Source of the DNA: Sipunculus nudus
Taxonomy: Eukaryota > Annelida > Sipuncula > Golfingiida > Sipunculidae
NCBI GenBank assembly: GCA_026874595.1
Contig: CM049317.1
Coordinates: 38,712,401-38,776,400, forward strand
Direction of reading: 5' to 3'
DNA: 64,000 nt
Part shown: positions 1 to 64,000 of the stretch, piece after piece
How positions within the stretch are numbered: the stretch's first letter is position 1
How the letters are laid out: every line of letters begins with the position of its first letter
Translations under genes and position numbers: made by a program
Notes under the pieces: generated by a model
What the model saw: the letters and a program-made list of their open reading frames with translations, nothing else
Told to the model about the DNA's origin: nothing
The model's database searches: none

Positions 1-335
1 TGGTATGTGCACAGAAAATGTATGGAAAAATATGAATACTAAATATGATCAAAAAAAGATCAGTGGTTTTGATATTAGGCAGCTTTGAAGTGTAACAATG
101 GCTTTTTTATGGAAAACGGAGGTTTTTCCTTAATATCTCAAAGGAACGAAGTCCTAATGACCCAATTTTTGGTATGGTAGGAGATTTTGGGGACGTCTAT
201 TGGTATGCAGAATTTTGGATTCGTAGCTCCAACGGTTTTAAAATGTGCCCTGTTAACGGACGGACGGACGGACAGACGGACGACGGACAAAGGACCACGA
301 CTATAGTTCAGATGACTTATAGTCAGCTGAGCTAA
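1..335 (+). repeat. Family C dispersed repeat with terminal hairpin
   Basis: Part of a repeat family of roughly 0.7 kb, seen also near 1540-2240, 19170-19450, 23250-23845, 40430-40940, 53460-54000, 54130-54815 and 61905-62130. Common words are AAATTAAATCAACAGTGCTT, GTGCCATGGCCAAAGTTGGG and GTGGTTTTGATATTAGGCAG. This copy ends with a GGACGGACAGACGG stretch (257-290) and a hairpin at 304-334, whose arms are TAG[T/C]TCAGATGACT and AGTCAGCTGAGCTA. Confidence 0.75.
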
Positions 336-474
336 AAATCATAAATCTACATTTTTTAAAAGCTTTTAAAAAACATTCTTGTCAATATTAACCATAGATA
401 ACCTGAAATGTCTAGAGGCATGATGTAATAAATGCTGATAAACTGGTGCCAGTTTAGATGTATCTGCTTCACAC

Positions 475-1530
475 AGCTAACATATATGGTAAAATGACTC
501 AATTCAATCTTTATAATTCAGCCAAAATTCATTCTTTGGAACCATAAAAGACAATTATTATAAGAATTATTCAGGGGATTATTCTTGTAAAATATTAAAC
601 AAATTGGTCTCAGTAGGGTCAGTCAAAAAAATTTTTACAGGTTTATAACTCATATGGGAAAATACAGCAAAATGGCTGAGTTAAGCTTCCCATAACTCAG
701 CCAAAAGTCACTGAACCAAAACCATTTGAACAAACTTGAATTATCAACATCTAAGGATAATTAATGTGTGAGATTTAACAATTTGGCCCAGTGGTTTTTG
801 AGGAGAAGATCTTTGTAGCCACTGAGCTAAAATGGGCTGTTACAGCATATGACTAAATTCAGCTTCCCATAACTCAGCCAAAAGTCACTGAACTGAGACC
901 ATTTGAACAAACTTCAGAAAGCAATACCCTAGGATCATTTCTGTTTGATATTAAACAATTTGGCCATATGGTTTCAGAGAAGAAGTTTTTTGTAGCCGTC
1001 AGTATGATACCGGCACTGATGACCCCCGTACAAAAAAGGCCAATGCAGGTGGCGCCACAAATACCTCAATTTCAGACATGTCTCATGTGAACAACATTGG
1101 CATAAAATTTGGTAATGATAGCTCTAGCCGTTTCTGAGATTGTAATTTTAGTATGCTTTTATGGAGAGATGACTAAGTTCAACTTCCTCTAACTCGGCCA
1201 AAAATCACCGAACTTAAACCATTCGAACAAAATTGAGAAAGATTATTCCAGGAATCATTTCTGTGAAATATTGGACAATTTGGCTGAACAATTTCTGAGA
1301 AGAAGATTTTTAAAGCTTTTTTAGCTTTTTCCCTATAAAATCTAAGAAAATGCAGTTAGCCAAAAAAAAAGCAAAATCCGATATAGTTTTTTAGATGACT
1401 AATTTTTACATAAAATCTCGTGATGCTACCTCTTGCCATTTTCAAGATAGTATGGGTTAACGTACAGACGATGGACGACAGACGACGGCCGACGCCACAC
1501 CATCGCATAAGCTCACAGGTTCGCTAAAAA
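475..1530 (+). repeat. Family D dispersed/tandem repeat
   Basis: Two to three degenerate units with the words AACTCGGCCAAAAATCAC, GAACAAACTTGAGA and GACAATTTGGCTG, each about 350-400 bp apart. One unit carries GGTGGCGCCAC near 1050. The copy ends in a GACGACGGAC-rich stretch and the terminus CATCGCATAAGCTCACAGG at about 1503-1522. Further copies lie at 23880-24005, 40960-41350, 45238-45726, 46790-48105 and 58370-59330. Confidence 0.7.
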
Positions 1531-1539
1531 TTCAAATTC

Positions 1540-2239
1540 TAGCACAATTTTTTAGCTTTTATATTCAAATTTCAGATTTTTTTAAAGATTAAATTCTTAT
1601 TACGGTAATACATACTGTGAACAATTAAATCAACAGTGCTTATAGGAAAACAAATGTGCCATGGTCAATGTTGGGCCAAATTTAAGGTACTGATTTTACA
1701 ATTATGCTAAAAACTGAAAAGAATTACAAAATTCTTATATGATTACTGGTATATAAATACTTGATTAAATAAAGTTATATCTTTTAGTCTCTAAAAGGTC
1801 TCTAGCTTCAACAATTTTAATGTTAAATGAGTAAATATATTTCCTTATTTTTGAGAAAGTATATTATGTGTGAGCCCATAATTTCAACAATTTACGCAAT
1901 ATTGACCTAATTTCTCTCATGTACATAGGAAATATATATAAGAATGGTTATGTCAAACATAAATACAATAACTCCAGTGGTTTTCATAGCGGGAAGTTTG
2001 AAGTAAAACAATAGGTCTTGACTGGAAAACAGAGTTTTTTTCTTTATTTCTTGAAGGTATGAAGTTACAGTGACCCAGTTTTCAATTTGATAGAAGAACT
2101 TGGAATATCTAACTGTATGTAGAATTTGGACTTGTAGATCTAATGATTTCAAAACGTGCCTTGTAAATGGACAAACAGATGGCTGATGGACAAAGGACCA
2201 CCACTATAGCTCAGATGACTTTTAAAGTCAGCTGAGCTA
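1540..2239 (+). repeat. Family C dispersed repeat, fuller copy
   Basis: Contains the family words CAACAGTGCTTATAGGAAAA and TGTGCCATGG near its start. It ends in a short GGACAAACAGATGG tract and the 33-base terminal hairpin at 2207-2239 (arms TAGCTCAGATGACT and AGTCAGCTGAGCTA). Confidence 0.7.
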
Positions 2240-2849
2240 ATATGTGATTACAGATAATGATTTTACAATGCAGAAAGTATGGTTTGTCTCAGCATAAATT
2301 TATACCTTTTGTCAAGCTGGATTCCTTACTAGTGTCTATTCAATTTCTATGAATAAAATACAGATATATGTCATTTCTTGAAAGAGCAAAATTACAAAAA
2401 TATATCAGATATAATATTTTAACAAGATGCTTATTTTTAAGTATAAACTTAAAATGAGACAAAACTGTCTGCATGCTGAAACAGAAATATCAACAATATG
2501 TCCTTGTAAACAAGTTCCATAAATGATGCAATGTTAACTAAATCACCATCTTGAACATAGGCAATGTACTGAAAAACATAAAACCAATATTTATAGAATC
2601 CAACCCGGTGATTATGATATATGGCAGGTCTGGAGAGTAATTACAGATTTAAGTTAAACCTTAGGTTTCAGCTGTGCTATTTCAAGAAACAAGATCACAC
2701 TGAGAATAGTCAGTCCACATGTAGCTTTTAAGTTCTTAATAAAGATTAAATGTCTCGCTTTGCAAAATTATGAGTGTATATGGGACGGACAGATGATGGA
2801 CAGTCACTTAGCTGAGGACAAAAATACATATTGTGCAGGGAATACTCAC
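2240..2849. other. Intron 9 start, no assigned gene
   Basis: AT-rich DNA immediately downstream of the LIG4 exon 9 donor. The missing LIG4 exon 10 was looked for here and not seen. A short minus-strand open stretch after a TTTTTCAG acceptor-like site at 2569 does not resemble the expected OB-fold sequence. Confidence 0.5.
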
Positions 2850-3132
2850 CCTGCAAAATGAATGAAAGACTGTCGGGTGCTCCTCATCTTCCGGTGGGAC
2901 AGCAACACCACATAGGAAATGTGACATGACCCCTGCCCTGTGACCTTTACCAAAGTACCCTCCGATGACCAGGACGTCCAGCTGGTCCATCAGTCCATCT
3001 ACATATTCTGGTTTGATTTTGTACCAGCCACCTTTACGGACGTTAGGTTTGTACACAGACTCTGGTTCCTTGACCATGATTCCTTCCTCACGGGAATCTA
3101 TGGCATCATTTAAGGCTTCAATGCACTCCTCT
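2850..3132 (-). CDS. LIG4: LIG4 exon 9, motifs IV and V (residues 406-500)
   Basis: Encodes [66 protein letters not shown] and ends [15 protein letters not shown] is motif IV and WYKIKPEY is motif V, both lysine-bearing and both intact. The tail enters the OB-fold domain. The acceptor is GTTTGTAG|A and the donor AGG|GTGAGT (phase 0). The next exon should begin in phase 0 with a GSG-like segment. None was found down to base 1. Confidence 0.97.
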
Positions 3133-6100
3133 CTACAAACAAACACTGACATTACCACACACACAGAAATGTGTCATTTTTAACATTAATTATCAATTTC
3201 CTTCAACATAATGAGAAACTGTTTATGACATGACAGAGCTTCAAGTTTAGTGCTATGCAAAGGTTCACTGATACTTTAAAAATACTAGAGACTACCATAA
3301 AATCTCCACTTAAAACCCCGGTTTAATCAAGAAATTCAAAATCAGGAATCAGGTTGATTTCCTGAAAGCATTGTGCGGTTTATACTAGAAGGGTTTCCTG
3401 AATATCTTCCTGACAGACATCATTTTTGGGCCGGCGAGTGGGCTATAATATTGCAACTTTCGAAGGCCGTTCTTAGCAGCAGTCTCGCATGCATGGGAGC
3501 CGTGTGTAAATGTATTATTAACGATTATTTGTTATTTACAAATTAAATATTGCTGATTAGTTTTGGTGTGATATATAACTTGTTATAAAATCTTGGTATA
3601 TGTCACCAAATAATACGTTTACAACAACTCTGCTGTAACACATAGCGGCCCACTTCGTTGGGCATGGTCAAGCAAAATTGAAACAAGTGACCCATGGGTC
3701 ATGACGCTCAGCTGACTGGGAAGAGATTCGCAAAAGGAAATTTTATCATCAGAATGGTAGTATATACCCATTCAACTGAAGCATCAAACAGATTAACCAA
3801 CAGGCCAAGATTTAGTCTGTATTTATATATCTAAAAAATAGAGAAAAATGTGTAAACTTTTAAAACTAGAATACGGGTAACCGACAAGTGACTACATGTA
3901 TCTGCCAAAATCGGATAGTGAGGCATGGATTGATTGGCAAGGGGAAATAGAGTGAGGTATGTTGCATATTAGCATGGATGTCTGCAGCCTAAATGTGTAT
4001 GTAGGTTGTGCCACCTACCACAAATCCAGAAAGCTGTCCAAGTTGTATACACCTGCAAAATTTTAGGCAGATAAGTCAAACCACTACATGTATATGAGCG
4101 ATTTTTGCCCATGGCAGACAAACAGACAAACACTGTGCAAAAATCTTTGCAGGTAACCCCTCCAGTTTTGTGTATGATAAAGACCTATGTGAGATCTAAA
4201 CACATGCACAATTTTGGCCCAATCGGTCAAATGGTTCCTGAGATATGAGCTTGGATGTGTCCAGCGTTAACTAGAATGTAGGTGGCGCCACCTGTCATAA
4301 AATCAAGAAAGCTGTCCACGATGTATAAACCTGCAAAATTTTAGGCAGTTATGTCGAACCACTACAGAGAAATGAGTAATTTTAGGCCACGGCAGACTAA
4401 CAGACAGACGCTGTGCAAACATTGTTACAGGTGGCGCCACCATTTTTTGTGTATGTTACAGAGCTATCAAAGGGCTACATTTGTATAAATTTTATTTCCT
4501 GATCGGTCAAACGGTTCCCGAGATATAAGCTTGGATGTCATCAGCGTGAACGTAGGTGGCGCCACCTGTCATAAAATCAAGAAAGCTATCCTGGATGTAT
4601 ACACATGAGGAATTTCAGGTGAATTAGTCAATTCACTGCAGAGATATGAGTGATTTTAACCCAAGGCAGATGAACAGATGGACACTGTGCAAACATGGTT
4701 ACAGGTGGCGCCACCATTTTTTGTGTATGTTATAAAGCAATCCAAGGGCTACATTTGTATCAATTTTATTTCCTGATCGGTCAAACGGTTCCCGAGATAT
4801 GAGGGTTTATGAGTGGAAACAGACCCACAAATGGACAATGGATAGAGAGGAAAGGTCAGAGGTCAATGCAAATTGGTTAGGCACCAGTTCACATGTGACC
4901 CGATAATAGGTGTAAGTTTGGGAAAAATCGGTCCATTAGTCTCCAAGGAGCTCTCTGGAAACGAACGCCACCGCGGCGGAGGAACTCGGTCAAAAACATA
5001 GTATCCGCAAAACTTCGTTTTGGTGGATACAAAAATACAGGCGGCTCCACCAGTCTGCAGAAACTAATAAAAACACTTAATGGTCAATATCCATGCAAAA
5101 AATCATGGTGATCTCTGCATTAGTTGTTCAGATACTTCAGTTTTTGTATCAAATTGTCCATTATTCTGAGGGATAATTTCGGAGTCCTATAGCTTGAAGG
5201 ATATGGGTAACAGACACCTAATTTCAAGTTTCCACAGGCACCTTTCATGGGCCTCCTTGCATGACAAGAATGAAGATTCTAGGTCCAGTTGTTGCAATTT
5301 ATACCCTGTTGACAGATACCACAGATAACCACATCTTTAAAGGTCTCAAAAAAGAGAAAAAATTCGTAAAAATTTGAAAAAAAATAGAGGTGGCACACCC
5401 AGTCTGCAGAAACTGATGGAACAGCTCATGATCAATATGTATGCCGAAAATCATGACCATCAGTGTTGTAGTTATTGAAATACTGCAGTTTTTGTATCAA
5501 ATTTTCCATTATTCTGGGGGGGGGGGTATATTTTGGACCATACAGCTTAAAGAATATGGGTAACAGAGACCTAATTTCAAGTTTCCATGGAGACTTTTCA
5601 TGGGTCTCCCTGTGTGTCAAGAATGGAGATTCTTGGTCCAGTTTTTAGGATTTGTGCCCTGTTAACAGATGTTCATATCTTTAAAGGTCTCAAAAATACA
5701 GAAAAATTTCGTAAAAAAAAACGAACAAATACAGGTGGTGCCACCAGTCTGCAGAAACTTATGAAACACTCCATGATCAATATCCATGCAAACAAATATG
5801 GTTATCTCTGCATTAGTTGTTCAGTTACTTTAGCTTTTGTATCAAATTTTCCATTATTCTGAGCTGTACTTTGGAGTGCCATAGCTCAAAGGATATGGGT
5901 AACAGAGACCAAATTTCAGGTTTCCATGGAGACTTATCATGGGTCTCCCTGTGTGTCAAGAACGAAGATTCTAGGTCCAGTCGTTACGATTTGTACCCTG
6001 TTGACAGATAACTACATCCTTAAAGGTCTCAAAAATGGAGAAAACAATTCGTGAACATGAAAAATACAGGTGGCGCCACCAGTCTGCACAAACTGATGAA

Positions 6101-9100
6101 ACATCTCATGATCAATATGTATGTCGAAAATCATGACCATCAGTGATGTAGTTAATGAGATATTGAAGTTTTTGTATGAAATTTTTGACTATTCTGGGGG
6201 GTAATTTTGGGCCCCATAGCTCGAAGGATATGGGTAACAGAGACCTAATTTCTGGTTTCCATGGAGACTTTTCATAGGTCTCTCAGTGTGTCAAAAATGA
6301 AGATTCTAGGTCCAGTCGTTACGATTTGTGCCACGCTAACAGATGACAGCATCCTCAAAGGTCTCAAAAATAGAGTAAAAAATCGTAAAAAATCAAACAG
6401 TACAGGTGGCGCCACCAGTCTGCAGGAACTGATCAAAACTCTCATGATCAATATGTATGCCAAAAATGAAGACCATCAGTGATGTAGTTATTGAGATATT
6501 GAAGTTTTTGTATGAAATTTTTTACTATTCTGGGGGGTACTTTGGGGCCCCATAGCTCGAAGGATATGGGTAACAGAGACCTAATTTCAGGTTTCCATGG
6601 AGACTTATCATGGGTCTCCCTGTGTGTCAAGAACAAAGATTCTAGGTCCAGTCGTTACGATTTGTACCCTGTTGACAGATAACTACATCCTTAAAGGTCT
6701 CAAAAATGGAGAAAACAATTCGTGAACATTGAAAAATACAGGTGGCGCCACCAGTCTGCACAAACTGATGAAACATCTCATGATCAATATGTATGTCGAA
6801 AATCATGACCATCAGTGATGTAGTTAATGAGATATTGAAGTTTTTGTATGAAATTTTTGACTATTCTGGGGGGTAATTTTGGGCCCCATAGCTCGAAGGA
6901 TATGGGTAACAGAGACCTAATTTCTGGTTTCCATGGAGACTTTTCATAGGTCTCTCAGTGTGTCGAAAATGAAGATTCTAGGTCCAGTCGTTACGATTTG
7001 TGCCACGCTAACAGATGACAGCATCCTCAAAGGTCTCAAAAATAGAGGAAAAAATCGTAAAAAATCATACAGTACAGGTGGCGCCACCAGTCTGCAGGAA
7101 CTGATCGAACATCTCATGATCAATATGTATGCCAAAAATGAAGACCATCAGTGATGTAGTTATTGAAATATTGAAGTTTTTGTATGAAATTTTTTACTAT
7201 TCTGGGGGATACTTTGGGGCCCCATAGCTCAAAGGATATGGGTAACAGAGACCTAATCTCTGGTTTCCAAGGAGATTTTTCATGGACCTCTCAGTGTGTC
7301 AAGAATTAAGATTCTAAGTCCAGTCTTTATGATTTGTGCCTTGTTAACAGATGTTCACAATTTTAGAGGTCTCAAAAATAGAGAAAAAAATTCGTAAAAA
7401 ATCAAAAAATACAGGTGGCGCCACCAGTCTGCAGGAAGTGATGTAACATCTCATGATCAATATGTATGCCAAAAATCATGACCATCAGTCAAGTAGTTAA
7501 TGAGATATTGAAGTTTTTGTATGAAATTTTTTACTATTCTGGGGGGTAATTTTAGGCCCCATAGCTCGAAGGATATGGGTAACAGAGACCTAATTTCTGG
7601 TTTCCATGGAGACTTTTCATAGGTCTCTCAGTGTGTCAAAAATGAAGATTCTAGGTCCAGTCTTTACGATTTGTGCCACGCTAACAGATGACAGCATCCT
7701 CAAAGGTCTCAAAAATAGAGTAAAAAATCGTAAAAAATCAAACAGTACAGGTGGCGCCACCAGTCTGCAGGAACTGATCGAACATCTCATGATCAATATG
7801 TATGCCAAAAATGAAGACCATCAGTGATGTAGTTATTGAGATATTGAAGTTTTTGTATGAAATTTTTTACTATTCTGGGGGGTACTTTGGGGCCCCATAG
7901 CTCGAAGGATATGGGTAACAGAGACCCAAGGAGATTTTTTATGGACCTCTCAGAATCCCAAGTTACAAGGTTCTAGGTCCAGCGGTTACGATTTGTGCCT
8001 GGTTAACGGACGGACAGACGGACAGACGGACAGGACAGACGGACAGACGGACGACGGACAAAGAGTGATCACTATAGCTCAGATGACTTTCAGTCAGCTG
8101 AGCTAATAAAAGCCTACTATAAACCCATTTGCGGCATTATTTAGCAATGATTATTTGTTTAAAACATAAAATGAATAAAAAGCTGACATGATAAAGTGTC
8201 ACACAATGGCAGACGATCATTTTAAAATCAAGTTTGAGTGCCACCATGAGCTGAAACGCCCCGGTATTCTGCTACAAATATTTTGAACGGCTGTACGCGA
8301 TGGGTGGTAAATAGAACAGCCACCTAATTTGTACCAGTGTGCCTTGCGTGAACACTGCCTTGACAAAATGGCTCCCGACACGGAAACTTTTTTCAGGAAA
8401 AAAACTTGCTTACCCCAACTGGCCACTTTAATTTTACCTTAAATTCACTCATTTTCAAGCGTCATGTTTCCTTTATGTGCGTATCTCGACAAGGTAACTT
8501 CAGTTACTTTGACATTTAGTTAAGTTGACCAGCGATGTGTTTACACCAGCAAATTGTGACATGGAGCGATGTCAATGTATGATGTGATGATGATAATACC
8601 GAAGTAACCGGTACGAAAATGATTTGAATCTTCTGAGTAATTCCAGAAAATGGAATTTTCATCAAAAATTAAGATTTCAAAATATTACTTTTAGAATTAA
8701 AATATACAGTGATTTGAAATGGATCAGCAGAATATTTTTTCCAAAATATAATGACAAATCAGTAGCAAACAAGAATATGGCACAGCATATAAAATCTGTA
8801 TAAACAGGCAGAGGTTCACCTGCCCTTACGTCTTCCCTAACTTCATGCTTGAGTGACCCTGCAAAAAAGTGTTATGATGTGTTTAAATAAAATGCCCAGG
8901 GAATTTTAAAGTGGACAGGAATGGCCGAGTCACAACCTTCATGTGTTCATTTCTAGATGATAGCTTGATTGTGTCTTTTGTCAAATCATTCCGTAGCAAA
9001 AGTAGGTGCGGTTTTAAAGGGGGATTCTTAGTATTTGAGCCCCTCGCGGTGTCTCACCTGGAATTTCCGCAAAGTCTGGGTGCCGTTTTAATCAGAAGTG

Positions 9101-12100
9101 CAGTTTTAAGTGGAGATTTTATGGTACTATAGATTTATTGCAATTAAATCAAAATAATAAAAAGCAAAAAATCTGGATTTATGCGGTGCCACAAATCATC
9201 ATCACTGCTGCTATATGACTTGAAATACCACCAATCTCAGATTATTTTATTTAAATTTTTAATCTTATATTTAAATAAAACACTACAGTCAAAATTTGCC
9301 CCTGTGAACTACCGCTGTGGGTGTATATACTTGGTTTTTGCTTCTTTGGTCTGGGACAGCATGATTCTGCCTTCCTCTGGTGTGAACACCTCACTGAGTA
9401 GTTTCTTGCGTTCCCTCAAGGGACTGTTGCTATGGACTTTGTCATTGAGCAGCAGAATGTCAAACACACACAGACATGGCTGATACTCCTTCGTATCCTG
9501 GGCCTTGATGTCCAGGTTCTCTCCCTTGGAACCTGTCAGAGAAAAAAGATATATAATGATATACACATCCAAATACCTGAGTCTGGTATACACACACAAA
9601 GACCTGAGTCTGGTATACACATCCAAATACCTGATCTGGCATACACACAAATACCTGAGTTTAATTTATGCAACAGACCTGGGTTCAAATGGTACTGTGT
9701 TTGGTTGTGTGCAAATGCAGATATTTCAAATAAATGAAATGCAAATTAAAATGCAAATGTGATTTAAGATGATCAAATGCAAATTTCTATGAAAACTATC
9801 AAATGCAAATGCACTTATCAAATCTATTTGCCAACTCTACTTGGCGATATAAATCACAAAGAGATACCTTACTTTCATTCATAGGTTAGAAAATGATATA
9901 TATTCACTTATGCCTAACCAAACAATAACAGAGAAGCTTTTAAGTCTATCAAGTCTATCAAGTGTTTTCAAAAGATGAAAATTTTTGAACTGCATCTGCA
10001 TTTGAAAAACAAATTGTCATACAAATGCAAAATTTTTGTAACTTTAAACCAGTTAAGTATAATTCCAGTTGATAGATGGCAGTACAAGTTCCTCCACTAG
10101 ATGGTGGACTCACTTGTACAGTTCCTGACAGATGGCACTGTGATAGCAACTTCATAAAATAAAGTCATATCTCCCAGAATTTATGGGAAAATACAGAAAA
10201 TAACACCCCCTATCCTCAAACCCCTACAGAGAATGACACCCCTTACCTTCCACCCCCTACAGAGAATGACACCCCTTACCCTCCACCCCCTACAGAGAAT
10301 GACACCCCTTACCTTCCATCCCCTACAGAGAATGACACCCCTTACCTTCAACCCCTACAGAGAATGACACCCCTTACCCTCCACCCCCTACAGAGAATGA
10401 CAACACTTACCCTAGGACACAGATACATCAACACTTACAGACCAAATGCAGGAGGAACTGTGTGACTGAGGTGTAGCCACAGAGGAACTGTGTGACTGAG
10501 GTGTAGCCACAGAGGAACTGTGTGACTGAGGTGTAGCCACAGAGGAACTGTGTGACTGAGGTGTCGCCACAGAGGAACTGTGTGACTGAGGTGTCGCCAC
10601 AGAGGAACTGTGTGACTGAGGTGTAGCCACAGAGGAACTGTGTGACTGAGGTGTAGCCACAGAGGAACTATGTGACTGAGGTGTAGCCACATAGAGGATC
10701 TGTGTGACTGAGGTGTAGCCACAGAGGAACTGTGTGACTGAGGTGTAGCCACAGAGGAACTGTGTGACTGAGGTGTAGCCACAGAGGAACTGTGTGACTG
10801 AGGTGTAGCCACAGAGGAACTGTGTGACTGAGATGTAGCCACAGAGGAACTGTGTGACTGAGATGTAGCCACAGAGGAACTGTGTGACTAAGGTGTAGCC
10901 ACAGACAAACTGTGTGACTAAAGTGTAGCCACACAGGAACTGCGTGACTAAGGTGTAGCCACAGAGGAACTGTTTGACTAAGGTGTAGCCACAGGAGAAC
11001 TATGTGACTGAGGTGTAGCAACAGAGGAACAACATGACTGAGGTGTCGCCACAGAGGAACTATGTGACTGAGGTGTAGCCACAGAGGAACAGCGTGTCTA
11101 AGGTGTAGCCACAGAGGAACAGTGACTTAGTGTAGCCACAGAGGAACTGTGTGACTAAGGTGTAGCCACAGAGGAACTGTGTGACTAAAGTGTAGCCACA
11201 CAGAAACTGCGTGACTAAGGTGTAGCCACAGAGGAACTATGTGACTGAGGTGTAGCCACAGAGGAACTGTGTAACTAAGCTGTAGCCACAGAGGAACTGT
11301 GTGATTAAAGTGTAGCCACAGAGGAACTGTGTGACTAAGGTGTAGCCACAGAGGAACTGTGTGACTAAAGTGTAGCCACACAGAAACTGCGTGACTAAGG
11401 TGTAGCCACAGAGGAACTGTGTGACTAAGGTGTAGCCACAGGGGAACTATGTGACTGAAGTGTAGCCACACAGAAACTGCGTGACTAAGGTGTACCCACA
11501 GAGGAACAACATGACTGAGGTGAAGTCACAAAGAAACTGTGTGACTGAGGTGTAGCCACAGAGGAACTGTGTGACTAAAGTGTAGCCACAGGGGAACTGT
11601 TTGACTAAGGTGTAGCCACAGGAGAACTATGTGACTGAGGTGTAGCAACAGAGGAACAACATGACTGAGGTGTCGCCACAGAGGAACTATGTGACTGAGG
11701 TGTAGCCACAGAGGAACAGCGTGTCTAAGGTGTAGCCACAGAGGAACAGTGACTTAGTGTAGCCACAGAGGAACTGTGTGACTAAGGTGTAGCCACAGAG
11801 GAACTGTGTGACTAAAGTGTAGCCACACAGAAACTGCGTGACTAAGGTGTAGCCACAGAGGAACTATGTGACTGAGGTGTAGCCACAGAGGAACTGTGTA
11901 ACTAAGCTGTAGCCACAGAGGAACTGTGTGATTAAAGTGTAGCCACAGAGGAACTGTGTGACTAAGGTGTAGCCACAGAGGAACTGTGTGACTAAAGTGT
12001 AGCCACACAGAAACTGCGTGACTAAGGTGTAGCCACAGAGGAACTGTGTGACTAAGGTGTAGCCACAGGGGAACTATGTGACTGAAGTGTAGCCACACAG

Positions 12101-15100
12101 AAACTGCGTGACTAAGGTGTACCCACAGAGGAACAACATGACTGAGGTGAAGTCACAAAGAAACTGTGTGACTGAGGTGTAGCCACAGAGGAACTGTGTG
12201 ACTAAAGTGAAGCCACAGGGGAACTATGTGACTGAGGTGTAGCCACAGAGGAACAGCGTGTCTAAGGTGTAGCCACAGAGGAACAGTGACTTAGTGTAGC
12301 CACAGAGGAACTGTGTAACTAAGGTGTAGCCACAGAGGAACTGTGTGATTAAAGTGAAGTCACACAGAAACTGCGTGACTAAGTTGTAGCCACAAAGGAA
12401 CTGTGTGACTAAAGTGTAGCCACAGGGGAACTATGTGACTGAGGTGTAGCCGCACAGGAACTGTGTGACTGAGGTGTAGCCACAGAAGAACAGCATATCT
12501 AAGGTGTAGCCACAGAGGAACTGCCTAAGGTTTAGCCACAGAGGAACTGTGTGACTAAGGTGTAGCCACAGAGGAACTGTGTGACTAAGGTGTAGCCACA
12601 CAGAAACTGCGTGACTAAGGTGTAGCCACTGAGGAACAACATGACTGAGGTGTAGCCACAAAGAAACTGGGTGACTAAGGTGTAGCCACAGAGGAACAGT
12701 GTGTCTATGGCGTAGCCACAGAGGAACAGAGTGACTTAGGTGTAGCCACAGAGGAACTGCATGACTGAGATGTAGCCACAGAGGAACTGTGTGGCTAAGG
12801 TGTAGCCACAGAGGAACTGTGTGACTAAGCTGTAGCCACACAACAACTGCTTGACTAAGGTGTAGTCACACAAAAACTGCGTGACTAAGATACAGCCACA
12901 GACGAACTGTGTGACTAAGGTGTAGTCACAGAGGAACTGTGTGACGGAGGTGTAGCCACAGAGGAACTGTGTGACTAAGGTGTAGCCACAGAGGAACTGT
13001 GTGACTGAGATGTAGCCACAGAGGGACAGCATGTCTAAGGTGTAGCCAAAGAGAACTGTGTGACTAAGGTGTAGCCATAGAGGAACTGTGTGACTGAGGT
13101 GTAGCCACAGAGGAACTGTGTGACTAAGGTGTAGCCACAGGGGAACTATGTGACTGAGGTGTGGTCACACAGAAACTGCATGACAAAGATGCAGCCACAG
13201 ACGAACTGTGTGACTAAGGTGTAGTCATAGAGGAACTATGTGACAGGTGTAGCCACAGAGGAACTGTGTGACTGAGGTGTCGCCACAGAGGAATTGTGTG
13301 ACGGAGGTGTAGCCACAGAGGAACTGCACAACTAAGGTGTAGCCACAGAGGAACTGTGTGACTGAGGTGTAGCCACAGGAGAACTGTTTGACTGAGGTGT
13401 AGCCAATGAGGAACTGCAAGACTGAGATGTAGCATCAGAGGAACTTTGTGACAGAGGTGTATCCACAGAGGAACTGCATGATAAAAGTCTTGTGGCATCA
13501 CTGTTGATTACAATATAAATTGGACCTGCACAAATCATGGAATGCACAAAGATCTGGTATGATAAAAAAATATCTCCCTTATCTGGTTATGACTGCCAAA
13601 GAAAGATCTCACATAAAGCCAACTGATGCAAGTACATGTAGCTGATGAATATGCCAGAGGGGGCTCGCTCAAATATTTTAACCTGGCTAAAGCTGGTGGG
13701 GAGCTCTGATTGGTCGGTCCTTGATGACAAGCTATGCTCTTTAATAATGATCTGCCAGTGGCCATTTGAGATGACCTAAGGTTTGCTAATCATAAGAAAC
13801 CCAACACTTGAACATGCAAAAGTGGCCCATACAAAATGGCACGGACATACAAGGCTTAAATGAGGAAATGACTAAAACACTATATTTCAGCATGCGAACC
13901 ATGCATGTAACTGTTAATATGAAATTGGTCTCCTTATATCATTAAGCGTTAAACTTGCTATCTTCGGGGAACTCACTATATCTACCTATTTTTAAATCAA
14001 GTATACTTAAATATGCATTCTGATAATTCAATTTTGGGTTTCCAAGATTTCTCTGGACACTCCCTGCATCTTAATTTAGAAGTTCCAAGGTCTGAGAGAT
14101 ATGATATGTGCCCGGTTATAGCCAGACAGATGGACAGGCAGACAAGGGAAAAAAGCGCATCCCAATAGTTCAAATGACTAACAGTCACCTGAGATGAAAA
14201 AGATTAAAAACTTTCATCATTAACATGACCCTACTTCCATGTGACAATTTTAAACTAATAATGTCTAATTTATTTCATTCTAGGCACGTTAATATTACTG
14301 ATGGGCAAACAGATGGTCATGTCAGTTTTTGTAAAACTTTCACTTTACATTTACATTCATAACAGACTTCAGTTACATATCAGTGACATGACTCACTAAT
14401 GACACGGGTTGTAGGGTTGTATCCCACCATCTCACCGTCCAAGATACAGCTGATCACATCCTCCTTGAAGCAGTTATGTATATATGGCACCAGGTTACCA
14501 TCAAATGGGTTAGACCCAAAGGAAGAAGTGTAGTCATTACCACTGAAACAACACAAGTTCTGCAGCAAAATCCAGATGCTTTGTAGTTTTATCCGTTATG
14601 CCAAGAAATGAAAAGTTTTATAAGAGCAGATCAAATATAATTCCATACTTTTGAAATTCCTGCTCAATTTGCACACTCAAAAGAGGTGCCTTGAGTTGCC
14701 TTGAAAAATACATTTTAGTATTTCCAAAACAAATGGATGATGGATGACAAGTACCGTTTAAATGATTGAAGATGAAAGTACTCATGTGAAAAAAAAACAT
14801 TTTTCACTCTTCTGGATTTTATATTTTATGTATAAATGCCAGAACATGAAATTTTCTGCTAAATTTAAGCGAACAAAAATACACATCTGAGAAATTAATC
14901 TTTTGCAATATTTAAAAAAAAGAAATACAAAGAATTATTCAAAGGAATAAACTGGTTTAATTGTCCTGAACACCATAAACAATGTTATTCAAGGGATCAT
15001 GGGTCACGGTGCTCAGCTGAATTTTGAAAAATGTTAGCAAAAGCAAAATTTCTATTTCTATTGTTTTATTGTTTTTATATATATGTTTTGAAAAGCTAAA

Positions 15101-18100
15101 GGAAATGGCCATGCAATTTTGTGATGATAAAATACTAAATATATGTCTGCTTAATTAATGCTCTGACATGACTGTCACAAAAAACAAGTTAAGGTGTTTT
15201 AGATAAGGTGCTGCTATGACTTCATGAGTGCTCAAAATCACACTTTTTGCCCAGTCCTTAGAAAATATGTTACAGACACTTATTTAGGGTTACCAAGATG
15301 ATTTTACCGGGAACTCCTTAGATGCTAATTCTAAGTTTTAAATTCCAACATCAACTATTTGTACCCATCTGACTAATAGGGTGCTAAAATCATGTTCTTT
15401 CACATAGCTCGCGGAAAATAGGTCACAGTGACATTATTTCAGGTTTTTAGTTTGACAGGAACTTCAGGTGTAATAATGCATCGAAAAATAGCGTCATTGA
15501 ATTGCAGCCCTTCAATTAAATTGTAATCTATTCTAGACATCCATATGATTCATTTGGATTCTTATTTATTTGGCATCTTAAATGTTTCTATGGACTGCTT
15601 AAAACTTTCATAAATGTGCAGTGTATGATTGTTTCCAAGCAAAAAACAACAAAGGAATTCATCCAACATTTATCATGAACAAATACTTTCACTTCTGTCT
15701 GCTAATGAGATATAATTTATCATTTTTTTAAATGAAGAAAGATCGTTTTTTGGCCCTACAGTTGCCTGTTTGCACGAGCATGAAGAGAGGTCGGTGGTTT
15801 TCTATGAGTCAGATTTTTGGCAGAGAGACGGAGAATTCTCAGGGAGTTTCATTTGAACAGACAGACCATAAACATAGCTTTTGGTAAGTTTTTACCCGCA
15901 AAAAGGATGAGATTGGGTAGGGATTATTAATAATTTGTCGTCCTTTTCACATGTGAAATTTTATCTAAAGCTTTATTATATGACTCTCATAATTTTCCTT
16001 GATAATCTCTGTCTCTCCATTAAGTAGTATTAGAAGTTTTGTCTTGTCACCATCTACCCGGGAATTTGGAAACCATACCACATGGGCTTTTAAAACTTGA
16101 CAGGTACTTCTGGCAAAATAAAGCCTATATAAAGCATAGAAACTGAAGGCTTGTGTGTTAAATTAAACAAAATGATAACATCAGTAACAGAAAATGTCAT
16201 TTATTATCTAAGTTTGTATTTTTCTGTTTAAATATTAAAATTATTTTTCTTTTTATCATTATATAATATTTAAAATTTATAATTATTATTTTAATTATCA
16301 TTTTATAAATATATATTTAATATACTCAATGACAATATATTTCCATGACAAAGACTGAAGCAATCAATAATTTGTCAATAAAAAAAAGTCTTAATAAAAA
16401 ATTGCCTTACCTACCCTATGTTTTGGCAATGTAATCAGAAATAAAGCCCCATTGTCTGTCAGTGTTGTCAAGGGACACACAAACTGCCATTGCAGGCTTT
16501 AAGGACTTAGTAAGGAGCAAGGACCAAATATTTAAGTACCTGTAAGTGCTAATTTCATTTCACATACAGCTTTATGTTATGCATTAATAAACATGTTTGA
16601 GAAATAAATTGTTCCTTTACTTATTTATATTAATTACAATCAATTGTGGTAAATTATTTGTTTTTATTTTAAAAAGGCTGAAAATCACAAATTGAAGGCA
16701 AAGAACTAAGAATCGAATCAAAGCCCCCTCACAATTCAGAGGCCTAACAGGAACCTCCATCTTAATGAAATAAAAAGTTTCTAGGTACAACTGTAACCAA
16801 TCATGCAAATCTGTTTTATAGGGTGCTCAAATCATGTTCTTTCACATATCTTGCGGAATATATGTCACAGTGACCCTTTTCTAGATGTCCAAGGAGACTT
16901 TACAATGACCTCCCTTTACATTAAGAAAGACAGAAAATGGGTCATCAAGACATAATCTCACATGCTGAAGGAGAAGTTGAAGGTTCTAGGTCAAACCATA
17001 AAGATCTGTGCCAATCTGATTTTATCAGTGCTAAAATCATGTATTCTCCCTATAGCTCACAGAATATAGGTCATAGTGACCTAATTTTCAGTTTTCAAAG
17101 GAGGCTTGCCAAGGACATCCATGGATGTCATATTACCAGGTTCTAGGTCCAGCAGCAAAGTTTTGTGCTTTGTCCGACTGTCTCGGTGCTTTGTCTGACT
17201 GTCTCGGTGCTTTGTCTGTCTCGGTGCTTTGTCTGACTGTCTCGGTGCTTTGTCTGACTGTCTCGGTGCTTTGTCTGACTGTCTCGGTGCTTTGTCCGAC
17301 TGTCTCGGTGCTTTGTCTGACTGTCTCGGTGCTTAAAATCAAGTTTTTGGCCAGTAGCTCACAGTATATAGACTACCATGACCTAACTTTAAGTTTCCAT
17401 GGATATTTGCCCAAGACTTCCCCGGATGTTATGTTAGAAGACTCTAAAGCTAGCATTTTGTAAATACCTGACTGTCTGGGTGCTCATATTCATATTTTTG
17501 GCCAGTTACCTGCAGAATATAGGTCACCATGACCTAGTTTCAGGTTTCCAGGGAGATTTACCAAGCACCTCCCTGAATTTCTAGAAGATTCTAGGCAAAA
17601 TGGGTACAATCTGTACCCTGTCTGACTCACTGGGTGCTTAAAATTATGATTTCAGCCAATATTTTGCAAAAAAATATAGGTCATTATGAAATAATTTTAG
17701 CTTTCCAAGGAGATGTGCCTCTGACCTCCCTGGATTTTCAGTTAGAAGTTTCTATGTCTGATGGTTATGGTTAGTTAATGGCTGCACTACTTTGTATCAA
17801 ATTTTTCATTATTCTGGGGTGCAATAATAGGCCCTGTAACTCAGAGAATATATGTCACACTGATCAAATTTCAGATGTCCACGGAGATTTTTTATGGACC
17901 TTCATGGATGCCCAATAAGAAGTTTTTTAGGTCAAGCATTATAATATGTGCTGTGTTAACAGACAACCAGAGAGAAGGACGATGGACAAAAAGCCTTTGC
18001 TATATTTCAAATGACTCTCAGTCAGCTGAGCTAAAAGGTTTTGTACACTGGAGTTCTCAGTTTAATATACATGCAACATTTAAGTAAAACTGATTTACAA

Positions 18101-21100
18101 GGGACCCATGGGTCACATCGCCCAGTTGAATTTTGGAAGATTTTGGCAAACGTAAAATATACTTATTTTTTTTTTATATATATACATAAGCATTTGAAAA
18201 GCTAGGAAGAAATGGCCCTGCTTACTGGTGATAATCGAAAATTAAATATATATTTGACGAACTAATACTGTGCACTTTTTATGGACTATATCAAAGGTGT
18301 AGGAGTCTCTCATGATCAAATATTTTTTATCATTATTTCACCAATGTGACAGTAATATTTGCATAAAATAACCATGTGAATGTATGAATACCTGTCAAAT
18401 ATAGAATAAGGCAGAAAGTTAAAGTTAACTGAAAAAAATTCTGTAAATTTTTTTTAAATTACATTTTCAAATGGGCATAAACTAAATCTGATAAGTATAT
18501 ATTTTACTGTGTAATACATAAAAATTGTGACCTGAAACCATTTAATAATGCAATATGGAAAAAAAAACACTATATGTGCCTATACATTTGCAATATAACA
18601 TATGTAACCGAATATTTAAGCTGATTCACAATTCTAAATTGCATCACCATGTATTCTTAATTTGGTCAGATAACACCTTATGCATACACATTATTTATTT
18701 TTTACCACAACAAGTGACCCAGGGGTCAAGATGCTGAGCTCTCAAGAAAGGCATTCACAAAAGGAATTTTGCTATCTGAATGCAAAATTTTGTAGGTGGT
18801 ATCCGAAATTCAACTTATGCATAGCTCAAAGGATTTGAGTAATAGAGACCAAAGTTCATGTTCCCAAGGAGATTTTTCATGGACTTTTCGGTGTCAAGTT
18901 AGAAGATCTTAGGTGCAATGGTTTCAGTTAAAGGGTGACCACATCTTTGAAAATCTCAAAAATAAAGAAAAAATGCGTAAAATATTTTTTTATACCCAGG
19001 TGGCACCACCAGTCTGCAGGAACTGATGAAACAGTCCATGATGAATATGCATGCAAAGAATCATGGTGAACAATGCAATCGTTGTTCAGATACTGTAGCT
19101 TTTGTAATAAATTTTTAATTATTCTGGGGGGTACTTCTGGGCCCCATAGCTTGGAGAATAGCCTAAATTTGTAGGTATTTTTTTAAATATTAGATTTTAA
19201 CAGACTGAATCCTTATGTGTACATGCTGTAAAAATCAAATCCACAGTTCTTATAGGAAAAAAATATGCCATAGCAAAATTTAAGGTACTGTTTTCATAAT
19301 TATGCTAATAACTTAAAAAATTTACAAATTCTTATCTGATTTCTTGTATATAATTGAATCTTGATTAATACAGTTTAATGAATACAATAACAGCAGTGGT
19401 TTTCAAAGTGGGCAGTTTTGAAGTGTATCAATAGGTTTTCACTGGAAAACAGAGGTTTGTGGTGCCACAAAAGTGTTGTGACCTCTGACCTCATTAAATA
19501 TGCATGAATTTTGCTGCTTAATTCAGGTGAGAAATTCTATTGGTAAATATGTAAAATTAGTTTCATGAAAATCCATAGTGACCTCTGACCTTTTTAAATA
19601 TGTGCTGATTTTATCGCGATGAAAGCACAAAGTAGCTATCATAAGGACACTACAAAGCAGCCTGGTAACCTCTGACCTCATGAATATGTGTGAAATCTGC
19701 TGAGAATTTAAGTGAGGTGAGAACCTCTATTGGTAAAAATGTATAATCAGTTTCATGAAACTCCATAGGATTTTTGATAAGTCACCAAGGAGCCTCCAAA
19801 GTGCAATGACTTCTGACCTCATTAAATATGAGTTGATTTTGCTGAAAATCAAACTTAGGTGAGATATTTTATTAATTAACTTTTCATATGAGTTTTATCA
19901 AAATCCTTCATATTCTTTGTAAGTTAATGCGGCAACAGCACAAAGTAGCCTAGTGACCTATGACCTTATCAAATAAGCATGGATTTTGCAGATAACTGAA
20001 CTAGGGTGAGATAATATGGTGGTAAATAGTTATTGTGAGTTTGGTGAAAATCCATCAAAGCCCTGGAAAGTTAATGCGGCGTCACTGAAAGTGACCGGAT
20101 GGACGGATGGTGGGTATACCATAATACTCCCATCATAAGAGGCATGTATAATAAAACAGACAAGCAGTTTTGATATTAGGCAGTCCTGAAGTGTAACAAC
20201 AGGTTTTTTTTCTGAAACTGAGGTGTTCCCTTAATTTCTTGAAGCAACTAAGTGCAGTGACCAAGTTTGGTAGGAGAACTTAGGATCATGAAACTACATG
20301 TAGGTCAAATTTTGGATTTGTAGGTCTTATGGTTTCAAATCATGCCAGTCTAAAGGATGGACAGTTGTCTGGCAGACTATGGACAAAGGATCATAACTAT
20401 AGCTCATTTGGCATACAGTCTGATGAGCTCAAATCCATGGATATAATAGAATTATGTATATATGCCGTACCCTCTAGAAAAGAAGCGGTATTCATCTCCC
20501 TTTTTGTGTAGCTGCATGCGTTCTCCATCATACTTTGTTTCAATAAAGAATGGCTTCCCTTCAAAAAGCTTTTCAACCTGATTATGAAACACAGAAGCTA
20601 GATAAGAGGTTCCTAGCAAGTAAGTTAAATAATAACAATCATTCATGGATAAAACTCCACCAGAACCGGCTAAAGACTACTAAATAAATATTGGATAAAG
20701 ACCAGTATACTGGTCCTGAAATTCAAGAAATGTAATTTAGCTGATCTTAACTTTTTTTTTGGAGAATTTGGATTTATTCTGACAACCTGCTATCTTATTT
20801 AGCAATGAACTAGTCTCATTATTCATGCAGTCTGTAGATCAACATCCTTGTCACTACTTCTACATAAATGAGCAAAAAGTACCATAAAAATCTGCATATA
20901 TGTCAACCTCCCACAAGAGTCCAGGTGGATTTTAGAAGGGAGAAATCAAGAGAAATTTTTCTTAGCCTACTGAATCTGGTTAGGCCCAAACTTATGGCAG
21001 ATGAGCAAATGATAACCAATGTCAAGCATCAAATAAAAGTTGCATCATCATATATACTTGAGTGCATAGCTGTCTGGCTACAAACACCCACTACCTCTTC

Positions 21101-24100
21101 TTGCAGTGCAGGTATCATCCCTTACAGTGTAGGTAATACCCACTGGTCGCCATAATTTATAGCTGAAAGCGAAACTCTGGGCAGGCCTGCCGTGTGCGGT
21201 TATTCCAAAGTCAACGTACATGAAAATATTAACGTGGGTTCATGGTCACTTCTGGACGCTTCCAACTAAAAAGTGTAATGAATAAGTATAAACGTAAGTT
21301 AATATTACACAGAAGTCCAATTTATTACAGACATTAAACCATATTTGCTTTGAGAACTGACATTACTTAATGCCAACTATATAAAAATTTATATATTTTC
21401 CTGGAATATGCAGACACTACTGCATGAAAAGCATGGAGAAATTAAGAATCAAAAGGAAAGGAGATGAATCTCCAAGTGTTATTCAATGAATAAGTATATG
21501 ACGTAAGGCTAAGTAGCCTTCATTTTGTAATTTCAGAACAAAGTGTTAAATTGTCACCAGCATTAAAATAGTAAACTATTTTCCCACCAATGTTGTGTGA
21601 AGAACAAGGCCTACAGGCCTAATGCAAACCTGTGCAATGGGATATACCTAAGATATAATGCTTCCATGCTTGACCATTACTTTTCAAGTACATGTGTGAC
21701 ATGTATATATGTAAAATGCAAGTACTAAACATTTTGAACTGAGCTCAAGCACCAATTACAACAAGAGCACCGCAAACATGCATAATACGCCCTTTGTGTA
21801 TCAGATGAACTCTTACCTCATTAAATATGCATGAATTTTGATTAGAAGGTAATCAGGTGAGAAAGTTTATTGGTAAATATGTATATGGAGTTTCATGAAA
21901 ATCCATAGGATTTTTGTTAAGTCACCTGTAATGACCTCCAACTTCATTGAATATGCCTGGATTTTGCTGGAAATCAAACAAGGCGAGATATTTAACTGAT
22001 TAACATTTCCAGTGAGTATTTTGTAAATCCCTCATATTCTTCTTCAGTTATCTCAGCAACAGCACAAAATAGCTATCATAATGACACTACAAAGCAGCCT
22101 GGTAACCTCTGAACTCATTAAATATGCGTGAAATCTGCTGAGAATTTAATTGAGGTGAAAATCTCTATTGGTTAATATGTATATTGAGTTTCAGGAAAAC
22201 CCACAGAATTTTTGTTAAGTCACCACTGTGCCTCCAAAGTGCGATGACCTCTGACCTCATTAAATATGGGTAGATTTACCTGGAAATCAAACTAAGGCAA
22301 GATATTTTATTGTTGAACATTTCTGATGAGTTTTATCAAATTCCTTCATTTTGTTCATAAGTTATCACAGTAACAGCACAAAGTGGCCTAGTGACCCATG
22401 ACCTTATTAAATATGAGTGGATTTTGCCGATAATTGAATTTGGACGAGATGATATGGTGTAAAGTAGTTATGGCAGGTTTGGTAAAAATCCATCAAAGCC
22501 ACAAAAAGTTATTGAGGTGACACTAAAAGTTAACGGACGGACAATTGGTGGGTATACCATAAAACTCCCATCATATGATAGGCGTATAAAAATGTCACTG
22601 CTGAAATACTGGCATTGGTGCACACAACACAAAATGATTGTAGGTGGGGCCACCAATCTTGCGTACATGAAAGCCATCGAAGATCTATGGTTACTACAGG
22701 CAGATATTTCAAACCACTCTTGGCCTATGAGCACAGATCCATGAAACAAATGTAGGTGGTGCCACAGGTCTTAAGCTTGTATACAACAAAACTATCTGAG
22801 ATGTATCGACATGCATAATATCAAGCTGATATGTAAAATCACTTCTGAGAAATAAGCAGGGACATATACTGTGCAAAAATTATTGTAGGTGGATGGCCTC
22901 ACCAGTCTTGTATATGACAAAGCTATAAGAGATGTATACATATGCCTAATTTCAGGCTGAAATATCAAATCCCTCCTGAGAAATAAGCAGGCACAAACAC
23001 TGTGCAAAAATCCTAGTATGTGGAGACACAACTCAAAGATGCATGGACAAGTCAAAATGTAAGACCAATACATCAAACTTCTCTTTAGTCAGGTAGACTA
23101 GGCTGACCAAGCTCCGGTGAGGAAGGCAGTTGCCCGAAGTGAACCAGAACAAATTGCCAACTGCAGCTACTGCACTAAGTGAACTCTTGACTTGTACTTG
23201 GCTGCACTGAGTAAACTCATCCTGTTGCAAAATCTGTTACAGTTGTTAGTCTGCCAAAGCTATAATTAGATACAGATTAACGTTTGGCCTAATTGGACAG
23301 AATTTGAGGTAATGATTTTATATTAATGCGAATAACTTAAAAAATTTTACAAAATTCAAATCTAATTTTTTTGGGTATACAATTGAATCTTGATTAAATG
23401 AAGTTATATCCCTGAAAAAGGGTTATAGCTTCAGCAATTCTTATGTTAAGTGAGTAAATATATTTCCTGATTTTTTACAAGGTGCATTATGTTCCAGCCC
23501 ATAATTTCAACAAATTACACAATAGTGACCTCATTTTTGGTATATTCATAGGAAATGTATGGTAGAATATGCATACTAAATATGGTCAAAAACAGATCAG
23601 TCTTGAAGTGTAACAATGGGTTTTTAATGGAAAATGGAGGTTTTACCTTAATATCTAAAAAAAATGAAGTCCTAGTGACCCAATTTTCAGTATGGTAGGA
23701 GATTTTGAGGAAATCTAACTATATACAAAATTTTGGATTTGCAGGTCCGATGGTTTCAAAACATGCCCTGTTAAAGGACAAGCAGACGACGGACAAAGGA
23801 CCATGACTATAGCTCAGATAACTTATAGTCAGCTGAGCTAAAATAAGCAAAAAATTGATAGTTTTTTGGATGACTGATTTTTTGCATAAAAGTTGGTGAT
23901 GCTAGTTACGGCTGTTTTTGAGATGGTATGGGCTAACGTACGGACGACAAACGAAAGACAAAGGAAGATGCCACACCATCGCATAAGCTCACAGGTTTAC
24001 TAAAAATTGGAAAATGGAAGAGATGATCAAGCAGCAAGTAGGCCTTTTCTGCTTATGCAACAGGGGAGAAAATAAAACAATCTTTTTCATTATTCATACA

Positions 24101-27100
24101 AAATTCATTTCCTATGATTAAAAATATATTATTTCACAGTCTGATATTTTATATTCCAGAGATGAAAAGACTGCAGATTTATCAATTGTTTGATAGAATA
24201 ACTTGCTGAATGGAACACTTCACCTTTCTATGCTGAACTGTTTGTTTGACTAGTCACCAACAGACATGGCAATTGTCATGGCATTTAATTGCAAGTTAAC
24301 AAAAACTGACATCTGGCGAGTGATCATGCAGGCATAGCTGGGTCGGTCGGACATTCAGGTCAGCAATTTGACTAAGTCTGGGAAAAATCTGGCCTCTCTG
24401 GCTTAGACCCACACATAAGTTGACTCCCCTTTCCTAGATAGATATTTTTGGAGCACATTCCTTGATGTATATATGCAGATATTTATGGTACAAACATAAA
24501 GCCTTCACCTTTGATTAACTTTTAAAACAAAAAGGAATATGGCATACCTTTGTGAGAAAACCCTTGATAATATCTACATTAAGATTAAAACTAATAACAT
24601 ATATTCACAGGCTTGTCTTGCTTTACCTTGTTTGGAGCAGCTCTGTCTCCTAACATTGGTCGGAAAGGAGAAAACAGGGACACCTCAATTTCATGAATTC
24701 TAACAGAGGGGTCATGCAACATGGTGCACACCTGAAATTCATAATCATACATGTTTAACAAGAGGGGTCATGTGACATTCTGCACACCTGAAACATCACA
24801 AATTATACTGGTACATATTAAGTTTCTGTGAAATAAGAACCAGATTTCTCTGGTGAAGAGATACCTGCACAGACTGTAGTTAACACCATTATCTATAAAC
24901 AACTTTATAATCCTTTAAAATAACAATCTCAATTTTTCAATATTTGCCATTAGCAGACAAACAGTTAGCAAATAAGTTAATCCTGTTGAGAGGGGATCTT
25001 GATATCTTTAAATTGTCTTCTAGATAATAACTATCCTCTGGGCTCATTGCTTCCTAGCCATCAGCTTAGATGTTTCTCAAGTGTGCAGTAAAATGTGGTA
25101 TTTTGTAGTTTTTTTGTCTGAATACCTTCCTGACTACCATTGCTGTACTTCATTTCAAATCAGTGCATCACCCCCTCCTTAAATTAAGTTTTACAAAGAA
25201 TTTTGTGAAATAAATCCATCTCTGCAGTATTATTTGTGTCATCATTTTTGAGCTAGATGATATTCCTTCATTTACACCATTCAGTATTATTTGTGTCATC
25301 ATAATTGAGTTAGATGATATTCCTTCATTTACACCATTCAGTATTATTTGTGTCATCATTATTGAGTTAGATGATATTCCTTCATTTCCATCATTCAGTA
25401 TTATTTGTGTCATCACTATTGAGTTAGATGATATTCCTTCATTTACATCATTCAGTATTATTTGTGTCATCATTATTGAGTTAGATGATATTCCTTCATT
25501 TACATCATTCAGTATTATTTGTGTCATCATAATTGAGTTAGATGATATTCCTTCATTTACACCATTCAGTATTATTTGTGTCATCATTATTGAGTTAGAT
25601 GATATTCCTTCATTTACACCATTCAGTATTATTTGTGTCATCATTATTGAGTTAGATGATATTCCTTCATTTACATCATTCAGTATTATTTGTGTCATCA
25701 TTATTGAGTTAGATGATATTCCTTCATTTACATCATTCAGTATTATTTGTGTCATCATTATTGAGTTAGATGATATTCCTTCATTTACATCATTCAGTAT
25801 TATGTGTGTCATCATAATTGAGTTAGATGATATTCCTTCATTTACATCATTCAGTATTATTTGTGTCATCATTATTGAGTTAGATGATATTCCTTCATTT
25901 ACATCATTCAGTATTATTTGTGTCATCATTATTGAGTTAGATGATATTCCTTCATTTACATCATTCAGTATTATTTGTGTCATCATTATTGAGTTAGATG
26001 ATATTCCTTCATTTACATCATTCAGTATTTTTGTGTCATCATTATTGAGTTAGATGATATTCCTTCATTTACATCATTCAGTATTATTTGTGTCATCATA
26101 ATTGAGTTAGATGATATTCCTTCATTTACATCATTCAGTATTATTTGTATCATCATTATTGAGTTAGATGATATTCCTTCATTTACATCATTCAGTATTT
26201 TTGTGTCATCATTATTGAGTTAGATGATATTCCTTCATTTACATCATTCAGTATTATTTGTGTCATCATAATTGAGTTAGATGATATTCCTTCATTTACA
26301 TCATTCAGTATTATTTGTATCATCATTATTGAGTTAGATGATATTCCTTCATTTGCATCATGCAAAATACCTTTGCTAAACTCATCTTGACATTAAACAG
26401 GTCCTCAGCATCCTGGTGGAAGATGCTGAAGATTGACTGCTGACTCAGCCCCATCTTCATCTCCTTCATTATCATCCTGATCAGCCACTTCTGCTCTAGT
26501 GCTGTCAGCTTCCGTAGCATCTGCATAAGGCTCTTCTCCACAACATCATGATTCTTTGCAGCATTGTTCTGTGCCACAGCATCCAGATACTTGTTTACTT
26601 CCTCCACTGTTAGAGAGCTCTTGTCAGGACATCTTGGTTTTAATACATAGTAAGCAACACTGGCAAAGTCCCCGGCATCCTAGTAAATAAAATCAATTTA
26701 TTATAATTTTTTTTTGTATTTTGAGCCCCCTGGAGTGAGCAATCTTATCCTATCCATACATAAAACATGAGACCCACAGTTCACAGTGTTCATCTGATTA
26801 GCTGACCTTGAAGGTAAGAATAATATATAAAGAGCAATGCATGCAAACATGCATAATACGCCCATGTATTAATATGTATCTTGTGACATATGATGTGAAT
26901 TTTTATGAGAAGGTAATTCAGGTCAGAAATTTTATTGGTACATATGATATGTATAATAAGTTTCATGACAATCCATGGGATTTTTGGTAAGTCATCAAGG
27001 TGCCTCCGATGTGCGGTGACCTCTGACCTCATTAAATATGTGTGGATTTTGTTAGATATCCAACTTGGCCGAGATATTTTATTTGAACATTTCTGAGGAG

Positions 27101-30100
27101 CTTAATCAAATTCCTTCATATTCTTTGTAAGTTATCTCTGCATCACCACAAAGTAGCCTAGTGAAATGTGACATTATGTATGGGTGAGGGTTGCCCATAA
27201 TTGAACTTGAACTAGATAACCTGTTGGTATGTAGTTATGGTGAGTGTCATGACAATGGCCGCAGCACTAAAAGTTAATAGAAAGAAAGACGGACAGACAG
27301 ACGGTGGGTTTACAATAAAACTCCCATCATATAACGGCCGTACAATAACAAGGGACCCATGGGTCTTAATAATATCAAATGAAGATAAAGTCTGAGAGGA
27401 AGAGGTAATATAGGCCATGGTTGGTTGATATACTTGGTTTATATTGATAAGTAAGAAATTGTTGCAAATAATACTTTGTGACCTGACCATGTGTTTCCTA
27501 ATGTTGAAACAGAAGCATGTGAGCAGTTTGTGAACATACAATCTGTACTATTACCATGATCATTGGTAGGTTTTTTTTATAAACTGTTGACAGTTCAGCC
27601 GTTAACACACACAGTCTATAGGTGCAAGGACTTGATGGTGTGTGTGTGTGTGTGTGGGGTGTGTGTGTGTGTGAGTGTTTGGGGTGGATGGAATTTGGGA
27701 GTTACAACATCTCTGCATATACATACAGGATAATCTCTTAATTCAACAGTACTTATAGGATAAAAAAGTTCATACCCAATTAATGAATATTTAACAAGGG
27801 ACCCATGGGTCACTGCGTTCAGCTCGTATTAATGATCATAAAATATGATCTGGAAGAAGGGGCAGACATATGATGGTTTTGTGTGGTAATATAAGCTGAA
27901 TTATGAGGATGATGGCTTTAACTCAAGTTATTTAAAGATTTTGATAAAATCTGTGGAGAGGGAAAGGACTGATGTCATTTATATTTTTTTTACATTTGGA
28001 AAAGGAGTGCTATTGTCACACAGGTTTTGACTTGGCCTAATAACTTTGTCTACATTGCAGCAGAAGTATTTTAAGAAAATCGTCCTCTATAAGTCATGTT
28101 AATTATCATGCTTTTCATAAAGGAGTTACCGTATTTCCTTGAAAAGACGCTGGACCTTAAATAGTCACCTGCCTTATTTAGTTGCTGGGGCAAATCAATG
28201 TCCCAGAAAAATAAACGCCAGCGTTAAATAGACGCCGATCTTGTTCAGAGGCCCATTGTCAGAGTAGTTTCCATGTTTTCCTTGAGATGTCTTTTCCTGT
28301 CACTATAGTTGGTGAATTTACCAGCCAAATTGACCGGAGATTTTATGAATTTCAGTTCGTGTTTGTGTTCATAATATTTTTGATTCCTTAATAAATCTTT
28401 CTTTTTTACTTATGTGTATGCCTGTTTCCATAAGAGACACTAAATATTCCAGATTTGTCCATTATGAGTAAAGCCGATCACTGGTTCTAATAAACGCTAC
28501 ACTATCACTAATAAAGGCTAACCCTATCAGTGCTGTCAAGCTACGTAAAAATAGTGCCGTTTGCCACAAGCGGTACAAGTTGGGATGTTGAGAGTCTAAC
28601 TCTGGTTGAATGCAATTGTTCAAATACATCTGGGCACATATTTATTGTGTAGCATAAAAGCACCAAGTGATGGTGTGAAGGAGTACAGTTGAAGCTACTG
28701 TCCAGCCATATAACACTCCTTGCTTTTATTTTTTAAACGCTTTTAAGTGCGTCCCCAATTTTACCAAAACTACGCTTCTAAGATAATCTTAATAGTTAAA
28801 ACAGTATTTACTCTTTTCAAGAACTATGAATTCAGTGGAATTATTTCGGCAGTAAATGACACATACCAGTATATACCAGGTCAGAATCGCTTGAATACAC
28901 TGTGTCAAGCTGAATCAGTTAAAAGACGGGAGGAAAATGTATGAAAAAAAATTATGCTGTGCCCTTACAAGTATCAACACCCGTATATCTACTGAACCAA
29001 TGTTACCAGTTGTATGTGGTGCACATTTAATAGAAGAGCCACCCCGTGTTTAAAGAGAAACAATGTTACCAATGGCACATGGTGTAAAATAAATGGAACA
29101 GCCACATGAAACACCAGGGTACCTGGTTTCTAGAGGCCGGCCAAGACAGAATCTTGTTGACAACTGTAATCTGTAGCCTTGATTCCCCATAAATTCTTAT
29201 AATGGAAAGTGATTGTGGAGACTGCATGTGTCCCATATCCCTATGGCACCTAAGGAAATTTTATAAACACAATCCTTGTACGGGCGAGGTTTTCACTTGT
29301 GTCCCTGAGAAGTGATTGCCAGGTTTATTGTTTTGACATGTTCATTTTTTAGCGAACCTGTGAGCTTATGCGATTGCTCAGTGTTGTCCGTCTGCTGTCC
29401 GTGGCTGTAAGTCAAAAACCGTAGGAGCTAGCAGCTCCAAATTACATGTAAGAATTTGTCACATGTGAGACTTGGTGCCCTAGAGGATACAAGGTAAATG
29501 TTGTCGCATGCCAGTGTTTTTCTATAATTCCCTCTAAAACGTCAATAAATAGTCAAGGTCACCCACCTTCGAACTTGACCATGATTTTGTAAATATACAT
29601 CAGCACCAAAGAAATAAAATTCCTTGAGTAAACCCTTTTGACATATCATGCTCACAAAGTAAATATTAACACATGCCAGTGTTTTTCTGTAATTCCCTCT
29701 AAAACGTTGAAAAATAAGTCAAGGTCACCCACCTTCGAACTTGACCGAGATTTTGGTAATATACATCAGCACCAGAGAAATAAAATTCCTACAGTAAATC
29801 CTTTTCAAGATATTCTGCTCACAAGGTTAATGTTAACTCATGCCAGTGTTTTTCTATAATTCCCTCTAAAACATCGAAAAATAAGTCAAGGTCACCCATC
29901 TTCTAACTTGTTCAAGATTTTGGTAATATACATCAGCACAGAAGAAATAAAATTCCTATGGTAAATCCTTTTCGAGATATCCTGCTCAAAAGGTAAATGT
30001 TAACACATGCCAGTGTTTTTCTATAATTCCCTCTAAAACGTCGAAAAATAAGTCAAGGTCACCCACCTTTGAACTTGACCGAGATTTTGGTAATATACAT

Positions 30101-33100
30101 CAGCACCAGAGAAATAAAATTCCTACAGTAAATCCTTTTCAAGATATCCTGCTCACAAGGTTAATGTTAACGCATGCCAGTGTTTTTCTATAATTCCCTC
30201 TAAAACATCGAAAAATAAGTCAAGGTCACCCATCTTCTAACTTGTTCAAGATTTTGGTAATATACATCAGCACAGAAGAAATAAAAAACCTATGGTAAAT
30301 CCTTTTCGAGATATCCCGCTCGCAAGGTATATGTTAACGCATGCCAGTGTTTTTCTAAAATTCCCTCTAAAACGTCAAAAAATAAGTCAAGGTCACCTAA
30401 CTTCAAACTTGACCAAGATTGAAATTCCTGTGTTGAATACTTTTTGAGATATCCTGCTCACAAGGCAAAAATTGAAAAATCTGATAAAAATTCTTTTATA
30501 ATCAGAAATTGGAGGTGGCACCCCAAAACTTGTGCAGCAGTTACAGGCCGTCAGTGCCAATAATCATAGCATGTTTTATAACAATCCACCAAGTGGTTCC
30601 TGAAAAAATAAGCTTCTAAGTTTTTTTCTATAATTCGCTCTAAAATGTCGAAAAATAAGTCAAGGTCACCCATCTTCGAACTTGACCGAGATTTTGGTAA
30701 TATACATCAGCACCAAAGAAATAAAATTCCTAAAGTAAATCCTTTTCGAAATATCCCGCTCCCAAGGTAAATGTTAACACACGCCGGATGGACGGACGGA
30801 TTTGGTGACGACAATAGCCCTTCAGCATCTAAGGCTGAGGGCTAAAAAAGCAGTGTAGCCAATTGAAAAAGGCTTTCAGTGTTTGAAAACAGATTTGCCA
30901 GCATGGCAAGTTTTAACATGTCAAGTCAAAAGGTCAATCAGTGCACTCAGGTGCAGTCCAGACATCACCATGGCAACTGACCTGGCTCTGCCTGGTGTCC
31001 AAATACAGTCAAGATGTCTAGACAATGTGTCTAGAAACACCGTCTAGATGTCTAGAACCTGCCAACTGTGTCAGATCTTACAATAGGTCATATTACGCTC
31101 TATATCTATTAATAACTTTGGCAAACTACCAACCATTTAAGATTTGTCAACAGGTCAAGTTTCAGTCTGTAAGAGTCAGTGGTAAGTTTCAGTCTGTAAG
31201 CGCCAGTGGTGCAGTTACATGTGGCACATTAGGTACCCTTGACCTGGTGGAAAGCTGAGCCTCCACTGCCAGTATGCATTAGTAGGTGTGACTCAATAGG
31301 AAGTTGTTCTTAGATTTTAAAGGGAAAAAGCTAAAAATACATTTTAAAATGTTCTTCTCCGAAACCATCCTGCCAAATTGTCCGTTCATCTGTCCCAATG
31401 TCCCTCCCTGGCAAAAACAACATATCAGAAATATCCTGACTGATACATCCTAGTCCCAAACATGCAGGTCCAAAACATCCATTTGGCTGAAATCATAACG
31501 ACTAAGGTAGATATGCAGGACATGAGAGGATCAGTATTAAATTTTAAAAATAAACATTCATACTCCCAAATTTTGCACAGGTTCGCATAAGATTTTAGTT
31601 TTGTCTAATGATCCTGATACTTTTAATAAACACCAGCCTAAAATAGAAGCTGACTGGGTGAAAGCAGCATCTGAAAAAAATAAACCCCTGGGCGTCTATT
31701 CAACGAAATACGGTAACTATTATTCAATAACAAGAAACGGGTATTCGACAAGCGACTACTTGTATCCACCAAAATCAGAGTTGAACTGGTGAAGTGAGGC
31801 ATGGATTGAGTGGCAAGGGGAAGTAGAGTGAGGTCTGTTGCATAATAGCCTGGATGTCTGCAGCTTAAATGTGTACGTAAATTGCGCCATCACCAAAAAA
31901 TCCAGAAAGCTGTCCAAGTTGTATACATATGCAAAATTTAAAGCAGATAAGTAGAACCACTACTTGAATATGAGTGATTTTATCCCACAGCAGACAATCA
32001 GAAGGATACTGTGCAAAAATGGAGGCAGGTGGCGCCACAAATATTGTGTATGATTAAGAGCTAGGTGAGATATATACACATGGAAAATTTCAGGGGGATA
32101 TGTCCAACCAGTCCTGAGATATATGCCTGAATGTCTGCAGCGTTAACATAAATGTAGATGGTGCCACCTGCCAAAAAAATTGAGAAAGCTATTCAAGATG
32201 TATAAACTTGCAAAATTTTAAGCAGATAAGTCAAACCACTACTGAGATATGAGTGATTTTAGCCCACGGCAGACAAACAGATGGTGCAAAAATGGTTGCA
32301 GGTGGCCCGTCCAATTTTGTGTATGTTAAATAGCTATGTGAGATCTATACACATGGAAAATTTTGGCCTAATCAGTCATATGGTTCCTGAGATATGAGCT
32401 CAGATGTCTGCAGCGTTAACTTGAATGTAGGTGGCGCCACCTGTCATAAAATCAAGAAAGCTGTCCAGGATGTATAAACCTGCAAAATTTTAGGCAGTTA
32501 TGTCAAACCACTACAGAGAAATGAGTGATTTCAGCCCACGGCAGACAAACAGACATAGAGGTGGCGCACCCAGTCTGCAGAAACTGATTGAACACCTCAT
32601 GATCAATATGTATGCCGAACATCATGACCATCAGTGTTGTAGTTATTGAGATACTGCAGTTTTTGTATCAAATTTTTCATTATTCTGGGGGGTATTTTGG
32701 AGCCATACAGCTTAAAGAATATGGGTAACAGAGACCTAATTTCAGGTTTTCATGGAGACTTTTCATGGGTCTCCCTATGTGTCAAGAATGACGATTCTAG
32801 GTTCAGTTCTAATGATTTGTGCCCTGTTAACAGATATTCATATCTTTAAAGGTCTCAAAAATAGAGAAAAAATTCGTAAAAAAAAACCCGAAAAAATACA
32901 GGTGGTGCCACCAGTCTGCAGAAACTGATGAAACACTCCATGATCAATATCCATGCAAACAATTATGGTGATCCCTGCATTAGTTGTTCAGATACTTCAG
33001 CTTTTGTATCAAATTTTCCATTATTCTGAGCTGTACTATGGAGTGCGACAGCTCAAAGGATATGGGTAACAGAGACCTAATTTTAGGTTTCCATGGAGAC

Positions 33101-36100
33101 TTTTCATGGGTCTCCCTGTGTGTCAAGAATGAAGATTTTATGTCCAGTCGTTACGATTTGTACCCTGTTGACAGATTACTACATCCTTAAAGGTCTCTAA
33201 AATAGAGAAAAAAAAATTGTGAAAATTTGAAAAAATACAGGTGGTGCCACCAGTCTGCAGGAACTGATGGAACATCTCTTGATCAATATGTATGCCAAAA
33301 ATCATGACCATCAGTGTTGTAGTTATTGAGATGTTGCAGTTTGTTTTTATCAAATTTTCCATTATTCTGGGGGGTAATTGGGAGCCCCCGACAGCTCAAA
33401 GGATATGGGTAACAGAGACTTTATTTCAGGTTTCCATGGTGACTTTTCATAGGTCTCTCACTGTGTCAAGAATGAAGATTCTAGGTCCAGTCTTTATGAT
33501 TTGTGCCCTGTTAACATAAGTTCACATTTTAAAAGGTCTCAAAAATAGAGAAAAAAATTTGTAAAAATTGAAAAATACAGGTGGCGCCACCAGTCTGCAG
33601 AAACTGATGAAACATCTCTTGATCAATATGTATCCTGAAAATCATGACCATCAGTGTTGTAGTTATTGAGATGTTGCAGTTTGTTTTTATCAAATTTTTC
33701 ATTATGCTGGGGGGTAATTGGGAGCCCCACAGCTCAAAGGATATGGGTAACAGAGACGTTATTTCAGGTTTCCATGGAGACTTTTCATAGGTCCCTCAGT
33801 GTGTCAAGAATGAAGATTCTAGGTCCAGTCTTTACGATTTGTGTCCTGTTAACAGATGTTCACATTTTTAAAGGTCTCAAAAATAGAGAAAACAATTTGT
33901 AAAGAATCGAAAATACAGTTGGCACCACCAGTCTGCAGAAACTTATGAAACATCTCATGATCAATAGGTATGCCAAAAATTATGACCTGCAGTGATGTAG
34001 TTAATGAGATATTGAAGTTTTTGTATGAAATTTTTTACTATTCTAGGGGGTACTTTGTGGCCCCATAGCTCGAAGGATATGGGTAACAGAGACCTAATTT
34101 CTGGTTTCCATGGAGACTTTTCATAGGTCTCTCAGTGTGTCATGAATGAAGATTCTAGGTCCAGTCTTTACGAATTGTGCCCTGTTAACAGATGTTCACA
34201 TTTGTAAAGGTCTCAAAAAAAGAGAAAACAATTTGTAAAGAATCGAAAAATACAGGTGGCGCCACCAGTCTGCAGAAACTCATGAAACATCTCATGATCA
34301 ATAGGTATGCAAAAAATCATGACCTGCAGTGACGTAGTTAATGAGATATTGAAGTTTTTGTATGAAATTTTTTACTATTCTAGGGGGTACTTTGTGGCCC
34401 CCTAGCTCGAAGGATATGGGTAACAGAGACCTAATTTCTGGTTTCCATGGAGACTTTTCATAGGTCTCTCAGTGTGTCATGAATGAAGATTCTAGGTCCA
34501 GTCTTTACGAATTGTGCTCTGTTAACAGATGTTCACATTTGTAAAGGTCTCAAAAAAAAGAGAAAACAATTTGTAAAGAATCGAAAAATACAGGTGGCGC
34601 CACCAGTCTGCAGAAACTCATGAAACATCTCATGATCAATAGGTATGCCAAAAATCATGACCTGCAGTGATGTAGTTAATGAGATATTGAAGATTTTGTA
34701 TGAAATTTTTGACTATTCAAGGGGGTACTTTGTGGCCCAATAACTCGAAGGATCTGGGTAACAGAGACCTAATTTCTGGTTTCCATGGAGACTTTTCATA
34801 GGTCTCTCAATATGTCAAGAATGAAGATTCTAGGTCCAGTCTTTACAATTTGTGCCCTGTTAACAATTGTTCACATTTTTAAAGGTCTCAAAAATAGAGA
34901 AAACAATTTGTAAAGAATCGAAAATACAGTTGGCACCACCAGTCTGCAGAAACTTATGAAACATCTCATGATCAATAGGTATGCCAAAAATTATGACCTG
35001 CAGTGATGTAGTTAATGAGATATTGAAGTTTTTGTATGAAATTTTTTACTATTCTAGGGGGTACTTTGTGGCCCCATAGCTCGAAGGATATGGGTAACAG
35101 AGACCTAATTTCTGGTTTCCATGGAGACTTTTCATAGGTCTCTCAGTGTGTCATGAATGAAGATTCTAGGTCCAGTCTTTACGAATTGTGCCCTGTTAAC
35201 AGATGTTCACATTTGTAAAGGTCTCAAAAAAAGAGAAAACAATTTGTAAAGAATAGAAAAATACAGGTGGCGCCACCAGTCTGCAGAAACTCATGAAACA
35301 TCTCATGATCAATAGGTATGCAAAAAATCATGACCTGCAGTGACGTAGTTAATGAGATATTGAAGTTTTTGTATGAAATTTTTTACTATTCTAGGGGGTA
35401 CTTTGTGGCCCCCTAGCTCGAAGGATATGGGTAACAGAGACCTAATTTCTGGTTTCCATGGAGACTTTTCATAGGTCTCTCAGTGTGTCATGAATGAAGA
35501 TTCTAGGTCCAGTCTTTACGAATTGTGCTCTGTTAACAGATGTTCACATTTGTAAAGGTCTCAAAAAAAAGAGAAAACAATTTGTAAAGAATCGAAAAAT
35601 ACAGGTGGCGCCACCAGTCTGCAGAAACTCATGAAACATCTCATGATCAATAGGTATGCCAAAAATCATGACCTGCAGTGATGTAGTTAATGAGATATTG
35701 AAGATTTTGTATGAAATTTTTGACTATTCAAGGGGGTACTTTGTGGCCCAATAACTCGAAGGATCTGGGTAACAGAGACCTAATTTCTGGTTTCCATGGA
35801 GACTTTTCATAGGTCTCTCAATATGTCAAGAATGAAGATTCTAGGTCCAGTCTTTACAATTTGTGCCCTGTTAACAATTGTTCAAATTTTTAAAGGTCTC
35901 AAAAATAGAGAAAACAATTCATAAAGAATCGAAAAATACAGGTGGCGCCACCAGTCTGCAGAAACTTATAAAACATCTCATGATCAATAGGTATGCCAAA
36001 AATCATGAGCTGCAATGATGTAGTTAATGAGATATTGAAGTTTTTGTATGAAATTTTTGACTATTCTAGGGGGTAATTTGTGGCGCCTTAACTCGAAGGA

Positions 36101-39100
36101 TCTGGGTAACAGAGACCTAATTTCTAGTTTCCATGGAGACTTTTCATAGGTCTTTCAATATGTCAAGAATGAATATTCTAGGTCCAGTCTTTACAATTTG
36201 TGCCCTGTTAACAGATGTTCAAATTTTTAAAGGTCCCAAAAATAGAGAAAACAATTTGTAAAGAATCGAAAAATACAGGTGGCGCCAGCAGTCTGCAGAA
36301 ACTTATGAAACATCTCATGATCAATAGGTATGCCAAAAATCATGACCTGCAGTGATGTACCGTATTTACTCGTGTATAGGACGACAAATTGGTTCCCAAA
36401 TTTTGGAGGGCTTAGTGGGGGGGTCGTCCTATTATCGGGTACAAATTTTTCAGTCACCTGAAGCTCACCGAAAATGATAAACAAGATACCGGTAAGTATA
36501 TCAACCAGTGCTGCGTCGGTAGAACACAAGCCTTAAAACGTCCGTACAGAGATTCTAGTAATGACATGTATTTATTTTCTTTTTTTATGTGTCTGATATA
36601 ATGTTTATAAAGCATAACATATGTTTTATTACAAGAAGAACGTATGATGTTTATCCTTCTCACGTTACTAAATTTGTCATATCAGCGGCGTAGTATGCAT
36701 GACTTGTGTTCACAAGCGGGCCGACATGTAACCTCCCCGCAAATACCCCCGGCCCAACCATAAACTATAAACATTCCCCCAAAAGGCACGCTGATATGCA
36801 TATCGTCGGCAGTGTAATAATTACACATTTTAAATCGTGTATGTCGATCGTATTTTTTACATATTTTTATCTTGTCATGGTTTAATATTCCGTATTACTG
36901 AAAAAGAATATACAAAATTGCGGTCGTCCTTCGCTTTCGCCAAGCGTCCAGACGGGTAACCTAAACGACACCGGTCACGCCCAGTTCAACGATAAGCTAA
37001 TAAATTCCATTTTCATTCTCCACATGAAATCAGTTATATAAAAATCGTTATCAAAGCAAATTGGTTCCAATATAAATAATATATTTAACAAATCTCGCTG
37101 ACAAACATACAACATTAAGAAAGTATGATTAATTATCACGGAATATAATTAATGTAGCGCACATGTTTGGTTAAACAAACGAGTAAACAACTCATCAGTG
37201 ACAGCTTTGATCACCTTGTGATGACAGTAACCAAAAGGACAAGGGCACGGATTACCTGATCAGTGGAGGTTTCAGGTGTGAGAATCGCCTTTGATATGGT
37301 GGTTTCTCTCGGCTTGCCTAAATCAAAGAGACCTTATTCAGTTGACTGTGAAAGCTGCCGGTAAGTATCGCCCACTGATGCGTTGGTAACAAACAAGCGT
37401 GTTTATTTAAGAAATGTATTTATTTTTTTCTTTATTTTGTCTGATATTATGTTTATGAAGCACATCACACGTTTTATTTTAAGAGAAACGTGTGATGTTT
37501 GTCCTTCTCACTTTACAAAATGTGTCATACCAGCGGCGTAGCATGCATGACTTGTGTTCACAAGCAGGCCGACATGTAACCTCCCCGCAAATACCCCTGG
37601 CCCAACAATAAACTATAAATATTCCCCAAAAAGGCACGCTGATATGCAAATCGTCCACAGTGTAATAATTACAAATTTTAAATCGTGTATGTCGATCGTA
37701 TTTTTCACATATTTTTATCTTGTCATGGTTTAATATTCCGTATTACTTAAAAAGAATATACAATATTGCGGTCGTCCTTCGCTTTCGCCAGGCGTCCTGA
37801 CGGGTAACCTAAACGACACCGGTCACGCCCAGCTCAACGATGAGCTAATAAATTCCATTTTCATTCTCCACATGATACCAGTTGTATAAAAATTATTATC
37901 AAAGCAAATTGGTTCCAGTATAAATAATATATTTAACAAATCTCGCTGACAAACATACAACATTAAGAAAGTATGATTAATTATCACAGAATATAATTAA
38001 TGTAGCGCACATGTTTGGTTAAACGAGTAAACAACTCATCAGTGACAGCTTTGATCAACTTGTGATGACGGTCACGCTTCTGAAGAAACTATGTCTGCTC
38101 GTGTGGGACCAGTTCCGGGGACACCTGACCCCCGCCATCAAGGCCGCTGTCAAGCAATGCCGGACTCACCAGGCCGTTATACTCAAATGCGCATATAACA
38201 TACCACTTAGACAGTGTTTGTCCACTTTAAATGTTGATTAGAAGAATATGTATTATCCTAATAAACGGTGATACACGGGGAACGATGTCTGCTCTGGGTT
38301 TCCCCCCTGCCACGGCTGGCCGGCAGCCGCCTGTGTAACCAGTGGTAACGGGCCGTGTTGGATCAGCGAGCAAAGGTCACGCAGTTCATTGTTTCAGATT
38401 CTGACACAGTTTCAAGCGCAAGGGTTGCAAAGTTTCAAAAGTGAGTCTTGTTTACATACTAAAACATAATATTTAGCTGAATTTCTTGGTCATTCGAATA
38501 AAGTACTATATCTCCCTTGGATTACTTAAAGTTTCCTTGTCATAAACGCACTATTGATTTTACACGATTTTTTTTCCGACAAGGGTTTGAAGTTCTCCAG
38601 TTTACTCTGAAGCTTTTATGCGGCGGTTTCCAGGGTCCTGGATACCGCCGCATTTAATGCAGCTAATGATCAGTCAGACTTTGGAGGCTTCTGAACTCAG
38701 TGTTTGTCAGAAGTTTGGCTGAAGTTTAACAGTGTGTTAGCCATTTATGATGAAAGAACATTTGCATGTAATTTTGTTTTCAAGTGTGACGTGTTTATAG
38801 CCATTTTCCGGTAGTTAAGGGCTTTGATGATGATTATTTCAGTTAATCGCTTTGTAAGTATGTTAATATCATCACAGGTGTTGAAGTCATCATTTATGAT
38901 TTCAAGTGGAATTGTCGATTCCTGCAGCCCCAAAGCCTGCAAACCATAGTGCTTAATTCAGTACTTAATGTCATCTATATGCAATCTCTTACCTACATCA
39001 ATTTGAAATTTTGTACCAACACATATTTTTTGTATGTTAAGTTTGACTGAAAACCAAAAAAAAAAAAGCATTCCTTCACGCAAGTTATAATTTATTGTTT

Positions 39101-42100
39101 TTCATATTTAGTTAACAGCTTGCAATATTTATAGTACTTTGACAATATTTAATTGTTTATAAATAGTATTAGAAATACTTTCATAGCATCACAGCTTTTG
39201 AATTTTTTATCATTTTGTTTTGTCAGTTTAGGCAACCACAGAAATGCATCAGTGCTTAATTCAGTGCCTAATTTATTTTTATCTGGTGTTTCTTATGACA
39301 TCATTTTGAATTGTATATACACATTCTTTTATATATTTAATAAAATCCTGTTTTGGTCTGTTCCATCATACATTTCCTTTTAACTTTCCTATTTTCACTT
39401 TTTTACTAATAAAAAGAAATATACCACTGAACATTTGAAGAATAAAATGTTATAATAGCCCACTTTAATCATCGGTTTTCATGATCATGACACATTGTGA
39501 TTCAGTAGCTGACAGATCCATTGTGCTAAAAAATAATTTGTACCCAAATTTGAGGCCTAAAATTGGGGGGTCGTCTTATACACGGGGTCGTCCTATACAC
39601 GAGTAATTACGGTAGTTAATGAGATATTGAAGTTTTTGTATGAAATTTTTTACTATTCTAGGGGGTACTTTGGGGCCCCAAAGCTCGAAGGATATGGGTA
39701 ACAGAGACCTAATTTCTGGTTTCCATGGAGACTTTTCATAGGTCTCTCAGTGTGTCAAGAATGAAGATACTAGGTCCAGTCTTTAAAATTTGTGCCCTGT
39801 TAACAGATGTTCACATTTTAAAAGGTCTCAAAAATAGAGAAAAAAATTCGTTAAAAATAAAAAAATACAGGTGGCGCCACCAGTCTGCAGGAACTGATGG
39901 AACATCTCATGATCAATATGTATTCCAAAAATCATGACCATCAGTGATGTAGTTAATGATATATTGAAGTTTTTGTATGAAATTTTGGACTATTCTGGGG
40001 GGTACTTTGGGGCCCCATAGCTCGAAGAATATTGGTAACAGAGACCTAATTTCTGGTTTCCAAGGAGATTTTTTATGGACCTCTCAGAATGTCAAGTTAC
40101 AAGATTCTAGGTCCAGCGGTTACGATTTGTGCCCGGTTAACGGACAAACAGACTGACAGATGGACGGACAGACAGACGACGGACAAAGAGTGATCTCTAT
40201 AGCTCAGATGACTTACAGTCAGCTGAGCTAAGAATTATTGTTTTTTGTTATGTTTTTGGCCAAAACAACTACTATAGGAGGGGGTTGGACAGTTAGATCC
40301 AGGTGAAGCCACCCTAGAGCTGGCTGGCTGCAGAGAATGCCTCGCTTCAAGCATGCATGATTGGCCAGAAAGTTCAACAAGAGTGCATATAGAGGGGTTT
40401 CAGTAGAGCCTAGGTGTGACATGGCCTCAAAAAAACTTAAATAAAAGCTACAATTTTTGGTAAATTCCTTACAAATATCAGAATTTAGAAGCTGAAATCC
40501 TTACTTGTGCATGATGTAAAAATTAAATCAACAGTGCTTACAGGGGGAAATGTGCCATGGCCAAATCCGGGCAAAATTTAAGGGAATGATTTTATATTTT
40601 TGCAAACAACTTATAAATTTGTTAATTTCAGATCTAATTTTCAGCATTCATTTGAATCTTGACTAAATGAAGTTATATCCCTGAAAATAAGTCTCTAGCT
40701 TCAGCAAATATTATGTTAAGTGAGTAAATATATTTCTTGATTTTTACAAGGTGCATTATGTTCGGGCCCATAACTTCAACAAATTACACAATATGGACAT
40801 AATTTTTGGTATGTACATAGGAAATGTATGGAAGAATAGGCATACTAAATATGATCAAAAACACAGTGGTTTTGATATTAGGCTGTCTCGAAGTGTAACA
40901 ATGGGTTTTTTATGAAAAAACAGAGGTTTTTCCTGATTTTTTTACAAAGTCAATTATGTTCAGGCCCACAACTTAAAGAAATTACACTTAACAGACTTAA
41001 TTGCTAGAATGTTTATAGGAAATTTATATAAGAATTCATCTTGTAAATATTCAAACTCCTGTAACTCCCCTAAAATTCATAAAACCCAAATCATTTGAAT
41101 AAACTTGAGAGAGCTCATCTCTGGGATAATTGCTGTGAAAAATTAAGCAATTGGGCTGGATGAAATAGATTTTAAAAGTCTTTTTTTTTTTTAGCTTTCC
41201 CCCCGTAAAATGTAAGTTATTGCAGGTGGGGCCACAAAAAGCTCAATCCCACAACATTTGATATGTGACAGAGTTTTGCATAAAATTTGTGGATGCTAGT
41301 TCCCGCCATTCCTGAAAAATTATGAGTTAATGTACTGATGACCTATGACCCAAGGAAAAATTTGAAATCCTGTGGAAAATCAAAATTTCATTCAATATAG
41401 TATTCACTTAATTTCCCTGGTTCATAGAAATCTTTGCATATGATCTGAAGGTTGAAGTGTTCTTATTTAGTGACTTATCTGAAGGAAAGTGGGAAAACAC
41501 ATTTTGAATCAACAGAGATGGCACAGCCTTCATGTAACAGTCACTTGTCAGTCATGTCATGAGCAGGAATGTCACTCAGAAAACATAAGGAATTTACACA
41601 AGAAAAACAGTAAGCACTCATCTACGATGCCATACATCTGTAGCCTTACTTTCTGTTTATAATGACTGCATATTTCAACAAAACATACCGCCTTAGCATT
41701 TTTTGGAGATTTGTAGTTCAGTAACTTCTGGGCTGCAGTACTCTCCTTGTTCAGTCCTAGGATCTTGATGTACAACCTAGCCAGCTTATTCTAAAATATA
41801 TATATATATATATATATTAAAAATATAATAATCACAAGATATGTGTGGCCTCGATTATTTTCTCAGTGGGATACAAATCCACAAGTTATAATAAAACATA
41901 CTTGAGACCCAAGCATTAAGGTTTTTCACATTATCTATAGCACTTATTTTTTTTTAATTTTAAATAAAAAAGGAATGAAGCTGATATTGCTATTATTGAA
42001 ACAACAGTTTCTGATTAACTACAGAACAGGGCCTTTAGCAATGCAATTTTATTATCTCTGCAAAACTTGTATCTAATGGTATGTTAAACTGTAAATATTT

Positions 42101-45100
42101 TTATCACTAAGATCATAAGTAAAACTAAAAGGCACAGACTAACATGAGACCTGTCAGTCAGTGGAGCAGTAATTCAATATGAAGCGAGTGCTTTATATAC
42201 TTGAGGACAAAGGAAAGTAAAAGTGTAAACAGAATTTGCATTGATCACAGACTGCCTTTACAGGCTCACCTGTATTACAAGTAAAATATGGTTTACCATT
42301 GTTGGTGACACTAAAGATATGAATGATCAGGTTTTCTTTATATTTTGTGTGATGACAATATACATACCCTTAATGAAAGTTATGCATGGAACATGCATGA
42401 AAATGCATGGATGCATGGATGATGCATAGAACATGTCTGGAACACACTGGGTAAATATTTTTTTTTTGGGTGCATTGACATGCATGGATATTGCCTGGAC
42501 TTGTATGGATATGCATGAGCTTGCCTGGGAAACAATGAAATAGATTTTCAGACAACATTTCAGGTGTCTGAATATACATGGATTTAAAATGGAATATGTA
42601 TGGGTAAAATTGACTCTACTGATTAATCCTGGTTAGCCTGAGTTGAGCTAGCATGGATCATGCATGAAGCACTTTAGATGATATTTTCTGACCAAGTCAC
42701 TGTCTGGATTTCCCCGGGACAAAAGTCACTTGTAAAATTAGGAATTTCTGACTTAGCATGAATACGGGGAACTAAAGAAGAGCTTTCCTGATAGTCTTTG
42801 CCTGGACTTGCCTGAAGCAGAGGTCACGTGTAAAACATGTTGGTGACTTGCTAAACCAGTTTCAAAACCATAGCCATCACATGACACCCGTGTCTATACA
42901 CACAACCTGATGAGGGTCTTCATGCAGTTATCTTGCTGTTACAGTCATCATGAACAGGAGAACTTCAAGAAGTGATCTGAACACTAATCGTCTAAAATCT
43001 CATAGAAGAGGAGTCATCATCCTTTGCATCTCTGTTGGTGAGTATTCAAAAGATAAATTTAACTGTACGTATTGATATTTATCCCCAACATGGAGAATGA
43101 ACATGAGAAATCCATTTGTAAGCATTACCTGATCTGCTCATGAATATAATTCATGTTGCTAACTCAGAATTGCTGATACAGTTTTACGTTCAAAATAAGC
43201 CATTTCAGTGTCTGATATTTTATCATGCATGAATTGCTTCTTTATACTGTATTAGGCCAAATCAGAGGAAAATTAGATGCTTCACAAAACTTTTAATTTT
43301 AAAATGTTGGTTGACACTGTCATACTGAAGGTGACCAGTACTGTCAGTGGTATTACAAGGTCAAGGACACCCAAGGGGGATAGGTCAGTTGGTATATGCC
43401 ACTTACCAATCAGTGTTTCTAAACCAGAAGTGCAGTTAGTACAGTTACTCAAGTCACTGACATCTCAACTGAATGTTAAATTCTGAGTTTTAAGCAGGAG
43501 AGGACCTGACTACAGTCAAGAGAGACCTCTCAGTTCTGGCTTAATGCATTAAATCATGAACAAGGCCTACAGGCCTAATGCAAACCTGTGCAATGGGATA
43601 TACATCAGGTACAATGCTTCCATGTAGGACCGTTACTTTTCAAGTACGTGTGACATGTATATGTACAATTCAATCACTATACATTTTGAACCAAAGTGCA
43701 TGTACCAATTACACAAACGTCACTGCTGAAATACGTCATGGATGCACATAACACAGAATAGATTGCAAGTGGCACCACCAGTCTTGTGATAGAGAAACCC
43801 ATCAAGGCCTACAGGTCTAATGCGAACCTGTGCAATAAGTTTACACCAGGTATTATGCTTCAATGCTGGACCATTACTTTTCAAGAACATGTGTAATATG
43901 TATATGAACAATGCAAGTACTTAACACTTAGAACAAGAAAAAATTAAACAAACATCACTGCTGAAATTCTGGAATGGGTGCACACAACACAAAAACTAGA
44001 ATACGAGTAGTCAACAAGCAACCACATGTATCCGCCAAAATCAGAGTGGGACCGGTGAAGTGAGGCATGGATTGAGAGGCAAGGGGAAATAGAGTGAGGT
44101 GTGTTGCATAATAGCCTGGATGTCTGCAGCTGAAATGTGTATGTAGGTTGCACCACCTACCACAAAATACAGAAAGCTGTCTAAGTTGTATACATATGCA
44201 AAATTTAGGCAGATAATTCAAACCACTACTTGTATATGAGTGATTTTATCCCACAGCAGATGAACAGATGGAGGCTGTGCAAAAATGGGTGCAGGTGGCG
44301 CCCCCAGTTTTGCGTGTGATAAAGAGCTATGGGAGATCTATACACATGCAAAATTTTTGCCCAACTGGTCAAAAGGTTCCAGAGATATGAGCTTGGATGT
44401 CTGCAGCTTAGACGTGAATGTAGGTGGCGCCACCTGTCATAAAATCAAGAAAGCTGTCCAGAATGTATACACATGCAAAATTTCAGGTGGATAAGTCCAA
44501 CCAATTCTGAGATACGAGTGTTTTTATCCCAAGGCAGATAAATAGACTGACGCTGTGCAAAAATGGTGGCAGGTGGCACCACCAATTTTGTTTATGATTA
44601 AGAGATATGTGAGACCTATACACAAGCAAAATTTCAGGGGGATATGTCAAACGAGTCCTGAGATATAAGCCTGAATGTCTCCAGCGTATACATAAATGTA
44701 GGTGGCGCCACCTGCCACAAAATCCTGAGAGCTATTCAAGATGTATATACCTGCAAAATTATAGGCAGACATGTCAAACCACTGCCGAGATATAAGTGTT
44801 TTTATCCCATGTGGCGCCACCAGTTTTGCGTATAATAAAGAGCTATGTGAGGATATAAACACACAAAATTTTTGCCCAATCCATCAAACAGTTTCCGAAG
44901 ATATGAGCTTGGATGTCTGCAGCATAAATGTGAATGTAGCTGGCGCCACCTGTCATAAAATCAAGAAAGTTATCCAAGATGTATAAACCTGCAAAATTTT
45001 AGGCAGATATGTCAAACCACTGCCGAGATATTAGTGATTTTATCCCATGGCAAACAAAGAGACAGACGCTGTGCAAAAATTGTTGCAGGTGGCGCCACCA

Positions 45101-48100
45101 TTTTTGCAATTGATGAAATGCTATGTGAGATCTATACACATGCAAAATTTTAGGAGGATATTTCAAACCAATCCTGAGATATAAGCCTGAATGTCTGCAG
45201 CGTATACATAAATGTAGGTGGTGCCACCTGCCACAAAATCCACCAATACCTCAATTTCAGATATGACCTATGTGACAAACATTGACATAAAATTTGGTGA
45301 TGATAGCTCCAGCCGTTTCTGAGATTTAAATTTTAATATGCTTTTTTGGACAGATGACAAAGTTTAACCTCCTGTAACTCGGCCAAAAATCTCTGAACTG
45401 AAACCATTCGAACAAACATGAGAGAGATTGTTCCAGGGATCATTTCTGTGAAATATAGGACAATTTGGCTGGACAGTTTCGGAGAAGAAGATTTTTAAAA
45501 CTTTTTTAGCTTTTTCCCTATAAAATCTAAGAAAAATGCAGTAAGAAAAAAAATAATCAAAATCTGATATAGTTTTTTGGATGACTGATTATTTGCAAAA
45601 ACTTTGGTGATGCTAGCTCCTGCATTTTTTGAGATAGCTATACAGAGATAACGTACAGACGACGCACGACACACGACATACGACGGACGACACCGCACCA
45701 TCGCATAAGCTCACAGGTTCGCTAAAAAACCAGGCAGATACTTCAAACCACTGTCAGGCTATGTGCACAGATGCATGAAACAACAGAAAACCAGAAGTTG
45801 ACAAGAGACAACGTGTCTCCGCTGAAGTCAGAGTGGTACAGGTGGAGTGACGGATGGATTGAGTGGTATGTCATACCACTGCTGAATATAGTCAACTAAA
45901 ACTCTGAGAAAAGGACATTAATTAATTCAATGAAAACACCTGCTGCCACTTGTCTGGTCTACTAGAAAACTCTCCAAGATGGACTGACATGCCACATTTG
46001 AGACCAATACCTTGACCAACTCCTGAGATATGAGCAATTTTCACCCAAAGCACATGTATGGATGGATGCCTTGTGAAAAAAATTGCAGATGAGTCAGGGA
46101 GAAATATACCAGCGACACGGAAGAGTGTGACTCTCTAGTCAGTGTTTTTTTTTTTCACCTTTCCGATAATTGCAGAACTTCCAACAGACTTTATATATGG
46201 ATTGTCTTCAGTTTGCCTTTGGGATTATTACCAGAACTCCACTTTTGGATTACAACAGATTGTTTTCGAGTTTAAACCTGACTATAATTCTCTTGGAAGT
46301 TTTATTTGAACTATTTACATGGATTATTTATGTTAAAGGACTCTTGTTGAGCTGTGACAGTGGTGTTATCCAGAAATCAAAGCCTAGGATCCGGACACTC
46401 TGGTACTGTACATTTTTGTTATTGATATACTGTGTAATTGTATTGATTTAGTGTATTGTAATGTTAGGATTGTTCTAAGAATAAATTATAATTATTTGTT
46501 AACAAAAAACCACTGACTTCTTTATTCATTCCCCTAGACATTTCACGCTGCCTTGTGTTGTGGAATCTTTTTTTTTATCTCTGTAACAAAATTTGTGCTC
46601 ATCATGATTACATGATCTGTTGTTATAAGGTTCCGTAACAATACAGACACAGTCTTGGCCTGTTGGTAAATCTGTTTACACATACTGAAAGACTTTGGCT
46701 TAAATGTTTTTTTTTTTCAAGCTGACATATTACACTTTTTATCAATATGTTTAGAATAATAAAAGATGCAGTTTTTTCATTGTTAAAGGTCCAATAATTC
46801 AGACATTTGCATAAAACTAAGTGATACTAGCTCCTATGGTTTCTGGGATTCTTATGTTAGTTTGGCCAAATGACTAATTTCAAATTCCAGTTACTCGGCC
46901 AAAATTAGCCAAACTTGAACCAGACGAACAAACTTGAGAGCACTTATCCCTGGGATCATTTTTGTGAAATACTGAACAATTGGGCTCAATGATTTCGGAG
47001 AAGATGATTTTCAAAGTTTTACAAGCTTTATCCATGTAAAATGTAAACTGATGCAGGTGACAACAAAAAAAGCTGTATCCCACAACATTTAAATTGATAT
47101 GTGACTGATTTCTGTGTAAATTTTGGGGATGCTAGCTCCTGCTATTCCTGAAAAATTATGGGTTAATGTACTGATAACTGATGACCCCTCTAAAAAAGGT
47201 TGATGCAGGTGGCGCTACCAATACCTAAATTTCAGATATGACTTATGTGACCAACACTGGCATAAAATTTGGCGATGATAGATCCAGCCATTTCTCAGCT
47301 TGCAATTTTAGTATGCTCTTTTTAACAGATGACGAAGTTCAACTTCCTGTAACTTGGCCAAAAATCACTGAAATAGGGCCATTCAAACAAATGTGAGAGG
47401 AATTATTCTAGGAATCGTTTCTGTGAAATATAGGAAAATTTGGCTGAACAGTTTCAAAGAAGATTTTCAAAGGTTTTCAAGCATTTTTCCCGTAAAATGT
47501 AAATTGATGCAGGTGACACCAAAAAAAGGCGGTATTCCACAACATTTGATATGTGACTGATTTTTGTGTAAAATTTCACGATGCTAGCTACTGCTGTTCC
47601 TGAGAAATTATGGGTTAATGCACTGATAACTGATGACCCTTGTACAAAAAAGGGTGGCACCATCAATACCTAAATTTCAGATATGACTCATGTGACCGAC
47701 ACTGGCATAAAATTTGGTGATGAAAGCTCCAGCCGTTTCTGAAATTGAAATTTTAGTATGCTTTTTTGGACAGATGACTAGGTTGAACTTCCTGTAACTC
47801 AGCCAAAAATCACAGAACTTGAACCATTCAAACAAACATGAGAGAGATTGTTCTATGAATCTTTCTGTGAAATATTGGACAATTTGGCTGAACAGTTTCG
47901 GATAAGAAGATTTTCAAAGGTTTTTTAGCTTTTTCTCTATAAAATCAATGAAAAAGCAGTTAGCCGAAAATTAAGCAAAATCTGATAGTTTTTAAGATGA
48001 CTCATTTTTGTAGTATGAGTTAATAAACATGCGACGGACAACTTCCTACGGATGAGGGACAACACCACACCATGGCATAAGTTCACAAGTTCGCTAAAAA

Positions 48101-51100
48101 ATAATGCAGATATCACTTGTGTAAGATTAGTAAAATATTAAATTTCTGTGAGTAAAATATTACATTTCTATGAATGATTTCAGAATTATACTAATGGAAT
48201 TTTCTCTCTTTTCTTCTGCATTACTACAGTTTGACTCACATTCGGAGTTACATTCTAGATAACTCATTCATCATGTAATAAGAAACAAGGGATCCATGGG
48301 TCACGGCGCTCAGCTGAAGTTTGAAGTTTTTGCAAAGGCAAAATATGCAAAATATTCTATTGTAATGTTATTCATATATATAAGCATAGAGGGAGGGAGG
48401 AAGAATTAGAAATCTGAAGAGTGATGCCAAGAGTATACAGGAATCCCAGTGAAGGTAATATCAAAACATTTTTTAACTGCTAGGGCTGGCACACCAAGAG
48501 TTAATTTTTGGTCAACATGGTTTCTATTCATATACTTATTTGGAGATAGGTTTTGCCTCTAAAACAACATGTCATAATCACTGTGTAGGCATGTAAAATA
48601 AGATTTATATCACTCACCTATCATTTGAGACAGGGGGCTCTAAATTTTAACAGATTAAAACAAAATTAAATGTGAACAAGCAAATTCTTGGAATTAATGT
48701 CCCCCGCTTTGGGCTCTTGTTGTCTTTCATGCTTGATAAGCAACAAAAATTATGACATGTGGAGAAAATCTTGAGAGCACATGAAAACTTAAACAAATGC
48801 ACCATGTAGAGTCAATGATTTTCCGTTTCAAAAACAATGCTTTTCCATTTCAATCATCACCAAATTCCGTTTAAATTCCGTTTTGTATTCCTGGGGGCCA
48901 GATCCATTATTTTTGCTGACAAGATAGTTTATTTTACTGTTTTTAAATCATATAAAAAGATATAAATATGTCAAGTCTTTATGTAACTTGTAATGTACAT
49001 TTTTACACTACTGTGAACAGATCTAATGGAATGGGAAAACGTTGTGTATGTAAATTTCATTCATTGCTAAAAATCCAGTTCAAGCCAAATGCAGATTTTA
49101 TTACCAGTACCTTAGATGAGACTGTAACAGGAACAATTATTGTGTAGTCTGATCATTCATTATTCTTATTAAAAATAAAGAAGGAAAAAACAGTTCATAT
49201 TTAATCTTTTAATGTGACATGTTACATTATGACAAGAATGTGATATTCAAGTTAGGCCCTACTGTTTAGTGTATTCAGAACTGCTCCTGCTAATTTAGTT
49301 TTCCAATTCTGACCCTCTGAATTAACAGGTAACATTTATAAAATTAATTATTACAACAGTAATTATTAGGTGTTGGTACATTCCTGCACATGTTAAACCT
49401 GTTCCATGAATCAGCAAGTAGTCCCCCAGCCAAGGATAATAAATAACATGCTGTCAACAAGGGCTGATAAGAGGCTAGAGTGCTCAGCTGTACACATGTA
49501 CATGGTAACACTCTAAGCACTGGCCAGTTCTTAATGAAATTTGTGGTGGCACATCTTCTAAGTTGTGTGTAAAGTAAAATAAAATAACCATAGAAAAAAA
49601 ATAAAACAACATAATTCTTTTTTATATTTACTCTCATAATTTCAGGCTTCTGTCTATATTTATTGTACATTTGCATTTACACCGTTCCCAATCTGAATCA
49701 TAAAACTTCATGATTGACGATCTCATTGACTGTTTATAACTGTCAAAGTATATTAACTTACAAGGGCACGACATCGTTCTGTCGAATCACGTTATATAAA
49801 AATTGTTGCAAAGTGAACAAAACCCAGGTTTTCATTCAATTAAACACGATTTCGCAAGAACTGGCGTTATATTTCTGTGAAAAGAAAGTGCCGGTTCCTC
49901 AGTGACATGTCAAGCGCGGGCATATAAGAGATTCACTGCGCGCGGCGATATGATACACAAGCGAGCTTACTTTGAAAACGAGCACAAGTGAATGCGCTGT
50001 CAAGGAAACGGGGACAGCTTGTTCTTGGGCATATTAATTAAGGTCAACGCATAAATTATGCAAAGTACCTACTCCTATTTCTGACAAAAGTTCACGTGAC
50101 TCCATCGCTTTCTAGCGGTGAAGGCTTTGAAGAATGCCCCCCGTGCATTTCCTTTTGACCAGTTATAACGTGAGCGTAAATATGAGTTAAAATACCAATT
50201 TAGTTTTGATTAAACTGGAAAAAGTTTGCATTCAGCGTGATTATTTTCCCAAAAAGGCAGACCTTTGACATTTTGCATGCATTACAAAGTTGGGTGCACT
50301 GCGTTCTGGGCATTGCCGTTTGAAAGCAGGGGATTCCCCTGAATCGTAAGGGGTCACGTGTCTGAATATTAATAAGCCTAAAGGTCAGGCACATTGCATG
50401 TTTTAGGGTCGACTCGCGGGTCACACCTGACACCTGTTACGTTAAGCCATGGGTCACTACATACAGTCATGCGAGCTATGATGTTTGATAGCCAACGCAG
50501 GGGCCTCTATTTGACAGTAACCGTGGTGCAGGTCACCATTGAAAACTGATATTAAACGATTCTGGATTTCTGAAAGCTCTGAGGAATGGGAAATGCCAAT
50601 ATCATGTGACTTGGTGAAGAAAATTCTAAGTTTTTTCCAGGTTACCCAGACTCCGTGTCAAGTTGCAAATTCCGTTTCAAAATGCGTTTTCCGTGAATTC
50701 CGTCCGTTTCCCGCGATCACGGAAAATCATTGGCTCTAACCATGACATGTGGAGACATCTGCAGATGAACATAAAAGCTAAAACACATTAAGAAACAGGA
50801 CCAAAATCCACTATGACATGTGAAGACATCTGCAGGCAAACATAAAAACTAAAACACATTGAGAAATTGGACCAAAATTTAATAATTTTGTTTTTGAGAT
50901 TCAAATAATTATTTTCCTGATAGACACTCCAAAACCAATCCCAACCAAGGTATGCATGAGAGCAATCACTGACCCAAATTTGAATGCAATTGGATAAAAT
51001 TTAGGAAAGTTATCACATGGAAATGAAAAAACCTGACGGACGGACAGAGAGACAGATGGACGTACAAACAGACAGACAGACAAACCAAAATCAATGTCCC

Positions 51101-54100
51101 CCGCATCCACAGAGCAGGGGACAATAACTAATGCAGAATTATTTAACATTATAAAAAAAATATAATAATTTATAGTACCTGAATGGTTAATTAAGGCAGG
51201 TTTTTAAAGAGTTCTTATTTAATAAAAACTGAATATTTATTAATTGGCATTGATAAAAAGCCACTTGAAAAAAGGATTCACAATTCATCAGTAGAATAAT
51301 TTGTATGTTCTAAGCTTCGATCACAGATTGAGACACAGCTGGTTTGCTTTTCCTAAATTCAATGGTTGACTTGGAGATGAACAAAGAAGCCACATAAATT
51401 AGAAATAAATGAAGACTCTGAATGATTTTATTCTAATATATTTAATCAGATTGTAAATAATAAACTTTCATTCAAGACTTCAGTTCAACAAGGTGTCCAG
51501 AGGTCCAAGAGAATAGGGTTAAGAGGGTTTTTTGGGCAGAAGCACAAAGTTGGAGCCCAGTACACAGAAAACAAGGGACCCATGGGTCACGGCGCTCAGC
51601 TGATCGTGATTGGACCATAAATGTTTCTCCACTGTGATACTATATCGAGTCGATAAAGCTTATGAATATCATTGACATGTTGGGCTATTATAAAGGAATG
51701 TAATGTAATATGTGAGTAAATGATAAATGAAATAACCTGACCTAATGGATTAATAGAGTCATATATAGTGGTTTATTTTTTATTTATTAAAGAGGTGTAG
51801 AAAATTGTGATATATTTGAGCAAATATGAATGCAATGACAGCAGGAATAAGCAGTAGTAGAATGATGATAAGGCTATTTGTTGAAGGATCTAAAGTGTAT
51901 GGTAGTCTGCAAGCTTTCAATTTGACAGATATGATGTTATGATTAACTATGCTGATGAAGTGATTTATGAATTTGTGACTGTATGACACAATATCTCTTT
52001 AGTCTTGACAAGGTACATTATTGTGATGCCCACTATGTCTACATATTACACAATATTGACATAATTTCTGGCATGTACATAGGTACCTATGGACGAATAG
52101 TTATACAAAATATTAAAGTATGAATATATCTGATTCATCTTGTTCTTGCTTACTGAGGCTGACTTTGGGATGGGGTTCGGAGAAGGGAAAAGTGAGGGCA
52201 GCACGAAGGTGGATGTAGAAATATTCTATTGTAATGTTTTTCATTTATATAAGAATATGAAAAGCTTAGAGGAAAGGGGCCCTCCTACTTGGTTATAGTA
52301 AAGTTCTAAATATATGATTACAAACTAATACTCTGACAAGACTGTCATGAAGAAAAACAGTAAAAGTTTTGAGATACTGTAATGTATGAAAATTTACAGA
52401 TGGAAAATTTACAGATGGACAGGCAAGTGGACAGAATGGACTAATACCTTTATTTCACTTTCAAGGGAATAATGCATTTAAGTTTATATATATAAGCCTA
52501 TCTTTTTTTAAGCATATCCACTTTTTCCATTAAGAAGTTTTTATCTGAATCATTTTTTTTTATTTACAGGTTTTATAAATTTTAAATGAAAAAACCTGAA
52601 AATATAAGTTAAAATATTAGAATTGTTGCAAAACTTGCAATCATTATATATACAGAGTAAAAACTGAAACTATAAGTTAAAATATTAGAATTGTTGCAAA
52701 AGTTGCAATCATCATATATCCAGAGTGTAGCTCATATTGGGTCATATTATGCATAAACATATATTTTATTATTTTTAAATCATAAATGTTTAAACTGAAT
52801 TTAAAAGAAAATAATGCCACAACATGGCATCTACAAGAATATTCCTTGAATCACTATTAAAAAGTTTTGCACATTGGAGTTTTCAGTACCTGCTTAATTT
52901 TATTCACCAAAATAAAATAAAATATTCAGTAAATTTGATAAAATAAAACATCTTTTCAAATAAAGTATACATACTGTTGGTTGAATGAGAAACAAACAAT
53001 ATCATTGTGCTAATTACTATCCAAGTTTTAATTAATTACTGAAATTAATAGTCAATTTCACACCTGGTGAAGTTTTTACTCCTCTGAAGTAAGGAATTAC
53101 TTATCTCATGAACATCCACACTTTCATAGCAATACACCACTTTGTGGACACAATTAAATGTACACTTTAATCATTGTAACCCTGGTGGTACAATACAAAA
53201 TCTAAAATGTAGCATAGCCTAGAATAAGAATGAATCACATACAGAAAATAATAACATTCATCTAGTTTATGCACCATCTGGGGGGGGGGGGGGAGGGAGT
53301 GCAGAGCAGAGGGGAAGCCTGCTGGTAGTGGCCAAGCTGACCCAAGGCAAGCTGCCTGGGGTGGGTTACATAATGCAAGTGAAGGCTGTACTACTAGGTG
53401 GGCTAGATGTAAACAACACTTGACATGGTGTATGAAAACATGAATAAAAGCTATTCTTTCCAATCAATTTCTTTGAAATTTCAGATTTTAAAAGATTAAA
53501 TCCTTATGTATATATGCTGTGAAAATTAAATCAACAGTGCCAAAGTTGGACAAAATTTAAGGTATTGATTTTTTATTTATGCTAATAACTTGAAAAATTT
53601 GCAAAATTCAGATCTAATTTTGGGTAAACAATTGAATCTTGATTAAATAAAGTTATATTCCTGAAAAAAAGTCTCTAGGTTCAGCAATTCTCATGTGAGT
53701 AAATATATTTCCTGTTTTTTTAACAAATTGCATTATGTTTTTGGCCCATAACTTCAAAATAATACCCAATACTAACCTAATTTTTGGTATGTTCATAGAA
53801 AATGTATTAAAGAATGTGAATCCTAAATACGATCAAAAACAGATCAGTGGTTTTGATATTAGGCAGCCCTGAAGTGTAACAATGGCTTTTTTTATGGAAA
53901 ACAGAGTTTTTTTTCTCTTAATATCTCGAAGTCCTGAACAAAGTCCTAATGACCCAATTTTCGGTATGGTAGGAGATTTTGGGGACATCTAAAATTATGT
54001 CAACAGCCTGGGGAGCATAGAGATGTGCACTGAATGACCTACAGTCATCAAAGTGGACTGCTTGACAATGTAAGGGAATACAACAAGAGCCTCCAAAAAA

Positions 54101-56362
54101 ATTCAATAACTTGCCTAATTTTGCAGCTTTTATTTTCAAATTTCAGATTTTAACAGATTAAATCCTTATGTATACATGGTGTGAAAATTAAATCCACAGT
54201 ACTTACAGGAAAAAAACGTGCCATGGCCAAAGTTGGGCAAAATTTAAGGTACCAATTTTATATTTTTGCCAATATTTAAAAAAATTTAACAAATTTTGAT
54301 CTAATTTTTGGTATACAATTAAATTTTGATTAATATAAGTTGTATTACTGGAAAAAAGTCCCTACCTTTAACACTTTTGGTCTTAAGTGACCAAATATCT
54401 TCCTGATTTTTTTACAAAGTCCATTATGTTTGGGCCCATAACTTTTTTAAATTATATAATACTGACTTAATATCTGGCATGTACATAGGAACTATATAGA
54501 GGAATATTTATGGTAAATATGAAGAAAACCAGATGAGTGGTTTTGATTTTAGGCAGTCCTGAAGTGTGAAAATAGATTTTTAATAAAAAATTGAGGTTTT
54601 TCCTTAATATCTCAGGGGAACGAAGTCCTATTGACCCAATTTTTGGCATGGAAGGAGATTATGGGGACATCTAACTGTATGCCGAAATTCAGATTCGTAG
54701 GTCCAACGGTGTCGAAACGTGCCAGTCTTACGGACGGACATCCAGACGGACGGACGGACAGACAGACGGACGGACGACGGACAATGGACCATGACTATAG
54801 CTCAGCTGACTAAAAAGCAGTCATCACATCATTATTGTAAGATTGTAAGATAAACATGGAAAAAAGCATAGAAAATAGAAGTGATTACAACCAGATTACT
54901 GGCTGTCAGAGTGCCTTTACATCTAGTATCATCATACATCAAATATTTCTGACCGCATGAACACAAGCTTGGCTCGCACAGGTTACTGGACGCAGCCAAC
55001 ATGTACTCAATACAGGAAATGACTTGTTACCATACAGACAGGGTTTCAGTTTGGGTTGTAAGTTCACTAGTATTCTCTTGTGTTATTCATCATTTGTAGC
55101 ATAATGTTAAAATTATGGGCTGTTTACCACAATATGAATGCAACATGATGAAAGACCACTGCGATGCATTCCTCAATATTGCTAGTATCACGACTCAAGT
55201 AGGCTTACCAGCCCAATTATCATTGCCTACTGGGCTGGGTTGTCACGGCTTGTTGAAAGATGCATGGAACACATGTCTGAATGACCAATAATTCCAACAT
55301 AAGAAATATAATCCACAGACAAATGCTTGATTAAATATTAATAGGAACTGCAGACCTGAGTAATCACATACACGCTCAGTACTGATAACCTGACTGACCT
55401 CTTTGATTCCGTAAGCCTCTCTCTCCTTCTCTAACTGTGGGAGCAGAAGTCTCATGGCAGGGTAGAACGAGTCACTCTATAAAGAAACCTAAATTACATC
55501 AATCACTCATGAATGTATTATTAGTTCTCAGTGTATGATATTACTCAGCTGTCCCTACAATCTTTTTCAAGTTAGAGATATAATTCTGGCGAATGCAAAA
55601 TTAAATACCATCAAATGTTCATTTTCCTTGATTTTATCTAGAAATAAACAGAGAACACACCATACAGTATGTCCACCACAGATACAGGTCCTGGAAGTAC
55701 AGGGCTGTATATGTAATGTCAGGTGTGGTCATTTGTCTTGAACTGGTCAAATTTGTGTTACATAGAGTATTTTTGACAGGCCTGTTTTTTTTTCTATAAA
55801 ATAAAGTTTTTTTCTAATTTTTGGTGTGGCAGGAGAACTTAAAGACATCTAACTCTATGTCAAATTTTGGATTTGCTGGTCTTACGATTTAAAAACTTGC
55901 CTTGTTAATGGGACCGACAATGGACAAAGGACTATAGCTCTGAAGACTTATAGTCAGCTGAGCTCATAACTAAGGCTCTAATATCCATATCAATGCAATC
56001 TTACCCATTTTAACTCCTGATTTAATGGCATCATTATCTGATAGGAATACTGTGCTTGCAAAGTGCTCATTTTTTTGTTTATTAAGGAAAATTACAATAC
56101 CAGCAGATTTACTCAGTACAAATTACACTTGTAAGTAGCTAGAAGAGCCCATCTGTAATTAACCCATGCAAAATAGATATAGTGTTTTACTAACCACAGT
56201 CTTGTTCCCATGCAGAGTTGTATGGAACTCCCTCCACTGGGTAATGAACTGCTTCAATAGCTTCTTTTTGTTGTCTGTCCCTTTACGTTCACTGATCTTC
56301 TCCACAAGCCCTGCCAGCTCCGCAAAAGGCACCTTCCCAGCAACAGTTGCCATTTCTGTCAT
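2850..56362 (-). CDS. LIG4: DNA ligase IV gene, 5' nine coding exons (3' end off window)
   Basis: ATP-dependent DNA ligase IV seals double-strand breaks in nuclear non-homologous end joining, working with XRCC4. Nine exons read in order on the minus strand: 56362-56195, 55476-55399, 41790-41689, 26679-26371, 24731-24627, 20577-20471, 14542-14397, 9532-9331, 3132-2850. Every intron has GT/AG ends and phases match throughout, giving 1500 bp and 500 codons. Recognisable elements: N-terminal DNA-binding domain (about residues 10-235, including [11 protein letters not shown]), adenylation motif I TKYDGER with catalytic Lys269 (equivalent to human Lys273), motif III ILDGEM (Asp325-Glu327), motif IV EEGIMVK (ending at Lys427), motif V WYKIKPEY (from Trp442), then GGYFGKG and the MSHFLC segment. 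No frameshift or stop interrupts it. The remaining OB fold and BRCT domains are not found between 1 and 2849, so they probably lie off the left edge. Family assignment rests on residue-level similarity remembered from vertebrate LIG4. LIG1 and LIG3 fit much less well around the VPFAEL and HDPSV segments. Confidence 0.96.
3863..4983 (+). repeat. Family B repeat: head plus GGTGGCGCCACC units
   Basis: The head begins ACTAGAATACGGGTAACCGA and includes GTGAGGCATGGATTGA and GGCAAGGGGAAATAGAGTGA. It is followed by units with the words AAATCAAGAAAGCTGTCC, CCTGCAAAATTTTAGGCAG and GAGATATGAG, each carrying GGTGGCGCCACC (for example near 4270, 4431 and 4556). The same head recurs at 31727 and 43994. It runs straight into the 336-bp Family A satellite. 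Confidence 0.8.
4984..7981 (+). repeat. Family A satellite array 1 (336-bp monomer)
   Basis: About nine head-to-tail monomers. The invariant core GGTGGCGCCACCAGTCTGCA recurs at 6069, 6405, 6741, 7077, 7414 and 7750, which gives a 336-337 bp period. Earlier monomers (5039, 5392, 5740) are more divergent. Alternate monomers are most alike, a two-monomer (672 bp) higher-order pattern. Short open frames in both strands are by-products of the repeat. Confidence 0.92.
7982..8105 (+). repeat. GGACAGAC tract and terminal hairpin of composite element 1
   Basis: Directly follows satellite array 1. A GGACGGACAGACGG-rich tract leads to a 31-base hairpin at 8075-8105, with arms TAGCTCAGATGACT and AGTCAGCTGAGCTA (one mismatch), followed by ATAAAA. 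The same terminus ends composite element 2 at 40230 and many Family C copies. Confidence 0.8.
8106..9124. other. Unclassified DNA at the right end of the TIR unit
   Basis: No gene recognised. The segment 8995-9124 includes GTGCGGTTTTAAAG and AGTGCAGTTTTAAGTGGAG, loosely repeating the terminal sequence and possibly subterminal repeats of the unit that ends at 9124. Confidence 0.4.
9331..9532 (-). CDS. LIG4: LIG4 exon 8 (residues 339-406)
   Basis: Encodes [43 protein letters not shown] and ends SQTKEAKT. It corresponds to vertebrate KFDIKR...CYCVFDVLMVNN...ILSSIFTPIPGRI, the centre of the nucleotidyltransferase domain. The acceptor is TGACAG|GT and the donor CCAA|GTATAT, leaving two bases (phase 2) that make Lys406 with exon 9. 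A short CAG/CACACA-type repeat lies just upstream at 9545-9655. Confidence 0.95.
9545..9660 (+). repeat. Short tandem repeat around CTGAGTCTGGTATACACA
   Basis: Four to five imperfect units built on ATACCTGAGTCTGGTATACA with CACACAAA spacers, immediately upstream of exon 8 in intron 7. Open frames in this stretch are repeat shadows that merge with the exon 8 frame. Confidence 0.75.
10205..10415 (+). repeat. 33-bp minisatellite
   Basis: About six units of CCCTACAGAGAATGACACCC followed by CTTACCTTCCACC, period near 33 bp, with small length changes. It lies directly before the larger 30-bp array in LIG4 intron 7. Confidence 0.85.
10441..13485 (+). repeat. 30-bp minisatellite, about 100 units
   Basis: Roughly 3 kb of GAGGAACTGTGTGACTGAGG followed by TGTAGCCACA. 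Units vary by substitutions (TGACTAAG versus TGACTGAG, CACAGGGGAAC, AACAACATGACT) and a few indels. A segment from about 10967 to 11586 is repeated almost exactly at about 11594 to 12213 (offset 627 bp), a higher-order duplication. All open frames on the minus strand with [10 protein letters not shown]-type repeats are by-products. It fills most of intron 7. Confidence 0.95.
13500..14396. other. Intron 7 flank, with a degenerate hairpin-tail fragment
   Basis: Mostly unclassified. A worn copy of the terminus lies at about 14110-14196: CCAGACAGATGGACAGGCAG, then CAAATGACTAACAGTCACCTGAG. No coding segment was recognised apart from exon 7, which begins at 14397. Confidence 0.5.
14397..14542 (-). 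CDS. LIG4: LIG4 exon 7, motif III (residues 290-339)
   Basis: Encodes [40 protein letters not shown] and [14 protein letters not shown] is ligase motif III, whose Glu327 is expected to contact the adenylate ribose. The acceptor is TTTCAG|TGG and the donor A|GTGAGT. One leftover base (phase 1) is completed by exon 8 as a Ser codon. The match to vertebrate FIHNAFKAD...CILDGEMMAYNP is direct. Confidence 0.96.
14543..15240. other. Intron 6, unclassified AT-rich DNA
   Basis: No gene recognised. A copy of the CATGGGTCAC...GCTCAGCTGA motif (about 14996-15022) marks an old dispersed-repeat head. Confidence 0.45.
15240..15480 (+). repeat. Family H repeat fragment
   Basis: Contains GGGTGCTAAAATCATGTTCT and GGTCACAGTGAC, shared with the larger Family H array at 16815-18033. 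Confidence 0.6.
15480..16814. other. Intron 6, unclassified DNA
   Basis: AT-rich DNA with a very AT-rich core (16195-16330). No repeat unit, gene or RNA was recognised. Confidence 0.4.
16815..18033 (+). repeat. Family H tandem repeat, about 150-170 bp units, with hairpin end
   Basis: About six degenerate units sharing TAGCTCACAGAATATAGGTCA, GACCTAATTTCAGGTTTCCA, GGAGATTTACCAAG and GGTGCT. It ends with AGAGAAGGACGATGGACAAA and a hairpin at about 18001-18033 whose right arm is GTCAGCTGAGCTA, the same terminus as Families A and C. A 21-bp minisatellite (17160-17335) has expanded inside one unit. Confidence 0.75.
17160..17335 (+). repeat. 21-bp minisatellite inside Family H
   Basis: About eight units of GTGCTTTGTCTGACTGTCTCG, one of them shortened by nine bases. 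The unit resembles the CTGTCTGACTGTCTGGGTGCT segment found at other Family H monomer ends (for example 17467-17485). Confidence 0.92.
18034..18770. other. Intron 6, AT-rich DNA with a GGGACCCATGGGTCAC head
   Basis: Carries ACAAGGGACCCATGGGTCAC at about 18097-18116 and a related GTGACCCAGGGGTCAA at 18713-18728. No gene recognised. Confidence 0.45.
18770..19165 (+). repeat. Family A monomer fragment
   Basis: About one divergent Family A monomer: GGTGGCACCACCAGTCTGCAG near 19000, then AACTGATGAAACAG and TTATTCTGGGGGGTAC. It is joined to a Family C fragment on the right. Confidence 0.75.
19170..19455 (+). repeat. Family C fragment
   Basis: Contains the AAATCCACAGTTCTTATAGG and GGTTTTCAAAGTGGGCAGTT words of Family C. 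It lacks the hairpin end and passes directly into Family E. Confidence 0.6.
19455..20155 (+). repeat. Family E repeat
   Basis: Three to four degenerate units with GTGACCTCTGACCTCATTAA, ATATGCATGAATTTTGCTG and TTTCATGAAAATCCATAG. It ends at GGACGGATGGTGGGTATACC and ACTCCCATCATAAGAGGCA. Related copies lie at 21775-22590 and 26835-27345. Confidence 0.75.
20155..20430 (+). repeat. Family C 3' part with hairpin
   Basis: Shares TTTTGATATTAGGCAGTCCT with Family C and ends with a worn hairpin (20400-20429) about 40 bp downstream of the LIG4 exon 6 donor. Confidence 0.65.
20471..20577 (-). CDS. LIG4: LIG4 exon 6, adenylation motif I (residues 255-290)
   Basis: Encodes [20 protein letters not shown] then [22 protein letters not shown] is the KxDG adenylation motif. 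Lys269 is the residue expected to carry the covalent AMP, and FFSR corresponds to the following FSRN/G substrate-contact segment. The acceptor is AACAG-type at 20578-20580 and the donor GG|GTACGG at 20470. The exon ends two bases into a Gly codon (phase 2), completed by the first base of exon 7. Confidence 0.97.
20700..21770. other. Intron 5, unclassified DNA with an AAGGCCTACAGGCCT head
   Basis: No gene recognised. ACAAGGCCTACAGGCCTAATG at 21605-21625 is a recurring repeat head with an internal inverted repeat, seen also at 43561, 43803 and, altered, 57854. Confidence 0.45.
21775..22590 (+). repeat. Family E repeat, second copy
   Basis: Starts ACAAGAGCACCGCAAACATG and has units with ACCTCATTAAATATGCATGA. 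It ends with GGACGGACAATTGGTGGGTA, then TACCATAAAACTCCCATCAT near 22555-22575. Confidence 0.75.
22590..23030 (+). repeat. Family B-related units
   Basis: Three short units with GTAGGTGG(C/T)G(C/G)CAC words (about 22640, 22751 and 22890) and GAAATAAGCAGG. They resemble Family B but are more divergent. Confidence 0.55.
23250..23840 (+). repeat. Family C repeat with hairpin
   Basis: A nearly full copy in LIG4 intron 5, ending AAGCAGACGACGGACAAAGG and the hairpin at 23810-23840. Confidence 0.75.
23841..24005 (+). repeat. Family D 3' end
   Basis: Ends with ACGTACGGACGACAAACGAA and then ACCATCGCATAAGCTCACAGG. It abuts the Family C hairpin directly. Confidence 0.65.
24627..24731 (-). CDS. LIG4: LIG4 exon 5 (residues 220-254)
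   Basis: Encodes [20 protein letters not shown], then [15 protein letters not shown]. This corresponds to the vertebrate [23 protein letters not shown] segment linking the DNA-binding and nucleotidyltransferase domains. It has 35 codons, phase 0 on both sides, acceptor TTTCAG|GTG and donor AAG|GTAAAG. It was found by looking for the expected linker rather than by frame length, and the frame is clean. Confidence 0.95.
25225..26362 (-). repeat. 57-bp minisatellite abutting the LIG4 exon 4 donor
   Basis: About 20 highly similar 57-bp units, plus-strand words CAGTATTATTTGTGTCATCA and GTTAGATGATATTCCTTCAT, with two units shortened by 2 bp. It makes up two-thirds of intron 4 and ends 6 bp from the GT donor at 26370-26369. 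Since 57 is divisible by 3, each unit is open on the minus strand as a 19-residue repeat (a long frame at 25168-25986), but the exon 4 frame does not continue into it. The frame is judged a repeat by-product. Confidence 0.95.
26371..26679 (-). CDS. LIG4: LIG4 exon 4 (residues 117-219)
   Basis: The longest exon, 103 codons. It starts [17 protein letters not shown], includes [38 protein letters not shown] and [17 protein letters not shown], and ends MSLAK. It covers the second half of the DNA-binding domain, with the highly conserved [11 protein letters not shown]. The acceptor is TTACTAG|GAT and the donor AAG|GTATTT, phase 0. The following intron begins almost at once with a 57-bp minisatellite (25225-26362). 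Reading through the donor hits a stop after 15 codons. Confidence 0.97.
26835..27345 (+). repeat. Family E repeat, third copy
   Basis: Starts near CATGCATAATACGCCCATG and includes GTGACCTCTGACCTCATTAA. It ends GACGGACAGACAGACGGTGG and then ACTCCCATCATATAACGGCC. Confidence 0.7.
27346..29335. other. Intron 3, mostly unclassified DNA
   Basis: Two GGGACCCATGGGTC heads (27353 and 27798), a GT microsatellite (27637-27673), and an ACCGTATTTCCTTGAAAAGA sequence at 28129 that resembles a transposon end. No gene recognised. Confidence 0.45.
29340..30850 (+). repeat. Family G: 167-bp tandem array with hairpin end
   Basis: CCAGTGTTTTTCTATAATTC recurs at 29511, 29676, 29843, 30010, 30177 and 30344, a 165-167 bp period, with a further degenerate unit to about 30780. 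Units carry AGTCAAGGTCACCCACCTTC and TAATATACATCAGCACC. The array ends CCGGATGGACGGACGGATTT and a hairpin at about 30815-30843 (arms AGCCCTTCAGC and GCTGAGGGCT), then AAAAAA. This is the same architecture as Family A with an unrelated monomer. Confidence 0.9.
30851..31560. other. Intron 3, unclassified DNA
   Basis: Contains four TCTAGA sites clustered at 31015-31060 and a duplicated AAGTTTCAGTCTGTAAG word (31157 and 31184). No coding exon was recognised. Confidence 0.4.
31727..32555 (+). repeat. Family B repeat of composite element 2
   Basis: The same head as at 3863 (GAAACGGGTATTCGACAAGC, GTGAGGCATGGATTGA), then B units with GGTGGCGCCAC(C/A) at about 32028 and 32431. It joins Family A at AGAGGTGGCGCACCCAGTCT (32559-32578). 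Confidence 0.8.
32556..36359 (+). repeat. Family A satellite array 2 (left part)
   Basis: Eleven to twelve 336-340 bp monomers with the GGTGGCGCCACCAGTCTGCAG core. Here three monomers form the larger unit: TTGGCACCACCAGTCTGCAG occurs at about 33920 and 34930 (offset near 1015 bp) with the intervening sequence nearly identical, so a trimer has duplicated. The array is cut at 36359 by the transposon and resumes at 39613. Confidence 0.92.
36484..38070 (+). repeat. 845-bp direct duplication inside the transposon
   Basis: Two copies share CAGCGGCGTAG(T/C)ATGCATGA, CCGACATGTAACCTCCCCGC, AATCGTGTATGTCGATCGTA and GGTAACCTAAACGACACCGG at an offset of 844-848 bp with few differences. The two copies are followed by different sequences (37227 onward versus the transposase remnant). 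Confidence 0.85.
38041..38241 (+). pseudogene. Transposase remnant (DDE_1, pogo/Tigger type)
   Basis: An open stretch reads [20 protein letters not shown] and then [16 protein letters not shown] before diverging and stopping at TAG 38239-38241. LLVWDxFRxHLT is the hallmark around the second catalytic aspartate of DDE_1-type transposases of the pogo/Tigger/jerky group. The expected downstream proline-glycine and QPLD segments are missing, so this is a fragment. Its position within a TA-flanked TIR element agrees with the assignment. Confidence 0.75.
39613..40136 (+). repeat. Family A satellite array 2 (right part)
   Basis: Continues the interrupted monomer and one further unit (GGTGGCGCCACCAGTCTGCAG near 39870), ending TGCCCGGTTAACGGACAAAC as at the end of array 1. 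Confidence 0.9.
40137..40230 (+). repeat. GGACAGAC tract and terminal hairpin of composite element 2
   Basis: A GGACGGACAGACAGACGACG tract and the hairpin at 40200-40230, closely matching the end of composite element 1. Confidence 0.8.
40430..41350 (+). repeat. Family C and D fragments
   Basis: Family C words (AAATTAAATCAACAGTGCTTA at 40510) run to about 40940. Family D-like words (ATTCATAAAACCCAAATCATTTG, GGGCTGGATGAAAT) follow to about 41340. No hairpin end is present. Confidence 0.6.
41689..41790 (-). CDS. LIG4: LIG4 exon 3 (residues 83-116)
   Basis: Encodes [13 protein letters not shown] and ends [13 protein letters not shown], matching the vertebrate LAKLYIELL...KLLNYRTP region. Phase 0 on both sides, 34 codons. 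The donor is GCG|GTATGT. The acceptor TTTTAG directly follows a TA dinucleotide run (41795-41817), so there is no ordinary pyrimidine tract. Compared with human, the segment between the NYR/KSP motif and DAGDF is shortened by a few residues. Confidence 0.94.
41795..41817. repeat. TA microsatellite beside the exon 3 acceptor
   Basis: About 11 TA dinucleotides directly upstream (on the minus strand) of the TTTTAG acceptor of LIG4 exon 3, where the branch point and pyrimidine tract would normally lie. Confidence 0.9.
41820..42940. other. Intron 2, unclassified DNA with an ATGCATGG-rich patch
   Basis: The segment 42385-42545 has many imperfect copies of ATGCATGGA and GCCTGGACTTG, a degenerate simple repeat. 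No gene recognised. Confidence 0.45.
42945..43037 (+). CDS. Candidate exon: start codon plus hydrophobic segment
   Basis: Plus-strand stretch bounded by an acceptor-like TTGCTGTTACAG and a strong donor G|GTGAGT at 43038. From ATG at 42950 it encodes [20 protein letters not shown] followed by GVIILCISV, a basic N-terminus leading into a hydrophobic run, as in the first exon of a type II membrane protein. No following exon was identified, so a nested gene in LIG4 intron 2 is only a possibility. Chance is the main alternative. Confidence 0.25.
43550..43990 (+). repeat. Repeat heads AAGGCCTACAGGCCTAATGC (two copies)
   Basis: Near-duplicate blocks start at 43560 and 43803, each with AAGGCCTACAG(G)CCTAATGC, TTTTCAAGTACGTGT-like words, and a short GTGGCACCACCAGTCTTGTG segment between them at 43771. 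Confidence 0.65.
43994..45237 (+). repeat. Family B repeat, third and longest copy
   Basis: Starts ACTAGAATACGAGTAGTCAA with the family head, then B units with GGTGGCGCCACC at about 44424, 44701, 44811 and 45089. It joins Family D at CACCTGCCACAAAATCCACC (45228-45247) rather than Family A. Confidence 0.85.
45238..45726 (+). repeat. Family D end joined to Family B
   Basis: Family D words (ACCTCAATTTCAGATATGAC, AACTCGGCCAAAAATC) ending in ACGACGGACGACACCGCACC and CATCGCATAAGCTCACAGG. Confidence 0.75.
45727..46789. other. Intron 2, unclassified DNA
   Basis: Begins with GAGACAACGTGTCTC (an inverted repeat, 45803-45817). The segment 46140-46540 starts with a T run and ends with AATAAATTATAATTATTTG, giving a transcript-end appearance. 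Its plus-strand open frame (46170-46451) is rich in L, I and F and matches nothing recognised. Confidence 0.4.
46790..48105 (+). repeat. Family D tandem units
   Basis: Three units of about 450 bp with ATAACTGATGACCC(C/T)T, AATTTCAGATATGACTCATG and GGACAATTTGGCTGAACAGT. It ends GCGACGGACAACTTCCTACG and CCATGGCATAAGTTCACAAG. Confidence 0.75.
48110..50750. other. Intron 2, mostly unclassified DNA
   Basis: Holds a GGGATCCATGGGTCACGGCG head (48291) and a patch of higher GC at 49900-50530. A segment rich in TTCCGT words lies at 50655-50735, echoing TTTTCCGTTTCAAAAAC near 48820. No coding exon was recognised. Confidence 0.45.
50755..51130 (+). repeat. Dispersed repeat with CCCC/GGGG terminal hairpin
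   Basis: Two direct copies of an approximately 72-bp unit (GACATGTGGAGACATCTGCA at 50744, GACATGTGAAGACATCTGCA at 50816). A GACGGACGGACAGAGAGACA tract follows, then a hairpin near 51094-51122 with arms TGTCCCC and GGGGACA, then ATAA. Confidence 0.75.
51131..53460. other. Intron 2, AT-rich unclassified DNA
   Basis: Contains a GGGACCCATGGGTCACGGCG head at 51575, a duplicated AACT(G)AAATATAAGTTAAAATAT segment near 52600-52710, and a G run at 53280-53294. No gene recognised. Confidence 0.45.
53460..54000 (+). repeat. Family C repeat, truncated at the 3' side
   Basis: Body of Family C (GAAAATTAAATCAACAGTGC, TTGATATTAGGCAGCCCTGA) ending near GGGGACATCTAA without the hairpin. Confidence 0.7.
54130..54815 (+). 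repeat. Family C repeat with GGACGGAC tract
   Basis: A second copy in tandem-like order, ending with GGACGGACGGACAGACAGAC and TAGCTCAGCTGACTAAAA. The hairpin's central part appears deleted so that the two arms have merged. Confidence 0.75.
55399..55476 (-). CDS. LIG4: LIG4 exon 2 (residues 57-82)
   Basis: Encodes [20 protein letters not shown] and then AYGIKE, closely matching the vertebrate [17 protein letters not shown]...AYGIKE helix pair of the DNA-binding domain. The acceptor is TTCTTTATAG and the donor is GAG|GTCAGT, both phase 0. At 78 bp it is the shortest exon seen. It is separated from exon 3 by the 13.6 kb intron 2. Confidence 0.95.
55797..55965 (+). repeat. Family C 3' fragment in LIG4 intron 1
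   Basis: Starts near TAAAGTTTTTTTCTAATTTT and ends with the hairpin at 55935-55965 (right arm AGTCAGCTGAGCT). It is the main recognisable item in the 718-bp intron 1. Confidence 0.65.
56195..56362 (-). CDS. LIG4: LIG4 exon 1 (start codon, residues 1-56)
   Basis: Begins [16 protein letters not shown] and continues through the [14 protein letters not shown] segment, matching the start of the ligase IV DNA-binding domain (human VPFADL...). An in-frame TAG lies 24 bases upstream of the ATG at 56362, which fixes the reading frame's start. A second ATG at codon 4 (56353) could also serve. The donor after GTG is GTTAGT at 56194, phase 0. The 5' UTR and any upstream non-coding exon were not located. 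Confidence 0.93.
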
Positions 56363-57300
56363 CCCAACACACAGGCTTATTGTCTACAAAAACTAAATAG
56401 GGAAAACTTCATAGACCTTAAGAGTTCATAGTATGGATTATTTGCAAAATTACTAATATTGCTGGAATCAAATATACAGATTTATGCCCAGACAACTGAA
56501 AATTCATAGAACAAATGGCCCTGACATTTTGGACACCCAGGCCACACATATAAATCTTAATGTCAAGTAATATGGTGTTGATCGATAACTATATTCCAGT
56601 AGGTCCATCTTGCTTGTGTCGATGCCTGAGAGTGGATGAGGACGCCTGAGAGTGGATGAGGAAGCCTGGGAGTGGAAGAGGAGGTCTGAGAGTGGATGAG
56701 GTGGCCTGAGAGTGGATTAGGAGGTCTGAAAGAGGAAAAGGTCTGAGAGTGGATAAGGAGGCCTGAGAGTGGGAGAGGAGGCCTGAGAGTGGATTAGGAG
56801 GTCTGAGAGTGGAAGAGTAGGCCTGAGAGTGGAAGAGAAGGCCTGAAAGTGGAAGAGGAGGTCTCAAAGTGGATAAGGAGGTCTGAGAGTGGAAGGGGAG
56901 GCCTGAGAGTGGAAGAGGGGGCCTGAGAGTGGAAGAAGAGGTCTGAGAGTGGATGAGGAGGCCTGAGAGTGGATGAGGAGGCCCGAGAGTGGATAAGGAC
57001 ATCTCAAAGTGGATGAGGAGGCCTGAGAGTGGACGAGGAGGCCTGAGAGTGGAAGAGGAGGTCTGAGAGTGGAAGAGAAGGCCTGAGAGTGGATGAGGAG
57101 ACCTGAGAGCAAAGACGAACCCGAAAATTGACGAGCCGTTGAATCAACTCCTGCTTGAGATGAAAGGCTTTATATTGGAAAACCCCAGCCCGTTGTTTCC
57201 CCTGTACTGGCGCTCATGGACCAAAGTGGTCCATATGGAACCACTATCTTACTTGATTATAATCATTACAATACATATTTTTTTTCTAAACAAGTAACTC
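56363..57300 (-). promoter_or_regulatory. LIG4 upstream region (5' UTR/promoter interval)
   Basis: The 0.9 kb upstream of the LIG4 start codon. It holds an in-frame stop just before the ATG, an AT-rich stretch (56400-56590), a purine-rich 20-bp minisatellite (about 56615-57115) and a perfect 8+8 inverted repeat with a 3-base loop (57216-57234, ATGGACCA/TGGTCCAT). No convincing TATA box or initiator could be assigned, so the promoter location is an inference from position only. Confidence 0.35.
56615..57115 (+). repeat. 20-bp purine-rich minisatellite upstream of LIG4
   Basis: About 25 units of CCTGAGAGTGGATGAGGAGG with GAAG/GATG and CCTG/TCTG variants. One strand is nearly all purine with repeated GG. 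It starts about 250 bp upstream of the LIG4 start codon. The long minus-strand frames with LSGLLIHSQ repeats are by-products. Confidence 0.93.
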
Positions 57301-57839
57301 CGCTTTATTAACAAAGATATATTTTTCAGTTCAATTTTCATTTTTTGTTGAAACAATTCTGCATATAACTTTACATAGAATCTCAAGCATAAAGCCAGTC
57401 TGGTATGATAAAAAAAATAACTCATTCCACAATTGTTTTCCTATTAATTTGTTTGGAGTTCCCACTGAAAATTAAACCATTTAATAATGTTCACCCCTTT
57501 TAACGGAGCAATTGTTGGCCTTTTTTTTTTGACGTTTCCTCAGCAAGGGAGCTATCTGTGGTATTTTGTATTCCCTGTGTTTCCCCTTATATATATATGA
57601 TGTGGACATTAAAATTGTAATTATATGAAACCATAATTTGACTAGATATTTCTTGGCACCGCAGGTGCCCTAGTATCGCCAGACAATTAATCCCCCCCTT
57701 TAAGAATAGCCCCCCCAATCTTCAGCAGCATATACTGACACTTGGCAAGTGACTCTGGAACATCTATCAACTTGAGAAACAATATTTTTTACCAAATATG
57801 GGGGCCAATACAGAGAATCACTCTTATGAAAAGGGGATA

Positions 57840-58215
57840 AATTTATACTATAACAAGGCCTACAAGCCTAACGCGAATCTGATACAGATGGCAGTTGCCA
57901 AAGCTATAAATAATTCCAGAATGACCTTAGGCCTGTTGCCAAATCTGAAATAGTAGACACACCATTGCATAAGCTCACAGATTGGCTCCACAGGCAGCCC
58001 TGAGGGTCATGACACATGAGGTGATCACATGATACTCATGAGGTGATCACATCCTACCTATGAGGTGATCACATGGTCCCATGAGGTGTTCACGTCACCC
58101 ATGAAGTGATCACATGCCTTGTGCTTGGCTGCACTGATTGAACTCTTGACCTATATCTGGCTGCACTGAATGAACTCTTGATCTGTTGCCAAATCTGAAA
58201 CAGTTAGCAGTTTCT
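57840..58215 (+). repeat. Repeat block with TGATCA minisatellite
   Basis: Begins AACAAGGCCTACAAGCCTAA, a repeat head. At 58014-58117 there are five imperfect 22-25 bp units around CATGAGGTGATCACATG. It ends with GGCTGCACTGA(A)TGAACTCTTGA repeats also found near 23160-23240. Confidence 0.75.
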
Positions 58216-59335
58216 CAACCTATTTAAAGATACAGACACAATCTTGGCCTGTTGGTAAATCTGTTTACACATACTGAAAGACTTTGGCTAAAATGCTTTT
58301 TTTCAAGCTGACATATTCATAAACTTTTTATCAAAATATCTAGAATAATAAAAGATGCAGTCCTTTCGTTGTTAAAGGTCCAATAATTGTGCCAAAAATC
58401 ATTCAAGTAAATTTGAACAAAGGCCACCTAAGAATAGTTTTTGTGCAATGTTACAGAAGTTATAATTGAAACAATAATTTGGTAGAAGAACACGATTGCA
58501 GTCCTCAGTTTGAAATAGACATAATAATGGCCATAAGACCAACTTAAGCTTTTCACGACTCAACCAAAAATCAACAAACTCAATCTATTCTGATATAATT
58601 GAAAAAACCATGTCCTAGGATAATTCTTTTGAAAAATTGAACAATTCAACTTGACAGTTTCATCATAAACATTTTAAGCTGAAAGAGGCTAAAATTATGA
58701 GGTTTTTGCCCATAAAAACAGGTCAATGTAGGTGGCACCACGAAATCTGCAACTTCAAATATGAGTCTAGTGACCAACATTTGCACAATACTTGGTAATG
58801 CTAGCTTCTGTCATTTCTGAGATTACTATGTCAGTATGTTTACTTGGCCAAATAACTAGGTTAAAATTTGTGTAACTCTGCTAAAATTCATCAAATGCAA
58901 ACCATTTGAACAAACTTGAGAGGGCTTGCCTCATCATTTCTGTAAAATACTGAACAATTTGGCTGGACTGTTAACAAGAAGAAGACTTTTAAAGGTTTTT
59001 CAGCTTTTTCCCTATAAATCTAAGTAAATGCAGATAGCAAAAAATAAGCTGAATCCAACAGCATTTGATATGTGACAGATTATTGAATAAAATCTGGGGA
59101 TGGTAGCTCCTGCTATTCCTAAGAAATTATGGGTTAATGTTCAGATGTGCAATGACCCCGGTACAAAAAAGGTCAATGCAGGTGGCGCCACCAATACCTG
59201 AATTTCATATATGAGTCATATGAGTCACTGGCATAAAATTTGGTGATGATAGCTCCAGCCATTTCTGAGACTGTCATTTTAGTCAGCTTTTTTTTTTTTA
59301 AATGTGCAAGATCTATGGATAAGCACAATTTCAGG
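58216..59335 (+). repeat. Family D repeat upstream of LIG4
   Basis: Starts with ACACAATCTTGGCCTGTTGG, also found at 46648, and continues with Family D units (GGTGGCGCCACCAATACCTGA near 59180). Confidence 0.65.
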
Positions 59336-59389
59336 CCAATAGGGCAAATCACTCCTCAGAAAAGACCATTAATTTATTCTACATAAACA

Positions 59390-60310
59390 GAAAGGTAGGT
59401 GGCGACACCTGTCTGGTTTACAAGAAAACTTTCCAAGATGGATGGACATGTCAAATATAAGACCAATACCTTGAACCACTCCGGAGAAATGAGCTATTTT
59501 CACTTAAAGCACATGTACAGATGGACGCCATTGCAAACGATTGCAGATGGTGCCACCAGTCTTGAATACAAGATGAAGGTATCCAAGATCAATGTACATG
59601 CACAATTTCAACCCAATCTGTCTATAAGTTTTAGACTTTCAATGCTCACAGTGATGTCAAGTGGCAATGATGAGGTATTAAAAGGCATGAAAACAAGAGA
59701 AAGACAGAAGGTGGCGCCACCTGTCTTACGCAAAAGACAAAACTATCCAAGATCTTAAGTCAATTTGATTTTTGGACCAATCCATGCCTCCCTTATTTGA
59801 AATATTTATGATTTTGTGTGATTTCCACCATATATGGCAATATTCAAGATCAAGGCCACTCTCACAGGAAAGGTCATGACCCAAATTTAAAAATACATCA
59901 TCCCATAATACATGTCTATGTATATGCATAATATGAAAGAAATCTGTCCAATAGTTTTTTACTTATATTGCTCACAGTATTGTTAAGTGGCAATTAGGGG
60001 GTATTAAACGGCACAAAAACAAGAAAAGGATTACAGGTTGCACCACCAGTTTCTGGTGCATGACAACACTATCCAAGATCTTCAGTCAAGTTGATTTTTG
60101 GATCAATCCATGCAAGATTTCTTGAAATATTTAAGAATTTATGTGATTTTCCCCCAAAATGGACCTATTCAAGGTCAAGGTCACTCTCCTAGTTAAGGTC
60201 ATGACCCCATTTTAAATAGGCTTAGTCATCTCACCCATATCTATGCACATGTAAAGTTTAGTAAAGATCCATGAAATGTTTTTTGAGTTATAGCGTCCAA
60301 CTGAAATCTC
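59390..60310 (+). repeat. Divergent GGTGGCGCCACC repeat units
   Basis: Three units with GTGGCG(A/C)CACCTGTCT, TTGCACCACCAGT and TCCAAGATC words at about 59399, 59709 and 60033, with GGTCATGACCC words between. Probably a further family of the same type. The plus-strand frame at 59399-59758 is a by-product. Confidence 0.6.
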
Positions 60311-60414
60311 TGCGGCAGCGGCACAACCGTGCCTAAACCATAGTATCTCTAAACCATATTATCTTTATACTTATAATATATTTTGATGTTTTGTTGCAAC
60401 TATAATCTAAATTT

Positions 60415-61290
60415 ATCTGCCATTTGGTCACTGATACCAAGAAGAATACAAAGATCAGCTCACATGGAACAAAGCCAAGAAGAACATCCACCATGCAGGA
60501 TATGGAAACCTGCTCAACAAAGGACAAAGCGATTACGGATTGAACATTAGTCACAGGTCACTGATTTCAGACTTATGTTACGATAACAATGTTAATGATA
60601 ATGAGAAAGGCAGAAAATATAATTGTCATTTTAGGCAATGTCACAGTAACGTTTTCCAAAACTTTTCCAAATGTTAATGTTTCATGTTGTGCATTTGGGT
60701 ATATTTGCCAAGTTTTTATGCTGTATGCAATGTATGTGAATTATGCTCAGAACTTGTATTAAACGTCCGGAATAGTCAGAGGTATAACATTTTAGGCAAA
60801 AGTTTTTAAAATGTTGAAATTAATATTTTATGTGTTAACTGACCAAGATCTTGGTTAAAATAACGGAAAAAGTTTAGCAGAACTAATGTTCACTTGATTT
60901 AGTTAATTTCTAGGGGGACCTCATTAGAGTAAGAATATATAGATCTCCAACAACTTGTATTTAGCTTTTTCCCCCTTTTCCTGCATGTTTTTCCTTTTTG
61001 ATGCATTTCTTATGTGGAAAGAAGGTTGTTGGAATGTTGTTGATACGCTATCATTATAATATAGGAGCAAACAATGATAAGACAGATTTTCAACTTAACA
61101 ACAACAACATTGTCAGATGTTGCAGATTCATAAAGAAAACCATCAAAGATGAATTTTGGCTCTTACATTCTACTTCCAATAAAACTCTACATTTTTATGT
61201 GCAAAGTTGAACATTTGACAGAAATGTTGGTAACACGTTACTATCAAAAATGTTACTCAATATGAATGAATAAATTTAATCTGTGTTTAC
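60415..61290 (+). other. Possible old 3' exon/UTR-like segment
   Basis: Not obviously repetitive. A plus-strand frame reads SSHGTKPRRTSTMQDMETCS and then TKDKAITD before a TGA at 60540-60542, followed by about 0.7 kb of AT-rich DNA with AATAAA near 61269. It could be the last exon of an unseen gene or a pseudogene tail. No family was recognised. Confidence 0.2.
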
Positions 61291-61449
61291 ATTGCTTTTA
61301 TAAGTGTTTCCCCTTGTTTGGTGTTTGTATTATATATACTACTGTAATATGCAGGCCTCAAATTTGAGGACTAGCAACCGGCAAATGCCGGTTAAAATTG
61401 GCTGGCTGCCGTCAGCCACAATCCTGACCGGCAGCAAGCTGCCGGTCCA

Positions 61450-61533
61450 AAAAATTCCTCACTGCGTCCTTCTTGTCTGTACATAATCACAGCCACTCTA
61501 TATGCTTTTTTATTTTTAAGGTCATGGCCTGTC

Positions 61534-61589
<56 letters not shown>

Positions 61590-61753
61590 TTCAGTATAGC
61601 CTGGGTGTGACATAGTCTCATAAATACTTCAATAAAAGCTACAGTTCGGGGGGCTGTTCAAAAAAATTCCTCACTGCGTCCTTCTTGTCTGTACATAATC
61701 ACAGCCACTCTTTATGCTTTTTTATTTTTAAGGTCAAGGCCTGTCAACAAGAG

Positions 61754-61836
<83 letters not shown>

Positions 61837-61900
61837 TTCAGTATAGCCTTGGTGTGACATGGTCTCATAAATACTTCAATAAAAGCTACAGTTTGGGGGC
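61450..61900 (+). repeat. 213-bp direct duplication with TA and GA microsatellites
   Basis: TTCCTCACTGCGTCCTTCTT occurs at about 61455 and 61668. Each copy continues to a TA run (61537-61558; 61758-61799), a GA run and GGGGTTTCAGTATAGCCT. A related GGGGTTTCAGTAGAGCCTAG lies at 40394. Confidence 0.88.
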
Positions 61901-61904
61901 TGTT

Positions 61905-62130
61905 CCTTTCAAATTTCAGAATTGGAAGCTGAAATCCTTACATGTGCATGATATGAAAATTAAATCAATAGTGCTTACACAGAAAAAATGTGCCATGGCC
62001 AAAGTTGGGCAAAATTTAAGGTTCTGATTTATGTTTATGTGAATAACTTAAAAAAATTTATAATATTCAAATTTAATTTTTGGTAGCCCATACAATGGAA
62101 TCTTGATTAAATGAAGTTATATGTTCCTGA
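61905..62130 (+). repeat. Family C 5' fragment
   Basis: Contains AAATTAAATCAATAGTGCTT and TGTGCCATGGCCAAAGTTGG, then stops near ATGAAGTTATATGTTCCTGA. Confidence 0.65.
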
Positions 62131-63047
62131 CATATGGAGTGTCAGATTATACTAATATTTTGTATGAAAGTGATCTTTATAAAATATAATAATAATAAAC
62201 TTCTTATTAAAATTTATGTGTTGTTATTTGTTATTTTTGTATTCTATATGGTGTATTGTATATGAAAAAAAATCTAGCCATGTTTTGTATTATAATTTTA
62301 TATTTATATGTTATGATGTTACTCATACACATTATGATTTTATTGAAATACTCAATTATTTTAAAATTTGGATTGATGCAAGACCCTTTCTGTATAACTG
62401 TTGGTTGGTGCAATGAGATTGACTTCCAAGTTTTATGCACATTGAGCATCATCTGTCATTTTCAGATGATTTGCAAGAGGCTTCCGACGTATTTAATATG
62501 CTTCAATTTTCATATATGTGAATGTACACATGAAATTTTCTGGTGTGGCAAAGGGGGTCTATAGATATCTTCCATTTTAACAATAAAAGTTATTTGAATT
62601 GGTTATAGATGTTAAAATGAGGGTTAATTGTTGTTAAGCGTATGCGTCATCCGAGCGATTCGCGCCTGGACGTTGAAAAAGCTTAAAAAAATTAACCCTC
62701 AGCCGTTTGTTAACTGCCTGCCACTTAAGCGGGCTCAGTCTCGTGGACAAGGTGGAGTCACTGGTTTATTTGTAACCCTAACCCTTGAAATACACCAAAT
62801 ATATGTTGGATAGCAGTGTGCATACAAATGCCTTGAGGGCGCAACACAACATATGTGAATGACATAGGCAGGACATGTGCACATAAGCTAAGTGGTGTAA
62901 ACAAGCAGAGGGAGGAATAATGACGGAATTGACAAGTTGAATTGCGTGAAGAAAGATAAATTATACATTATTACGGGCTAAGATATAAGTGAAAAGGCTA
63001 TATATGGTCCGTTCCACCAACCATAACAAGTAACGTATCTGTTGTGG

Positions 63048-63083
<36 letters not shown>

Positions 63084-64000
63084 TCCTTAATGGAAGGCAC
63101 TACTTCTACAGTCACACCAAAGAATCTCTAGTGGGTAGGCACGGATTCTCTAGTCGCACCAAGGGTAGTGCAAGTTCAGCCCCTACGTTTACATTTTGCA
63201 CAAAATTAATAAAATGTAGCTGTAGGTCCAAAGGCAGCCTTGTGGGTACGAGTCTAGAATTCAGGCTGCTGTTCTGGACACGTTAAGACACCACGGATAC
63301 ATGTAAAACGTTGTAATAATATATCAAGTTTACTCCTTTATAAGTTAATGGTATCCTATATCCTTCCCATGTACCTCTTACCCTGTAATAACGTACAATT
63401 TATCCTTCCTTCATGCAATTTAACATGCTTGTATCAGTCATGATTCCTCCCTCTTGCTTGTTTACACCACTTGGCTTATGTGCACGTCCTGGCTACGAAC
63501 ATACGAACAAGAGACTAGAAACCATAAACAAGGGACCCATGGGTCACAGCGCTCAGCTGTTTATATGATAAAAAATATGATTTGGAAATGAGGCACATGC
63601 TGGTTTTGTGTGGTAATAAATAAAAGCTTTATTATGAGTTGTTGGTGTTTAGCTTATGTATGATTTTGATAGTATCATTTATTTTATTGACAAATGGAGT
63701 GCTATTGTCACACAGATTTTGACTTGGCCATATTACTTATAAACAGCACATATAATTTAAGAGTTTAACTATTTATTAAAATTTAATAACAAATATTGTG
63801 CCAAATATAATTTTTATTAAAAATAATAAAAGAATCATGATTTTTTTTAAAATAAAATATAACTGAAATGATTATTAAAATAACATTATAGAATATACTC
63901 ATGAATGCATTCATGAATACATTTTGAAAGTATTTGCACTGGTATTCAAATACTGTCATTTTTACCTGAATTCCCATTCTTATGCAAAAAAATTTTATAA
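62131..64000. other. Upstream unclassified DNA
   Basis: AT-rich. It has a poly-A run at 63050-63080, an AACAAGGGACCCATGGGTCA head at 63528, and a higher-GC patch at 62625-62780. No gene or RNA was recognised. Confidence 0.4.

Follow-up and report, generated by a model that had tools for sequence, protein, structure and literature searches.

A 12-base palindrome in the DNA ligase 4 gene of Sipunculus nudus is probably a conserved core box of tandem repeats carried by abundant HINE-type transposons

The window analysed here is a stretch of 64,000 nucleotides from Sipunculus nudus (contig CM049317.1, positions 38,712,401 to 38,776,400) and it lies within the DNA ligase 4 (LIG4) gene, which is on the minus strand. 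Two exons of this gene and a series of tandem repeat arrays and single units, assigned to families A, B, D, E and F, are given below. The plus strand is the reading strand of the palindrome-bearing families; relative to this, the published orientation of the Cg_HINE element appears to be reversed.

849..1534, plus: D unit, with a palindrome variant at 1048
2829..3134, minus: DNA ligase 4 exon (residues 412-513 of solved chain 3w1b_A, E 1e-40)
3681..8106, plus: BA element (HINE-type, with B and A arrays), its sharp left edge at 3681 common to other copies
3688..3718, plus: left end of the BA element, the 14-bp palindrome TGACCCATGGGTCA followed by the subTIR GCTCAGCTGACTG (sequence, motif scan)
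3966..4803, plus: B array of 129/149-bp half-units, with palindromes at 4004 (2 mismatches), 4281, 4430, 4555 and 4704
5031..8010, plus: A array of 336-bp units, with palindromes at 5040 (2 mismatches), 5389 (3 mismatches), 5734 (1 mismatch), 6069, 6405, 6741, 7077, 7414 and 7750
8006..8060, plus: ACGG/ACAG microsatellite close to the right end
8075..8106, plus: right end of the BA element, a terminal hairpin and subTIR, ending in AGTCAGCTGAGCTAA
18820..19160, plus: single diverged A unit, with a palindrome variant at 18999
22643..23024, plus: diverged B/F-like units, with palindrome variants at 22643, 22755 and 22892
30843..31591, minus: stretch with repeats opposite to the other repeats matched between the window and C1
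31725..36359, plus: second B/A composite, switching from B to A at 32546-32560 near a palindrome
39612..40231, plus: short A array with a HINE right end (40217-40231)
43803..45241, plus: third element, a B array whose palindromes run from 44146 to 45217, followed by D from 45240
45240..45728, plus: D segment beginning inside its own palindrome
46803..48100, plus: D units, with palindrome variants at 47208 and 47653
55396..55476, minus: DNA ligase 4 exon (residues 61-87 of chain 4hto_A, E 4e-8)
58715..60216, plus: D unit(s) (58731, 59181) followed by E units (59398, 59546, 59710, 60036)

The sequence GGTGGCGCCACC is a 12-base palindrome found in 23 exact copies in the window, and at 58 sites when at most two mismatches are allowed, against a mean of 0.44 and a maximum of 3 in shuffled sequence; five of the 58 belong to an unrelated 30-bp minisatellite at 10.5-13.5 kb. 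These counts bear out the claim of the first-pass annotation that one palindrome is common to families A, B and D and to the units at 59.4-60.3 kb, which also carry a site of this type. There is approximately one palindrome in each A unit (336 bp) and D unit (about 450 bp), and the 278-bp B unit has two, one in each half-unit (mostly 129 and 149 bp). Genome-wide, the exact palindrome occurs 111,729 times and its forms with at most one mismatch 218,178 times, compared with 14 and 575 for the reversed control. Exact copies with 60-bp flanks, taken from 38 sequences, were called plus by script in 122 cases out of 123, and we read the single exception as a scoring error. In the open-access literature the sole match to the GGTGGCGCCACC string, as judged by title and abstract, was a chitinase paper.

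Judged by their sequence anatomy, the arrays are the cores of HINEs, small non-autonomous Helentrons (rolling-circle transposons), and the elements that bear them have subterminal inverted repeats, a microsatellite, a hairpin end and an end palindrome. In the BA element, the subTIRs of 11-15 bp expected of HINEs are a pair, GCTCAGCTGACTG and, at the opposite end, its exact reverse complement; one of them is accompanied by the hairpin, located approximately 310 bp beyond the last palindrome (DNA fold -11.8 kcal/mol, z -5.6), and the other by the palindrome TGACCCATGGGTCA, with the microsatellite and the central tandem repeats also in place. The left edge at 3681 is shared with copies L034 (95.9%), L020 (95.6%) and L021 (97.7%, over 3681-5169 only). 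The left flanks of the window, L034 and L020 copies differ, and those of L020 and L021 are identical over the 18 bp visible, such that these two may represent one local duplication and not two insertions. Close copies of the element (95-98%) occur at other sites and on other chromosomes, including one of 96% within an MCM gene on C5. HINE insertion is expected at TT without target-site duplication; the flanks of the few complete element edges here are mostly A/T-rich and varied. The 15-base HINE right end has 39,632 copies genome-wide, and the 100 matches listed are all on the plus strand, which is not taken to mean that minus-strand copies are absent. A motif scan found no HINE right end in the composite at 31725..36359. 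A Pfam search of 20 long ORFs gave one convincing domain (HTH_psq, in L040), the others being below the cut-off, absent or weak; the weak matches just over the cut-off, to ThrE_2 (L042) and ZPR1 (L044), fell in repetitive ORFs.

It had been proposed that the palindrome is a recombination or rolling-circle junction at which modules are swapped between unrelated families, with family breakpoints clustering at it. The switches on which this was based are indeed near palindromes (5031/5040, 32546/32560 and 45240), although not quite as first described. That from B to A, placed near 4984, is no direct switch: B stops at 4803 and, after a spacer of approximately 230 bp, A begins at 5031, with its first palindrome 9 bp further on at 5040. 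The one at 32559 was correctly located, with A starting a few base pairs upstream of the palindrome at 32560, but B had ended short of its own palindrome, and that from B to D at 45228 was roughly right, as D starts at 45240, which is 12 bp beyond where the B palindrome ends and within the position expected for a palindrome of D itself. Across families A, B and D, however, only 26 of 195 array boundaries fall within 20 bp of a palindrome centre (A, 10 of 49; B, 14 of 82; D, 2 of 64), whereas a hand calculation for uniform boundaries gives about 35 (A about 6, B 24, D 6), so that A alone is slightly above expectation and B and D are below it. Some of the D boundaries counted (at about -382, -234 and -204) look like alignment splits within a single D copy, not true ends. 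Boundaries from the E library (150 rows) were excluded because E cross-matches B monomers. No clustering of breakpoints beyond chance is therefore seen for the pooled families; array ends lie mostly at family-specific phases, the modal ones for B being -44 and +92 bp relative to the palindrome centre, and many of these phases were inherited with the element.

A breakpoint role would nevertheless accord with the A arrays that begin approximately 8 bp before a palindrome (9 of 23), with the slight excess for A, with a precedent in the phBglII400 satellite of Ruditapes philippinarum (PMC5139131), and with the E-library alignments, of which 50 starts and 28 ends, out of 75 each, are within 20 bp of a palindrome. 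Against this, several of the A starts are repeated instances of a single inherited junction, and we interpret the E alignment ends as the points at which E ceases to resemble B monomers, and not as array ends. The single-stranded 12-mer also hardly folds (-1.3 kcal/mol, z -0.3), a result on which the palindrome was rejected as a DNA hairpin. Taken with the boundary counts, this makes a breakpoint at the palindrome improbable.

The families had also been regarded as unrelated. When consensuses of the downstream flanks were anchored at the palindrome, using plus-called copies alone (19 minus-called, 57 minisatellite and 55 unclassified rows were dropped), B1, B2a, B2b, E1, E2, F and A could be aligned. 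Families B, E, F and A thus look like diverged descendants of a single monomer. The D flank is linked weakly, with z of 2.3-3.9 against B1, B2a and B2b and no significant similarity to the A, E1, E2 or F consensuses anchored in this way, and A resembles the B groups on the downstream side alone, not upstream, with no resemblance to B2a; D, and part of A, may therefore be of different origin. The annotation had named, as an outcome that would undo its junction idea, descent of all families from a single monomer in which the palindrome evolved most slowly; this is largely what was found for A, B, E and F, and not clearly for D.

With copies collected by their right flank, the palindrome ranks 7th of 288 twelve-base windows for conservation in A and 1st of 103 in B1, in both cases despite containing a CpG; in B2 (46th of 100) and in D, for which there were 5 copies, it is unremarkable. 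A conserved binding site would accord with the ranks in A and B1 and less well with those in B2 and D, and a protein bound to the palindrome is possible, with the site remaining a candidate. It could instead be that the box has no function, its slowness being the shared ancestry of the copies and its high count the result of hitch-hiking with element amplification. This is what would be expected from a box no slower than the remainder of the monomer in B2 and D, and whose least conserved part in A is the central CpG, but it sits poorly with the ranks in A and B1 and with the persistence of the box between some families whose flank similarity is no longer recognisable. We consider absence of function less likely than not.

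As to what might bind, one candidate is CTCF or another zinc-finger architectural protein of the host, in which case the elements would be mobile insulator sites. The CTCF core motif is AGGTGGCGC, and a CTCF site normally has a CCA part 5' of this core. In addition to the slowness of the box in A and B1, AGGTGGCGC occurs on both strands of B1-type copies, and the genome has a CTCF-like zinc-finger ORF (C11:67037578) with 58% identity over query residues 2-283 (283 in total), the runner-up in that search having 41%. However, the CCA part is missing from all eight family consensuses, 58% identity is modest and there are many further C2H2 genes in the genome, leaving CTCF an improbable candidate. 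Open-access matches to the core string did not concern CTCF binding, going by titles and the starts of abstracts, and those listed for CTCF with molluscs, Helitrons or palindromes described no strand rule for elements in the text available.

The orientation of the elements follows a pattern of its own. Repeat matches among plus regions were direct in 4,064 cases and inverted in 22; after masking, matches within the same domain were 324 direct (335 in an alternative tally) and 2 inverted, and those between opposite domains 78 inverted and 1 direct. One region (L043) was first taken as a minus block and reassigned to plus once its matches were seen. The window and the plus clusters of C1 had 20 inverted matches, every one of them within 30843..31591. 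For runs tests, arrays were merged at 10 kb and one list of B arrays was thinned by hand (48 of the 100 listed places). When the microsatellite pattern was used as orientation marker over 60 Mb of C1, there was no excess of runs (48 switches against 50.0 expected), so orientation is either coherent over short distances or poorly marked by the microsatellite. Replication-fork direction was judged a possible but less likely cause of the orientation runs, the skew of unmasked sequence having no consistent flip between plus and minus blocks, and the runs are better explained by gene strand.

Blind sampling of introns gave 18 informative genes; relative to the gene that hosts them, the elements, in their palindrome reading, were antisense in 16 of these and sense in the other two. 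The antisense cases include LIG4, a channel gene at C1:71 Mb, two MCM genes and 11 of 12 informative CCT and myosin introns. One gene (C3b) was scored as antisense from a single 82-bp match; leaving out this gene and LIG4, in which the pattern was discovered, gives 14 of 16. From this we infer that insertion, or survival after it, depends on the direction of transcription. Transposons in introns are known to show an antisense bias, and purifying selection against sense copies, through splicing and polyadenylation, could account for the bias without oriented insertion; we rate this at a little under even odds. Poly(A)-signal hexamers over six element stretches number 24 on the plus and 12 on the minus strand, in its favour, yet there is little such signal within the BA elements themselves: two of them, plus versus minus, gave 2 versus 2 and 0 versus 1 poly(A) signals and 0 versus 1 acceptors in each, on which grounds selection through these signals was rejected there. 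Both sense pieces are also diverged (69-79% identical to the nearest sampled copy) and all pieces matching at 90% or more are antisense, the reverse of gradual purging, although some antisense pieces are equally diverged (L077, 73-83%) and identity to a sample is a poor clock.

More tentatively, and with the odds clearly against it, the rolling-circle intermediate may join one strand of an open, transcribed duplex, such as the displaced strand of an R-loop, such that transcription would dictate the strand of insertion and the palindrome would be a protein-binding core unrelated to joining. Open-access matches listed for intron strand bias, insertion orientation and replication of Helitrons or Helentrons contained, in the text available, no description of a strand rule.

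Our preferred reading, with a probability of roughly 0.7, is that GGTGGCGCCACC is a conserved core box of tandem monomers inside abundant HINEs, and the part that changed least as the monomer families diverged. The HINEs would have been spread by a Helentron Rep/helicase working at the element ends, and their arrays would have grown and shrunk through slippage or unequal exchange. Retention of the box would be most simply explained by a putative DNA-binding protein recognising it, and transcription direction would govern insertion or survival afterwards. An apparent recombination signal is in this way replaced by transposon-borne satellite repeats with one conserved box in more than 100,000 copies. 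Should insertion itself fix the strand bias, transcription direction would be naturally recorded in these elements, and they could help to show where single strands are joined by rolling-circle transposons of eukaryotes; if joining to the transcribed duplex is true, tens of thousands of copies would record the germline transcription direction of their host genes.

The comparisons that follow are by description, from the parts of the cited sources consulted. One close system is Cg_HINE of Crassostrea gigas, with subTIRs, an inverted repeat, a microsatellite and an end palindrome around satellite-like arrays; it shares with the elements here this end anatomy, the presence of one or two arrays and an array orientation fixed relative to the flanks (PMC7492417). 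It differs in that no 12-bp palindrome common to monomer families is mentioned in those parts, and it inserts in both orientations, with no relation to gene strand given there (PMC7492417). The bivalve Pearl family likewise has short internal repeat arrays (Gaffney, 2003, via PMC7492417), and DTC84 of Donax trunculus has an internal repeat array with a conserved palindrome near the repeat junction (PMC5139131). The phBglII400 satellite resembles the families here in that its monomer is internally repetitive and contains a 12-bp palindrome, but 13 of its 16 junctions are associated with that palindrome, unlike the boundaries here, which are in no excess near it (PMC5139131). The BIV160/Cg170 satellite superfamily has a monomer of approximately 160 bp with two conserved sequence motifs. 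Although their hosts belong to a different group, the DINE-1/HINE elements of Drosophila and a mite are, like those described here, non-coding, with subTIRs, a stem-loop end, a microsatellite and central tandem repeats (PMC4067079).

The palindrome GGTGGCGCCACC was found as 23 exact copies in the window, where 58 sites lay within two mismatches of it as against 0.44 from shuffles. In the 1.43 Gb of genome searched, in which the window occupies C12:38,712,401-38,776,400, there were 111,729 exact copies compared to 14 for a control pattern read backwards, and 218,178 compared to 575 when up to one mismatch was allowed. Extended palindrome patterns identified 15,352 copies of family A, 21,321 of B and 5,497 of D genome-wide, representing at least three tandem repeat families. 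The window also holds a 30-bp minisatellite of approximately 101 copies (10452-13476) containing GGTGTAGCCACA, which is only superficially palindrome-like, a 57-bp minisatellite (25225-26361; 20 copies, 97% matches) that is apparently very young, and a 167-bp tandem array lacking the palindrome (29489-30785), which we take to resemble the bivalve BIV160/Cg170 repeats.

The first-pass annotation had proposed that the palindrome may be a recombination or rolling-circle junction at which modules are swapped, or else a conserved binding site. Array boundaries were measured to the nearest palindrome centre in the window and in loci L001-L076 from elsewhere in the genome. Starts of B arrays cluster at -44 and ends at +92, and A arrays start at -14 and end at about +268. 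For D the positions are -382, -204 and about +460, some of which reflect split alignments. Boundaries within 20 bp of the centre numbered 10 of 49 for A, 14 of 82 for B and 2 of 64 for D, with uniform expectations of about 6, 24 and 6, respectively, these counts being non-independent because junctions are common to copies by descent. Of the three family switches that had been placed at or near the palindrome, boundary mapping bore out the position 32559, put another near 45228 if not exactly there, and showed 4984 to be the wrong place.

To compare the families, flank consensuses of eight groups, each built from 5 to 73 copies, many of them in loci picked for having the exact palindrome, were aligned outward from the palindrome and scored against 60 dinucleotide shuffles. 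Downstream, strong likeness joins B1, B2a, B2b, E2 and F (z 7 to 31). E1 resembles every B group as well as F (z 4.7 to 9.9), and also E2 (2/60 shuffles). Family A resembles B2b (z 9.1) and B1 (0/60 shuffles equally good) and, more weakly, E1, E2 and F (2/60 each), with no downstream likeness to B2a or D. Family D is weakly similar downstream to B1 (z 3.9), B2a (2.4) and B2b (2.3), with no significant likeness to A, E1, E2 or F. Upstream, A resembles D (z 4.3) and shows no likeness to the B, E and F groups (z -0.1 to 0.8); E1 shows none to most groups. Likeness on this side links B1, E2 and F, and also B2b, F and E2, and D resembles B2b (z 10.3), B2a (6.2), E2 (4.1) and B1 (3.6). The flanks thus give good support to a shared ancestral monomer behind B, E and F and one-sided support for A, with D a possible descendant.

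The binding-site reading was assessed on copies located by their right flank alone, in the window and in loci picked without regard to the palindrome. The palindrome was conserved at 0.931 compared to 0.842 for the whole unit in A (41 copies; 6/287 other windows equal or better), 0.958 to 0.862 in B1 (16 copies; 0/102), 0.886 to 0.862 in B2 (11 copies; 45/99) and 0.817 to 0.810 in D (5 copies; 158/297). The lowest conservation in the A box is at the second base of its central CpG (0.73), with the remaining CpGs of the unit mostly below that base. A gene for a CTCF-like protein was found in the genome; as the box does not contain the stretch expected on the 5' side of a CTCF motif, this protein would be only a lead as a candidate binder. 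Many of the C2H2 zinc-finger matches listed are on contig C16, which suggests a gene expansion there. A role of the palindrome as a single-strand hairpin was rejected, as it barely folds (-1.3 kcal/mol), unlike the element end described below.

The B and A arrays are enclosed in an element (the BA element) with the following features:

Window 3681..8106, sharp start and end: BA element, a short non-autonomous Helentron (HINE) with a B array then an A array
One end: TGACCCATGGGTCA then GCTCAGCTGACTG (sequence reading, motif scan)
Other end: ACGG/ACAG microsatellite and a hairpin terminating in the reverse complement of GCTCAGCTGACTG

A motif scan (up to two mismatches) found seven right ends in the window, all in a single direction. 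Minus-strand end-motif matches at 2206, 8074 and 40199 overlap with right-end hairpin arms, and an extra one at 54797 (one mismatch) lies within a repeat taken to be a similar hairpin. Copies of the element occur on contig C1 at 866 kb (L034, 95.9%) and 558 kb (L020, 95.6%), and a 97.7% match at C1:566 kb (L021) covers window 3681-5169 only. On C5 a 96% match falls in the region of an MCM gene (L069). Left flanks are dissimilar among the window, L034 and L020 copies; L020 and L021 have 18 bp of visible left flank in common and so may be one local duplication. The entire 10-kb block C1:600001-610000 repeatedly matches L020:2799-3201, and is a long tandem array.

Orientation was examined in 123 exact copies with 60-bp flanks, taken from the window and from 37 clusters lying between 0.12 and 0.94 Mb on C1. 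Our script read 122 as '+' (the reading strand of the palindrome families), and the remaining copy (L004:760) reads '+' on inspection. Genome-wide, A and B pattern copies are evenly split between strands. Along C1, though, same-strand copies are grouped into runs: the strand switches 8 times for B (16.2 expected; 33/20,000 shuffles), 19 for A (25.7; 767/20,000) and 26 for D (39.4; 22/20,000), and D agrees with the nearest A/B array in 21/23 cases under 20 kb, 7/12 at 20-50 kb and 7/7 at 50-150 kb. Repeat matches between different '+' regions were direct in 4,064 cases and inverted in 22, 20 of the latter within one window stretch. Repeats at window 30843-31591 are inverted relative to other window repeats matched elsewhere. 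Six blocks were fetched as '-'. Of these, L043 turned out to be '+'; compared with the window and the C1 clusters, L044 and L048 showed no match at all, whereas L045-L047 matched in inverted orientation 630 times and directly once. Fragments resembling LINE reverse transcriptase and zinc-knuckle ORF1 by eye (L041:5607-7505, L047:1618-2217 and L038:461-1492, all +) had no Pfam match above cut-off; that in L047 runs opposite to the surrounding HINEs.

Two minus-strand exons of DNA ligase 4 lie 52 kb apart in the window, at 2.8 and 55.4 kb (2829-55476), and the arrays between them are therefore intronic and antisense. This gene covers most of the window, its introns loaded with HINEs. Intron pieces of other genes were sampled blind to content. 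From 8 ion-channel genes, 20 pieces yielded 3 informative genes, two of them antisense (in one case through a match of 82 bp) and one sense; MCM genes (8 regions, 2 informative) gave 2/2 antisense; and 20 pieces from as many CCT and myosin genes yielded 12 informative genes, 11 antisense and one sense. With ligase 4 included, 16 of 18 informative genes, of 37 examined, were antisense (one-sided binomial P = 6.6e-4), and 13/14 in the MCM, CCT and myosin subset (P = 9e-4). The strand runs are thus most simply transcription units, of which the longest (0.9-1.2 Mb) would require very long genes or several same-strand genes. Either oriented insertion or selection may have produced the bias: both sense pieces are diverged (69-79%), as are some antisense pieces, all pieces with at least 90% match are antisense, and the BA elements carry few evident signals for RNA processing. 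Of the findings, this strand rule is the one that merits following up. On contigs C61-C99, full-length chaperonin matches that lack introns and score identically at nine places on eight contigs, together with further bacterial-looking ORFs, make symbiont or cobiont genomes within the assembly probable.

The substructures at the BA-element ends are those given for HINEs of oyster (PMC7492417) and fly (PMC4067079). The repeat families form the cores of HINEs, which are a known kind of element and whose type would point to a bivalve as the probable host, and the box shared across the families is striking and not categorically new.
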